This document shows positions 1 through 45,564 of a DNA stretch of 45,564 nt, one piece after another. The notes beneath the pieces are model-generated. The model had not been told where the DNA came from. It ran no database searches and saw only the letters and a list, made by a program, of their open reading frames with translations. Within the stretch, counting starts at the first letter, position 1. Each line of letters begins with the position of its first letter. The translations under genes were made by a program, and so were the position numbers. The DNA is from an uncultured Porphyromonadaceae bacterium (lineage in GTDB: Bacteria > Bacteroidota > Bacteroidia > Bacteroidales > Muribaculaceae): NCBI GenBank assembly GCA_947073495.1, contig CAMTMX010000014.1:1-45564 (forward strand), read 5' to 3'.

Positions 1-58
1 CACACGCGTATTCAACTGTATGGAAACTTCTTTTAGCTGATTGTATTAAAGAACATCC

Positions 59-559
59 TTAAAATTCGGTGAAGGAGAACGGAAGAAGTGATGAGATGGA
101 GGGAAGGATGTAGGTTTTCTCTCTGCCATAAAGAATCACCTCGATGGGTCCGTAGGCTGCCTCATATTCAAGAAGCGCCTGACGGCAGGCACCGCAGGGG
201 CTGATAGGGTTAGCCTGAAAATAATCTTCCCATTCAAGATTTTCGGGCATACGCAATTTTGTCCAGGCTGCGATCGCTATCTTCTTCATGGCCATGCCTG
301 GATGTGATGCCGACGCGTAGAAGGCTGCTGTGCGCTCGGCACATAATCCCGAAGGATAGGCGGCATTCTCCTGATTAGAACCTTTCACTATCGACCCGTC
401 TGCCATGCGTATTGCCGCACCGACATGAAATTTTGAATACACGGCATAAGACGTGCGTGTAGCCTCTTTTGCCGCGTCAACAAGTTCACGGTCTTCCTTA
501 GAAAGTTCATCTACCGAACATTCCTTCACCATTGTGGTTATCTTGAATTCTCTCATCAT
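59..559 (-). CDS. cdd: Cytidine deaminase
   Basis: Predicted zinc-dependent cytidine/deoxycytidine deaminase of pyrimidine salvage (cytidine to uridine), cytosolic. The 166-aa protein has the catalytic C-A-E motif (Cys73, Glu75) and the second zinc motif PCGAC (Cys122, Cys125), the C/C/C zinc arrangement of homotetrameric Cdd. The reading frame opens upstream with a TTG at 563-565, but ATG at 557-559 or 554-556 fits better; I chose 559. It is transcribed away from the glucosaminidase gene at 643. No repeat or terminator is visible after its TAA in the 58 bases left. Family assignment is secure; the exact start is uncertain by a few residues. Confidence 0.93.
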   Translation of the reverse strand: MMREFKITTMVKECSVDELSKEDRELVDAAKEATRTSYAVYSKFHVGAAIRMADGSIVKGSNQENAAYPSGLCAERTAAFYASASHPGMAMKKIAIAAWTKLRMPENLEWEDYFQANPISPCGACRQALLEYEAAYGPIEVILYGREKTYILPSISSLLPFSFTEF

Positions 560-614
560 TATCAATTTTAAGCGAATTTAAACAAATTCATCTTACTGAG
601 AAAATAAAATTACT

Positions 615-622
615 TAATTTTG
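615..622 (+). promoter_or_regulatory. -7 element of the glucosaminidase promoter
   Basis: TAATTTTG matches the Bacteroidota primary-sigma -7 consensus TAnnTTTG and lies 20 bases before the ATG at 643. No convincing TTTG -33 element is seen upstream, so a very short leader is inferred. Confidence 0.45.
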
Positions 623-642
623 CATATTCTAATATGTAAACA

Positions 643-1530
643 ATGAAATCCACATACTTTATTGCGATCGTTATCCTATCCTTTATCTCTTCAATCTCAG
701 TATTGGCGTCCGATCCATACGAGGAATATATCGACAGATATTCCTCCCTTGCTATTGAACACCAGGATGAATTCGGGATCCCGGCATCAATCACCCTCGC
801 TCAGGGACTCCTTGAAAGCGCGGCAGGCAGGAGTACACTCGCATCAAAAGCCAACAACCATTTCGGCATAAAATGCCATAAGGAATGGAAAGGAAAGAGC
901 GTGAAACGAAACGATGACGCTCCAAATGAATGTTTCAGAAAATACAACACGGTAGAGGAAAGTTTTCGCGACCATTCCCTGTTCTTGCGCCGCTCGAGAT
1001 ATCAAAAGCTGTTCAAGCTTGATGTCACCGACTATCAGAACTGGGCGAAAGGACTCCATGAATGCGGATATGCCACAGACCCAAACTATGCCGCGCGCCT
1101 GATCACAATAATTGAAAGATATTCCTTATATACATACGACACGGAAAGCGGAAGAAATTCAGAGGAGACAGTGGCGTTCATACGCGATATGCTTGTACGC
1201 ACCCACCCGGTGCGCCGCTCAAGAGGTTTGCATTATGTAGTTGCCACACCCGGCGACACATACGCTTCGATCGCCAAAGAATTTAACCTGAAACCAAAAA
1301 AACTTATGGGATATAACGACGCCGGGAAAGACCATGAAATTAAGGCGTGGGAAGAAGTGTATCTCGAAGAAAAACTCGACGAAGCCCCGGAAGGGATTGC
1401 ATCCGTCACAATCGGGGAAGGGGAGAGCCTTCATTCAGTGGCGCAACGCTACGGAATAAAAATGAAAACAATAAAAGAACTCAATAAAAAAGCGAAAGAC
1501 GAGCCAGGGACTGTGCTTAAAATGAGATAA
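643..1530 (+). CDS. Secreted glucosaminidase with two LysM domains
   Basis: Predicted exported peptidoglycan N-acetylglucosaminidase. Residues 1-22 form a signal peptide. Residues about 25-165 are a glucosaminidase (GH73-like) domain with the expected catalytic Glu58 in QGLLESAAG and the family motif NNHFGIKC. Two LysM-like peptidoglycan-binding repeats follow: about 196-245 (GDTYASIAKEF) and about 252-295 (GESLHSVAQRYG). The architecture matches the mannosyl-glycoprotein endo-beta-N-acetylglucosaminidase-like proteins of Bacteroidales, which remodel murein in the periplasm. It is monocistronic by appearance, with cdd divergent on the left and a tRNA gene with its own promoter on the right. 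The ATG at 643 is the only start that preserves the signal peptide. Confidence 0.9.
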   Translation: MKSTYFIAIVILSFISSISVLASDPYEEYIDRYSSLAIEHQDEFGIPASITLAQGLLESAAGRSTLASKANNHFGIKCHKEWKGKSVKRNDDAPNECFRKYNTVEESFRDHSLFLRRSRYQKLFKLDVTDYQNWAKGLHECGYATDPNYAARLITIIERYSLYTYDTESGRNSEETVAFIRDMLVRTHPVRRSRGLHYVVATPGDTYASIAKEFNLKPKKLMGYNDAGKDHEIKAWEEVYLEEKLDEAPEGIASVTIGEGESLHSVAQRYGIKMKTIKELNKKAKDEPGTVLKMR

Positions 1531-1605
1531 AAAACGTGTTATATACCGCATTTAAAAGTAAAAAAGCCTTAAATCGTTGTTTCGGGTAATGTTTTGACAA
1601 AGTAA

Positions 1606-1638
1606 TTTTGCACAAAATCAAAATTTTCACTAATTTTG
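1606..1638 (+). promoter_or_regulatory. Promoter of tRNA-Arg
   Basis: TTTTG at 1606-1610 and TAATTTTG at 1631-1638 are separated by 20 bases, the textbook Bacteroidota primary-sigma layout. Transcription should start near 1645, about 55 bases before the tRNA. A second TAATTTTG at 1603-1610 overlaps the -33 element. Confidence 0.75.
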
Positions 1639-1699
1639 CGTCACAATACCGACATCTGTTATCTCCCGTCGGGGTATCGGCTGTCGAATATATGTGTCT

Positions 1700-1771
1700 G
1701 CCTCTGTAGTTCAACGGATAGAATAGAAGTTTCCTAAACTTTAGATAGGAGTTCGATTCTCCTCGGAGGTA
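1700..1771 (+). tRNA. tRNA-Arg (anticodon CCT)
   Basis: The sequence folds as a cloverleaf. The acceptor arm 1700-1706 pairs with 1764-1770 (with two G-U pairs), the discriminator is A1771, the anticodon loop is TTCCTAA with CCT at its centre, and the T loop is TTCGATT. It decodes AGG. The 3' CCA is not encoded (ACA follows), so it must be added after transcription. The variable loop is short, as expected for arginine. Confidence 0.93.
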
Positions 1772-1782
1772 CAGAAAAATAA

Positions 1783-1826
1783 AACCGTCTGACGGCGCTA
1801 TTTATCGGCAATCCCGCCAGACGGTT
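1783..1826. other. Stem-loop between tRNA-Arg and the DUF177 gene
   Basis: AACCGTCTG (1783-1791) pairs perfectly with CAGACGGTT (1818-1826), with extra pairing inside. No T-run follows on the + strand, so it is not a clear terminator. It may be a leader hairpin or processing structure of the yceD-rpmF-fabH transcript. Confidence 0.45.
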
Positions 1827-1843
1827 GATAACATTCTCAAAAA

Positions 1844-2371
1844 GTGGGAAAATTTTCGCAATATAAAGTTCAGCTCGCCTCATTGTCAGACGGGAAACAT
1901 GAACAAGAATTTGAGTGTGGCTCGGAGTTTTTCAAAAACATGGAAAATCCCGATGTCATATCATCCGACGTACACGTACACCTCGATCTGATAAAAAAGA
2001 ACGGGGCATACGACCTTACGTTCGCTTGCAAGGGAATGATCCAGGTGCCGTGCGACCGTTGTCTTGACCCTATAGACCTTGACGTTGACACCACTTATCA
2101 CATCACTGTGAAATATGGTGAAGATTATAATGACGAGACCGACGATCTTCTCATAATTCCGGAGAGCGACAGCTATATAAATGTGGCATATATGCTCTAC
2201 GACACTATCGTGCTCACCATTCCCCTCAGACACGTTCACCCTCTCGGGAAATGCAACAGGGCTATGGCGGCAGCCCTTCATAAACATCGTTCAAACGCAG
2301 GTGACGATATTGATGAGGCGCTTGACGAAGTGGATGAAGAGATTGCAAACGAAGTCGACAACGACGAATAA
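1844..2371 (+). CDS. DUF177 (YceD-family) protein
   Basis: A 175-aa protein of the DUF177/YceD family, which is typically encoded directly before rpmF and is implicated in 23S rRNA accumulation/ribosome biogenesis in other bacteria and plastids. Seen here are the family motif VPCDRCLDPIDL, with its C-x-x-C pair at residues about 70-73, and a very acidic tail ending in EVDNDE. The start is GTG at 1844, giving the usual MGKF N-terminus; no upstream ATG fits. It is followed after 61 bases by rpmF. The biochemical function in Bacteroidota is not established. Confidence 0.88.
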   Translation: MGKFSQYKVQLASLSDGKHEQEFECGSEFFKNMENPDVISSDVHVHLDLIKKNGAYDLTFACKGMIQVPCDRCLDPIDLDVDTTYHITVKYGEDYNDETDDLLIIPESDSYINVAYMLYDTIVLTIPLRHVHPLGKCNRAMAAALHKHRSNAGDDIDEALDEVDEEIANEVDNDE

Positions 2372-2432
2372 ATAAAAACAATAATCTCACCTCATAAACA
2401 GACATTAATAAAATAATTAAAACTATAGAACA

Positions 2433-2615
2433 ATGGCACATCCTAAACGAAGACAATCGCATACCCGCACCGCGAAACGTCGTACTCACGACAAAGCTCT
2501 TATCCCGACACTGGCTATCTGTCCTAACTGTGGCGCATGGCACATTTACCACACTGTTTGTGGCGAATGCGGATACTATCGCGGAAAACAGGTTATCGAG
2601 AAAGCTAACGTCTGA
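2433..2615 (+). CDS. rpmF: 50S ribosomal protein L32
   Basis: A 60-aa large-subunit ribosomal protein. The N-terminus MAHPKRRQSHTRTAKRR and the zinc-ribbon cysteines (CPNC, then CGEC 13 residues later) identify the Cys-containing, zinc-binding type of L32. It stands between the DUF177 gene and fabH, the widely conserved yceD-rpmF-fatty-acid gene order; plsX, common in other phyla, is absent. Confidence 0.97.
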   Translation: MAHPKRRQSHTRTAKRRTHDKALIPTLAICPNCGAWHIYHTVCGECGYYRGKQVIEKANV

Positions 2616-2662
2616 CAAAACCGGGGCACATATACCCATCATTATCAGAGGCTAAACCATCA

Positions 2663-2697
2663 GGCTGACTCCACCGGACAACCACGGTGGAGTCGCC
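2663..2697 (+). other. Hairpin between rpmF and fabH
   Basis: GACTCCACCG (2667-2676) pairs perfectly with CGGTGGAGTC (2685-2694), extended by GGC/GCC after one bulge. A weak T-rich stretch follows (TACATTTTATAG). It could be a partial terminator or attenuator lowering fabH expression relative to rpmF. Confidence 0.5.
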
Positions 2698-2729
2698 TAC
2701 ATTTTATAGTTCATTTCTAAGCAGCAATT

Positions 2730-3719
2730 ATGCTAAACGCAAAAATCAGCGGTATCGCTTCTTATGTCCCTGACGACATCCTCGACAATGATATGCTTTC
2801 CAAGATGGTCGACACCAACGACGAGTGGATCACCACCCGTGTCGGCATCAAGGAGCGCAGAATCCTTAAGGATGACTCTAAGGGTTCCAGCTACCTTGGA
2901 ATCAAGGCAGTTGAGAAACTTCTTGACTCTACTTCAACCAAACCGGAAGAAATAGACCTCCTCATCTGCGCAACTTCCAACCCTGATTATCGTTTCCCTT
3001 CAACAGGATCTGTAATCGCCCATGAGCTCGGTCTAACAAATGCCTACTCTTATGATATACAAGCGGCTTGTGCCGGATTTATCGTGACCCTCCAGGCAGC
3101 AAGGGCATATATCCAGAGTGGACTTTATAAAAAGGTGATTGTGGTTTGTGCTGAAAAGATGTCAAGCATGGTTGATTATCAAGACCGTGCCACTTGTCCT
3201 TTGTTTGGCGACGCTGCCGCCGCAGTTCTTGTGGAGCCGACTGAAGAAAACGTAGGCGTAATCGACGGCGAATTCCATATCGACGGCACCGGGCTGCCTC
3301 ATCTCCTGATGAAAGCCGGCGGTTCTGTCAAACCGGCTTCAATCGAAACTGTTGAAGCGCGCGAACACTATATTTATCAGGAAGGTAGAAACGTCTACAA
3401 GAATGCGGTTCAAGACATGCTTTCTTCTTCTTTATCTGTGATGAAGCGCAATAATCTCACTGTAGAGGAGATCGACTGGCTTGTTCCTCATCAAGCAAAC
3501 CTCAGAATCATCGAGGCGGTTGCCGGCAGAACAAAAATTGATGAAAACAAAGTGCTCGTCAATATCCAGCATTATGGCAACACTTCCGCAGCATCTATTC
3601 CTCTTTGCCTTGACGAGTATAAACACAAACTCAAGAAAGGCGATAAGATCGTGATGACTGCATTCGGTGCAGGATTCACCTGGGGTGCTATGTATCTTAT
3701 CTGGGCTTTTGATTCCTGA
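2730..3719 (+). CDS. fabH: 3-oxoacyl-[acyl-carrier-protein] synthase III
   Basis: Predicted to start type II fatty acid synthesis by condensing an acyl-CoA primer with malonyl-ACP in the cytosol. The 329-aa length is normal for KAS III. The full catalytic triad is visible: Cys114 (QAACAGF), His254 (VPHQANLRI) and Asn284 (YGNTSAAS). It follows rpmF by 114 bases, separated by a hairpin, and ends at a rho-independent terminator at 3748-3788. Confidence 0.96.
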   Translation: MLNAKISGIASYVPDDILDNDMLSKMVDTNDEWITTRVGIKERRILKDDSKGSSYLGIKAVEKLLDSTSTKPEEIDLLICATSNPDYRFPSTGSVIAHELGLTNAYSYDIQAACAGFIVTLQAARAYIQSGLYKKVIVVCAEKMSSMVDYQDRATCPLFGDAAAAVLVEPTEENVGVIDGEFHIDGTGLPHLLMKAGGSVKPASIETVEAREHYIYQEGRNVYKNAVQDMLSSSLSVMKRNNLTVEEIDWLVPHQANLRIIEAVAGRTKIDENKVLVNIQHYGNTSAASIPLCLDEYKHKLKKGDKIVMTAFGAGFTWGAMYLIWAFDS

Positions 3720-3747
3720 TCTCAAACCCGGATGAACTTTATCTTTT

Positions 3748-3788
3748 ACGGGTCAATGGATTATTCTTTCCATCGACCCGTTTTTATT
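3748..3788 (+). terminator. Terminator after fabH
   Basis: ACGGGTC (3748-3754) pairs with GACCCGT (3775-3781). An inner ATGG/CCAT helix lies beyond one mismatch, and TTTTTATT follows. It closes the yceD-rpmF-fabH unit. Confidence 0.8.
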
Positions 3789-3898
3789 AAAAACACTTCC
3801 CTTCTCCTTCCCGAGCGCTGAACACCTCCGCCCGATATGACGTTTATTCTATAGGCCGATATATTGTGCGACCGTTTATAACCCAAATTTTTATTGAC

Positions 3899-4810
3899 AT
3901 GGAAGAAGAAATAAAAGATATACCCCAAACCCACAAGGCAGGGTTCGTAAACATTGTCGGAAATCCTAATGTCGGTAAGTCTACTCTCATGAACGACCTC
4001 GTGGGGGAACGCATTTCTATCATCACTTCGAAAGCTCAGACCACCCGACACCGTATTATGGGGATTGTCAACACCCCCGACTACCAGATCGTATATTCCG
4101 ACACCCCCGGTGTACTTAAGCCCAAATATAAACTTCAGGAATCTATGCTTGAATTTTCTGAAGGCGCATTGACAGATGCTGACATTCTCCTTTACGTCAC
4201 CGACGTGGTGGAAGATCCTGAAAAAAATAAGGATTATCTTGACCGTGTTGCAAAAGAGAATATCCCTGTTTTGTTGGTAGTCAACAAAATTGACCTTTTG
4301 AAAGGGGACGGCGACCTTGAGAAACTTGTTGAGGAATGGCACAAACGTCTCCCTAATGCCGAAATTTTCCCTACAAGCGCTAAAGAGCATTTCAATATTG
4401 AAAATCTCAAGAACCGGATTGTGGACCTCCTGCCTGTATCGCCTCCATTTTTCGGCAAAGATGCGCTCACAGACAAACCGGCACGTTTCTTCGTGACCGA
4501 GATAATTAGGGAAAAACTTCTTCTTAACTACGACAAGGAGATTCCCTACAGCACAGAAGTGCTCGTAGAGAAATTTGAAGAAAAAGAGAACGCCATACAT
4601 ATCATGTCGGTCATTTATGTGGAGCGAGATTCACAGAAAGGCATAATCATTGGCAAGGGAGGAGAAAAAATAAAGAAAGTCGGAATCGAGGCACGCCACG
4701 ATATCGAAAAATTTTTCGGCAAGAAAGTATTTCTTGAAATATTCGTGAAAGTGGAGAAAGACTGGCGCAATCGCGAGAGCAAACTCCGTGCTTTCGGTTA
4801 TATAGAATAA
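3899..4810 (+). CDS. era: GTPase Era
   Basis: Ribosome-assembly GTPase that binds the 3' end of 16S rRNA. The N-terminal G domain shows G1 GNPNVGKST (residues 21-29), G2 TTRHR, G3 DTPG, G4 NKID and the SAK motif. The C-terminal KH domain carries GIIIGKGGEKIKKVG. The frame opens at a GTG (3866), but the ATG at 3899 gives the normal length of 303 aa and starts just ahead of the G domain, so it is preferred. Its TAA is followed at once by a GAGTTGTGAG-type repeat and then by der, a second GTPase, 100 bases on. Confidence 0.95.
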   Translation: MEEEIKDIPQTHKAGFVNIVGNPNVGKSTLMNDLVGERISIITSKAQTTRHRIMGIVNTPDYQIVYSDTPGVLKPKYKLQESMLEFSEGALTDADILLYVTDVVEDPEKNKDYLDRVAKENIPVLLVVNKIDLLKGDGDLEKLVEEWHKRLPNAEIFPTSAKEHFNIENLKNRIVDLLPVSPPFFGKDALTDKPARFFVTEIIREKLLLNYDKEIPYSTEVLVEKFEEKENAIHIMSVIYVERDSQKGIIIGKGGEKIKKVGIEARHDIEKFFGKKVFLEIFVKVEKDWRNRESKLRAFGYIE

Positions 4811-4860
4811 TCAAATATTCAAGTTTCGAAGTTGTGAGTTGTGAGACCGTTGAGACTACC
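4808..4860 (+). repeat. GTTGTGAG-type intergenic repeat after era
   Basis: Starting at the era stop codon, the spacer contains the tandem GAAGTTGTGAGTTGTGAG (4829-4846). This is the same word as the long array at 43008-43090. It is part of a set of low-complexity elements at gene junctions in this window. Confidence 0.55.
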
Positions 4861-4910
4861 AACAACAAAAGACTTTTAATTCACCTTGCGAGACTTAAAT
4901 TAAATAACAG

Positions 4911-6227
4911 ATGAGCAGATTAGTAGCAATAGTAGGGCGGCCGAATGTGGGTAAATCAACCCTCTTCAACCGTTTGACGCAGACCCGCAGCGCAATTGTC
5001 GACGACACCGCGGGCACCACACGCGACCGGCAATATGGAATGGTCGACTGGTGTGGACAGGAATTTTCTATCGTCGACACCGGCGGTTGGGTGGTCAATT
5101 CTGAAGACATCTTCGAGGGAGAGATCAACAAACAGGTGCATATCGCTATTGAAGAGGCAGACGTGATCCTGTTTGTGGTGGATGCCTCTAACGGAGTCAC
5201 AGATCTCGACGATCAGGTGGCGGCTATTCTTCGCCGTTCAAAAAAACCTGTGATCCTCGTCGCCAATAAGGAAGACAAGGGCGACGCACGTTTCAATATC
5301 CCTGAATTTTATTCGTTCGGGTTGGGTGACCCGATTGAAGTGTCGTCGGCAAACGGAAGCGGCACCGGAGAACTCCTTGACAAGATAATAGAAGATATGC
5401 CGGAGCCGTCGGAAGACGACAAGCCCGAAGAAAATGTGGCTAAATTTGCCATCGTAGGACGTCCGAATGCCGGAAAATCTTCTCTTATCAATGCCTTTAT
5501 CGGTGAAGAGCGCCACATAGTGACCGATATAGCCGGCACCACCCGCGATTCTATCTATCACCGCTACAATAAATTCGGATTCGACTTCTATCTTGTTGAC
5601 ACCGCCGGAATCCGTAAGAAGCAGAAGGTGAACGAAGACATCGAATATTATAGCGTAATCCGGTCTATCCGTGCAATCGAGGCAAGCGATGTCTGCATCC
5701 TCATGATCGACGCCACCCGCGGCATCGAAGGTCAGGACGCAAGCATATTCGGACTTATCCAGCGTAATAAGAAAGGGCTTGTGGTATGCGTCAACAAGTG
5801 GGACCTCGTTGAAGACAAATCTATCACGGCTCAAAAGAATTTCGAGAATGCCATACGGCAGCGTTTCGCGCCATTCACTGATTTCCCGATTCTTTTCACC
5901 TCGGCAATCACAAAACAGAGAATTTATAAGGTGCTCGAGACTGCTATCGAGGTTTATAACAACCGGCGCCGACTTATCCCGACATCCCAACTCAACAGCT
6001 ATATGCTTGAGCAGATAGCTGTCACTCCGCCACCAAGCAACAAAGGCAAGTTTGTAAAAATCAAATATGTCACCATGCTTAAGGAGTCTGTGATACCCAC
6101 TTTTATATTTTTCTGCAATCTTCCGCAATGGGTTAAAGAACCTTACCGCCGCTTCCTTGAAAACAAGATACGCGAAAAATGGGATTTCCATGGAACCCCC
6201 ATCTCCATATTCATGCGCGATAAATAA
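4911..6227 (+). CDS. der: Ribosome-biogenesis GTPase Der (EngA)
   Basis: Double-GTPase protein of 438 aa needed for 50S subunit maturation. The first G domain has GRPNVGKST (residues 9-17), DTGG and NKED; the second has GRPNAGKSS (about 185), DTAGIRKK and NKWD. A KH-like C-terminal domain ends in [11 protein letters not shown], as in the family. ATG 4911 is the first in-frame start and gives the canonical [13 protein letters not shown]-terminus. A strong bidirectional terminator separates it from the convergent flippase gene. Confidence 0.97.
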
Positions 6228-6245
6228 TCTCCAAAATATTACAAC

Positions 6246-6305
6246 AATCAATAAAACAGCCATCCCTTATGCGATGAGGCATAAGGGATGGCTGTTTTAT
6301 TGATT
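6246..6305. terminator. 27-bp bidirectional terminator between der and the flippase gene
   Basis: Bases 6246-6272 and 6279-6305 are perfectly complementary over 27 bp with a six-base loop (GATGAG). The outer part is A/T-rich, so a T-run follows the GC core in both directions. It serves the convergent der (+) and flippase (-) transcripts. Confidence 0.92.
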
Positions 6306-6346
6306 ATCAAATATATGTATAATCTTTTACAATTCCCGTAAATTTC

Positions 6347-7864
6347 TTATCCTTTCAGACGACGCATCAATGGCGAAAGGAACGGAATCTCCTCAAAAAG
6401 CGCCACAACACCTACATAGACCATAAGCAAAGCAAAACGCGCCACGTATGTGATCCAAGTGGTGAAGAAGTTCTCCATCAGCATTCCCCCTACATACAGC
6501 ACACCTGCAAGCAGAAGATACATGAATATCCTTCCGGTCTGATAGGGGAGGGGATAATATTTCTTACCTGCAAAATAGCTCATCACCATCACTACAAAAT
6601 AGCTTATCAACGCCGCCCATGCCGAACCCATATATCCGTCGGGAATCCCTATCATTCGCACAAGCCATACATTAAGACCCAACATAAGCACAAAACATAT
6701 CAGAGAGAAATACATACCCCACTGCGTACGGTCGGTAAGCTTATACCATAACGAGAGATTGAAGAACACCCCGAAACATAACTCGGCAAGCATCATTATC
6801 GGCACCACCCTCAATCCGCTCCAATAGCCCGGAGAGATAAAATATTTTAGCACCGGAAGATAATACATCACCCCAAGGAATATAAGCAATCCGAAAATTA
6901 TAAAATATTTCATCGCATCGCAATAAGCCCGGCTTTTATCCTCCCCGGCTCCCCGAGCCTGTGAGAATATAAACGGCTCGTAGGCATATCTGAATGCCTG
7001 AGTAAACATCACCATGACAATGGCGATCTTCATGTTTGCCCCGTATATGCCCACCATGGAGCGTGCCGCCGTCTCGGCATCCGGAAAAAGGTAAGGTATT
7101 ATAAGCTGACCCATGTTCTGGCTGAGCATACCTGCCACCCCTAATATAAGGAGTGGCCAGCTGTATGAAAGCATCTTTTTGAACAGATCCCATAAAAATA
7201 CATATTTCCTGCCGAGCAGCTGCGGCATAAGGCAAAGCAACACAAGAAGCGTAGACAAGATGTTGGCTACAAAAATCCATCCTATGCCAAAAGCCTCACC
7301 TCCACAAGGTTGATAAAACCAACTTATGGCTCCCGGACAATGTTTCATTATTGCGGGACATCCCAAAAGGAAGAACATATTCAACCCTATGTTGAATGCC
7401 ACATTGAGTAGCTTTATGCCCGCGAAACGCCATGCCTTGTTCTTATATCTGAGATACGCGAACGGGATGTTGGAAAATGCATCGATAGCAACCGTCACAC
7501 CCATGATCCACACATAGAGGGAATGGTGTGGCAATGTCAATGCGGCCGAAACAGGCTGCAGAAACAAAGACAATAGCAATATGAACAATAATGAAGTGAA
7601 TCCCACTGAAATAAGGGAAGTGGTGTAGACAGACTCCGGATCCTTTTCCTTGTTGGCAAAACGGAAGAATCCTGTCTCCATACCGTAATTGAGGATCACC
7701 AAAGCAACCGCGGTCGCTCCATAAAGATATGTGACAACCCCATATTCCTGCGATGGGAAAAGATAAACATAAAGAGGCACAAGACACCAGTTGAGAAATC
7801 TGCCCACAATGCTGCTCAGCCCATAGACAGCCGTGTCTTTCGCCAGAGATTTTATTCCTGCCAT
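6347..7864 (-). CDS. Polysaccharide flippase (Wzx/MATE-like, oligosaccharide export family)
   Basis: Integral inner-membrane protein of 505 aa with about 12-14 hydrophobic segments, typical of the polysaccharide biosynthesis/Wzx family. It is predicted to flip lipid-linked oligosaccharides or a related precursor for surface glycan or envelope assembly. The N-terminus KSLAKDTAVYGLSSIVGRFL and the early motif QEYGVVTYLYG are characteristic. The frame is open 31 codons further upstream, but that part overlaps ruvB; ATG 7862-7864, seven bases after the ruvB stop, is the likely start. It is probably cotranscribed with ruvB. No glycosyltransferase cluster is adjacent, so the substrate cannot be guessed. 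Confidence 0.85.
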   Translation of the reverse strand: MAGIKSLAKDTAVYGLSSIVGRFLNWCLVPLYVYLFPSQEYGVVTYLYGATAVALVILNYGMETGFFRFANKEKDPESVYTTSLISVGFTSLLFILLLSLFLQPVSAALTLPHHSLYVWIMGVTVAIDAFSNIPFAYLRYKNKAWRFAGIKLLNVAFNIGLNMFFLLGCPAIMKHCPGAISWFYQPCGGEAFGIGWIFVANILSTLLVLLCLMPQLLGRKYVFLWDLFKKMLSYSWPLLILGVAGMLSQNMGQLIIPYLFPDAETAARSMVGIYGANMKIAIVMVMFTQAFRYAYEPFIFSQARGAGEDKSRAYCDAMKYFIIFGLLIFLGVMYYLPVLKYFISPGYWSGLRVVPIMMLAELCFGVFFNLSLWYKLTDRTQWGMYFSLICFVLMLGLNVWLVRMIGIPDGYMGSAWAALISYFVVMVMSYFAGKKYYPLPYQTGRIFMYLLLAGVLYVGGMLMENFFTTWITYVARFALLMVYVGVVALFEEIPFLSPLMRRLKG

Positions 7865-7871
7865 ATTATTT

Positions 7872-8906
7872 TCAATCCTCTTCAAACAGACTGCCCGGAG
7901 CACTGATACGCCGGCGTCCAAGATGTGTATACGCAAGATCCGTGGCTTCTCTTCCACGGGGTGTACGTTTAAGAAAACCTTCTTTTATGAGAAATGGTTC
8001 GTAGACCTCTTCAAGTGTGCCCGGATCTTCTCCCAATGCAGTGGCTATGGTCGATAATCCTACAGGCCCCCCCTTGAATTTATCAATAATAGTGAGCAGA
8101 ATACGATTATCTATCTCATCGAGACCATAGCGGTCTATATTCAATGCCTCAAGTGCATGCCGGGCTATGTCGATGTCAATAAAGCCGTTACCTTTCACCA
8201 TTGCAAAATCTCTCACACGCCTCAGAAGGGCGTTGGCGATACGCGGGGTGCCACGGCTTCTGAGCGCTATCTCCATTGCCGCCTCATCTGCTATACCCAC
8301 GCGCAGCAATCCTGCAGACCTGCGCACAATACCCTTCAATATTGAATGGTCGTAATATTCAAGATGGCAGTTTATTCCAAATCTTGCACGGAGGGGCGAT
8401 GTGAGCAAGCCGCTTCTTGTGGTGGCCCCTATTAGAGTGAACGGAGATATCGTGAGCTGCACGCTCTTGGCTCCGGGACCCTTGTCAAGAAGAATATCGA
8501 TACGGTAATCTTCCATCGCGGAATAGAGATATTCTTCCACAATGGGATGAAGACGATGAATCTCGTCTATAAAAAGCACATCGTTCTCCTCCAGACTCAT
8601 GAGGATACCGGCAAGATCTCCCGGTTTGTCGAGCACCGGTCCTGAAGTCACTTTAAACCCTACGCCAAGTTCATTGGCTATAATATTCGAAAGGGTGGTC
8701 TTTCCGAGTCCCGGAGGACCATGAAGCAAAGTATGGTCAAGCGACTCACCACGAAGGCGTGCCGCCTTCACGAAGACCCGGAGATTATCTATAATTTTAT
8801 CCTGCCCGCTGAAGTCGTCAAACGCCAACGGACGAAGAGCCTTCTCCACATCTTTTTCAGAGTCGCGCACCTGCCTCTCCCTGATGTCAAAATCTTCTTC
8901 TTCCAT
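7872..8906 (-). CDS. ruvB: Holliday junction branch-migration ATPase RuvB
   Basis: Hexameric AAA+ motor that drives branch migration with RuvA in homologous recombination. The 344-aa protein shows Walker A GPPGLGKT (63-70), Walker B DEIHR, sensor 1 GATTRSG, the arginine-finger region LRARFG, and the winged-helix C-terminus ([14 protein letters not shown]). ruvA and ruvC are not in the window. The flippase gene starts seven bases downstream. Confidence 0.97.
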
Positions 8907-8959
8907 GATGCAAATTTACATAAAAAATCCATATTTATCATGCATCCCTATTATATAGA

Positions 8960-9000
8960 AATGTCTGCCGTTCCATCTTTTTAATGAAACGGCAGACATT
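8960..9000. terminator. Hairpin between the His-rich protein gene and ruvB
   Basis: AATGTCTGCCGTT (8960-8972) pairs perfectly with AACGGCAGACATT (8988-9000). The flanks are A/T-rich but lack a clean T-run, so termination of the upstream gene (9057-9668, -) is likely rather than certain. Confidence 0.6.
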
Positions 9001-9018
9001 CCTTACACAAAATTCCTT

Positions 9019-9059
9019 AAATTAAACCCTAAACCATAAACTCTAAACCATACCCCCTA
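9019..9059 (-). repeat. TTTAGGG-type repeat at a stop codon
   Basis: Read on the - strand, the TAG stop at 9059-9057 runs directly into GGGGTATGGTTTAGAG and then TTTATGGTTTAGGGTTTAA. The same word follows the nadA stop (15684) and occurs reversed at 14238-14259. Confidence 0.55.
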
Positions 9060-9668
9060 CAAATTTATATTCAGTTGAATCGGTGGGATAAGTGTCCAGG
9101 GCGAAAGGGGCTGCCAGTTGACAGTTATCAGGCTACGGTCTCCATACCTGTCTGCGTATGGATATAAATACTGTGTATAATACCTGTTGCCCCGACGATA
9201 TTTCACAATATATGTGTCATAATCAATCTGCCATACAGCTACATCACGACATCCTCTTGTGGCATATCTCACCATGTGGCTAAGACGAGGAGGAGGAGGA
9301 GGGGGAGCCGGGGCATAATGGTGTGGACGTGGGTGCGGATGATGATGATGGACATGAGCCGGTGCGTGACGTCTCACACCATGTCCCGGAGCAGGCATCG
9401 AATGCCCTTTGCCTGGACGGAAATCATTATGTTGTTTTCCGTGACGATAATCTTTTCCCCTTTTTTCATTGTCTTTTTTGCCGTGGCGATTATTGCTTCC
9501 TCTATTGTGGCTCTTTCCTTTTTCGCGGTTTTCATTTCTCCCTCCGCGACGGTTATCGCGTTGCTCCTTCCGATCTCTGCCATGGTCTCCATGATTGTCG
9601 GCAAAGGTTTCCACACTGCCTATCATAAGAAACAGGGAGAGAAACATACAGGTTATTATCTTCTTCAT
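9057..9668 (-). CDS. Exported His/Pro/Arg-rich protein of unknown function
   Basis: I do not recognise a family for this 203-aa protein. It has an N-terminal signal peptide (cleavage likely after about residue 23, SVETFA-DN). Then comes a highly charged, low-complexity segment of about 85 residues rich in Arg, Lys, Asn, Gly and His, and a histidine cluster (HVHHHHPHPRPHH) followed by a proline run (APAPPPPPPRL). A compact C-terminal part of about 70 residues is rich in Tyr (AVWQIDYDTYIVKYRRGNRYY). The histidine cluster could bind metal ions; that is inference. Several overlapping frames on the + strand are shadows of this compositionally odd gene. It stands alone between ruvB and the sirtuin gene. 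Confidence 0.7.
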   Translation of the reverse strand: MKKIITCMFLSLFLMIGSVETFADNHGDHGRDRKEQRDNRRGGRNENREKGKSHNRGSNNRHGKKDNEKRGKDYRHGKQHNDFRPGKGHSMPAPGHGVRRHAPAHVHHHHPHPRPHHYAPAPPPPPPRLSHMVRYATRGCRDVAVWQIDYDTYIVKYRRGNRYYTQYLYPYADRYGDRSLITVNWQPLSPWTLIPPIQLNINL

Positions 9669-10073
9669 AGCGTTGATATTTTAACATGGTCCTAATAACA
9701 CCTTATGCTGATAAGTTTTATATTTCGACCATTTGTTGTTATACAATCGTTTGATAGTTTATCATTAAGACAATATATTCTTTAAAAGTTTATTTCCCCC
9801 GGCTTTAAAAAGAGAAAAAGACTAACGAAAACGATTTTTTCACTTATCTCAAAACTATGAATCAACAAGAATAAATGCACCTGGATTTGCACAAAGTTCG
9901 TGATTGTGAGTAATTTTGCACAAATTGATTTGTTTGAGTGCAATTATTGTTGATATATGAATTAATTAAGTTAATTTCGCAAATCTCTCCGATTAAGATG
10001 ATGCATTAAGCCTACACTCCATCACTCTAATCAAAACATGAACTGAGTGTGTTATGACTTAAAAACCTATATT
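9669..10073. other. 405-base intergenic region with promoters
   Basis: Gene-free stretch between the divergent His-rich protein and sirtuin genes. The left half is A/T-rich without recognisable genes or RNAs. The right half carries two promoter-like sites for the sirtuin gene and a repeated TTTGCACAAA word (9886-9895 and 9914-9924). Confidence 0.6.
9886..9918 (+). promoter_or_regulatory. Promoter upstream of the sirtuin gene
   Basis: TTTG (9886-9889), a 21-base spacer and TAATTTTG (9911-9918) match the Bacteroidota consensus. The start would be near 9925, leaving a leader of about 150 bases. A second, weaker set (TTGTTG 9947-9952, 19 bases, TAATTTCG 9972-9979) lies between it and the gene. 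Confidence 0.65.
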
Positions 10074-10781
10074 ATGGCAAAACCTAAACTCGTAATTTCT
10101 TCCGGTGCAGGAATAAGCGCCGAGAGCGGCATATCGACTTTTCGCGATGCGGGAGGTCTTTGGGAAAACTATCCTGTGATGGAAGTGGCGTCTGCCGATG
10201 GTTTCAGGCGTAATCCTGAACTTGTGCACCAATTCTATAATGCAAGAAGAAAAGACCTCGTTTCAAAATTCCCAAACGACGCTCATAAAGCTCTCGTTGA
10301 TCTTGAAGAGAATTATGATGTCTATGTCATAACCCAAAATGTAGACGACCTCCACGAAAGAGCGGGGAGTTCAAAAGTGCTCCACCTACACGGCGAGCTG
10401 ATGAAGATTCGTTCTGTCAGCGATCCTGATTATATTGAGTCGCTTGACATACAACATCTCGAGACCACCCCTCAGACACGTGGAAAAAGAGGAGATCTCA
10501 TGCGTCCCCATATCGTCTTTTTTCAAGAACCTGTCCCAAATATAGAAAAAGCAATGGAGTGGGTCTACGATGCCGACATTTTCGTCGTGATCGGCACTTC
10601 TCTCGCTGTCTATCCCGCCGCCGGACTCATCCAGTGTGTCAGACCGGGCACGCCTATATATTATATAGACCCTAATCCGGCACCTTCAGCCATCGGGATG
10701 CCCGGCGTCACTGTCATAAAAGCGACTGCCACCGAAGGGATGAAGAAACTTAAAGAAATCCTCACTCCTGCGAAGCAATAA
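10074..10781 (+). CDS. cobB: NAD-dependent protein deacylase, class III sirtuin (CobB/SIRT5-like)
   Basis: Predicted to remove acyl groups from lysine using NAD+. The 235-aa protein has the sirtuin motifs GAGISAESGISTFRDAGGLW (11-30), TQNVDDLHERAG (87-98), catalytic His106 in HLHG, and GTSLAVYPAAG. Tyr55 and Arg58 in FYNARR match the Tyr/Arg pair that gives CobB and SIRT5 desuccinylase/demalonylase activity, so short acidic acyl chains are likely substrates. The four zinc-binding cysteines of typical sirtuins are absent: the segment between HLHGEL and RPHIVFF has no cysteine. The frame opens at GTG 10047, but ATG 10074 gives the standard N-terminus. It is followed by the vor/kor operon, with no evidence that they share a transcript. 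Confidence 0.92.
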   Translation: MAKPKLVISSGAGISAESGISTFRDAGGLWENYPVMEVASADGFRRNPELVHQFYNARRKDLVSKFPNDAHKALVDLEENYDVYVITQNVDDLHERAGSSKVLHLHGELMKIRSVSDPDYIESLDIQHLETTPQTRGKRGDLMRPHIVFFQEPVPNIEKAMEWVYDADIFVVIGTSLAVYPAAGLIQCVRPGTPIYYIDPNPAPSAIGMPGVTVIKATATEGMKKLKEILTPAKQ

Positions 10782-10812
10782 ATAAACTTTTTATTGATTT
10801 TTATACGTTATT

Positions 10813-10847
10813 TATGTTGGACAACATATTTTATGCTGTTCAACATA
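10813..10847. promoter_or_regulatory. Two tandem palindromic operators upstream of the vor/kor operon
   Basis: TATGTTG-GA-CAACATA (10813-10828) is a perfect palindrome. TATGCTG-TT-CAACATA (10832-10847) is the same motif with one mismatch. Their centres are 19 bases apart, close to two helical turns. They lie just upstream of the -7 element at 10880. This is the layout of a site for a dimeric regulator, possibly of the CRP/FNR type; which one is unknown. Confidence 0.65.
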
Positions 10848-10879
10848 CAAAATCACCCTCTTTTGCAAAAGTTTTTTAC

Positions 10880-10887
10880 TACTTTTG
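10880..10887 (+). promoter_or_regulatory. -7 element of the vor/kor operon promoter
   Basis: TACTTTTG fits TAnnTTTG and lies 66 bases before the ferredoxin-subunit ATG. A TTTTG at 10861-10865 is only 14 bases away, too close for a standard -33. The absence of a good -33 box next to tandem palindromes suggests an activator-dependent promoter (inference). Confidence 0.5.
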
Positions 10888-10952
10888 TGAAATCTAACTC
10901 AAGAAAAGTATCATTGCGATAACTTTTCCATAATTATTAACCGAAAACAGAC

Positions 10953-11180
10953 ATGGCAAAAGTTAAAGGCGCAATCACTGTCAACGTAGAACGCTGCAAA
11001 GGTTGCAATCTGTGTGTGGCTGCGTGTCCCACCGATACGCTTTCCTTACAGCCCAACGAAGTAAACGACCGTGGATACCATTACGCTTTTATGGCTAATC
11101 CCGACAACTGCACCGGGTGCTGTTCTTGTGCGTGGGTATGTCCTGACGCATGCATAGAAGTGTATAGAGTAAAAGTGTAG
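10953..11180 (+). CDS. korD: 2-oxoacid:ferredoxin oxidoreductase, delta (ferredoxin-like) subunit
   Basis: A 75-aa protein with two [4Fe-4S] motifs: CKGCNLCVAACP (about 15-26) and CTGCCSCAWVCP (about 52-63). It passes electrons between the catalytic alpha/beta subunits and external ferredoxin. First gene of a D-A-B-C operon. Its TAG stop runs straight into a CAATTAG repeat, and 148 bases separate it from the alpha gene, an unusually wide gap inside such an operon. The vorD or korD name depends on the true substrate, which sequence alone does not settle. Confidence 0.9.
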   Translation: MAKVKGAITVNVERCKGCNLCVAACPTDTLSLQPNEVNDRGYHYAFMANPDNCTGCCSCAWVCPDACIEVYRVKV

Positions 11181-11212
11181 ACAATTAGCAATTAGCAATT
11201 GGTGATTGGAGA
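11178..11212 (+). repeat. CAATTAG repeat after korD
   Basis: The korD stop TAG leads directly into ACAATTAGCAATTAGCAATT and GGTGATTGG. Related AATTA words occur at 15709-15742, 15848-15884 and 18058-18080. Confidence 0.6.
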
Positions 11213-11253
11213 AGTCTCTGAACTAAAACTCTACACCTGACTATTAAGATTAT

Positions 11254-11288
11254 TGATTCAGCTTTCGCGAGCGGAAGTTTAAGGTTAT
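11254..11288 (+). repeat. Copy 1 of a 35-nt hairpin repeat
   Basis: Begins TGATTCAGCTTTCGCGAGCG and ends AGTTTAAGGTTAT. It aligns along its whole length with the elements at 17455-17486 and 21826-21860 (both in the - orientation). It is the most diverged of the three and lies between korD and korA. Confidence 0.65.
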
Positions 11289-11328
11289 AAATCATTAAGC
11301 AAGCTTGCGAAACTAAAATTAGTGAATA

Positions 11329-12420
11329 ATGAAAGAAGAGGTAAGACTTATGAAGGGTAACGAGGCAGTCGCTCATGCAGCGATCCTGTACGGATGCGAC
11401 GGCTATTTCGGTTATCCCATCACTCCTCAATCGGAAGTGCTTGAAACCTTGGAAGCTCTTATGCCCTGGGAAACCACCGGTATGGTGGTGCTTCAGGCAG
11501 AATCTGAAGTGGCAGCCATCAACATGGTATATGGAGGTGCCGCTACCGGTAAAGCCGTCATGACATCATCTTCATCTCCGGGAATAAGCCTTAAACAGGA
11601 AGGTATTTCTTATATAGCGGGCTCTGAATTGCCTGCCCTTATCCTCAATGTGATGCGTGGCGGTCCGGGTCTCGGCACTATACAGCCTTCGCAGGCTGAT
11701 TATTTTCAGGCAACAAAAGGGGGGGGACATGGAGACTACCACCTTATAGTGCTTTCCCCGGCTTCCGTTCAGGAAATGGTGGATTTTGTTGCACTCGGCT
11801 TCGACCTCTCTTTCAAATACCGCACTCCTGCAATGATTCTTGCGGACGGTATTGTAGGGCAGATGATGGAAAAAGTTGTGCTCCCTCCGCAACGTCCCCG
11901 CCGAACCGATGAAGAAATCAGACAGCAATGCCCCTGGGCTATCACAGGTAAAAAAGGTGACAGGAAACGTAATGTGATCACATCCCTTGAGCTCGAATCC
12001 TCAAGAATGGAAGTGATCAACCAGCGTCTGCAGGCAACTTACCGGGAAATAGAGAAAAATGAAACCCGCTGGGAAGAAATAAATGTGGAAGGTGCCGATT
12101 ACCTTATGGTAGCATTCGGGTCTATTGCACGAATTTGCACCAAAGCAATGGAAATTGCAGAAGAAAAAGGTATAAAGGTGGGCATCGTTCGCCCAATCAC
12201 TCTCTGGCCTTTCCCTAAAGAGGCGGTTGAAAAAGCTGCCCAAGGCAAGAAAGGGATCCTGTGCGTGGAGCTTAACGCCGGTCAGATGATTGAAGACGTG
12301 CGTCTTGCTGTCCACGACCGTCTCCCTGTTGAACACTACGGCCGTCTCGGCGGTATAATTCCAAGTCCTCAGGAAATTGTCGACGCCCTGGAGGCTAAAC
12401 TGGTAGCCGAAAGCAAATAG
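11329..12420 (+). CDS. vorB: 2-oxoacid:ferredoxin oxidoreductase, alpha subunit (VorB/KorA type)
   Basis: Alpha subunit of a CoA-dependent 2-oxoacid:ferredoxin oxidoreductase, which oxidatively decarboxylates branched-chain 2-oxoacids or 2-oxoglutarate to the acyl-CoA in anaerobes. The 363-aa length fits the VorB/KorA form without the fused gamma domain. The N-terminal pyrimidine-binding domain has LMKGNEAVAHAAILYGCDGY and GYPITPQSEV. A second domain begins near residue 245 (ADYLMVAFGSIARICTKAME) and contains GKKGILCVELNAGQM. In Bacteroidales such proteins are commonly named 3-methyl-2-oxobutanoate dehydrogenase subunit VorB. The beta gene follows with no real gap. Confidence 0.9.
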   Translation: MKEEVRLMKGNEAVAHAAILYGCDGYFGYPITPQSEVLETLEALMPWETTGMVVLQAESEVAAINMVYGGAATGKAVMTSSSSPGISLKQEGISYIAGSELPALILNVMRGGPGLGTIQPSQADYFQATKGGGHGDYHLIVLSPASVQEMVDFVALGFDLSFKYRTPAMILADGIVGQMMEKVVLPPQRPRRTDEEIRQQCPWAITGKKGDRKRNVITSLELESSRMEVINQRLQATYREIEKNETRWEEINVEGADYLMVAFGSIARICTKAMEIAEEKGIKVGIVRPITLWPFPKEAVEKAAQGKKGILCVELNAGQMIEDVRLAVHDRLPVEHYGRLGGIIPSPQEIVDALEAKLVAESK

Positions 12421-12461
12421 TATTGTCCGACAATGACCAACTACTTATAAAGATAAAAGCA

Positions 12462-13223
12462 ATGGATATCCAGGATATAATAAAGGAAGAAAACAAGGTG
12501 TATTGCAAGCCTGAACTCATAGATGATGTTCACATGCATTATTGCCCCGGATGCAGCCATGGCGTCGTCCATAAACTGCTTGCCGAGGTGATCGCCGAAA
12601 TGGGTATTGCCGATAGGACTGTCGGCGTTTCTCCTGTGGGTTGCGCCGTGTTCGCTTATAATTATGTTGATGTTGACTGGGTGGAGGCGGCACACGGGCG
12701 CGCTCCCGCAGTGGCTACGGCTGTGAGCCGGTTATGGCAAGATAATGTGGTGTTCACCTATCAGGGCGACGGAGACATGGCGGCAATCGGCACGGCAGAA
12801 TCTATCCATGCCGCAAACCGTGGTGAAAATATCGTCATGATTTTTGTCAACAATGCCATTTATGGTATGACAGGAGGACAGATGGCTCCCACCACCCTCA
12901 TAGGACAGAAGACAGCCACCACCCCTTACGGCAGACGCGTAGACCTTAACGGACACCCTCTTGAAATAACCAACCTTATGGCTATACTCGACGGCACCTG
13001 CTACGTCACCCGCCAGGCTGTACATACCCCTGCCGCAGTCAGGAAAACAAAAGCATGCATAAAGAAGGCTTTTGAAAACGCTATTGCAAAAAAGGGCACT
13101 TCTGTGGTGGAGATAGTCTCCACTTGCAACTCCGGATGGAAAATGAGCCCCGTGGAATCTAACGAATGGATGGCTCAGCACATGTTTGAGAAATATCCTC
13201 TCGGCGACCTCAAAAACATCTAA
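12462..13223 (+). CDS. vorA: 2-oxoacid:ferredoxin oxidoreductase, beta (TPP-binding) subunit
   Basis: Thiamine-diphosphate-binding subunit. Visible are CPGCSHGVVHKLL near the N-terminus, GVSPVGCAVF, AHGRAPAVATAVSRL, and the TPP/Mg motif GDGDMAAIG followed by VNNAIYGMTGGQ. The frame opens at TTG 12423, three bases after the alpha stop, but ATG 12462 gives a 253-aa protein close to the family length and is preferred. It is 11 bases from the gamma gene. Distinguishing the VorA and KorB names needs a phylogeny. Confidence 0.9.
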   Translation: MDIQDIIKEENKVYCKPELIDDVHMHYCPGCSHGVVHKLLAEVIAEMGIADRTVGVSPVGCAVFAYNYVDVDWVEAAHGRAPAVATAVSRLWQDNVVFTYQGDGDMAAIGTAESIHAANRGENIVMIFVNNAIYGMTGGQMAPTTLIGQKTATTPYGRRVDLNGHPLEITNLMAILDGTCYVTRQAVHTPAAVRKTKACIKKAFENAIAKKGTSVVEIVSTCNSGWKMSPVESNEWMAQHMFEKYPLGDLKNI

Positions 13224-13234
13224 ATTTTAAAGAA

Positions 13235-13771
13235 ATGAAAGAAGAGATTATTATAGCGGGATTTGGCGGACAAGGTGTGCTTTCAATGGGTAAGATCCTT
13301 GCCTATTCCGGGCTTATGGACAACAAGGAAGTGACCTGGATGCCTTCCTACGGACCTGAACAAAGAGGAGGTACGGCAAACGTAACCGTGATTCTTTCCG
13401 ACGAACGCATTTCTTCTCCCGTGCTGGATACCTACGACATTGTCGTGGCTCTCAATCAGCAGAGTCTCGACAAGTTTTCTCCCCGTGTGAAAAAAGGGGG
13501 TATCCTTATCTTCGACACAAGCGGCATTCACAAGCTCCCAACCCGCGACGATATCAATATCTTCCCTATAAAGGCAATGGAAGCTACACTTGAGATCGGT
13601 CATCCAAAAGCCTACAATATGGTCGTAATGGGTGCGCTCCTTGAGGCTATGCCTTATAAGCTCCCGATGGAGAACGTTATCAAAGGCCTGAAGAAATCGC
13701 TTCCGGAACGCCACCACGCCCTTATCCCCCTCAATCAGCAGGCAATCGAAAAAGGGAGGACATTATTATAG
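13235..13771 (+). CDS. vorC: 2-oxoacid:ferredoxin oxidoreductase, gamma subunit
   Basis: A 178-aa gamma subunit (PFOR gamma domain), which helps bind the CoA substrate and completes the heterotetramer. Motifs seen: AGFGGQGVLSMGKILAYSG (8-26), MPSYGPEQRGGTANV (42-56) and DIVVALNQQSLDKF. Last gene of the D-A-B-C operon, closed by a rho-independent terminator 25 bases downstream. Confidence 0.9.
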   Translation: MKEEIIIAGFGGQGVLSMGKILAYSGLMDNKEVTWMPSYGPEQRGGTANVTVILSDERISSPVLDTYDIVVALNQQSLDKFSPRVKKGGILIFDTSGIHKLPTRDDINIFPIKAMEATLEIGHPKAYNMVVMGALLEAMPYKLPMENVIKGLKKSLPERHHALIPLNQQAIEKGRTLL

Positions 13772-13795
13772 AATATGAATCTTTCAAACTTTATC

Positions 13796-13832
13796 AAAAG
13801 CGGTGTCTCATGATATCGCTTTTTCTTTTTTA
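13796..13832 (+). terminator. Terminator of the vor/kor operon
   Basis: AAAAGCGGTGTC (13796-13807) pairs over 12 bp, including two G-U pairs, with GATATCGCTTTT (13812-13823) around a TCAT loop. CTTTTTTA follows. Confidence 0.85.
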
Positions 13833-13877
13833 GAGCTCGTTTCTTAACCATGATAAATATGAAAAGTTAAAATTGAT

Positions 13878-13904
13878 ATATGGAGTGAACCTCCATATTT
13901 TTTT
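13878..13904 (+). terminator. Small stem-loop with T-run
   Basis: ATATGGAG (13878-13885) pairs with CTCCATAT (13891-13898), loop TGAAC, followed by seven T. It is terminator-like and lies 45 bases after the vor terminator. It may be a back-up terminator or the end of a small RNA. Confidence 0.55.
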
Positions 13905-14041
13905 AATGGTTATTATATCAAACCTCCATTAAGAGAATAAGACGTGGTCTCTTCTTTTTTACATTGATTTGAGAAGAGAAATCTGTGGGTAAATTCATCC
14001 GGTGGAAGGAAAATTTTTTGTGCTTATAAAATCAAAACTAA

Positions 14042-14150
14042 GAATGCCATTTCAAGGGATGGCATCATTCTAAAAGGAAAACACCTTTTCGTAACCTTGA
14101 TGTTGCGGGAGCAAGCGGACGTGGCGTCTGCAGCTCCCGCTTTCATTTTT
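14042..14150 (+). ncRNA. Candidate small RNA ending in a strong terminator
   Basis: Three consecutive stem-loops: ATGCCAT/ATGGCAT near 14046-14067, AAAAGG/CCTTTT near 14075-14092, and a long terminal one. In the last, GCGGGAGC (14105-14112) pairs with GCTCCCGC (14133-14140) enclosing GCGGACG/CGTCTGC, followed by TTTCATTTTT. No gene on the + strand would use this terminator, so an untranslated transcript is inferred. No promoter with the TAnnTTTG box was found and no known RNA family is recognised. Confidence 0.35.
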
Positions 14151-14184
14151 CACAGGTGGCAGTCGTATGTCGCAGTCAATTTCT

Positions 14185-14201
14185 ATAACCTGAAAGGTTA
14201 T
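14185..14201. other. Short perfect hairpin
   Basis: ATAACCT (14185-14191) and AGGTTAT (14195-14201) with loop GAA. No T-run. The word AGGTTAT also occurs in the 35-nt repeat family. Confidence 0.4.
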
Positions 14202-14273
14202 CAGTTCATTCGTCATTAGCTCCAAATTATACTTAAACATAAACCCTAAACACTAACCCATCAACCTCCGAGG

Positions 14274-14589
14274 CTGTAGATAACTTGTAGAAAAGTGGTA
14301 GAAAAGCTGAAGGAAAGCCGTAAAAATGACGATGAAAAGTGATTTAAAACTTATTGCCGTTTCTATTGCAAATTAGAAATGTTCTCTGAGAGATAGCCTC
14401 TTACATGATATTATTACCCCACAACTATTTTTAAGCATAGTTGTCTGCAGCGATTTCTACAGCAAAAACCGGGGTTTTCTACAGTTTTCTACTCCTCATC
14501 ACGTAGAAATTTATTAACTTTGCAGTTATCTACAGCGTGTAAATAAAGTCAGCATAATTCTGATTTACAATAAAACCGCCTGTAGATAA
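14274..14589. other. Cluster of nine TTATCTACA-like boxes (candidate replication-initiator sites)
   Basis: Core GTAGA or its complement TCTAC occurs at 14276, 14287, 14298, 14456, 14478, 14488, 14503, 14529 and 14582. Three copies carry the full TTATCTACAG word (14276-14285 complement, 14526-14535, 14580-14589 complement). CTGTAGATAACT at 14274-14285 is exactly the inverse of 14524-14535. The first three cores are spaced 11 bases apart and one later pair 10 apart. The word differs by one base from the DnaA box TTATCCACA, and A/T-rich DNA follows. Confidence 0.45.
14515..14522 (+). promoter_or_regulatory. -7 element upstream of nadA
   Basis: TAACTTTG fits TAnnTTTG. It would give a start near 14529 and a leader of about 200 bases before the nadA ATG. 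The -33 region is not clear. Confidence 0.4.
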
Positions 14590-14732
14590 TATGACAATAA
14601 CGGCTTATAAAAATTCAATAACTCATATTTCCAAATTTTAGGCATAAAACTTATTTGCGGTTATTGACAGTCTTTATTGTTGTTGATTATTTTTTATAAT
14701 GATTTAAAATTTTTATTAAATAAAAAACAAAG

Positions 14733-15686
14733 ATGAACGCAACTCCCAACGCATCTTCCGCTGACAATATCAGAGAGGAGATCGCACGCCTTAAAAAAGA
14801 GAAAAACGCTCTTATCATGGCACACTATTATCAGCGCGACGAAATTCAGGAGATTGCCGATTTCATAGGTGATTCCCTTGCTTTGGCTCAACAGGCTGCC
14901 AAGACCGACGCGGATATGATTGTGATGTGTGGGGTGAATTTCATGGGTGAGACCGCCAAAATCTTATGTCCCGACAAGATTGTTCTCATTCCCGACACAG
15001 CCGCCGGATGTTCGCTTGCCGACAGCTGCGATCCTGTGGAATTTGAAAAATTCGTAAAGGAGCACCCTGACCACACTGTGATAAGCTACGTTAATACTTC
15101 TGCAGCAGTCAAGGCGCATACAGATATAGTTGTCACCTCCGGAAATGCCCGCAAGATAGTGGAGCAGCTTCCGGAAGATGAAAAGATCATATTCGGTCCT
15201 GACCATAATTTGGGTGAATATATAAATAGTGTGACGGGGCGCAACATGCTTCTGTGGAACGGGGCATGCCATGTCCACGACCGTTTCTCCCTCGAAAAGA
15301 TTGCAGAGATGAAGAGGCGACATCCTTTGGCAAAGGTGCTCGTACATCCGGAATGTCGCCGTCCCTTACAAATGATAGCCGATAAGGTGGGCTCGACAGC
15401 TGCCCTCCTTGATTTTGCTACTAAAGACGATGCTCCCGAATATATAGTGGTCACGGAAAGCGGCATTCTCTTTGAGATGCGCAACAAATGTCCGGAAAAG
15501 ACATTCCTTGCTGCACCTGCCGAAGATGCGGAGTGCCAGTGCAACGAATGCGATTTCATGAAGCTCAACACCCTAAAAAAGGTGTATGAGGCATTGCGCG
15601 ACGGCAAGCCCGAAGTGAATGTGGATCCGGAGATAGCAGAAAAGGCGCTTCGTCCCATCAAGCGTATGCTCGAGATGTCTAAATAG
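14733..15686 (+). CDS. nadA: Quinolinate synthase A
   Basis: [4Fe-4S] enzyme that condenses iminoaspartate with dihydroxyacetone phosphate to quinolinate in de novo NAD synthesis. The 317-aa protein has the N-terminal MAHYYQRDEIQ motif and the three cluster-cysteine regions: MCGVNFMGE, WNGACHVHDRF and CQCNECDFMKL. No nadB or nadC is adjacent, although these are often clustered with nadA in Bacteroidales. ATG 14733 follows a very A/T-rich leader. The TAG stop leads directly into TTTAGGGTTTAGGG repeats. Confidence 0.95.
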   Translation: MNATPNASSADNIREEIARLKKEKNALIMAHYYQRDEIQEIADFIGDSLALAQQAAKTDADMIVMCGVNFMGETAKILCPDKIVLIPDTAAGCSLADSCDPVEFEKFVKEHPDHTVISYVNTSAAVKAHTDIVVTSGNARKIVEQLPEDEKIIFGPDHNLGEYINSVTGRNMLLWNGACHVHDRFSLEKIAEMKRRHPLAKVLVHPECRRPLQMIADKVGSTAALLDFATKDDAPEYIVVTESGILFEMRNKCPEKTFLAAPAEDAECQCNECDFMKLNTLKKVYEALRDGKPEVNVDPEIAEKALRPIKRMLEMSK

Positions 15687-15742
15687 TTTAGGGTTTAGGG
15701 CTTTTTTCAATTATCAATTAGTAATTATCAATTAGTAATGGA
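15684..15742 (+). repeat. TTTAGGG and AATTAGTAATTATC repeats after nadA
   Basis: The nadA stop TAG is followed by TTTAGGGTTTAGGGCTTTTT, then by ATTATCAATTAGTAATTATC and another ATTAG copy up to 15738. Two repeat types are therefore joined directly. Confidence 0.6.
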
Positions 15743-15847
15743 GCTTAGGGCTGAGGGGTAAACTCAGATAGGTCTAATCATCATTATTTGTAAGTTACTA
15801 AAATAATACTTTAGCCTCAAACCCAATAATGACCTTCAAGTGTAACT

Positions 15848-15884
15848 TAAATTACTAATTACTAATTATTAATTGCTAATTGTA
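15848..15884 (+). repeat. AATTACTAATTACTAATT repeat before the trmH-like gene
   Basis: Tandem ATTACTAATTACTAATTATT followed by AATTGCTAATTG. It is roughly the inverse of the repeat at 15709-15738, so the two flank about 105 bases as imperfect inverted repeats. It ends three bases before the TTG start at 15887. Confidence 0.6.
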
Positions 15885-15886
15885 AC

Positions 15887-16420
15887 TTGGACAGGGCGAA
15901 GAAAAATATATTTGAACTCACAAACTGCAGTCTCAGCCAATATAAGGAAATAGAGAAGCTCCCGCTGTGTGTATTGCTCGACAATGTGCGGTCAATGTAT
16001 AATGTAGGGGCTATTTTCCGCACAGCCGACGCATTCCTTATTAAAGAGATGATATTGGCAGGTATTACGGGATGCCCGCCACATCCGGAGATAACCAAGA
16101 CAGCTTTAGGTGCGGAAGAGAGTGTGGAATGGAGACATGTGGAAAATTCCTTCGAAGAGGCGAAGAGATTGCAGAATGAGGGTTGGAAGATATGTGTGCT
16201 TGAACAGACCCACAACAGCATCGCACTTCAGGACTTCTCTCCTGATAAGAGTGAAAGATATCTGCTTGTGGTCGGCAACGAGGTGAATGGTGTGGATCAG
16301 TGCATCGTGGATATTGCCGATGTGGTTATAGAGATACCACAGGCTGGTGTGAAACACTCTCTCAATGTCTCGGTGAGCGCAGGAATCGCTTTGTGGCAGT
16401 TTGTAAGCCATTATGTATAG
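15887..16420 (+). CDS. SpoU/TrmH-family RNA 2'-O-methyltransferase
   Basis: SPOUT-class methyltransferase of 177 aa, predicted to methylate a ribose in tRNA or rRNA with S-adenosylmethionine. The family motifs are present: LLDNVRSMYNVGAIFRTADA (about 29-48), VVGNEVNGVD, and the knot-forming IPQAGVKHSLNVSVSAGIALW near the C-terminus. The only start preserving the N-terminal region is TTG 15887, next to a repeat element. The target nucleotide cannot be told from sequence. It ends nine bases from the convergent glycosyltransferase gene, with no terminator between. Confidence 0.88.
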   Translation: MDRAKKNIFELTNCSLSQYKEIEKLPLCVLLDNVRSMYNVGAIFRTADAFLIKEMILAGITGCPPHPEITKTALGAEESVEWRHVENSFEEAKRLQNEGWKICVLEQTHNSIALQDFSPDKSERYLLVVGNEVNGVDQCIVDIADVVIEIPQAGVKHSLNVSVSAGIALWQFVSHYV

Positions 16421-16429
16421 AGATTCCCA

Positions 16430-17404
16430 CTATTTGTAAATTAGTAGAGAGAGGACTTCCACAAGCCTTCTCCCTCCTATATAAGAGGCTACTATCCCTA
16501 TCTTGTTTTTTAACCTTACAGAGGGGTTGCGCAAAGATTCTCCGCGCAACTCCTTTATTTTATTCCAGCATCTGTAGGCTATTTCATTTGCTTTGCCGGC
16601 ATCTCCTTCAATATACTTTCTATTTGCGGCAATAAGTCCGAGCATGTTGAAATTGGCGCTAAGCTGGCGTGAACGTGCCGCCTTTAATAATTCTGGACAT
16701 TCAGCGGATACGTAGTCCGTGAGCCTTTTTGTCACCTCTAAAACGTCAGCCCTGTTCAATGAGAAGGTGTGGATATAGCTTTCCTTATGTTGCCTGTAAT
16801 AGTAGAGTGGTGTTTCAAGAATTACAACTCTATTTGCTTTTAAAAATAATGATGAGATTATATCAAGGTCTTCATAACCGGTGCCTGCACGGAAACGCAC
16901 TCCTTTCCATATATTGGAAGAGTAGAGTTTCCCACATGCAGAATTGTCAATATTTTTCTGATAAAGTATATTTTCGAGAGCTTCAATAGAAGAAAGTGTA
17001 TAATTACTAAGAGAAGAGGCTACACATTTATCCGAAGGTCTTTTAGAATCTTTAAAGTGTTTTAAGGGGGCGGAGACTATATCACATTCTTTTGAAAAAA
17101 GTAATAAGGTCTCTATAGCTCTGGAAGGAAGAAGGTCGTCTGCATCTAAAAAAAATATAAAATCGCCGGCGGCATTGTCCAGACCTAAATTTCTGGCACA
17201 TGAAAGACCTCCATTACTTATATGATATACTTTAATTCTTGAATCTTTGGCACATGCTTCATCACATATATTCCCGGAGGAATCGGTTGACCCGTCATCC
17301 ACAAGTATCAGCTCCCAGTCGGTATAAGTCTGGGAAAGCACGCTGTCTATCGTTTGTGAAAGATATTTTTCAGCGTTATAGACCGGAATGATGACAGAAA
17401 CCAT
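16430..17404 (-). CDS. Family 2 glycosyltransferase
   Basis: GT-A fold inverting glycosyltransferase of 324 aa. N-terminal MVSVIIPVYNAEKYL, the nucleotide-binding VDDGSTDSSG, and the DxD-type FFLDADDLL motif (about residues 89-97) mark the GT2 domain. The C-terminal third is not recognisable. It probably adds a sugar to a surface polysaccharide or lipid carrier; donor and acceptor are unknown. It lies downstream of frr on the same strand, separated by 79 bases that hold a copy of the 35-nt repeat and a GGGGTTATAA inverted repeat. Confidence 0.88.
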   Translation of the reverse strand: MVSVIIPVYNAEKYLSQTIDSVLSQTYTDWELILVDDGSTDSSGNICDEACAKDSRIKVYHISNGGLSCARNLGLDNAAGDFIFFLDADDLLPSRAIETLLLFSKECDIVSAPLKHFKDSKRPSDKCVASSLSNYTLSSIEALENILYQKNIDNSACGKLYSSNIWKGVRFRAGTGYEDLDIISSLFLKANRVVILETPLYYYRQHKESYIHTFSLNRADVLEVTKRLTDYVSAECPELLKAARSRQLSANFNMLGLIAANRKYIEGDAGKANEIAYRCWNKIKELRGESLRNPSVRLKNKIGIVASYIGGRRLVEVLSLLIYK

Positions 17405-17418
17405 AGTATTTTATAAAA

Positions 17419-17454
17419 GGGGTTATAAAGTCAGTATATTAACCTTATAACCCC
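17419..17454. repeat. GGGGTTATAA inverted repeat
   Basis: GGGGTTATAA (17419-17428) and TTATAACCCC (17445-17454) are perfect inverted repeats directly next to copy 2 of the 35-nt element. A comparable longer inverted repeat flanks copy 3 at 21774-21835. Confidence 0.55.
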
Positions 17455-17486
17455 ATAACCCTCAACTTTCGAAGAAAGTTGAATTA
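17455..17486 (-). repeat. Copy 2 of the 35-nt hairpin repeat, starting at the frr stop codon
   Basis: On the - strand it begins with the frr stop TAA (17486-17484) and continues TTCAACTTTCTTCGAAAGTTGA. It forms an 8-bp hairpin (17463-17470 with 17474-17481). It is slightly shorter than copies 1 and 3. Confidence 0.7.
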
Positions 17487-18041
17487 TACAGTAAGTATCT
17501 CCTTTTCTTTTGCTGCGAAGATTTCGTCGATCTTCTTCATATATTTGTCGTGGAGCTTCTGAACTTCGTTTTCGGCATCTTTCTCGGCGTCCTCGCTAAG
17601 ACCCTTCTTGATCTCTTTCTTCAGACCCTCGATAGCCTCGCGGCGTGCATTGCGGATAGACACCTTGGCTGTTTCTGCCTCAGCCTTGCTCTGCTTCACA
17701 AGCTGCTTACGGCGGTCTTCTGTGAGAGGAGGAATGGAAAGACGGATCACTTCACCGTTGTTTTCGGGAGTGATTCCGAGTTCCGAGTTGATAATGGCTT
17801 TTTCAATCTCCTTGAACATTGATTTCTCCCAAGGAGTGATGGCGATTGTGCGTGCATCAGGCACAGAAATATTTGCAACGTTAGAGATGGGAGCCTGAGA
17901 ACCATAATAGTCTACGCGTATGCCGTCGAGCAGACGTGCGGATGCCTTGCCTGCGCGGATGTGCGAAAGTGTGTCGTCGAGATATTCCACGGCGAGTTCC
18001 ATGTTATCTTTCGCGTTGTCGAGATATTCCTTAACTTCCAT
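17484..18041 (-). CDS. frr: Ribosome recycling factor
   Basis: Releases ribosomes from mRNA after termination together with EF-G. The 185-aa length and the sequence are canonical: [14 protein letters not shown]-like region near residue 25, RVDYYG, and [21 protein letters not shown]. Its stop codon is the first codon of a hairpin repeat. It is downstream of pyrH with a 36-base spacer, the conserved pyrH-frr order. Confidence 0.97.
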
Positions 18042-18057
18042 AATATTATAGTATTAA

Positions 18058-18080
18058 ATTATAATTCCAATTATCAATTA
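18058..18080 (-). repeat. AATTGATAATTGG repeat at the pyrH stop codon
   Basis: On the - strand the pyrH stop TAA leads into TTGATAATTGGAATTATAA. The same AATTA vocabulary occurs after korD and nadA. It fills much of the pyrH-frr spacer. Confidence 0.5.
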
Positions 18081-18782
18081 ATCCACCAGAGTTCCGACAT
18101 TCTCCCCTTGGAGCATCTTGGCAAGATTTCCCTCCTTGTCCATATTGAATACATAGATAGGCATGTGGTTTTCCTTGCAAAGGGCTGTGGCGGTTATATC
18201 CATAACTTTGAGGTTGCGGGCGATGACTTCCTCGTATGTGATATGGTCGAATTTGGTTGCAGAAGGGTCTTTCTCCGGGTCTGCTGTGTAGACGCCGTCA
18301 ACGCGAGTACCTTTAAGCATCACGTCTGCCTCTATCTCGATTGCGCGGAGTGCTGAACCTGTGTCGGTAGTGAAATAAGGAGAACCTGTACCGCAGCTCA
18401 TGATGGCGACCGTTCCCTCCTTCATAGCCTTGATAGCTTCCCATTTTGAATAGGCATAACCGATAGGGAACATAGGAATTGCGGTAAGCACTTTTGCCGG
18501 CTGACCGATAGCCTCGAGGGCTGAGCTGAGGGCAAGCGAGTTTATAACTGTTGCAAGCATACCCATCTGGTCGCCTTTCACTCGGTCAAATCCTTTGGAG
18601 GCTCCGGCAAGACCACGGAAAATATTGCCTCCACCTATCACTATGCCAACCTGCACACCGTTGTTTACTGCCTGTTGTATCTGTTGAGCATATGAATTGA
18701 GGCGGTCGGTGTCGATACCGTGCCCTTGTTTTCCCATTAGGGATTCTCCCGAGAGCTTGAGAAGAATACGGTTATATTTCAT
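18078..18782 (-). CDS. pyrH: UMP kinase
   Basis: Hexameric amino-acid-kinase-fold enzyme phosphorylating UMP to UDP. The 234-aa protein has RILLKLSGESLMG at the N-terminus, the glycine-rich VGIVIGGGNIFRG, and DVMLKGTRVDGVYTADPEKD. It is the promoter-proximal gene of the pyrH-frr unit. A TAACTTTG -7 box on the - strand (18902-18895) gives a leader of about 105 bases. Confidence 0.97.
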   Translation of the reverse strand: MKYNRILLKLSGESLMGKQGHGIDTDRLNSYAQQIQQAVNNGVQVGIVIGGGNIFRGLAGASKGFDRVKGDQMGMLATVINSLALSSALEAIGQPAKVLTAIPMFPIGYAYSKWEAIKAMKEGTVAIMSCGTGSPYFTTDTGSALRAIEIEADVMLKGTRVDGVYTADPEKDPSATKFDHITYEEVIARNLKVMDITATALCKENHMPIYVFNMDKEGNLAKMLQGENVGTLVD

Positions 18783-18894
18783 TTTTATATGTTTTTATGC
18801 GGTTATAGATATGTTTTAAGGTATTATTTAAGTGAACTTGTTCACTCAACCTTATTTTCCTCAACATAAGGATTGTTTAGGAAATATCAAATTC

Positions 18895-18902
18895 CAAAGT
18901 TA
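18895..18902 (-). promoter_or_regulatory. -7 element of pyrH-frr
   Basis: CAAAGTTA on the + strand is TAACTTTG on the - strand, matching TAnnTTTG. No -33 element at the expected distance was found. Confidence 0.4.
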
Positions 18903-19026
18903 ATAAAAACTTTGAAAAGAGTGTATAAGTGATTATTTAAAATTAATATTAAATGTAATGTTTTTAAACATAAATCACGTTTTATTATAAAAATGATGGT
19001 TTACAATAAAATTTTTCAAAATTTTA

Positions 19027-19057
19027 TTGCAAGGGAAAGAAAAAATTTCTAACTTTG
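19027..19057 (+). promoter_or_regulatory. Promoter of tRNA-Ser
   Basis: TTG (19027-19029), a 20-base spacer and TAACTTTG (19050-19057). The start near 19064 leaves a 5' leader of about 65 bases to be trimmed by RNase P. Confidence 0.7.
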
Positions 19058-19128
19058 CAGTCGCTTAAGGGAGCAAACCTTTTAGCAAAAGGATGCCTTG
19101 ATTGGCATTAAATTCGGAACAATCCACT

Positions 19129-19218
19129 GGAGAGGTGGGTGAGTGGCTGAAACCACCAGTTTGCTAAACTGACGTAGGAGCAATCCTACCACGGGTTCGA
19201 ATCCCGTCCTCTCCGCCA
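19129..19218 (+). tRNA. tRNA-Ser (anticodon GCT)
   Basis: GGAGAGG (19129-19135) pairs with CCTCTCC (19208-19214); the discriminator is G19215 and CCA is encoded at 19216-19218. The anticodon GCT is at 19163-19165. The long variable arm (CGTAGGAGCAATCCTACC region) is the class II arm expected for serine. It decodes AGC and AGU. Confidence 0.96.
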
Positions 19219-19228
19219 ACAGTTTCTG

Positions 19229-19267
19229 CTCCGTGCAAGTCTTAGACTTGCACGGAGTTCTTTTTTG
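19229..19267 (+). terminator. Terminator after tRNA-Ser
   Basis: CTCCGTGCAAGTC (19229-19241) and GACTTGCACGGAG (19245-19257) form a perfect 13-bp stem with a TTA loop, followed by TTCTTTTTTG. Confidence 0.93.
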
Positions 19268-19448
19268 TATATTCCTCACAATAATTACGGACCCGTGATT
19301 ACAGTCTCGCAGAAACAAATCGGATATATGTTGTTGTGTAAGCCACACCGTGTCATCCTCAAGTCTGACGGAGGCATCCGGTTGGTATAATATTATTTCG
19401 TTGTTTGTATCGATTAATAGCTTTTGAAATTAAAGTTACTAAAAATAA

Positions 19449-19491
19449 TCGGCAAATCAGCGATTTACATTGCGATTCGTTGATTTGCCGA
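19449..19491 (-). terminator. Terminator of the DPP-IV-like gene
   Basis: TCGGCAAATCA (19449-19459) and TGATTTGCCGA (19481-19491) pair perfectly over 11 bp. On the - strand the stem is followed by TTATTTTTAG. It lies about 95 bases after the peptidase stop codon. Bases 19268-19448 hold nothing else recognisable. Confidence 0.8.
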
Positions 19492-19586
19492 CTATCATTT
19501 ATTCTTCGTAACGGCACGGTCTATCTGTTAGAATTTAGATATGACCGACGTTAGAGTGTGTTTAAACCTGTGTGGTCAGGTGGTCG

Positions 19587-21728
19587 TTATTTCCATTCTG
19601 GAACTTCCTGTCCCATGAGGTTCTTCACGAAGTGGTCATAGATCTTGTGGATCTCGAAAGTGCCGCCGAGTGCATGGCTCTTGCCGGGAAGATAGAGCTG
19701 CTCGAAGTTCTTGTTTGCCTTCATCAGGGCGTCTACCACCTGGAGAGTGGAAGCAGGGTCCACATTGTCGTCGAGCTCTCCGTTGATCAATAGAAGTTTA
19801 CCCTTCAGGAGATGTGCGTTGTCAACATTTGAAGAGGCGCTATACGATTCGTCGATAGGATAACCCATCCACTGCTCGTTCCACCATATCTTGTCCATTC
19901 TGTTGTCGTGGCAACCGCAGAGAGCCACAGCCGCCTTGTAGAAATCATTGTGGAAAAGGAGAGCCGCCATAGCGTTCTGACCGCCTGCCGACCAACCGTA
20001 GATACCCACACGGTCAAGATCCATATAAGGATATTTCTCGGCTGCCGCTTTCATCCATGCTATGCGGTCGGGGAAACCTGCATCCTTAAGGTTTTTCCAG
20101 CATACATCGTGGAATGCCTTGGAGCGGTTAGAGGTGCCCATGCCGTCGATAGAAACCACTATGAAGCCCAGTTCAGCCAACTTGGAGATAAGATGGTTGG
20201 CGGTCTTGAAGTCTTTGTCTACATGGGAGTCGTGAGGACCTGCATAGATCATCTCCACTACAGGATATTTCTTTGAGGGATCGAAATTCATGGGACGGTG
20301 GATGTTGCCCCAGATATCAGTCTTGCCGTCACGCCCTTTTGCCGAGAACACCTCGGGTGCCTGCCACCCTTCGGCAACGAGTTCGCTGACATCAGCTTTC
20401 TCCAGTTCAGCCACTACAGAACCGTCGGAAGTGCGCTTCAATGTGCTTACCGGCGGGAAATCAGGACGAGAATACACGTCGGTGAAATAAGCACGGTCGG
20501 CTGAAAGGTTTACGTGGTGGTTACCGTTTTCGGGAGTGAGGTCCTTGAAACCGGTTCCGTCAAGATTGATGCGGCAATAATGAAGGTTGTAGGGATCCTC
20601 TCCGGCGTTGAATCCTGAGGCATAGAAATATACAGTGCCGTTGGGTTCATCTACATAATCCACGCTGCGGACAACCCAGTCACCTTTGGTCACCTGGCGT
20701 TTCACATTCCCTGTGGCTCCGTCAAACAGATAGAGGTGGCGCCAGCCGTCGCGCTCAGAGATCCAGAGAATTTCTTTGCCGTCGGCAAGGTCATGACGGA
20801 AGTTATTATTGTAGTAGATGAAAGTCTTCACATTCTCGTCAACCAGATTCTTGATAGAGCCATCGTTGGCGTTCACTTCACCTATCACATATCTCTGGTG
20901 GCCTCTCTCGTTGAATTCAAAAGTGAAGGCACGGCTGTCGTCACGCCAGCCGGTGAGATACAGGGAGAATTGATTTTCGTATGGTTTGGCATCCACATTC
21001 AACTGCTTGCGTGATTCAATATCGAAAAGCACAGGGACACTCACGGGGAGCACGTCACCAGGTTTCGCATAGTTGCGCCATTGAAGAATAGGCTGTTTCT
21101 GGCTTGAAGGGCTTGATTGGATCAGAGGGATTCTACGCTCTTCCACTTCACGCACTTTCACTGTGGCAAGTTTCTTGGAATCAGGCGACCAGATGATAGA
21201 ACGGTGGTCGTAGCGGAGGCTTGGCATACCATCCATAGTCAGGGCTATCTCATCTTTGGGAGCGGCAAGACTGTCTTTCTCGTTATAGGGTGCGATATAG
21301 ACGTTGTGGTCTTTCACGTATGCCTGCAATTTCTTGTCGGGAGACACCACCGGTTTCGGACGTTGGTTTGTGTTATACCATCCGCGACCGTAGCGGTTGT
21401 CATCCTCTTTCAGGAGCTCTTCTGCAAGATTTTTCTGCTTTTTGGGAAGGAATGCCACGAGCCCTTTTTTGTCGGCTGCTCGCTGTTTCTTGCCGGTGGC
21501 GGCGTTTACAAGATAATAAAAATCTCCATTTTTTTCATGGTTTTTATACCAGAAATAATGAGAGTCTCCGAGCCATCTGGGGCTTACAGCAGCAGAATAG
21601 GCTTTCTTGGCTGTGGTCAGGATAGTGTCGGCACGAAGATAATCGGCGTATGTCACCTCTGCGGTGGCATTTAAAGAACCAACCATCAGTGCGAGAGTGC
21701 ATGCCACTGACGTAATTGATAATTTCAT
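19587..21728 (-). CDS. S9 family peptidase, dipeptidyl peptidase IV-like
   Basis: Predicted periplasmic serine peptidase that removes X-Pro (or related) dipeptides from peptide N-termini. The 713-aa protein has a signal peptide (1-23), a DPP-IV N-terminal beta-propeller (about 90-460) and a C-terminal alpha/beta hydrolase domain. The catalytic triad is readable: Ser580 in GWSAGG, Asp653 in GELDDNV, His685 in GKSHALGG. The nucleophile elbow has Ala where DPP-IV usually has Tyr (GWSYGG). It follows the cyclophilin gene by about 130 bases and ends at a clear terminator. Substrate class is inferred from family only. Confidence 0.9.
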   Translation of the reverse strand: MKLSITSVACTLALMVGSLNATAEVTYADYLRADTILTTAKKAYSAAVSPRWLGDSHYFWYKNHEKNGDFYYLVNAATGKKQRAADKKGLVAFLPKKQKNLAEELLKEDDNRYGRGWYNTNQRPKPVVSPDKKLQAYVKDHNVYIAPYNEKDSLAAPKDEIALTMDGMPSLRYDHRSIIWSPDSKKLATVKVREVEERRIPLIQSSPSSQKQPILQWRNYAKPGDVLPVSVPVLFDIESRKQLNVDAKPYENQFSLYLTGWRDDSRAFTFEFNERGHQRYVIGEVNANDGSIKNLVDENVKTFIYYNNNFRHDLADGKEILWISERDGWRHLYLFDGATGNVKRQVTKGDWVVRSVDYVDEPNGTVYFYASGFNAGEDPYNLHYCRINLDGTGFKDLTPENGNHHVNLSADRAYFTDVYSRPDFPPVSTLKRTSDGSVVAELEKADVSELVAEGWQAPEVFSAKGRDGKTDIWGNIHRPMNFDPSKKYPVVEMIYAGPHDSHVDKDFKTANHLISKLAELGFIVVSIDGMGTSNRSKAFHDVCWKNLKDAGFPDRIAWMKAAAEKYPYMDLDRVGIYGWSAGGQNAMAALLFHNDFYKAAVALCGCHDNRMDKIWWNEQWMGYPIDESYSASSNVDNAHLLKGKLLLINGELDDNVDPASTLQVVDALMKANKNFEQLYLPGKSHALGGTFEIHKIYDHFVKNLMGQEVPEWK

Positions 21729-21773
21729 GAATGGTTAGGTTTTTATGTTATGTGAAATATATTTATTATAGTA

Positions 21774-21835
21774 TGAAGGTTAGCGAGTTAAGTGGTTAAT
21801 GTTATCCTTTTGACCACCTAACCTCATAACCTTCA
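21774..21835. repeat. Long imperfect inverted repeat upstream of the peptidase gene
   Basis: TGAAGGTTA (21774-21782) pairs with TAACCTTCA (21827-21835), and GTTAAGTGGT pairs with ACCACCTAAC inside. It overlaps the start of copy 3 of the 35-nt repeat and would form a large stem in the cyclophilin-peptidase spacer. Confidence 0.6.
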
Positions 21836-21860
21836 ACCTTCGCAAGCGAAAGTTGAATTA
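21826..21860 (-). repeat. Copy 3 of the 35-nt hairpin repeat, starting at the cyclophilin stop codon
   Basis: On the - strand it begins with TAA, the stop of the cyclophilin gene (21860-21858), then TTCAACTTTCGCTTGCGAAG and GTTGAAGGTTAT. It forms a stem of about 10-11 bp and is the best-preserved copy. Confidence 0.7.
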
Positions 21861-22688
21861 TTTTTGATAGACCTCGGTAGACAATATAACTACGTCTGAC
21901 AATGGGCGGTCCATTTCGTCAGTTTTCATCAGGGTGATTTTTTCCACAATATCTTGACCCTCTATAAGTTCACCGAAAATGGTTACTGTGCCGTCAAGAT
22001 GTGGTGTGCCGCCGATAGTCTTATATACTTCCCTTCTTTCGGGAGAAATTGTGAGCTTACCCTGTTCTGCATACTGTTTTTCAGCACGCTCACGAGCCTT
22101 GGCATTCAAAAGATCACCGTTCTCAATCTTTGAGAGCTCAGGATTCTCAAGCATCAGTTCATAACGGGCGAGATGATAAAGATGATTCTTGTGCCATTCA
22201 TTCATACGTACTTCGGTGGCGTCCAGTTGTTCGTCGGTAAAAGTTTTTCCCTGCACCACGCAGAATTGTGTACCTGCCGACATACGGGTTGGATTGACGT
22301 CATCACCAAGTTTGGCGTCTATCAGAGCTCCCTTTTTGCAGAAGCGGTCGGGAAGAATCTCGGAATAAACCACATATCCTCCGTCGCCGTCGCCATATCC
22401 CTTGCCCGGTATGCGCTCTTTACTTTGCGGATCACCTCCCTGTATAAGGAAATCCTTTATCACACGATGGAAAAGCACGCCTTCGTATGTGCCGTCTTTA
22501 CAAAGACGGATAAAATTGTCGCGGTGTACCGGGGTGTCGTCATAAAGCCAAAGCGTGAAATCACCTTGGTTGGTGTGAACTGTCACATATGTTTTTTGAT
22601 TGTCTGCCGGCTTTTCGGCAGAAGAGGCATTCGCCATAGTCGCGCCCGTCATAGCGAGCATAAGGCAAATAAAAATCCGTTTCATCAT
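21858..22688 (-). CDS. Secreted cyclophilin-type peptidyl-prolyl isomerase
   Basis: Predicted periplasmic prolyl isomerase of 276 aa. Signal peptide 1-22 (cleavage near ANASS-AE). Cyclophilin motifs: DNFIRLCKDGTYEGVLFHRVIKDFLIQGGDP (split around residues 57-87), SAGTQFCVVQG and VTIFGELIEGQDIVEKI. Between the FCVVQG strand and the GTVTIFGELIEG strand there is an insertion of about 70 charged, helical residues, which lengthens the protein beyond the usual 170-200 aa. It is followed by the DPP-IV-like gene, so both may act on exported proteins. Promoter at 22720-22750 (-). Confidence 0.88.
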   Translation of the reverse strand: MMKRIFICLMLAMTGATMANASSAEKPADNQKTYVTVHTNQGDFTLWLYDDTPVHRDNFIRLCKDGTYEGVLFHRVIKDFLIQGGDPQSKERIPGKGYGDGDGGYVVYSEILPDRFCKKGALIDAKLGDDVNPTRMSAGTQFCVVQGKTFTDEQLDATEVRMNEWHKNHLYHLARYELMLENPELSKIENGDLLNAKARERAEKQYAEQGKLTISPERREVYKTIGGTPHLDGTVTIFGELIEGQDIVEKITLMKTDEMDRPLSDVVILSTEVYQK

Positions 22689-22719
22689 GTTTTGGGTTTT
22701 AGATTAAAAAGGTATTTCA

Positions 22720-22750
22720 CAAAATTACAAATATATTTCCGAGCATACAA
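22720..22750 (-). promoter_or_regulatory. Promoter of the cyclophilin gene
   Basis: On the - strand TTG (22750-22748), a 20-base spacer and TAATTTTG (22727-22720). Start near 22713, leader about 25 bases. Confidence 0.7.
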
Positions 22751-22813
22751 CAGACTTTTACCCCTTTAATTACGTTACTGCCAATTTAATTAATGAAAGT
22801 CGTATTTTTTTGG

Positions 22814-22821
22814 TAATTTTG
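22814..22821 (+). promoter_or_regulatory. -7 element of the YczE-like gene
   Basis: TAATTTTG, 31 bases before the ATG at 22853. No matching -33 element. Confidence 0.4.
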
Positions 22822-22852
22822 TAGTGTAAAAGGAATATTAAATGAATGTAAA

Positions 22853-23635
22853 ATGAATATTGCTATAAAATATGTTAATAGGAAAGACAAAATCATTTCT
22901 TTCTTTTGGCAGCATGTATTGTTGCTGGTTTCTTTGTTTATAATGACTTTAGGCGTGGCGCTTTGTGTGCGATCCAATATTGGAAGCAGTGTGATCTCCA
23001 CCATCCCTTTTGTCATGACTCTTGCCGGAGAAACAGGAAAAGCACCTGCATACACAATAGGAGAATATACCTATATGATGAATTTTCTGCTTGTCGGGCT
23101 ACAGATATTGATACTCCGGCGTAAATTTCATTATGTCCAATTGTTTCAACTTGTGATAGGATTCGTGTTTGGCTTCCTGTTGGATGTCAACATGTGGATC
23201 ACATCGGCACTTACCTGTGATTCACTACTTCCCCAGGTTGTGGTGCAACTTGCAGGATGCTGTATTTTGGCGATAGGTATTTCTTTTGAAATAAGATGTG
23301 GTTCAATCACGATGCCGGGAGAGGGTATAACGGTTGCTGTATCCAAAGCTACGGGTATGCCCTTTGCCAAAGCAAAGATAAGGGTAGACGTCACATTGGT
23401 GGTGATAGCTGTATTATTAGGTTGTCTTTTCTTTGGCAAATGGCTATGGAATGTAGTCGGGATAGGAACATTGATAGCTATGGTGTTTGTAGGGGCGGCA
23501 GTAAAATTCATAGATCCCCACATGGAATGGTTTTCAAGACTTCTTTACTACCGTCCCGGATTCCGCCGCTACATCTACGGTCTGGCACGCTCCCTTAAAT
23601 ATCTCCGCAAAAGATCCGATAAAACCAAATATTAA
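22853..23635 (+). CDS. YczE/YyaS/YitT-type membrane protein
   Basis: Inner-membrane protein of 260 aa with about five to six hydrophobic segments (approximately 20-40, 72-86, 96-112, 123-145, 178-195, 200-217). The N-terminal LFIMTLGVALCVRSNIGSS and the middle GSITMPGEGITVAVSK resemble the YczE/YitT-like family. The function of that family is not established; a transport role has been suggested for relatives. The C-terminal 45 residues are basic and probably cytosolic. It stands alone, divergent from the cyclophilin gene and convergent with the glycan locus. Confidence 0.75.
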   Translation: MNIAIKYVNRKDKIISFFWQHVLLLVSLFIMTLGVALCVRSNIGSSVISTIPFVMTLAGETGKAPAYTIGEYTYMMNFLLVGLQILILRRKFHYVQLFQLVIGFVFGFLLDVNMWITSALTCDSLLPQVVVQLAGCCILAIGISFEIRCGSITMPGEGITVAVSKATGMPFAKAKIRVDVTLVVIAVLLGCLFFGKWLWNVVGIGTLIAMVFVGAAVKFIDPHMEWFSRLLYYRPGFRRYIYGLARSLKYLRKRSDKTKY

Positions 23636-23658
23636 ATTGGTTTCTTAAATAAAACATA

Positions 23659-25509
23659 TCAATTTATTATATCGGGATTGAGAAGTCCGAAATAAATAAG
23701 GCCGAACAATCCTGAATTCCATCCTTGAAGTTTAAATCCAAGGTTTTTTCCCGTACGACTGTTGATATGTTCGTTGGGTGACCAGTCTCCCGATTTTACA
23801 AGATCGGCTTCTGCCACTATCTTAATTAGATTGATTGCTTCATTCTTATAGCCGAGTTTTAAGCGTGCCCAATCGTCCATAAAACTGACCCATGGCCATA
23901 CGCCTCCATTATGGTAGGTGCCTGGTTCATAGCCAAATTCTTCCGGATAATATGGGAATGTTTCACAAATTCCAAATTTTGTTAAGTTGTTGCTATTAAG
24001 CGTTTTTATAATGGAGTGTGATCTGTCTTCCGGAACTACATCAAACATTATTCCAATTGTCTGGTCTTGTAAAATCTTATCGTTGACACTTCCGTCTTTC
24101 CAAATCTGGCAATAATATCTTCCATTCCATAAACCACCTTCCTGAGTAGATTTATTAATAAAATCATATCCTTTTTTATATGCATTGTAATATTTTGTCA
24201 GAGCCACATCATCATTGCAAGTTTTTGCCATTGATTGCATCTCTTTTAGCGCAGCCAGATAGATTAATCCGGAAAAAGGAGAATATAATCTATCTTCCAC
24301 TCCTTTCACATCTTTCCAATCGCCCCAAAAGGAAACTTGCATCGGAAGTCCATTCCCATTTTTATCGCGTGAAATAAGCCAATCCATGACATTTTTTAAT
24401 GAGGGCCACCATTTTTTCAAATCCGAGGTGTTATGATAGAGCTTGTGGTAACGTGAAGTCCTAAGTATTAAAAATGCATTTATATCAAGGTCATCCTCCC
24501 TTTCAATAAGAGGGAGAATAGTGGTAGGCATCTTTCCCGAAGCTTTTACAGCATTAATACTTTCTTCGATAATTTTCCGTTCAGTATCTTTAAACAAGAC
24601 AAGATGTAACCATGATGTCCAATAGCTATCTCTTTGATTAAGTTCACAATATCCCATATTGACAATTTCATTGTTTTTAGTGCATTTTGTTAATGAAATA
24701 CCTGGAATCATATACCATCTAAGATAAGAATCCAATTCTTTATCATTAGTTGATGGGATAGCATTGGCGAAATTATTTGTTCTTATATGAAGATCATTCC
24801 ATATTTTATATACATGGGTGGAAATTGCTTTATTTGAATCATAGTCGTTTGCCGTAATCCAGTTTTTATCAAAAAAGGTAATTAGTATTTTAATATTTTT
24901 TGTACTTCCCGGTTTCATTGATAGATTTAAATCAAGAGTGTTGCCGGACGAAGAAGAGGATGCATCGGTGGTTATCATGCAGTCATTATTGTTCATTCCT
25001 GTAAAAAGGTTTGTTTTTACGGGAATGAATCCGGTCATTTTATTAGGAGAAACCTGTATAGTAAAATCTTCAGTTTTTTTACCTCCTTTAATTTCCATTT
25101 CTATCATTGCAACCGGTAAAGCGGACGTGGTCAGATCATTGATTGCAATAGGACAAAAGAGAGTCGTTTTTATTGATGAAGAAATTAAAGGAGAGCTGGA
25201 ATATTCACCTTTTACGAAGGGAAATGATCGCTCTACATTAGTTTTGGAAAAAGATGAGAAAGGGTGACTTTCATTATTTTTTTTGATACTAAATTCCACG
25301 CCACCCATATCTTCTAGCCATTCTCCTAATTCTCCTGGATTACGAAGTATATTCCCTATGAAATCACCATTTGCAGAAGCATTTAAGGTCAGGGCAAAAT
25401 TAGCTATAGGATACCCGTCGATAGTCGTGGCATTCTGGTCGGTATTACCTTTTACCATAAGAGGAAAAAGGATTGCAATCAAGGTGATTGATATGTTTAA
25501 AATTTTCAT
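23659..25509 (-). CDS. Putative (alpha/alpha)6-barrel glycoside hydrolase, family unassigned
   Basis: Exported protein of 616 aa (signal peptide 1-21). Residues about 25-225 look like a beta-rich N-terminal domain; residues about 240-615 look like a six-hairpin (alpha/alpha)6 barrel. Motifs resembling GH63, GH116 and debranching-enzyme-like barrels are NQRDSYWTSWLHLVLF, EREDDLDINAF, SFWGDWKDV and YHNGGVWPWVSFMDDWARLKLG. Acidic residues in EREDD and in SFWGDW/CETFPYYPEEF are catalytic candidates. It starts two bases after the FecR stop, so it is probably translationally coupled and part of the locus transcript. I cannot assign a GH family or a linkage. Confidence 0.65.
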   Translation of the reverse strand: MKILNISITLIAILFPLMVKGNTDQNATTIDGYPIANFALTLNASANGDFIGNILRNPGELGEWLEDMGGVEFSIKKNNESHPFSSFSKTNVERSFPFVKGEYSSSPLISSSIKTTLFCPIAINDLTTSALPVAMIEMEIKGGKKTEDFTIQVSPNKMTGFIPVKTNLFTGMNNNDCMITTDASSSSSGNTLDLNLSMKPGSTKNIKILITFFDKNWITANDYDSNKAISTHVYKIWNDLHIRTNNFANAIPSTNDKELDSYLRWYMIPGISLTKCTKNNEIVNMGYCELNQRDSYWTSWLHLVLFKDTERKIIEESINAVKASGKMPTTILPLIEREDDLDINAFLILRTSRYHKLYHNTSDLKKWWPSLKNVMDWLISRDKNGNGLPMQVSFWGDWKDVKGVEDRLYSPFSGLIYLAALKEMQSMAKTCNDDVALTKYYNAYKKGYDFINKSTQEGGLWNGRYYCQIWKDGSVNDKILQDQTIGIMFDVVPEDRSHSIIKTLNSNNLTKFGICETFPYYPEEFGYEPGTYHNGGVWPWVSFMDDWARLKLGYKNEAINLIKIVAEADLVKSGDWSPNEHINSRTGKNLGFKLQGWNSGLFGLIYFGLLNPDIIN

Positions 25510-25511
25510 GG

Positions 25512-26507
25512 TCAGTATATTGTTATTATGTTTTCTTCAATTTTATAATTTATATCAAAAGAGATTTTTAATATGTCAAGAATATCTGTTAAAGATTCAT
25601 TATCAGTAAATCGTCCTGTAACAATCCGATTATTAATCTTTTTATTTTTTATGATAACACTACAACGAAATCTACGTTCTAAAGCTTTACAAAGATCATA
25701 AACCGTTGATTGTCGAAAACGCAATTCTCCGTTCGACCAACCTGCCACATTGACTGGGTCAAACGGTATTATTTCCATGCTATTGTCTTTTTTGTTTAAT
25801 ACAGCTTCACTCAAAGGTTCAAGACGACAGATAGTTTTGTCTTCGTCAGTGTCAATCTTAACAGAACCGGAAATAAGACTTACTATAAGATTTTTTTCAT
25901 CGGAGTAATCTCTAACATTAAATTTTGTACCAAGTACTTTTATCTTAATATTACCTGACGATACAATGAAGGCTTTTTTTTCGTCACGATGGATGTCAAA
26001 CAAAGCTTCCCCTATAAGAGATATTTTTCGATCGGTCTTATTAAAATCTCCAGGATAATAAGTGACACTACTGCCAGCATTTAAGATAACTGATGAACTG
26101 TCGGGGAGAATAACTTTTGAAGGTGAATTTATTGAGGTGAACGTAACCGGACTTATAGTTTCTATAGACTGTCTATTGCCTGCAAAATATATTACAGACG
26201 CGACTGTAATGATCAATAATAATGATGCAACTATAGAGATGAGCGAATTCAATCGGGGAAATTTTTTAGATGTTCTCAGACATTCTTCAGGAAGGGAAAA
26301 CATTTTATCATACATTTTCGATTGTATGTCGTTTTTAATGTTGTTGCATTGCTCTTGGTCACATTTAAGTTTTATCCCTTTAATAATATCGAATACATCT
26401 TTATCTTCTTCCGATATTATACAATCATCATGAATAAACTCTGCATTCTCTTCAGAAGAAAAGAAGTCAGCTAATTTTTTCCATCTATTTTCGTAACCGT
26501 TATTCAT
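25512..26507 (-). CDS. FecR-family anti-sigma factor
   Basis: Single-pass inner-membrane regulator of 331 aa. It has a cytosolic N-terminus (1-85) that should bind the partner sigma, one transmembrane segment near 88-110 (SLISIVASLLLIITVASVIYFA), a periplasmic FecR domain (about 130-225, with VILPDSSSVILNAGSSVTYY and GTKFNVRDY), and a C-terminal DUF4974 domain (about 255-331) of the type that contacts the STN domain of the outer-membrane transporter. It is seven bases after the ECF sigma stop. Together with the STN-bearing SusC at 31312-34512 it gives the standard trans-envelope relay. Confidence 0.92.
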   Translation of the reverse strand: MNNGYENRWKKLADFFSSEENAEFIHDDCIISEEDKDVFDIIKGIKLKCDQEQCNNIKNDIQSKMYDKMFSLPEECLRTSKKFPRLNSLISIVASLLLIITVASVIYFAGNRQSIETISPVTFTSINSPSKVILPDSSSVILNAGSSVTYYPGDFNKTDRKISLIGEALFDIHRDEKKAFIVSSGNIKIKVLGTKFNVRDYSDEKNLIVSLISGSVKIDTDEDKTICRLEPLSEAVLNKKDNSMEIIPFDPVNVAGWSNGELRFRQSTVYDLCKALERRFRCSVIIKNKKINNRIVTGRFTDNESLTDILDILKISFDINYKIEENIITIY

Positions 26508-26514
26508 GTCTGTG

Positions 26515-27081
26515 TTATCTTGATATTGAATTAAGATATTCTTTTATCACAATTCCTATTTTTTTCAAAGCTATACAAACTTGTGTTTGTACCGTACGCT
26601 CTGAAATAGAAAGAATTTCTGCCACATCCTTATATTTCATTCTTTCTTCTTTTATCATAAAAAATATAAGTCGGCAACGTTTGGGTAAGGAATTTATGGC
26701 GAGTTCCACTACATCTTCCAGTTCGGAATGAAGTAAGCGTTGCTCTGGAGTGGAATTATCCGCAATTTCAGCCGATAAAATATTATCAAGCTTTATCTGT
26801 TGATGACGATTCCAATCGTTTATATAATGTAAAGATCTGTTTTTTATACATATAAAAAGATAATTTTCATATTTTTGAATATTGGGTAAGTTTTCTCTAT
26901 GTTGCCATATATAGGCATAAACATCAGAGATAATGTCTTTACAAAGTTCCTGATTGGAAACAAAATAATTGACATATCTAAACGCCGAGGAATATGTATA
27001 GTCGAAAAAAAGCTGGAACGCGCGAGGATCGTTCGTTGCAATTCTTTCGAACAAAGATTTCATGTCAATAGGGTTCTTCAT
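26515..27081 (-). CDS. ECF-type RNA polymerase sigma factor
   Basis: A 188-aa ECF sigma of the Bacteroidota PUL type. Region 2 is at about 20-85 (AFRYVNYFV, ELCKDIISDVYAYIWQ) and region 4 at about 120-180 (SLPKRCRLIFFMIKEERMKYKDVAEILSISERTVQ, read in two parts, with a helix-turn-helix). It is expected to be held by the FecR protein encoded next and to activate the glycan locus when substrate occupies the SusC/SusD complex. It is encoded inside the locus, after the GH31 gene, rather than upstream of susC as is more usual. A perfect 34-bp palindrome sits just before its start. Confidence 0.92.
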   Translation of the reverse strand: MKNPIDMKSLFERIATNDPRAFQLFFDYTYSSAFRYVNYFVSNQELCKDIISDVYAYIWQHRENLPNIQKYENYLFICIKNRSLHYINDWNRHQQIKLDNILSAEIADNSTPEQRLLHSELEDVVELAINSLPKRCRLIFFMIKEERMKYKDVAEILSISERTVQTQVCIALKKIGIVIKEYLNSISR

Positions 27082-27098
27082 GAAACATTAATATTTTA

Positions 27099-27132
27099 CA
27101 AGTGAATGCTTTTATATAAAAGCATTCACTTG
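27099..27132. other. Perfect 34-bp palindrome between GH31 and the sigma gene
   Basis: Arms CAAGTGAATGCTTTTAT (27099-27115) and ATAAAAGCATTCACTTG (27116-27132) are exact reverse complements with no spacer. No T-run follows on the - strand. It lies 18 bases upstream of the sigma ATG, where it could be an operator, a partial terminator or an mRNA processing site. Confidence 0.75.
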
Positions 27133-27142
27133 ATAATTAAGT

Positions 27143-29755
27143 TTATTGACTATTGTCAACTCCTATACTTTGAAGAAACCAAGATCTTGCTTTATCATTC
27201 ATAGGCTGTCTTTCAATCACATTCCTGATATCCGAAAAGTTTTTACGGAAGGCGGATAAAAGTTCCTGATTATTATTAGGATACCATTTCAGGGCTTCAT
27301 AAATTGTAGACATCGGTCCGAAATCCTGGTCTACACAAAGACCTGCAGATAAGTTTTTTAAATTGCCAAATGTGTTTACAAAGCGTTTCATTGACCCGAT
27401 TATGCCGTCGGTAATCTCTGAATTATCAGGAAATTCTATCTCAATAATTCTTTTTTTGTCACATGATTCCAATGGGAGTTTGACAACAGCACACAATTGT
27501 TCGGGAATATACTCATATGAAGCTTCAATACCGTCTATACGTACAGCGTCCGGTCTTAGAGTTGCCGGAGTCCTCACTTCAAACAATCGGGAATCAGGCA
27601 TATCTTTGTATTTCCCTTTTCTCGGGTTAATGACTACAGTGAGCTTATTGCCGATTTTTATTGAAGAAACATCTGTAGTGGCAAATTCTGAATCATAGTT
27701 GTCATCATCACCATAATCTTCATAGATTGTAAAATCTCCATTTTGTCCGGGATAGATGGTAAGTGCGATCGGAACATCGTTATCCTTGAGTGTTTTCACT
27801 TCCTCTGCATAATAGGGAATGATGGATCCTGCTTTTATATAGACAGGAATTTCATCGAGTGCGAATTTTCTTGTGTAGGTAGAGTTCCCCTTAAGCATTG
27901 TGCCGGTTGCATTTTCATACCATTCACCTTCTGGAAGCCAGATATCGATAGAGGCAAAACCGTTATTTCCCGGTTTGGTGATAGGATATACTATCATGTT
28001 ATCACCGAACATATACTGGTTTTTTAATTTATAAGAAGCATCAGTGTCGGGATAATCAAAATACATAGGCCTACAAATTGAAATCCCTGTGTCATGACTC
28101 TTTCGGGCCATTGAATAAATGTAGGGATGCATTTCATAACGTCTTTGAATAGACTTCCTCAATGCATTCATTGTATTAATATCGAATCTCCAAGGTTCTT
28201 TTACAAGTTTGGCATTCTTGTTTGAATGAGTTCTCATTATAGGGCTGTATGCACCAAACTGAAGCCATCTTATATAAAGTTCAGGATCGGGGATAGTGTC
28301 TCCATCAAGGTAATGCCCTCCCAGGTCATGGCTCCAGAAGCCATAACATACATTGGCGGCTGTTGCTGTGAAGTAGGGGAGAAAGTCAAGAGATTTCCAG
28401 GTCACATAATTATCTCCTGAAAAACCTATCTGGTAGCGATGGTTGCCTAACCCTCCCCAACGGTGATAGATAAGAGGACGACCATTATTTTCCTGTTTCA
28501 TTTTGGTGAAAAAAGTATAATTCAGCCAAAAAGTGTTATTGAGATTTTTTATAACCGGATCATTGGGTTCTTGTTGCCAGTCAAGCCACCAGAAGGACAC
28601 CCCATCTTTTTTCATAGGGTCAAGAATATGTTTAAAGATACTCTTAATGAATTGTTTGTCGGATGATATCCATGGAACGTCTTTTCCTGTAGAAGGGTCT
28701 ATTCCATTTTCTTTGGCAATTTCAGGATAAGTAGCCTCAAAACGTTTTACACCATCTGCGGGGTGAAGGTTAAGAGTGACTTTTAGATTCCTGTCGCGAA
28801 GACTATTAAGAAATTTTTCAGGATGTGGAAACAAACGCCGATTCCAGGTCCATCCTGTCCAACCACCATGTTCAGCATCGGTATAGTGCCAGTCCATATC
28901 GATCACAAGCACATCGATAGGTATATTGTATTGGGAAAAATTATCGAGAAGTTCGTTAATTTCATGTTCTGAATATGCCCACCATCTTGACCACCAGTAA
29001 CCGAATGCGTAGCGTGGAGGTAATGGAATTTTACCGGATAAGAGTGTGAAATCCGAGATGGCATTTTTATAGTCATTTCCATAAGCAAGGAAATACCAAT
29101 CTGTGGCACCTTTTTTCTTTTTTCGCTCCTTGACCCATTCGAATTCCTTGTCATTGTCAAATAACAGATTATCCGAATCGTCAATTAATGTCCAACCGTC
29201 ACGCGCCAAAAGACCTTCATCCAGACTACCTTGTTCGATTTTTGTGGAGTTATCATCTTCCCTGATTATGATATCTTGCCCGTCCCATCCGTCAAGAGTG
29301 TGGGTAGTGCCTAAAAGATTGTATTTCTGTGACATTCCCGGCGTCCATTTAAATGATTTGACACCTGGAGCTGAACTTATTGAAAGATTTTTTTCCGAGA
29401 ATGGATGATTACTTTTGATATAAGACAACACCATTTTTTTTGTCTTGATGGTCACTGTCTTGTCGTCTACCATAGTTTCCACTTTTGTTTCCGGGTAGAT
29501 TCTATTGACAGCTACAAAAGTTTTGTCGTCTATGAATTTGCCATTCGGATCATATTCAAGTCGAATCATTCCATCAGAAACAACCGTGAATCTTACATGT
29601 TTGTCGCGATACACGACACCATCAGTTGTTTTTACACCCGACTCTGTTGATGATTCGTCTAATGGAGAAGATACCTGGGTTGCCGATATGGACGATGATA
29701 CTATCATCGTCCATACTGACAAAATAAAAGCCTGTTTAATATAGCTTAACATCAT
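27143..29755 (-). CDS. GH31 alpha-glucosidase-type glycoside hydrolase
   Basis: Exported retaining glycosidase of 870 aa (signal peptide about 1-25). An N-terminal galactose-mutarotase-like domain is followed by the GH31 catalytic barrel from about residue 240 (PLPPRYAFGYWWSRW), with IDVLVIDMDWHYTD, nucleophile Asp392 in WWLDWQQEP, acid/base Asp448 in FSGDN, and YSPIMRTHSNKN. A DUF5110-like beta domain follows (about 690-775). The last 80 residues or so are an extension I do not recognise. Likely activity is on alpha-glucosides; the linkage cannot be read. It is six bases after susD and is followed by the sigma gene. Confidence 0.9.
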   Translation of the reverse strand: MMLSYIKQAFILSVWTMIVSSSISATQVSSPLDESSTESGVKTTDGVVYRDKHVRFTVVSDGMIRLEYDPNGKFIDDKTFVAVNRIYPETKVETMVDDKTVTIKTKKMVLSYIKSNHPFSEKNLSISSAPGVKSFKWTPGMSQKYNLLGTTHTLDGWDGQDIIIREDDNSTKIEQGSLDEGLLARDGWTLIDDSDNLLFDNDKEFEWVKERKKKKGATDWYFLAYGNDYKNAISDFTLLSGKIPLPPRYAFGYWWSRWWAYSEHEINELLDNFSQYNIPIDVLVIDMDWHYTDAEHGGWTGWTWNRRLFPHPEKFLNSLRDRNLKVTLNLHPADGVKRFEATYPEIAKENGIDPSTGKDVPWISSDKQFIKSIFKHILDPMKKDGVSFWWLDWQQEPNDPVIKNLNNTFWLNYTFFTKMKQENNGRPLIYHRWGGLGNHRYQIGFSGDNYVTWKSLDFLPYFTATAANVCYGFWSHDLGGHYLDGDTIPDPELYIRWLQFGAYSPIMRTHSNKNAKLVKEPWRFDINTMNALRKSIQRRYEMHPYIYSMARKSHDTGISICRPMYFDYPDTDASYKLKNQYMFGDNMIVYPITKPGNNGFASIDIWLPEGEWYENATGTMLKGNSTYTRKFALDEIPVYIKAGSIIPYYAEEVKTLKDNDVPIALTIYPGQNGDFTIYEDYGDDDNYDSEFATTDVSSIKIGNKLTVVINPRKGKYKDMPDSRLFEVRTPATLRPDAVRIDGIEASYEYIPEQLCAVVKLPLESCDKKRIIEIEFPDNSEITDGIIGSMKRFVNTFGNLKNLSAGLCVDQDFGPMSTIYEALKWYPNNNQELLSAFRKNFSDIRNVIERQPMNDKARSWFLQSIGVDNSQ

Positions 29756-29761
29756 TATCTA

Positions 29762-31291
29762 TCAATATCCTGGGTTCTGTTTTAGATTATTGTTTTTATC
29801 AAGTTCCTGCTGAGGAATCGGAAAAATGCCACGATAGTCGGGTGTCACTGTTTCCTTTTCCCACCAGGTGCCGGTAAAGAAAGATCCAAAACGGATCATG
29901 TCTGTACGGCGGTGATCTTCAAATATGAATTCCTTTTTAAGTTCATTCTCTATAAGTGTAAGATCGATCAAGGCAGGTGTATTTATATGAGCTCTCGTGC
30001 GGATTTGCTCTATGAGAGGTCTTGCGTTTTCGGGCTGATTCAATCTTACATAACACTCTGCTTCCATCAGGAGAACTTCTGCATAACGCATCACTACAAG
30101 ATCATGGTCTCGTTCCCAATCTTCTCCATCAAGCATTTCATATTTATTCCAATGCACACCTTCGCATGCTCCGGCATCGAGTATGTCGGATATTTCATCT
30201 GTGAAACAAAGTGGTTGCAGTCCCGGCGTTTGGGGATCAGCATCAATCACGGTTCCGGTTCTGAGATCGATCTGGTCTCCAATAAGCATTGTTCCACGAC
30301 GCACGTCATTTTCATCAAATTGAGCATACAGACCGGGTTGTGCTACCATAGAGTTTCCTCCGCCATAGAAATTTCCTGTTGGAGAGATAGCCCAGCATTG
30401 TTCTTCATGAGTCAAAGCCCAATGGAGAAAATTCCCGCTCGTCCCCATTTTGTGGTCATAAGGAATAGCGAATATGATTTCCTTTGAAACTTGATTTTCA
30501 GTAAGGAAATTTGTAAAATAGTCCGGTTCCAGCTCGCCTTTTATTTTGAGACAGGCATCAAGACAGTCATTCCATCGAGGAGTGCCTGTGAAGACTTCGG
30601 AATTAAGGTATAGTCTTGCCAAAAGACAGTTTCCTGCATTTTGGGTCATTTTCCCATATCCTGTTTCCGGAAGAATAGGTATCACTTCCTTAAGCTCGTC
30701 TTCTATAAACTTGAAAACTTCTGCCCTTGATGAATTGGTTGGGAGAGAAAGATCTTTATAATCTTTAATGATGGGGACATTCCCGAACCAATCTATAAGA
30801 CGATAATATGCAAAAGCTCTTGTAGCACGGAGTTCGGCAAAAATCTTGTCTTTGGTTTCCTCATCAAGAGAAGAGTCTCCGACCTGTGATATAATCTGGT
30901 TCACTGTGGAGATAATGTTGTAGGCATAGCTCCATGCTCCGTTTATACATGTGTTGTTTGTTCCCCATTGATGACGTTTCAGTTCTACATATCTGCCGCC
31001 GTCATACCAGTCAGCTCCGTGGTTTCTTGCCGGCAATACCGCTTCGTCTGAAGAAAGCGCTGATATGAAATATACATATTCACTGAAAGCCATACCGCTT
31101 CCGCCAGTGAATCCCCCTCCTCGTAGTGACGCATATGCCGCCCCCACAATAGAGTTTATTTCTTTTTCAGTTTTACCGTATTCATCGGCAGCTACTTTAT
31201 CATAGAGATTTTCTGAAAGATTGGTGCATCCGGTTGACATCAATATCATACCACATGCAACAAAAAAATTGACACCTATATTTAATTTCAT
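29762..31291 (-). CDS. SusD/RagB-family surface glycan-binding lipoprotein
   Basis: Outer-membrane lipoprotein of 509 aa that caps the SusC barrel and binds the glycan. The lipobox STGC gives the lipidated Cys22. N-terminal SENLYDKV, RATRAFAYYRLIDWFGNVPI in the TPR region and the C-terminal signature RRTDMIRFG with a final NPGY are diagnostic. It starts 20 bases after the susC stop and ends six bases from GH31. A conventional SusD-like protein; ligand unknown. Confidence 0.95.
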   Translation of the reverse strand: MKLNIGVNFFVACGMILMSTGCTNLSENLYDKVAADEYGKTEKEINSIVGAAYASLRGGGFTGGSGMAFSEYVYFISALSSDEAVLPARNHGADWYDGGRYVELKRHQWGTNNTCINGAWSYAYNIISTVNQIISQVGDSSLDEETKDKIFAELRATRAFAYYRLIDWFGNVPIIKDYKDLSLPTNSSRAEVFKFIEDELKEVIPILPETGYGKMTQNAGNCLLARLYLNSEVFTGTPRWNDCLDACLKIKGELEPDYFTNFLTENQVSKEIIFAIPYDHKMGTSGNFLHWALTHEEQCWAISPTGNFYGGGNSMVAQPGLYAQFDENDVRRGTMLIGDQIDLRTGTVIDADPQTPGLQPLCFTDEISDILDAGACEGVHWNKYEMLDGEDWERDHDLVVMRYAEVLLMEAECYVRLNQPENARPLIEQIRTRAHINTPALIDLTLIENELKKEFIFEDHRRTDMIRFGSFFTGTWWEKETVTPDYRGIFPIPQQELDKNNNLKQNPGY

Positions 31292-31311
31292 AGCTATATT
31301 TTTTTATATAA

Positions 31312-34300
31312 TTAGATGGATATATTAAGTCCGAAAGAGAAGGTTCTCGGCATTGGATAAATTCCACCGAAATCAATTCCGGGACTTGACAATCCCGACA
31401 CACTGATTTCAGGGTCAATGCCGTTATAGCCGTTTATCACGAAGAGGTTTTCTGCTGTTGCATATACTCTCAGTCTGCTCAGACCAATTTTGGTTACTAT
31501 TTTTTGGGGAAGATTATAACCCAGGGTCACGCTCTGAAGTCTGAAAAATGATCCGTCTTCCAACCAATAATCTGAATAGACAGGCATTTTCTCTTTGATT
31601 CCACTGTTTGCGAATGTGTGGGTGATGTTGTAACTCGGCATTGCTGTGCTGAAACTTCTTGACATTTCAGCAACATTGAGTACTTTCTGACCGAAAAGTC
31701 CGTAACCGGCAAAACCGAGATCAAAATCGCGATATGTGAAATTCATTGAAAGTCCCATTGTGAGTTTTGGCTGGGAATTGCCTAATACTTGGGATTCTCC
31801 ATTGTTTGACAGAATAAAATTTCCATTTTCATCAATACCCTCGCAATGAGGTCCGTAGAAAGTACCTACAGGATATCCTTCTGCGATTATTTGAGAATAT
31901 ACGTTTGACATTCCCAATACTCCTTGAAGGTATCCGCTCAAAACGCGGTCGGTTTGGTAAACCTGGTTAGAAAGTTTATTGATTGTCTGTTTATTGTGAG
32001 CAAGGGTGAGGTTTGTGTCCCATGAAAAATTCTTTGTGTTTATTATGTTTGCTCCCAGAGTAAGCTCGATACCCTTATTCGTGAGGTCACCCACATTTGC
32101 AAGAATTTGCGAATAGAGATATGGAGGTGTAGGAACTTGATATGTGTAGAGTAGGTCGCTTGTCTTCTTATAATACCAGTCGAGCGTTACATCCAGACGG
32201 TTGAACAATCTGAGATCAAGACCTATATTGGTCTGGGCTGTAGATTCCCATTTAAGATCAGGATTTGGATTTTGGTTCACTTTGTATGATTTGATCCATT
32301 CTCCAAGAGAAGAATTGTAGAATACACCGCCACCTGTGCCCATCAGCATCATTGATTTGTATTCTCCGATACCTGCCTGATTTCCTGTGACACCATAGCC
32401 GACACGCAGTTTGAGATTCTGCAACCATTCGTGAGAATTATCCATAAATGATTCTTCAGATATTCTCCATGCCGCGGATATGGATGGGAATGTACCCCAC
32501 TTATGATTTTCTCCAAATCTTGAAGATCCGTCTCTACGGACTGTTGCCGTGAGGAAGTATTTGTGATCAAGATTATAGTTGGCTCTCCCGAAAAACGATA
32601 CGAGTTTAGCATCTCCCTTATATGAGCTCACGTCGTCAATGCGGTAGTCACTCCCTGATCCGAGGTTATTCCATAAAAAACTATCGGTGTCGAATTTACG
32701 TCTGGAGGCACCAAATCCCTCATACATATAATCAAGATAAGAATATCCAGCCATCAGACTGAGATTGTGCCTTTCATTAAACTGCTTATCATAATTAAGA
32801 TAGACTTCAATCTGCTTATTAGTGTAATCTGAAACACTGCGGGATGCATATCCACCTTCAGTGTTTTTATATGTATATGAAGGAGAATAGCTGTAGCCTT
32901 GATTGGTATTATACTCATAGGAAAGATTCACTGTAGCCTTAAGACCGTCTATAATTTCATACTGGGCTTTAGCATATCCCAAAAAATGTTTTCTTGTCGT
33001 TTCTGAAGTAGGCTCCTTATAAGATTCTATCGGGTTTATGCCGCTTGTAAGATAACCGCCCACTTGTTCTGTATAGTTTCCGTCTTCATCATAAACAGGG
33101 GCAGTAGGATTCATCCTATAAAGTTGGGTATAGATACCACTGTTCACGTTATGCATTTTATCAATGGTAGCATTGAGACTAAGTTCAAGTCTGAGCTTAT
33201 TATTCAGACCATATTGATACGCCGTCATACTTCCGTTAATGCGGTCAAGACTACTGTATTTCATTATGCCGTTGTTGTGCATATAATTTAGAGAGGCACG
33301 AAGACCATTTGTATCACTACCGTTGCTGAAAGAAACAGTATGAGACTGAGATATGCCCGTTCGTTGCACTTCTTTTTGCCAATCTGTGTTTGAACCATAG
33401 TCTACTGCATCAGCGATATTATTGATTCTTACATAGTCGCGCCATTCATTGGCTGAAAGCACATCAAGATTTTTAGAAGAATGAGCGATACCCATATATC
33501 CGTTATATTCAATACGCCTTCCCTTGTTTTCTCTGTTTGTGGTAACAATTATAACACCGTTTGCACCGCGCGAGCCATAGATGGCAGTGGCGGAAGCATC
33601 TTTCAATACATCCATCGAAACAATCTCGCTTGGTTGTACAGTGCTAAGATCCACGCCAGGAATTCCGTCAACTACTATGAGTGGACTATTGCTTGCAGAA
33701 AGAGATGTGCCCCCACGAAGTCTTATAGATGGAGAAGAAGAGGGATCGCCTCCTGTCTGCGAGACCACCAAACCCGCCACTTTTCCTTGTAGTAATTGTT
33801 CGGAAGTGGTAATTACACCTTTCTTAAAATCCTTAGCCGAAACAGAAGATATAGCACCCGTAAGATCTGATTTTCTGGAGACTCCATAACCGACGGCAAC
33901 CACAGTTACCTCATCAAGACTTACTGAAGACGGTTTAAGCTGCACGTTGATGACGGATTTGTTTACTGGAAGGGTCTGGGTCACATATCCTATATAAGAA
34001 AATGTGATGGTTCCCCCTTTTTTAGCAGATAGTTTATAACCGCCGTTAACATCGGTGGCTGTACCCGCTTTGTCACTGGTCATCACAGTGGCACCTATTA
34101 TAGGTTCCCCATTTTCATCTGTGACAGTACCTGAAACACTGATAAGTTGCTGGCTGTTTGTCTGGCTTGCATTTGATGTGCTTTTTTTAGCTCCGTTATT
34201 TGCATAAAGCACTATGTGACGATCCACTATTTTATAGGAGGTGCCCTTGTCAAGCACTTTATTTAATACAGAATTCACAGGCGTGTTGCTGACATCCAGG

Positions 34301-34512
34301 CTCACTCTTTTCTTAGGGTCCACTCTCGTGTCTTCATAAAAGAAGGAATAGCCTGTCTGTTTCTCGATGGCTGAAAATACTTGGTCAACTGTTGCATCCT
34401 TCACATGAATTGTGACTGGATTCAGTTGGGATATTTCTGTAGCTGAAGATGTGGGAATCCCCATCCACAACACAAGAAATAGTGCGATGAATGATTTAAA
34501 AAGTTTTTCCAT
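31312..34512 (-). CDS. SusC/RagA-family TonB-dependent transporter with STN signalling domain
   Basis: Outer-membrane importer of 1066 aa. In order: signal peptide (1-24); STN/secretin-N domain (about 33-105, VTIHVKDATVDQVFSAIEKQ), which in such transducers contacts a FecR-type anti-sigma factor; a carboxypeptidase-D regulatory-like domain (about 125-200, VSGTVTDENGEPIIGA); the TonB-box/plug region (LDEVTVVAVGYGVSRKSDLTG, plug to about 325); and a beta-barrel to the C-terminus. The STN domain is what ties it to the FecR and sigma genes 4-7 kb downstream. A 211-base spacer with a 14-bp inverted repeat separates it from the upstream GH65 gene, so it probably has its own promoter. Confidence 0.95.
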   Translation of the reverse strand: MEKLFKSFIALFLVLWMGIPTSSATEISQLNPVTIHVKDATVDQVFSAIEKQTGYSFFYEDTRVDPKKRVSLDVSNTPVNSVLNKVLDKGTSYKIVDRHIVLYANNGAKKSTSNASQTNSQQLISVSGTVTDENGEPIIGATVMTSDKAGTATDVNGGYKLSAKKGGTITFSYIGYVTQTLPVNKSVINVQLKPSSVSLDEVTVVAVGYGVSRKSDLTGAISSVSAKDFKKGVITTSEQLLQGKVAGLVVSQTGGDPSSSPSIRLRGGTSLSASNSPLIVVDGIPGVDLSTVQPSEIVSMDVLKDASATAIYGSRGANGVIIVTTNRENKGRRIEYNGYMGIAHSSKNLDVLSANEWRDYVRINNIADAVDYGSNTDWQKEVQRTGISQSHTVSFSNGSDTNGLRASLNYMHNNGIMKYSSLDRINGSMTAYQYGLNNKLRLELSLNATIDKMHNVNSGIYTQLYRMNPTAPVYDEDGNYTEQVGGYLTSGINPIESYKEPTSETTRKHFLGYAKAQYEIIDGLKATVNLSYEYNTNQGYSYSPSYTYKNTEGGYASRSVSDYTNKQIEVYLNYDKQFNERHNLSLMAGYSYLDYMYEGFGASRRKFDTDSFLWNNLGSGSDYRIDDVSSYKGDAKLVSFFGRANYNLDHKYFLTATVRRDGSSRFGENHKWGTFPSISAAWRISEESFMDNSHEWLQNLKLRVGYGVTGNQAGIGEYKSMMLMGTGGGVFYNSSLGEWIKSYKVNQNPNPDLKWESTAQTNIGLDLRLFNRLDVTLDWYYKKTSDLLYTYQVPTPPYLYSQILANVGDLTNKGIELTLGANIINTKNFSWDTNLTLAHNKQTINKLSNQVYQTDRVLSGYLQGVLGMSNVYSQIIAEGYPVGTFYGPHCEGIDENGNFILSNNGESQVLGNSQPKLTMGLSMNFTYRDFDLGFAGYGLFGQKVLNVAEMSRSFSTAMPSYNITHTFANSGIKEKMPVYSDYWLEDGSFFRLQSVTLGYNLPQKIVTKIGLSRLRVYATAENLFVINGYNGIDPEISVSGLSSPGIDFGGIYPMPRTFSFGLNISI

Positions 34513-34572
34513 GTTGTTGATTTTAAAAGTTAAAATTTATGGAAGAGATAAATATGTTATTAAATATTAAAT

Positions 34573-34642
34573 GGTTAAAAGGTTATTTTTAATTAATAAA
34601 TTTGTAACCTTGATTATTAAAATTATAGATAACCTTTTAACC
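34573..34642. promoter_or_regulatory. 14-bp inverted repeat in the susC upstream region
   Basis: GGTTAAAAGGTTAT (34573-34586) is exactly inverted at 34629-34642 (ATAACCTTTTAACC), 42 bases apart. It lies 60-130 bases upstream of the susC start, so it is either a regulatory site pair or a long leader hairpin. The GGTTA word recurs in the intergenic repeats at 17419 and 21774. Confidence 0.6.
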
Positions 34643-34723
34643 GATAATTCTATATGAGTTGGTCTTGAATAAAATTTAAACTAATTCATAAGTAAAAGCC
34701 GAATATCTAAATTAAAGAATTGG

Positions 34724-36757
34724 TTATCTTCTACGTATAAAAGTCTTTTTTTCAGGTCCAACTCCAGTCACAGTCACTTTTTTCCAATGTCGGGGTAGTG
34801 TAGATGCCACTTGCACAATTCCATGGTCTGTTATTTCAAGACCACAGAAGCCATTGATAACCGCCTGAAGAAAACCTCCTGCTCCTGTTGCAAAATAAGG
34901 ATTATCGCTTGTGGGCGTTTCTGCAAATACTCCATACGGTGGTCGAGAGTTTGGCATATAACTTTTTTTAAACATTTCATAAGCCTTGTCTGCGTCACCG
35001 AGACGTGAATATTGGATTGCAAAAATTGAATAAGACATGGCCGGACCATTGACAGTGTCTATACGTTCCACATAATATTCCATATCTCTTCGTTGGGAAT
35101 CCGGATCTGATACAAGACCGAGTGGATATCCGAGAAGGTTAACGTCCGCCTGTTTTATCTTTTCTCCATTATATGTGGCATGTTCTCGGGTTACACCATT
35201 TTTGAATTTCGGTATTCGGAGTTTATCCGCTATTTCTTTCCAGTCATCAGAGTATACATCTCCACAAATATCTGAAGCTTTCATGGCAGCCTGTAATGCC
35301 TTGATGACAGAACCGTTGGTGAAAGCATTATCATCGACACCTCCTGCGTATTCGTCGGCACATACTACATTTTTTATAGAATAAGAGCCATCTTTGTTAA
35401 GTACTGATCTGCTCACCCAGAAATCCGCAATATCTTTTATCAATGGATATCCTTTTGTCTTTAACCATTCTTTATCTTGTGTCACACAATAATAATTCCA
35501 TGCAGCTATTGCGATGTCAGAAGTGATGTGATGTTCAAATGGTCCGGTAAGTGCCCAGACCGGACATGCTTCCTCTCCGCGGTCGTCACTTTCCCAAGGA
35601 AACATGGCTCCTTTATAACCATAAGACAAAGCTTTATGTCTTGCTCCGTCAAGGCGTTCCACTCTATAATCTATCATTGACTCTGCTATATCCTGATTTA
35701 AATAGAGTAGGGGTGGATACATCCATATTTCTGCATCCCAGAAGACATGACCGTTATAACATCCTGTATCTGAAAGACCCATCGGAGGGATGCTCAGGGC
35801 AGTAGCCTCGCGTGCATAGGAATAGAGATTGAACAATGCGAACCGCACGGCACTTTGAGCCTTATCGTCACCATCTATGATAATGTCGCCTTCCCAAAGT
35901 TTGTCCCATAATTTATTATGTCCTTCAATAATTTTGGGGACAGTCTCTTCGGCTGCAAAGGTGATTTGACGGTCGGATTCATTATATGGGTCAATAAATT
36001 CCCTGTCAGAGCAGACTGCACCCGCAAGCGCAAATGCAATTTTTTGTCCTTTTTTCAAATCCATTGACATTACATTTTTTCCATCCTCATCCGACACTTT
36101 AAAACAGCTGTTTTTAGGGTCATAAAGATAAGCTGAAGATGCTGATACGGCTCTCAGGCGATGTTTTGAGAATGCGCTCCTACGGAAAATAAGAGATCTT
36201 GAATTTTCTCCGTTGACTTTCTGAACCTTAGATTCACTTTCCGAATACGGATCAGGAACGTCTAAGGTGTTTATAAATCGTAAGGAGATATTATCCAGCG
36301 CCTCTACCTCAATTGTAATTAATCCGCAATATTGGAGATTTCTCAAAGCATACACATTATATCCAACTTTGGCTTTATTCATGGCTGTGAAATATGTGTT
36401 ATGGCTTGCTGTGCGCATATCTATCATCTGATGCCAGTCAGAAATATTGTTGCTATCAACGGTTTTTCCGTCAAGTTGCATTTCAATATTGAAGGGGTTT
36501 ATGCCATAAAGTACTTGACTTATGCCATTGTGTGCGTCTGCGTCAAACACATGGTTAAGCACGACATGCCGTATGGAAAAAGGTTCTTTCCAGGGCAATA
36601 TGCCGATTCTTCCGTTTGCTACGGGTGCCCCCACATATTCGCTGTTGATATCGCTGGCATGAAGTTGCCATCCGTTATCTTTTGCAAATATGGAAGCGGG
36701 AAAGATTGATAAGGTCAGTGTTGCACACAGTATACCTAATAATCGATTAAAATTCAT
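34724..36757 (-). CDS. GH65 glycoside hydrolase (kojibiose hydrolase/acid trehalase-like)
   Basis: Exported inverting enzyme of 677 aa (signal peptide 1-25). An N-terminal beta-sandwich precedes an (alpha/alpha)6 barrel from about residue 300. GH65 motifs: HVFWDAEIWMYPPLL (337-351), CADEYAGGVDDNAFTN (466-481) with general acid Glu469, and KQADVNLLGYP. Glu613 in YGVFAETPTSDNPYF lies exactly where GH65 hydrolases, as I recall the alpha-1,2-glucosidase (kojibiose hydrolase) type, place their general base. This favours a hydrolase over a phosphorylase and suggests alpha-1,2-linked glucose as substrate. It lies 21 bases downstream of the GH30 gene and 211 upstream of susC. Confidence 0.85.
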   Translation of the reverse strand: MNFNRLLGILCATLTLSIFPASIFAKDNGWQLHASDINSEYVGAPVANGRIGILPWKEPFSIRHVVLNHVFDADAHNGISQVLYGINPFNIEMQLDGKTVDSNNISDWHQMIDMRTASHNTYFTAMNKAKVGYNVYALRNLQYCGLITIEVEALDNISLRFINTLDVPDPYSESESKVQKVNGENSRSLIFRRSAFSKHRLRAVSASSAYLYDPKNSCFKVSDEDGKNVMSMDLKKGQKIAFALAGAVCSDREFIDPYNESDRQITFAAEETVPKIIEGHNKLWDKLWEGDIIIDGDDKAQSAVRFALFNLYSYAREATALSIPPMGLSDTGCYNGHVFWDAEIWMYPPLLYLNQDIAESMIDYRVERLDGARHKALSYGYKGAMFPWESDDRGEEACPVWALTGPFEHHITSDIAIAAWNYYCVTQDKEWLKTKGYPLIKDIADFWVSRSVLNKDGSYSIKNVVCADEYAGGVDDNAFTNGSVIKALQAAMKASDICGDVYSDDWKEIADKLRIPKFKNGVTREHATYNGEKIKQADVNLLGYPLGLVSDPDSQRRDMEYYVERIDTVNGPAMSYSIFAIQYSRLGDADKAYEMFKKSYMPNSRPPYGVFAETPTSDNPYFATGAGGFLQAVINGFCGLEITDHGIVQVASTLPRHWKKVTVTGVGPEKKTFIRRR

Positions 36758-36778
36758 AATATAAAGTTTATGAGTGTA

Positions 36779-38206
36779 TTAGAGAACAATTGTGTTAAAT
36801 GACAGCGGTTGGAATTCAATAGCTATCTGTTTGTCTCCTATCTTGATGGTTTTTTGCGATAATTTTTCGTCAGGGTTATAGACAATAATTACATATCTGC
36901 CGTCAGGGTTTTTGAATGCTATTATATTCTCATCCGAACCCTTCGAAGAAAGTAGATGCGCTCCAGATTGTATATAATGACTAAAATGTTTCAATAGATA
37001 ATATTCATTGGTATATTTATAATTGAGAGTCACCGGATCTACGGTTACGAGAGAGTTTTGTGTCCATCCCCATCTGCTCATGCCTCCTTGTTCAAGAGAT
37101 ATGTTCCAATAGTTATACACATTTACACCGTTTTCCATAAAATATTTCATGAGATGCCAGGAATATACACATCCTTCCCAGTCATTCAGCCCGTCACCAC
37201 ATTCTTGTTCAGTCTGGATTATTTTAATTTCAGGATATTTTTTATGCACTTTCGGTAGAGCATATTTCCCTGCCCATTGAAACCCTATTCCATTTATATA
37301 TTTTTTACAATCAGGATCGTTCAATACTGTATCCACCATTGCTTCGTCAGGACGTTCCATGGTGCCGAACATCACGTCGACACCAATCTTGTTCATGGCT
37401 GGGGCAAGATACTTGCCTACGAATTCCGCAAGAGTGGAAGATTTCCATGTGCAACTCGGAAATGGTTGGCATGAGTTAAATTCGTTTTGGGGCATAACCA
37501 TAAAAATGTTAATCCCATTATCCCTATACGACTCTATAAATTTTGTGAAGTATAATGCATAAGCTTTATAATATTTTTCTTCCGGAATAAACATATTGAC
37601 TCCCTCTTTTCTGACTTGCTCGGGTTTAATGCCGTTTTCTCCTACAGAGTTGAAGAATGAGGTGTCAAGGGATTGACACGCGTAGTGTCGATTTTCCTTC
37701 ATCCATATAGGGGGACTCCAGGGAGACGCCCATATTTTAAGGTCTGGATTATATTCAAGCGCGTTTTTTATGAATGGAATAAGTGTCTCCTGATCATTTT
37801 CAATACTGAAACTTGCCATCTCAAAATCTCCTTCTGTTTCATCGTATGAATACCAATCTCTTGAGAAATCATTTGCCCCAATAGGCATCCGGCATATTGT
37901 CAGGTTGGCTCCTTCTCCTGGTTTGAATAATTCTTTCATTATGCTTTGTCTTGATGAATCAGCAAGCAAACTTAATGATGTCCATCCAAGTTCGTTAAAG
38001 CATGCGCCAAAACCATCAATAGTCTGTAATGGTTTCTTTGTGTCTATAATATAGTCAGGGATTGTTCCCGATACTTCCTTTATAGCTTCAGTATTTTGAG
38101 TCTGCCAAGGATTTGTTTCCATGGTAGACACCCATTCTGTCTTTGTCGTTGTGCTGCAGGCTGTAATCAAACCTATCAGGCATAAATGCATCGGGAATAG
38201 TTTCAT
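36779..38206 (-). CDS. GH30 glycoside hydrolase lipoprotein
   Basis: A 475-aa retaining beta-glycosidase anchored by a lipobox (ITAC, Cys17), so probably on the outer membrane or cell surface. GH30 motifs: QTIDGFGACFNELGW (61-75), ASPWSPPIWMK, acid/base Glu242 in MPQNEFNSC and nucleophile Glu333 in QTEQECG. The C-terminal beta-sandwich ends with FNTIVL. Related enzymes are glucosylceramidases, beta-glucosidases and endo-beta-1,6-glucanases; which of these applies is not clear. It is the first gene of the GH30-GH65 unit and is divergent from the GH13 gene. Confidence 0.9.
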   Translation of the reverse strand: MKLFPMHLCLIGLITACSTTTKTEWVSTMETNPWQTQNTEAIKEVSGTIPDYIIDTKKPLQTIDGFGACFNELGWTSLSLLADSSRQSIMKELFKPGEGANLTICRMPIGANDFSRDWYSYDETEGDFEMASFSIENDQETLIPFIKNALEYNPDLKIWASPWSPPIWMKENRHYACQSLDTSFFNSVGENGIKPEQVRKEGVNMFIPEEKYYKAYALYFTKFIESYRDNGINIFMVMPQNEFNSCQPFPSCTWKSSTLAEFVGKYLAPAMNKIGVDVMFGTMERPDEAMVDTVLNDPDCKKYINGIGFQWAGKYALPKVHKKYPEIKIIQTEQECGDGLNDWEGCVYSWHLMKYFMENGVNVYNYWNISLEQGGMSRWGWTQNSLVTVDPVTLNYKYTNEYYLLKHFSHYIQSGAHLLSSKGSDENIIAFKNPDGRYVIIVYNPDEKLSQKTIKIGDKQIAIEFQPLSFNTIVL

Positions 38207-38347
38207 GGTTATGTCGGTTTATAATTTGAATATGCGGATAAACATATTTTATATTTAAGAGAGAGCAAACATTAATAATGCCTAAAATTAGTCAATTTAA
38301 TTAACAATTTTTAACTATATGAGGTTTATCTTTTTTCGTATAAGTTG

Positions 38348-38361
38348 GGGATAATTATCCC
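38348..38361. promoter_or_regulatory. 14-bp palindrome upstream of GH13
   Basis: GGGATAATTATCCC is a perfect palindrome 40 bases upstream of the GH13 -7 box. That position fits an activator or repressor dimer. Confidence 0.5.
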
Positions 38362-38401
38362 TATTTGAAAGGGAGAATTCGGGTAGTGTTGGAATTTTTA
38401 T

Positions 38402-38409
38402 TAACTTTG
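38402..38409 (+). promoter_or_regulatory. -7 element of the GH13 gene
   Basis: TAACTTTG fits TAnnTTTG, 48 bases before the ATG at 38457. No -33 box at the normal spacing, which suggests dependence on an activator. Confidence 0.5.
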
Positions 38410-38456
38410 CGATTAAGTTGTTACAACTTATAAATTTTAAATTTTGCTTAACTATC

Positions 38457-40358
38457 ATGAAAAATTTTTTTCTTACAGCATGCCTGGCGGTTGGTGTTGT
38501 CTCCGGTAATTCCGCGACTAAATCTCCGCAAGTGGATCATGTGGAACCACCTTATTGGTGGACCGGAATGGCTAACGATACCGTGCAACTTATGGTGTAT
38601 GGAGCCGGTATAAAAGATGCCCGATTGAATCTTGATTACCCGGGTGTGAAAGTAGTGGAGATCGCTGATCTTGATGGTTCTCCCGATTACTTGGTGGCTT
38701 ATCTTTCAATCGATGACAGTGCAAAACCGGGAACTGTCAATCTCATGTTTGAAAACAAAAAGGGTAAGAAACAGTCCGTACCGTTCGAGCTTAAATCCCG
38801 TACATGGCAACCTGCCGATGCAAAAGGGTTTGATGCATCCGACGTGTTGTATCTGATAATGCCCGACCGTTTTGCCGACGGTGATCCATCAAACAATGAC
38901 CTGCCGGAAAAAATGAAAGCAGGTCTGAATGCTACAGGTGCCGACAGATCCAAACCTAACGCCCGTCACGGAGGCGACATAAAAGGGATGAGTGACAACC
39001 TTGATTATATTGAAGACCTCGGCGTCACTGCTATATGGGTGAATCCGGTGCTCACCAACAACCAACCGGGAGGATCCTATCACGGATACGCCACCACAGA
39101 TTATTACAATATCGATCCGAGATTCGGGACAAATGATGAATGGCGCGAATTTGTGGATAAAGCCCATGGGAAAGGGATGAAGGTCGTAATGGACATGATT
39201 TTCAATCATTGCGGCAGCGAACATCTGTGGCTGAAGAATCCTCCTGCATCCGACTGGTTTAACCATCAGAAAGAGTTCGAAGAAAAAGGGGAATATGTGA
39301 TCACAACCCATAAGAAAAATTCTCTTTTCGATCCATACGCAAGCGATATTGATAAGGACCTTGCTGTAAACGGATGGTTCGTACCGAGTATGCCTGATCT
39401 CAATCAACTTAACCCTCATGTGATGAATTATCTTATCCAGAACTCGATTTTCTGGATTGAAGATTCTCATATAGATGGTATACGCATGGACACTTACCCA
39501 TACGCCGACAAAAATCAGATGGCTCGTTGGATTGATGCTGTCGAGAAGGAATATCCGAATTTCAACATAGTCGGGGAATGCTGGTATGACGGGGAGGCTC
39601 CAAATGCCTACTGGCAACGTGCCACCAAATTGAACGACACGGACCCTCGTCTTAAGACCGTGATGGATTTCCTATATGCAAACGGTGGCAAGCGTTATTT
39701 CTATGAAGATTCGAAAGGTAACGAAGGACTTAACCGGATCTATGAACATCTCTCAATGGATTTCCTTTATCCTGATCCACAGAAAATCCTGACATTCCTT
39801 GACAATCATGATACCGACCGCTTCCTCTCGGAAGATCCTTCCGATCTTAAAAACTGGAAACAGGCAATGGCTCTATTGCTTACGTCAAGAGGTATTCCCC
39901 AGCTTTACTATGGATCTGAAGTTTTGATGTCGGGCACACGTGCAGAAGGTGGCGACGCAAATGTGCGTCGTGATATGTCGGGCGGCTTTCCGGGTGACTC
40001 GATTTCCGTTTTCACACGCGAAGGTCGCGATGAGTTGCAGAATGAGGCATACGATTACTTGTCGAAACTGCTTAACTGGAGAAAGAGCAATCCTGCCAAC
40101 GATGTGATTGCATCAGGTAAAATGACTCATTTCGCACCATATAACGGTATTTATGTCTATTCCCGCAGACTCGGAGATAAATCTGTGATAGTTATCCTTA
40201 ACGGCACGGATGAAGACGCATTGTTTGATGCAAGCCGCTATACCCAGGTGCTCGACGGCAATACCGGTTATACAGATGCAATAACCGGAGATAAGATCCA
40301 ACCCGACAACCTCAAGACACTCCCACCACGCGCATCCCTTATCCTCACAAATTTCTAA
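38457..40358 (+). CDS. GH13 alpha-amylase/neopullulanase (SusA-like)
   Basis: Exported alpha-glucan hydrolase of 633 aa. Signal peptide 1-19; an N-terminal cyclomaltodextrinase-type domain (VEPPYWWTGM at 29-38) resembling Bacteroides SusA; then the GH13 barrel with nucleophile Asp345 (GIRMDTYPYA), acid/base Glu374 (VGECWYDG) and transition-state Asp452 (LDNHDTDRF); and a C-terminal cyclomaltodextrinase-C-like beta domain. It is predicted to cut pullulan or maltooligosaccharides in the periplasm. The frame starts at TTG 38418, but ATG 38457 gives the signal peptide. No susB, susC or susD of a starch system adjoins it. It ends at a bidirectional terminator. Confidence 0.93.
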   Translation: MKNFFLTACLAVGVVSGNSATKSPQVDHVEPPYWWTGMANDTVQLMVYGAGIKDARLNLDYPGVKVVEIADLDGSPDYLVAYLSIDDSAKPGTVNLMFENKKGKKQSVPFELKSRTWQPADAKGFDASDVLYLIMPDRFADGDPSNNDLPEKMKAGLNATGADRSKPNARHGGDIKGMSDNLDYIEDLGVTAIWVNPVLTNNQPGGSYHGYATTDYYNIDPRFGTNDEWREFVDKAHGKGMKVVMDMIFNHCGSEHLWLKNPPASDWFNHQKEFEEKGEYVITTHKKNSLFDPYASDIDKDLAVNGWFVPSMPDLNQLNPHVMNYLIQNSIFWIEDSHIDGIRMDTYPYADKNQMARWIDAVEKEYPNFNIVGECWYDGEAPNAYWQRATKLNDTDPRLKTVMDFLYANGGKRYFYEDSKGNEGLNRIYEHLSMDFLYPDPQKILTFLDNHDTDRFLSEDPSDLKNWKQAMALLLTSRGIPQLYYGSEVLMSGTRAEGGDANVRRDMSGGFPGDSISVFTREGRDELQNEAYDYLSKLLNWRKSNPANDVIASGKMTHFAPYNGIYVYSRRLGDKSVIVILNGTDEDALFDASRYTQVLDGNTGYTDAITGDKIQPDNLKTLPPRASLILTNF

Positions 40359-40385
40359 TTTTAGATATTGACAATAATCAATAAT

Positions 40386-40430
40386 AAAGAATGGCGGCAG
40401 GAAATGAATTCTTGCTGCCATTCTTTTAAC
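40386..40430. terminator. Bidirectional terminator between GH13 and the propeller lipoprotein
   Basis: AAAGAATGGCGGCA (40386-40399) pairs with TGCTGCCATTCTTT (40413-40426) over 14 bp with one G-U pair. T-runs result in both directions. Confidence 0.88.
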
Positions 40431-40531
40431 AAAATATCAGGTTTTATTCTTACCTTTGTATCCAGTATCAAACTCTTAGATTAGTGCATTTTATGTAATT
40501 GATTACATAATTATATAGTGCCGTAAAACTA

Positions 40532-41692
40532 TTAATCGACTTTAAATTTGTAGATACGGAACGCGATGGTGTTCTCATCTATTTCTATCGGCAGGAAACG
40601 GCATCCGACAAACTCGCCATTGCTATATCCAAGCAATTTAAAGTATGGAGGCATTTCTGTTTCCAATATCATGTTGCCGTCGCGATAACCCTGAAGCGCA
40701 ACCCGACCGGATGCAAAATCCAATAACGTAGTCCGAAGCACAAGATCCTTATCCGCCACATACATCACCCCGGTATTGCAACCGATCTGTCCGTCCTGAA
40801 TATCTTTCCCAAATGTTTCAGAGGGATCGTTATATCCTATAGTATATGTCCGTTTTACACCCGGTGCGTCTTCTCCAAAACTATATTCTATTTCTCCCGA
40901 ATCGTTTACGCAATATAGATTTGGATCGGTAGCGAATGAAACAAAATATTTCCTATTTGTTGCGTCGTATGCATAATCAAAGAACTCAAAACCAGGGGTA
41001 GGATTTGCAAGCATGAAAGGAGGAAACTGACCGAAAACATTGTCTACCTTCATGTTTTTCACCGCAAGATTTCCGAAAATATGTCCCTTCTTGTAACGAT
41101 CTTCATCAACTTTATCGCCGACAAGCCTCTTAATGATGGATACAGGGAACACAATATCCCCATTTCCTTTTTTCAAGAATGTTATACCGAAATCGGTCAT
41201 CTCCATTATGTTATAAGCACCGGGAGAATCATAGCCCTGTTCTTCTTCACTCCATCCAAAATCCACATTCCCAAGATTCATAAGGGAATCTTTTGAAGTG
41301 TCATAAATATACATCTTTACGGACCTGTCGATCAAGACAATGCTATCTTTGCTATTTGAAAGACCGGATGCATAGAGCAGGTTGGAAAGTTCGTTAGGTC
41401 CTTGTCCCTCCCTAAGTTTCTTGCCTAAATATTCACCATTCAGGTTATAGAGATGCAATCCATAGTTTCTGGCATCGGCGAAATATAATGTGTCGCCACA
41501 CATCACAAAGTTTCCTTGAGTGCTGGTGTCGATAGCGTCTATATTTATGGAATCGATTTGGGAGATATTGGAAGTCAATAGCTTGTTGCCTTTATGTGGG
41601 ATTCCCTCCTTGTCGGAAGTGGCACATGAAGACAGCATGCATAAAGATGTCATCATAACAGTACTGAAAACTACATTTAAAATCTTTTTCAT
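40532..41692 (-). CDS. BF3164-type six-bladed beta-propeller lipoprotein
   Basis: A 386-aa lipoprotein (lipobox LSSC, Cys23) of the 6-bladed propeller / BF3164 family common in Bacteroidales. The family has no established function. Features seen are repeated beta-strand patterns with DTLYFADARNYGLHLYNLNGEYLGK and the family-typical GQGPNEL motif. It has its own strong promoter and is convergent with GH13. Nothing in the neighbourhood links it firmly to glycan use. Confidence 0.82.
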   Translation of the reverse strand: MKKILNVVFSTVMMTSLCMLSSCATSDKEGIPHKGNKLLTSNISQIDSINIDAIDTSTQGNFVMCGDTLYFADARNYGLHLYNLNGEYLGKKLREGQGPNELSNLLYASGLSNSKDSIVLIDRSVKMYIYDTSKDSLMNLGNVDFGWSEEEQGYDSPGAYNIMEMTDFGITFLKKGNGDIVFPVSIIKRLVGDKVDEDRYKKGHIFGNLAVKNMKVDNVFGQFPPFMLANPTPGFEFFDYAYDATNRKYFVSFATDPNLYCVNDSGEIEYSFGEDAPGVKRTYTIGYNDPSETFGKDIQDGQIGCNTGVMYVADKDLVLRTTLLDFASGRVALQGYRDGNMILETEMPPYFKLLGYSNGEFVGCRFLPIEIDENTIAFRIYKFKVD

Positions 41693-42053
41693 GATTCAAA
41701 AAATTAAGTCAGATTTAGCATGCCCATTACTTATTCTATTAAGTGGTAAAATGGCAATGGATTTACAAAATTACATTTTTGTCTCATATCTACAAAGTTA
41801 TTTGAATATTTAGAGCGCGCTCTTAATTAAAAAGGTAGTGCAAGTCAAGATGATTCAGGTTGGAAAACTCCCACGTAGAACCGTTCAAGATATGCTCAAT
41901 GAACTTTGAAATAATCCCTACCCTTATACAGATATGGTAAAAGAAATTATACTTAGAGAAAGTTTAAACGCCCCGGATTAGGATGTCCTTAAGATAGGGA
42001 ATCATAACCGGGACGCAAATAATTATATCGCTTGTTGATATAAATTCTATCTT
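41693..42053. other. Intergenic region upstream of the propeller gene
   Basis: It holds the propeller promoter (41766-41796, -). The remainder, 41800-42053, contains no credible gene. A short frame at 41850-41909 (MIQVGKLPRRTVQDMLNEL) followed in frame, after TGA, by NNPYPYTDMV looks protein-like and may be a decayed coding remnant; the evidence is slight. Confidence 0.45.
41766..41796 (-). promoter_or_regulatory. Promoter of the propeller lipoprotein gene
   Basis: On the - strand TTTG (41796-41793), a 19-base spacer and TAATTTTG (41773-41766). Start near 41759, leader about 67 bases. Confidence 0.75.
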
Positions 42054-43007
42054 TTACGAGACTACGTTGCGGGGAGTGCCTGATACGAATGCAGCCAGAT
42101 TTCCTTCGCATATTTCCATCAGACGTTGGCGTGCTTCCACAGTAGCCCAGGCTATGTGAGGAGTGATAAAGGTATTGGGAGCCGACAACAACGGATTATC
42201 GGCTGCCGGAGGTTCGGAAGACAATACATCTGCCCCGAATGCACCAAGTTTCCCGGCTTTCAAAGCATTTGCAACCGCCTGTTCATCAATCAACGGTCCA
42301 CGCCCGGTATTGATCAGAATCGCTGTAGGTTTCATCAGTTTCAATCTTTCGACGTTAACTAAGTTGTTTGTTTCCGGAGTAAGCGGGCAATGGAGACTCA
42401 ATACGTCACTTTCAGAAAACAGTTGATCAAGAGTAACCTTTTGAATACCTGCCGGAAGTTCTTCCTGTTTCTTGGAAGTGAAGGCAACGACTTTCATTCC
42501 GAATGCATTGGCGATACGTGCCACTGCGTTGCCGATATTCCCGAGTCCGACAATACCGAAAGTCTTTCCGGCAAGTTCCATAAGCGGAGAGTCCCAATAA
42601 CAGAAATCCGGATTATTGCTCCAGCGTCCTTTATGGTTTTCAACAGCATAATGCTCCACACGATTTGTAATTGCGAGGAGAAGAGCGAAGACCATCTGTG
42701 CCACGGAATCAGTGCTGTATGCAGGAATGTTGGTAACAACAACGCCTAATTGATGTGCTGTTTTCACATCAACGATATTATAGCCGGTAGCAAGGACGCC
42801 GATGTATTTAAGATTGGGCAGGGAGCTGAGTGTTTCAGCATTTATCACGACTTTATTGGTGAAGATCACATCTGCATCGGCAGCTCTCTCCATAAGTTCG
42901 GAAGGGGAGGTGCGGTCGTAGATTTTAACTTCTCCATATCTATTAAGCCAATCCCAGCTCAGGTCGCCGGGATTCAAGCCATATCCGTCAAGTACTGTTA
43001 TTTTCAT
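42054..43007 (-). CDS. D-2-hydroxyacid dehydrogenase (glycerate dehydrogenase-like)
   Basis: NAD(P)-dependent oxidoreductase of 317 aa interconverting a D-2-hydroxyacid and a 2-oxoacid. It has the nucleotide-binding GIVGLGNIGNAVARIA motif (about 147-162) and the catalytic Arg in NTGRGPLID, Glu in LSSEPPAAD and His in PHIAW. It resembles hydroxypyruvate/glycerate dehydrogenases, but the exact substrate is open. The frame extends 31 codons upstream into a repeat array (peptide PQLKTQNSQLKTHNSQL), which is plainly not protein; ATG 43005-43007 is the true start. It is downstream of rsmA. Confidence 0.9.
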   Translation of the reverse strand: MKITVLDGYGLNPGDLSWDWLNRYGEVKIYDRTSPSELMERAADADVIFTNKVVINAETLSSLPNLKYIGVLATGYNIVDVKTAHQLGVVVTNIPAYSTDSVAQMVFALLLAITNRVEHYAVENHKGRWSNNPDFCYWDSPLMELAGKTFGIVGLGNIGNAVARIANAFGMKVVAFTSKKQEELPAGIQKVTLDQLFSESDVLSLHCPLTPETNNLVNVERLKLMKPTAILINTGRGPLIDEQAVANALKAGKLGAFGADVLSSEPPAADNPLLSAPNTFITPHIAWATVEARQRLMEICEGNLAAFVSGTPRNVVS

Positions 43008-43126
43008 ATTTAGTTTTGAGTTTTGAGTTGGGGTTGTGAGTTGTGAGTTGTGAGTTTTGAGTTGTGAGTTTTGAGTTTTGAGTTGGGGTGAATCATTCAA
43101 AATTCAACATTCAAAATTCAAAATTA
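43008..43126 (-). repeat. Low-complexity repeat array between rsmA and the dehydrogenase gene
   Basis: On the - strand it begins at the rsmA stop TAA (43126-43124) with TTTTGAATTTTGAATGTTGA. It changes near 43085 to CAACTCAAAACTCAAAACTC-type tandem units of 8-9 bases (about ten units), ending just before the dehydrogenase ATG. It fills the whole spacer. Confidence 0.8.
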
Positions 43127-43912
43127 AGAACAGGCGAGCGTGAGGCGGATGAAGTCCTCCACCCCTAATCTTTCGGGCCGCAGACCCATTATAGGATCCT
43201 GCATTATAGGGGACGAGGAAGGGATAAGTCCGCCCAAAGAATTGCGGAGAGTCTTGCGTCGCTGTCCGAATGCAGTCTTCACAACAGTCTTAAACAACTT
43301 CTCGTCACACCCCAGTTCAGTGCGGCTGTTGCGTGTCAGCCGGATCACTCCGCTCATCACTTTTGGAGGAGGCGCGAATACTCCCGGGGGGACATTGAAA
43401 AGGTATTCACAGTCATACCATGCCTGAAGCAATACAGAAAGTATGCCATATACTTTCGATCCGGGTTTACAGCATATCCTTTCCGCAACCTCCTTCTGAA
43501 GCATGCCCGCCACTACCGGAATACTATCCTTATAATCGAGAACCTTAAAGAAAATCTGGGAAGATATGTTGTAAGGGTAATTCCCTATGAGCGCAAATTC
43601 TCCACCGAATATTTCCGACAGATCCATTTTCAGGAAATCTCCCTCCACCACTTCGAGATCGGGATATACCTTGTGGAGATATTCCACGCTTTCTGTGTCT
43701 ATCTCCACCGCTTTTATCCTTCTCCCTGCCGACATGAGGAACTGGGATAGGACTCCCATGCCCGGACCGACTTCCAGAACCGGAATATCAGCCCAGACCT
43801 TTGCATCCATAGGGAGGTTGTCTTTATCAATCGTGGCGGCGATACGCTTCGCCACATTAAGATCGGTCAGGAAATGCTGACCGAGTGCTTTTTTTGCTTT
43901 TACTTGTGCCAT
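43124..43912 (-). CDS. rsmA: 16S rRNA dimethyladenosine transferase
   Basis: KsgA/RsmA, which dimethylates the two adjacent adenosines in the 3' hairpin of 16S rRNA during 30S maturation. The 262-aa protein has KKALGQHFLTDLNVAKRI at the N-terminus, the SAM motif EVGPGMGVLSQFL, and the catalytic motif IGNYPYNISSQIFFK. The C-terminal part has the family VPPGVFAPPPKVMSGVIRL. Its stop codon is the first codon of a long repeat array. An upstream 12-bp hairpin separates it from the peptidase gene. Confidence 0.96.
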   Translation of the reverse strand: MAQVKAKKALGQHFLTDLNVAKRIAATIDKDNLPMDAKVWADIPVLEVGPGMGVLSQFLMSAGRRIKAVEIDTESVEYLHKVYPDLEVVEGDFLKMDLSEIFGGEFALIGNYPYNISSQIFFKVLDYKDSIPVVAGMLQKEVAERICCKPGSKVYGILSVLLQAWYDCEYLFNVPPGVFAPPPKVMSGVIRLTRNSRTELGCDEKLFKTVVKTAFGQRRKTLRNSLGGLIPSSSPIMQDPIMGLRPERLGVEDFIRLTLACS

Positions 43913-43922
43913 AAACCATAAA

Positions 43923-43957
43923 CAACGGGCGCACTGATTGTGTTTGTGCGCCCGTTG
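43923..43957 (-). terminator. Terminator-like hairpin after the C1 peptidase gene
   Basis: CAACGGGCGCAC (43923-43934) and GTGCGCCCGTTG (43946-43957) form a perfect 12-bp GC-rich stem. On the - strand TTTATGGTTTATGG follows, a moderately T-rich tail that ends at the rsmA start codon. Confidence 0.7.
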
Positions 43958-44004
43958 GTAAGGATAATTTTAGATAAATGTCATATAGACGCCATCCTGA
44001 TAAA

Positions 44005-45237
44005 TCAGAGGCCGATTTTCTTGGCGATATCGGCGGGAACGGCTTTCTTATTAACCATCACGTCAATTGTCTTGTCAAGGAAATATGGCTCGGATACGTA
44101 GAAATAACCGCCATATACCTGATCTGTATCCCAAGAGTTTTTAACTTTGTAGAAACGGTTGCCTTTCTGGTCTTCGGCAATACCTACGATCACCATACCA
44201 TGGTCGTCTGTGGTCTCGAAATTGTCGAAGCCTTTCTGGCGGGATTCCTGAGTTACGTTTACTTCTTTTACAGGACCCTTGATGTCGTAACGCTCTTTTT
44301 CTTTATCGGCTGCGGAGAGTTTCACCCAACGGGAAAGTTCGGTGCCTTCAAGGTCAGCTTCGTCAGTGGGAGCGGGAAGAACTGCAAATCCGTCTTTCCA
44401 TTTGAAACCCTTCTCGGAAACGTCGGCAGCCCAAGCTACAGTGTAGCCATTTTCGATAGCGTTGTCAACGATAGCCTTCATCTCTTCCAAAGGCACGTTC
44501 ATGCTCTCCGCCCAAAGCCAGTTGTCGGCGATTTCAACAGCAAACGGTTTGTAGAAAGGATGATGAGTGTAGCTTGTGATCATCACATAGTCGTCTGCAT
44601 TGAAGCCAAGTTCTTTTGCAAATGTCTTGGGAGTGTAGGTCTTGCCGTTGTAAGTAAAAGACTCGGGTTCCGGACCGAGATAAGCGTCAAGAATGCCGAT
44701 AAAGCCGTCAAGCCATGCGGTAGAAAGCTTTCTGTTCGGATTTTTAACGATAGCATTGAGATATGCAGTGAGGGCATTGCTTAGCTCGCCATGGTTGTGC
44801 TTTTCCTCTCCATAATTGAGTCCGGAGTAAGCTTCTTCGGGAACCATGCCATAGTTTTCAGCCACATAAACCACATCGGGGAAACCGCCACCTTGTGCAA
44901 AATTGATGTTGCCCTGGGTGCGCATGAATTTTTTAGCCTTATCGATGTAGCAATGACGTACGGTATACATCTCGGAAAGGTCAAGTTCCGGACCGCCTTT
45001 CTTCATTATGTCTTCCTCAAGGAAAGATGTGCCTGAGAAACTCCAGCATGTACCTGTCTTATTCTGGTTTTTTACAGAAGTTGTGGGGTTTACTTTGATG
45101 TCGGTGAACTTGAAAGCTTCGGGTTCAGCTTTCTTTGCCTCTTTTTTCTTAGCCTCAGACGGAGCCATCATGTCGGTCCCGTTTGCCCATGCTGGAACAG
45201 CAAGAGCGAGCGCTGAAAGTAGAATCAGTTTTTTCAT
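44005..45237 (-). CDS. Secreted C1-family cysteine peptidase (bleomycin hydrolase/PepC-like)
   Basis: Papain-fold peptidase of 410 aa with a signal peptide (1-19), so exported, unlike cytosolic PepC. Catalytic Cys64 lies in KTGTCWSFSGTSFLEE, His346 in DDHGMVIVG and Asn367 in VKNSWD. The spacing and the MYTVRHCYIDKAKKFM region match the peptidase C1B/aminopeptidase C branch. A Lys/Glu/Ala-rich linker follows the signal peptide (EAKKKEAKKAEPE). The frame opens 16 codons earlier, but ATG 45235-45237 starts the signal peptide. It has its own promoter and is monocistronic by its hairpin. Confidence 0.9.
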   Translation of the reverse strand: MKKLILLSALALAVPAWANGTDMMAPSEAKKKEAKKAEPEAFKFTDIKVNPTTSVKNQNKTGTCWSFSGTSFLEEDIMKKGGPELDLSEMYTVRHCYIDKAKKFMRTQGNINFAQGGGFPDVVYVAENYGMVPEEAYSGLNYGEEKHNHGELSNALTAYLNAIVKNPNRKLSTAWLDGFIGILDAYLGPEPESFTYNGKTYTPKTFAKELGFNADDYVMITSYTHHPFYKPFAVEIADNWLWAESMNVPLEEMKAIVDNAIENGYTVAWAADVSEKGFKWKDGFAVLPAPTDEADLEGTELSRWVKLSAADKEKERYDIKGPVKEVNVTQESRQKGFDNFETTDDHGMVIVGIAEDQKGNRFYKVKNSWDTDQVYGGYFYVSEPYFLDKTIDVMVNKKAVPADIAKKIGL

Positions 45238-45301
45238 GTCGTTTCCGGTATTTCGAAATAAGTATATAATAACTAAAAACAGCATTTGAGCTATTTTATC
45301 G

Positions 45302-45333
45302 CAAACTTAGTAAAATTAATGCGTTTTAACAAA
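45302..45333 (-). promoter_or_regulatory. Promoter of the C1 peptidase gene
   Basis: On the - strand TTTG (45333-45330), a 20-base spacer and TAAGTTTG (45309-45302). Start near 45295, leader about 58 bases. Confidence 0.75.
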
Positions 45334-45486
45334 TAAAAATGATTATAAATTGGATATAAAGTAAAAAGTAAATAAGATTACGGAGATTTTTACATTGGGA
45401 TGTTGATGGTTTTTAACTTTTCATCCGTCGTTTAGTCCGCTAAACTCCCTCCCTCTTCATGTTTCAAAATCGCTTCGAAAATCTGA

Positions 45487-45564
45487 CTAAGACCCCATTC
45501 CCCAATATTTGTTAACGCTGGGGCGGTCAAGCGTCGTGCAGATGTGTTCGCGCAGTGAGGGAGC
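45487..45564 (-). CDS. Possible 3' end of a gene cut by the window edge
   Basis: A frame open to the window edge reads APSLREHICTTLDRPSVNKY then WGMGS and stops (TAG at 45489-45487). The composition is protein-like, but only 25 codons are visible and I recognise no family. The 150 bases between it and the peptidase promoter show nothing clear. Confidence 0.3.
   Translation of the reverse strand, partial: APSLREHICTTLDRPSVNKYWGMGS

Follow-up and report, generated by a model that had tools for sequence, protein, structure and literature searches.

Short tandem arrays at stop codons and, mirrored, around S23p genes in gut bacteria: possible arms of small selfish cassettes

We read the repetitive words that fill gene junctions in this DNA as units of short tandem arrays of 7-mers, 8-mers and sometimes 9-mers, together with an associated hairpin, that arise right at native stop codons or next to them and spread from junction to junction. 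In the reading that we prefer, whose probability we put at about one half, small IVS-like selfish cassettes carrying S23p genes have these arrays as their arms, and most of the arms are solo. The anatomy of such cassettes, with inverted arrays around S23p genes, is directly observed, and S23p, or a partner, may mobilise them. Because the same kind of array is found at stops and, mirrored, around S23p genes, the origin of both is testable. The arrays were studied in a group of gut bacteria, using the window (the whole stretch of 45,564 nucleotides that was analysed, contig C14 of a Muribaculaceae-like Bacteroidales draft genome), a sample of 1,235,208 of the 3,525,131 bases of that genome, and sequence from its relatives. 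This sample and some of the relatives' stretches, including those of the relative G110, were partly picked around word matches, so that densities are overestimated; the anchoring test, in which positions are compared inside gaps, should suffer little from that choice. Genes were called with our own codon-score script, which places starts approximately and overlooks some genes, real ones in the window among them. All array comparisons are between species.

An earlier note on the window had held that elements begin at the stop codons of eight named genes. This stands for six of them, where a 7-mer array or a hairpin starts within 4 nt, and does not hold for era or pyrH. On the reverse strand, the TAA of rsmA (43124-43126) opens units of the TTTTGAA type, followed by units of the AACTCAA type, and these arrays run from 43125 to 43012, abutting the hprA ATG and occupying the entire junction (43008..43126). 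On the forward strand, the TAG of nadA (15684-15686) is the start of two GTTTAGG units, CAATTAK units (CAATTAT and CAATTAG) and TAATTAT units come next (15684..15739), and an inverted arm of AATTACT units occupies the far end of the junction (15850..15881). A CAATTAG array begins 1 nt past the TAG (11178-11180) of a korD-like gene (11178..11200, forward strand), whose identity is a by-eye reading of a 4Fe-4S ferredoxin-like ORF at 10941-11180. The gene of a His-rich protein (ORF 9057-9668 by translation, reverse strand) ends at 9057-9059, and a degenerate GGTTTAG/AGTTTAT array starts 4 nt past its TAG (9023..9059).

The remaining two of these six junctions, both on the reverse strand, carry the hairpin. 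It lies at 17463-17481, 2 nt past the frr TAA at 17484-17486 (CAACTTTCTTCGAAAGTTG), and is followed by the inverted 8-mers GGTTATAA and TTATAACC, which pair as a second hairpin (17404..17486). A slightly altered copy, TTCAACTTTCGCTTGCGAAGGTTGA, lies 2 nt past the TAA of the cyclophilin gene at 21858-21860 (CAACTTTCGCTTGCGAAGGTTG; 21833..21860). At era (stop 4808-4810, forward strand), an AGTTGTG array at 4830-4845 is 19 nt off and thus near, not at, the stop (4808..4845), and the pyrH–frr junction (18042..18080, reverse strand) has TTGATAATTGG past the TAA, with no array reported. The names Era, NadA, Frr, PyrH, cyclophilin and RsmA were checked by profile search and translation. Instead of a single class of element, as first proposed, the window holds two or more: arrays of 7/8-mers, and a dispersed hairpin with 8-mers behind it. 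Perfect runs of period 7 number 18 in the window, compared with three of period 14 and none of periods 8-13 or 15, although longer periods are somewhat handicapped because the run-length threshold rises with the period. The known RNA families found in the window are two tRNAs only. Most of the repeated sequence lacks the look of an ordinary terminator, as the note had said.

Placement of repeats right at stops, operon interiors included, is both genome-wide and genus-wide, in agreement with the earlier proposal. A lack of genome-wide enrichment at stops, named beforehand as evidence against it, was looked for; instead, 37 of 120 stop-side ends of array blocks in the 35% genome sample lie within 5 nt of a stop, where 14.1 are expected. 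There is no excess at starts (9 of 110 ends, 12.8 expected). Relatives in the genus give 52 of 106 stop-side ends (19.6 expected) and 13 of 108 start-side ends (12.5 expected), and 80 named contigs give 21 of 70 (8.4 expected) and 5 of 60 (6.4 expected), respectively. The terminal codon lies inside an array at 22 of 672 stops versus 3 of 703 starts in the genome itself, and at 40 of 562 stops versus 8 of 590 starts in relatives. G110 is enriched at starts too (12 versus 6.6 expected), and for other periods arrays are modestly in excess at the stop side as well as the start side. In the genome itself, 28 of 48 stop-proximal arrays are G/T-rich versus 2 of 25 start-proximal ones; this bias is weaker in relatives (32 of 56 versus 12 of 33). 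The hairpin behaves similarly: it lies 2-7 nt past many stops, and its ends are within 12 nt in 11 of 25 stop-side cases (1.9 expected) and 0 of 21 start-side cases, with corresponding values of 4 of 16 (1.2 expected) and 0 of 16 in G110. As an internal control, a MITE of 165 bp from this genome is unanchored (1 of 12 stop-side ends, 1.0 expected). Long conserved repeats were considered as a source of the arrays and rejected, since intergenic self-comparison yielded one large family, whose best pairs form a 165-bp imperfect palindrome with no anchoring at stops.

Truncation of C termini by invading arrays was likewise rejected, after comparison of the unaligned tails of gene and relative. A relative was available for 27 genes crossed by an array, of which two are self-matches and were set aside. 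For the remaining 25, the two tails differ by 0 residues in 8 cases, and the difference stays at or below 4 in 19. It reaches 5 residues or more in 6 of the 27, versus 15% of 82 control genes, and therefore some C-terminal tails are altered. In the relative G025, several tails are encoded by arrays.

Different words are used at different junctions, and, as the note had observed, each recurs: in the genome, three-unit AATTAGY has 80 overlapping exact matches, two-unit TTTAGGG has 6, and there are 50 hairpins. The sample contains 65 array words, one of which, AATTACT, occupies 23 gaps versus a simulated maximum of 7, so that words recur beyond composition. Words are also species-specific, and turnover is visible at the same gene end. 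The rsmA–hprA junction has 7-mers here and 114 nt of another word, in 8-mers, in a sister species, and it measures -4 to 36 nt in six relatives; the nadA junction is 308 nt here by our own gene calls, versus 18 and -1 nt in two relatives. A pyrH–frr junction elsewhere (L072) extends to 132 nt with a 9-mer array, and the junction shared by L263, L264, L267 and L066 has other words at the same gene end. Arrays are present in both species for only 2 of 102 pairs of orthologous junctions. Across 91 genomes of the genus, one word is abundant in 6, rare in 3 and absent from 82, a count in which a reversed-pattern control matched other arrays in at least 12 genomes and thus gave no clean zero. The strict form of the hairpin occurs 36 times here, 38 times in G110, 1-5 times in eight others and not at all in 81 of the 91. 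Copying between loci is weakly shown: one string of 60 nt is shared, where 20 shuffles gave no more than 55 nt, and five pairs of arrays share strings, which does not exceed shuffles.

Genes for S23p, or 23S-rRNA-IVP (PF05635), all of them outside the window on other contigs, have arrays on both sides at 22 of 23 usable loci, whereas 44 of 396 control genes do. Only matches above 80 bits were considered; 24 of 70 such loci were examined, and one was excluded since its contig ends 32 nt past the gene. The limits of control genes came from gene calls, those of S23p genes mostly from the profile match, and the controls are not free of S23p genes (one or more is present), which lessens the contrast. 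Within the 22 are the four TIGR02436 matches of the genome itself, all between arrays. A G/T-rich array on the left and an A/C-rich array on the right occur at 19 S23p loci and the opposite arrangement at none, compared with 12 versus 13 for controls. Exact inverted 10-mers are found at 17 of 24 loci versus 72 of 396 controls; they miss diverged arms, and array presence and G/T composition were therefore used instead. One S23p protein scores 95.7 bits against PF05635, and solved relatives are 2rld and 2gsc. The diversity-generating retroelement (DGR) accessory protein Avd is also a relative of S23p.

The loci read adjoin protein-coding frames and carry various array words. Of 45 cassette sides, 17 have an array edge at -12 to +7 from the stop of a neighbour, a count without a null distribution. 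For 8 of 24 loci, a further genome contains the two flanks together, with shortest distances between flank alignments of 11 nt (L254), -7 nt (L255), -1 nt (L270), 29 nt (L272) and 98-190 nt for the other four. Cassette junctions are 30 nt or shorter in some relatives, and in some that lack the cassette the flanks stay 81-367 nt apart. Arrays are also present where a genome has no strong S23p match (14 in 251 kb, versus 349 in 2355 kb for genomes with one; Mann-Whitney p 0.03, 8 versus 15 genomes), and one genome without a strong match, G032, has nearly the array density of the draft genome (G000). ACGTTKK, the word of the L263 cassette, is matched strictly nowhere else in its genome, G114, and therefore not every cassette word is dispersed. 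Solo arrays are vastly more numerous than S23p genes, given four matches in the whole genome.

According to the preferred reading, a cassette would consist, in order, of a neighbour's stop codon, a G/T-rich array, an S23p gene encoding a four-helix bundle (PF05635), an inverted A/C-rich array and the next gene. Such IVS-like cassettes would enter at gene ends, replication slippage would lengthen their arrays, and S23p, or a partner, might move the word to new gene ends. The ends could be chosen because the stop codon matches the stop-containing unit of the array, or through the mode of element entry. The arrays themselves look tolerated, not useful. Weighing against this reading are the surplus of solo arrays over S23p genes, the arrays of genomes that have no strong S23p match, the undispersed word of L263, the weakly shown copying, the start-side enrichment in G110 and the two-sided excess at other periods, the long spacers of some cassette-free relatives, and the similar heptamer geometry of Xanthomonas and Nostoc. 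S23p is the product of a small gene long suspected of membership in a selfish element. We also raise, as a rather doubtful extension, that S23p, possibly with a host enzyme, is the working protein of a new class of minimal mobile element that builds short-tandem-repeat arms, enters at stops and leaves solo arrays, each cassette with its own word.

It is quite possible, if short of probable, that the arrays are instead ordinary heptameric simple-sequence repeats: slippage makes 7- and 8-mers, selection clears genes, promoters and initiation regions of them, the stretch past a stop is safest, and S23p genes are passengers acquired through recombination between arrays. Slippage has already been proposed in print, and the lack of array conservation at orthologous junctions agrees with this view, as do the intergenic bias (177 intergenic versus 21 genic arrays in the sample, where 15% of bases are intergenic) and the same geometry in Xanthomonas and Nostoc (PMC4692102). 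However, independent slippage events predict unrelated words, yet AATTACT fills many gaps; the MITE, which shares the genome, shows no stop anchoring, albeit with only 12 stop-side ends; and the one-sided inversion of the S23p brackets is an orientation that passengers do not need.

A function at the 3' end, either as backup stops in all frames or in control of the ribosome or the mRNA end, seems improbable. Stop-proximal arrays are dense in sense-strand stop codons (11.2 versus 5.9 per 100 nt in array-free stretches), partly by construction because arrays that cross a stop repeat it, and many stops are followed by the hairpin. Compared with shuffles, folding is stronger at the junctions of frr (z -6.9), the cyclophilin gene (z -4.1) and rsmA (z -3.6), but not at those of nadA, the His-rich protein gene and korD. 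Within 48 arrays the stop triplet is conserved no more than the other four positions (0.894 versus 0.870, Wilcoxon p 0.15), so backup stops are unlikely; array presence is not conserved between species, and eubacteria are reported to lack evidence of selection for additional stops (PMC6764699). Little weight can be given to REP-like transposition, in which a Y1 (RAYT-type) transposase carries the hairpin and attached 8-mers to gene ends. The hairpin is a dispersed extragenic palindrome like those of REP/RAYT systems (PMC3733652), numerous here and in G110, and the genome encodes three Y1_Tnp genes. Yet none of the three has this hairpin within 1.5 kb, on which ground a RAYT link was rejected, the consensus TTCAACTTTCGCNNGCGAAAGTTGA has by eye neither a GTAG nor a CGTC tag, 8-mer arrays are attached to it, and the 7-mer arrays are not palindromes of the REP type.

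If the S23p link holds, it would give S23p a role and account for operon junctions that grow by at least 100 nt at the stop with little change to the protein, and the comparative test would be to match a cassette's word with its genome's lexicon. An S23p mobile element, if real, would explain stop anchoring, species-specific lexicons and inverted pairs together, and would cover the heptamers beside the S23p ORF of an rRNA IVS and perhaps those of other phyla, which still lack an explanation. Annotators and assemblers should be aware that contigs probably break at arrays and that an array can probably pass for an N-terminal extension, as for hprA here.

The earlier view that no named element fits must be revised, since heptamer intergenic repeats (PMC4692102, PMC4679880) and S23p IVSs with inverted repeats (PMC4990558) are published. 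In Xanthomonas and Nostoc, G-rich heptamers (GGGAATC and GGGGA(C/T)T) occur near stop codons, and the role of heptamers at gene ends in other phyla is still to be elucidated (PMC4692102). Like the arrays here, they are 7-nt tandem units in intergenic regions between aligned ORFs, with inverted pairs, lying in sense orientation within 50 bp of the stop, overlap included, and in antisense just upstream of starts. However, they use one G-rich word type per genome instead of many AT-rich words and periods, and two related Xanthomonas have them mostly between the same genes, whereas junctions here are little shared. Tight stop anchoring without a start-side excess is distinctive of the present arrays, and the link to S23p may be so too. 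TAACTGA heptamers of Beggiatoaceae, Cyanobacteria and five Bacteroidetes are also intergenic and have a stop codon in the unit, and, as here, some Bacteroidetes intergenic regions have other heptamers, with shorter regions and no obvious repeats in close relatives; they are nonetheless one word, mostly just upstream of starts in giant bacteria, unlike the many words here, mostly at stops (PMC4679880). The titles and abstract openings listed by searches of open-licence literature name no link between S23p and intergenic arrays. In print, S23p proteins are treated as a hypothetical family whose function is not known, and in the Coxiella IVS tandem heptamers, whose number varies by strain, lie just upstream of the S23p ORF (PMC4990558). 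The 23S rRNA IVS resembles our cassettes as a small "selfish" element that has inverted repeats and encodes the S23p four-helix bundle in an ORF flanked by tandem heptamers, but the cassettes described here lie, at the loci read, at junctions of protein genes instead of in rRNA, have array arms with differing words, and are accompanied by many solo arms (PMC4990558).

Arrays of short tandem units are anchored at stop codons in this genome and in its relatives. The genome, with the window as its contig C14, is a draft (3.53 Mb, 183 contigs) of a Bacteroidales bacterium whose habitat is probably the gut; the closest named relatives of its PyrH are in MAGs that bear the label Porphyromonadaceae, at 93% identity, or Muribaculaceae, at 88%. 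Profile searches and translation bear out the gene names that the earlier note gave in the window. Its claim that repeated words begin at the stop codons of eight genes holds for six, namely nadA, korD, the His-rich protein gene, rsmA, frr and the cyclophilin gene, where an array or a dispersed hairpin lies within 4 nt of the stop, and fails for era and pyrH. The 45.6-kb window has 18 perfect runs of period 7 and three of period 14, and periods 8 to 13 and 15 are without any. Rfam detected two tRNAs in the window and no other known RNA family. Of the six junctions, those of rsmA, frr and the cyclophilin gene fold more stably than shuffled sequences, and the other three do not. The longest ORF of hprA (window 42054-43100) has its start within an array and matches its family from residue 31 on; automatic annotation could thus extend the protein by ~30 array-coded residues.

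We sampled 35% of the genome (60 stretches plus the window; 61 pieces, 1,235,208 bases). Tandem Repeats Finder, with counts limited to periods 7, 8, 14, 16, 21, 24 and 28, found 177 intergenic versus 21 coding arrays, with intergenic DNA making up 15% of bases. Intergenic pieces of the first 844 kb gave 187 rows of these periods, versus 1, 1 and 3 in three dinucleotide shuffles. Array blocks were called anchored when no more than 5 nt separated them from either end of a gene, and the expectation assumes uniform placement within the same gap. The genome-wide enrichment proposed as a check in the earlier note is present: 37 of 120 stop-side ends are anchored (14.1 expected), against 9 of 110 start-side ends (12.8 expected). 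Corresponding counts are 52/106 (19.6) and 13/108 (12.5) in relatives, and 21/70 (8.4) and 5/60 (6.4) in 80 named Bacteroidales contigs. The relative G110 departs from this pattern, with an excess at stops (14/56 versus 6.5 expected) and at starts (12/62 versus 6.6) alike, and arrays of other periods in the own genome show a small two-sided excess (6 versus 2.2 expected, and 6 versus 1.9). In the own-genome sample, an array or hairpin begins within 12 nt of 66 of the 864 stops.

The hairpin, TTCAACTTTCGCNNGCGAAAGTTGA, occurs in ~50 copies in the own genome, often followed by GGGTTAta 8-mers, and its arms show paired changes (e.g., CAGCTTTC..GAAAGCTG). Its strict form is found in 10 of 91 genus genomes, with 36 copies in the own genome and 38 in G110. 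In the own sample, 11 of 25 stop-side ends lie within 12 nt (1.9 expected) and 0 of 21 start-side ends do; in G110 the counts are 4 of 16 (1.2 expected) and 0 of 16. Copies also lie within ~300 bases of contig starts (C3, C42, C63, C115 and C120 of the own genome; C3, C5, C40 and C41 of G110), and the attached 8-mer arrays therefore probably break assemblies. Three loci (L061, L062, L063) encode Y1_Tnp proteins in open frames of 331-355 amino acids, which we regard as RAYT-like or domesticated; no hairpin copy lies within 1.5 kb of these genes.

Words turn over at gene ends. Reading of the sequences at 30 rsmA loci revealed eight in which hprA is adjacent: the gap is 116 nt of 7-mers in the window, 114 nt of ACTAGACN 8-mers in G063, and -4, -4, 1, 2, 3 and 36 nt in six other relatives. 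In G028 a TAGCTAARA 9-mer begins at the TAG of rsmA. A direct duplication of ~60 nt (ACATGCGCTATTTGCCTATGCGCG..) lies past the rsmA stop in L162 (genome G017), so longer-unit repeats occur at this junction too. The pyrH-frr gap is 36 nt in the window, 132 nt in L072, where a 9-mer array runs from the stop, and 11-107 nt in the other 20 relatives with both ends found. The nadA junction is 308 nt in the window by our gene calls, 18 nt in G029 and -1 nt in G036. Among 102 orthologous adjacent pairs, arrays are present in both species in 2, in the own genome only in 6 (3 junctions), in the relative only in 20, and in neither in 74. Array presence is thus rarely common to orthologous junctions, which argues against a conserved regulatory role.

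Some arrays bracket a gene. At L012:15290-15830 a small ORF matching PF05635 (23S rRNA-intervening sequence protein, S23p) and TIGR02436 lies in a gap with inverted AATTAGT arrays on both sides, and all four TIGR02436 matches of the own genome lie between arrays. Their words all differ (GAGTTGT/GAGATTT; GGTCTTT; AATTAGT; GGGTTATA plus the hairpin) and are found in S23p-free gaps as well. Seventy matches score over 80 bits; we examined 24, of which 20 are from genus mates. With one locus at a contig end left out, arrays flank both sides of 22 of 23 S23p loci (L269 being the other), versus 44 of 396 control genes of 90-200 amino acids. In 19 loci the left array is rich in G/T and the right one in A/C, and no locus has the reverse, versus 12 to 13 among controls. 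In a raw count without null expectation, the array edge lies -12 to +7 nt from a neighbour's stop on 17 of 45 cassette sides. Genomes with a strong S23p match are richer in arrays than those with none (349 in 2355 kb versus 14 in 251 kb; 15 and 8 genomes, p 0.03), with G032 a dense exception. Internal stop codons interrupt some S23p matches (L255, at G000:C118:4108-4431 of the own genome; G074:C47:23276-23587; G013:C8:56953-57204), as expected of decaying selfish genes.

The junctions where these cassettes sit are short in some relatives. Both flanks of 8 of the 24 loci were matched together in another of the genomes compared here; the shortest distances between the two flank protein alignments are 11 nt in G025 and 367 in G014 for L254, -7 in G012 and 81 in G014 for L255, -1 in G110 and 8 in G016 for L270, 29 in the own genome and 205 in G110 for L272, 190 in G110 for L261, and 98-101 in L066 for L263, L264 and L267. 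This last junction, between convergent genes, holds S23p in G114, G112 and G077 (L263, L264 and L267) and none in L066. Four different starts are seen at this one gene end: TAA|CGTTTTACG, TGA|CGTTAGACG, TAA|GCGTGACGCG, where the last codons are array-like, and TGA|GTCTTAAGTCTTAAG.

Words are unevenly spread. Three copies in tandem of TTAAGRG, the word found in cassette L276 of G110, give 28-181 overlapping matches each in G005, G110, G012, G112, G077 and G078 and 1-7 in three further genomes, and are absent from the other 82 of 91. Five of 91 genomes contain the strict GGACGTTKK pattern. It has 9 matches in G112 (cassette L264) and none in G114, where cassette L263 has a shorter form of the word; by coordinate, it flanks an S23p match on both sides in G080 and on one side in G102.

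Might the arrays supply backup stops? In 48 stop-crossing 7-mer arrays, the stop triplet agrees with its consensus no better than do the other four bases (0.894 versus 0.870, p 0.15), which does not support this function; Ho and Hurst see no compelling evidence that eubacteria have been selected to carry additional stops (PMC6764699). The proteins of array-crossing genes are mostly little changed: in 19 of 25 informative cases the unaligned C-terminal tails of gene and relative differ by no more than 4 residues (0 in 8), and differences of at least 5 residues occur in 6 of 27 such genes versus 15% of 82 controls. Tolerance by selection at gene ends accounts for some of the stop anchoring, but for neither the inverted bracketing of S23p genes nor the shared lexicons of words. 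The own-genome sample also contains 13 copies (at least 100 nt, 84-100% identity) of a 165-bp imperfect palindrome (L011:12223-12388, L021:4777-4942, L211:9665-9830 and 10 more) that looks like a MITE and had no match in the stretches of relatives. It is not anchored at stops (1 of 12 stop-side ends, 1.0 expected, although 12 ends are few), and relaxed constraint after stops alone therefore does not put every insertion there. In the mechanism we propose, arrays would lengthen by slippage, as passages in two papers already suggest for heptamers (PMC4679880, PMC4692102), and cassettes and words would move between gene ends, with S23p perhaps helping them to do so.

The cassettes resemble intervening sequences (IVSs) in having an S23p ORF and inverted repeats, but the loci read adjoin protein-coding frames rather than sitting within an rRNA gene, and we therefore name them IVS-like, not IVSs. 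In Flavobacterium columnare, an excerpt of one study places a four-helix-bundle gene in a short gap, ~35 nt past guanylate kinase and preceding a nicotinate-nucleotide adenylyltransferase gene (PMC5524665). The Coxiella IVS, termed a selfish element, has tandem heptamers of strain-variable number before its S23p ORF, and the inverted repeats of IVSs are attributed to transposition, according to portions of another report (PMC4990558); as described there, these heptamers lend the link between arrays and S23p support from outside the genus.
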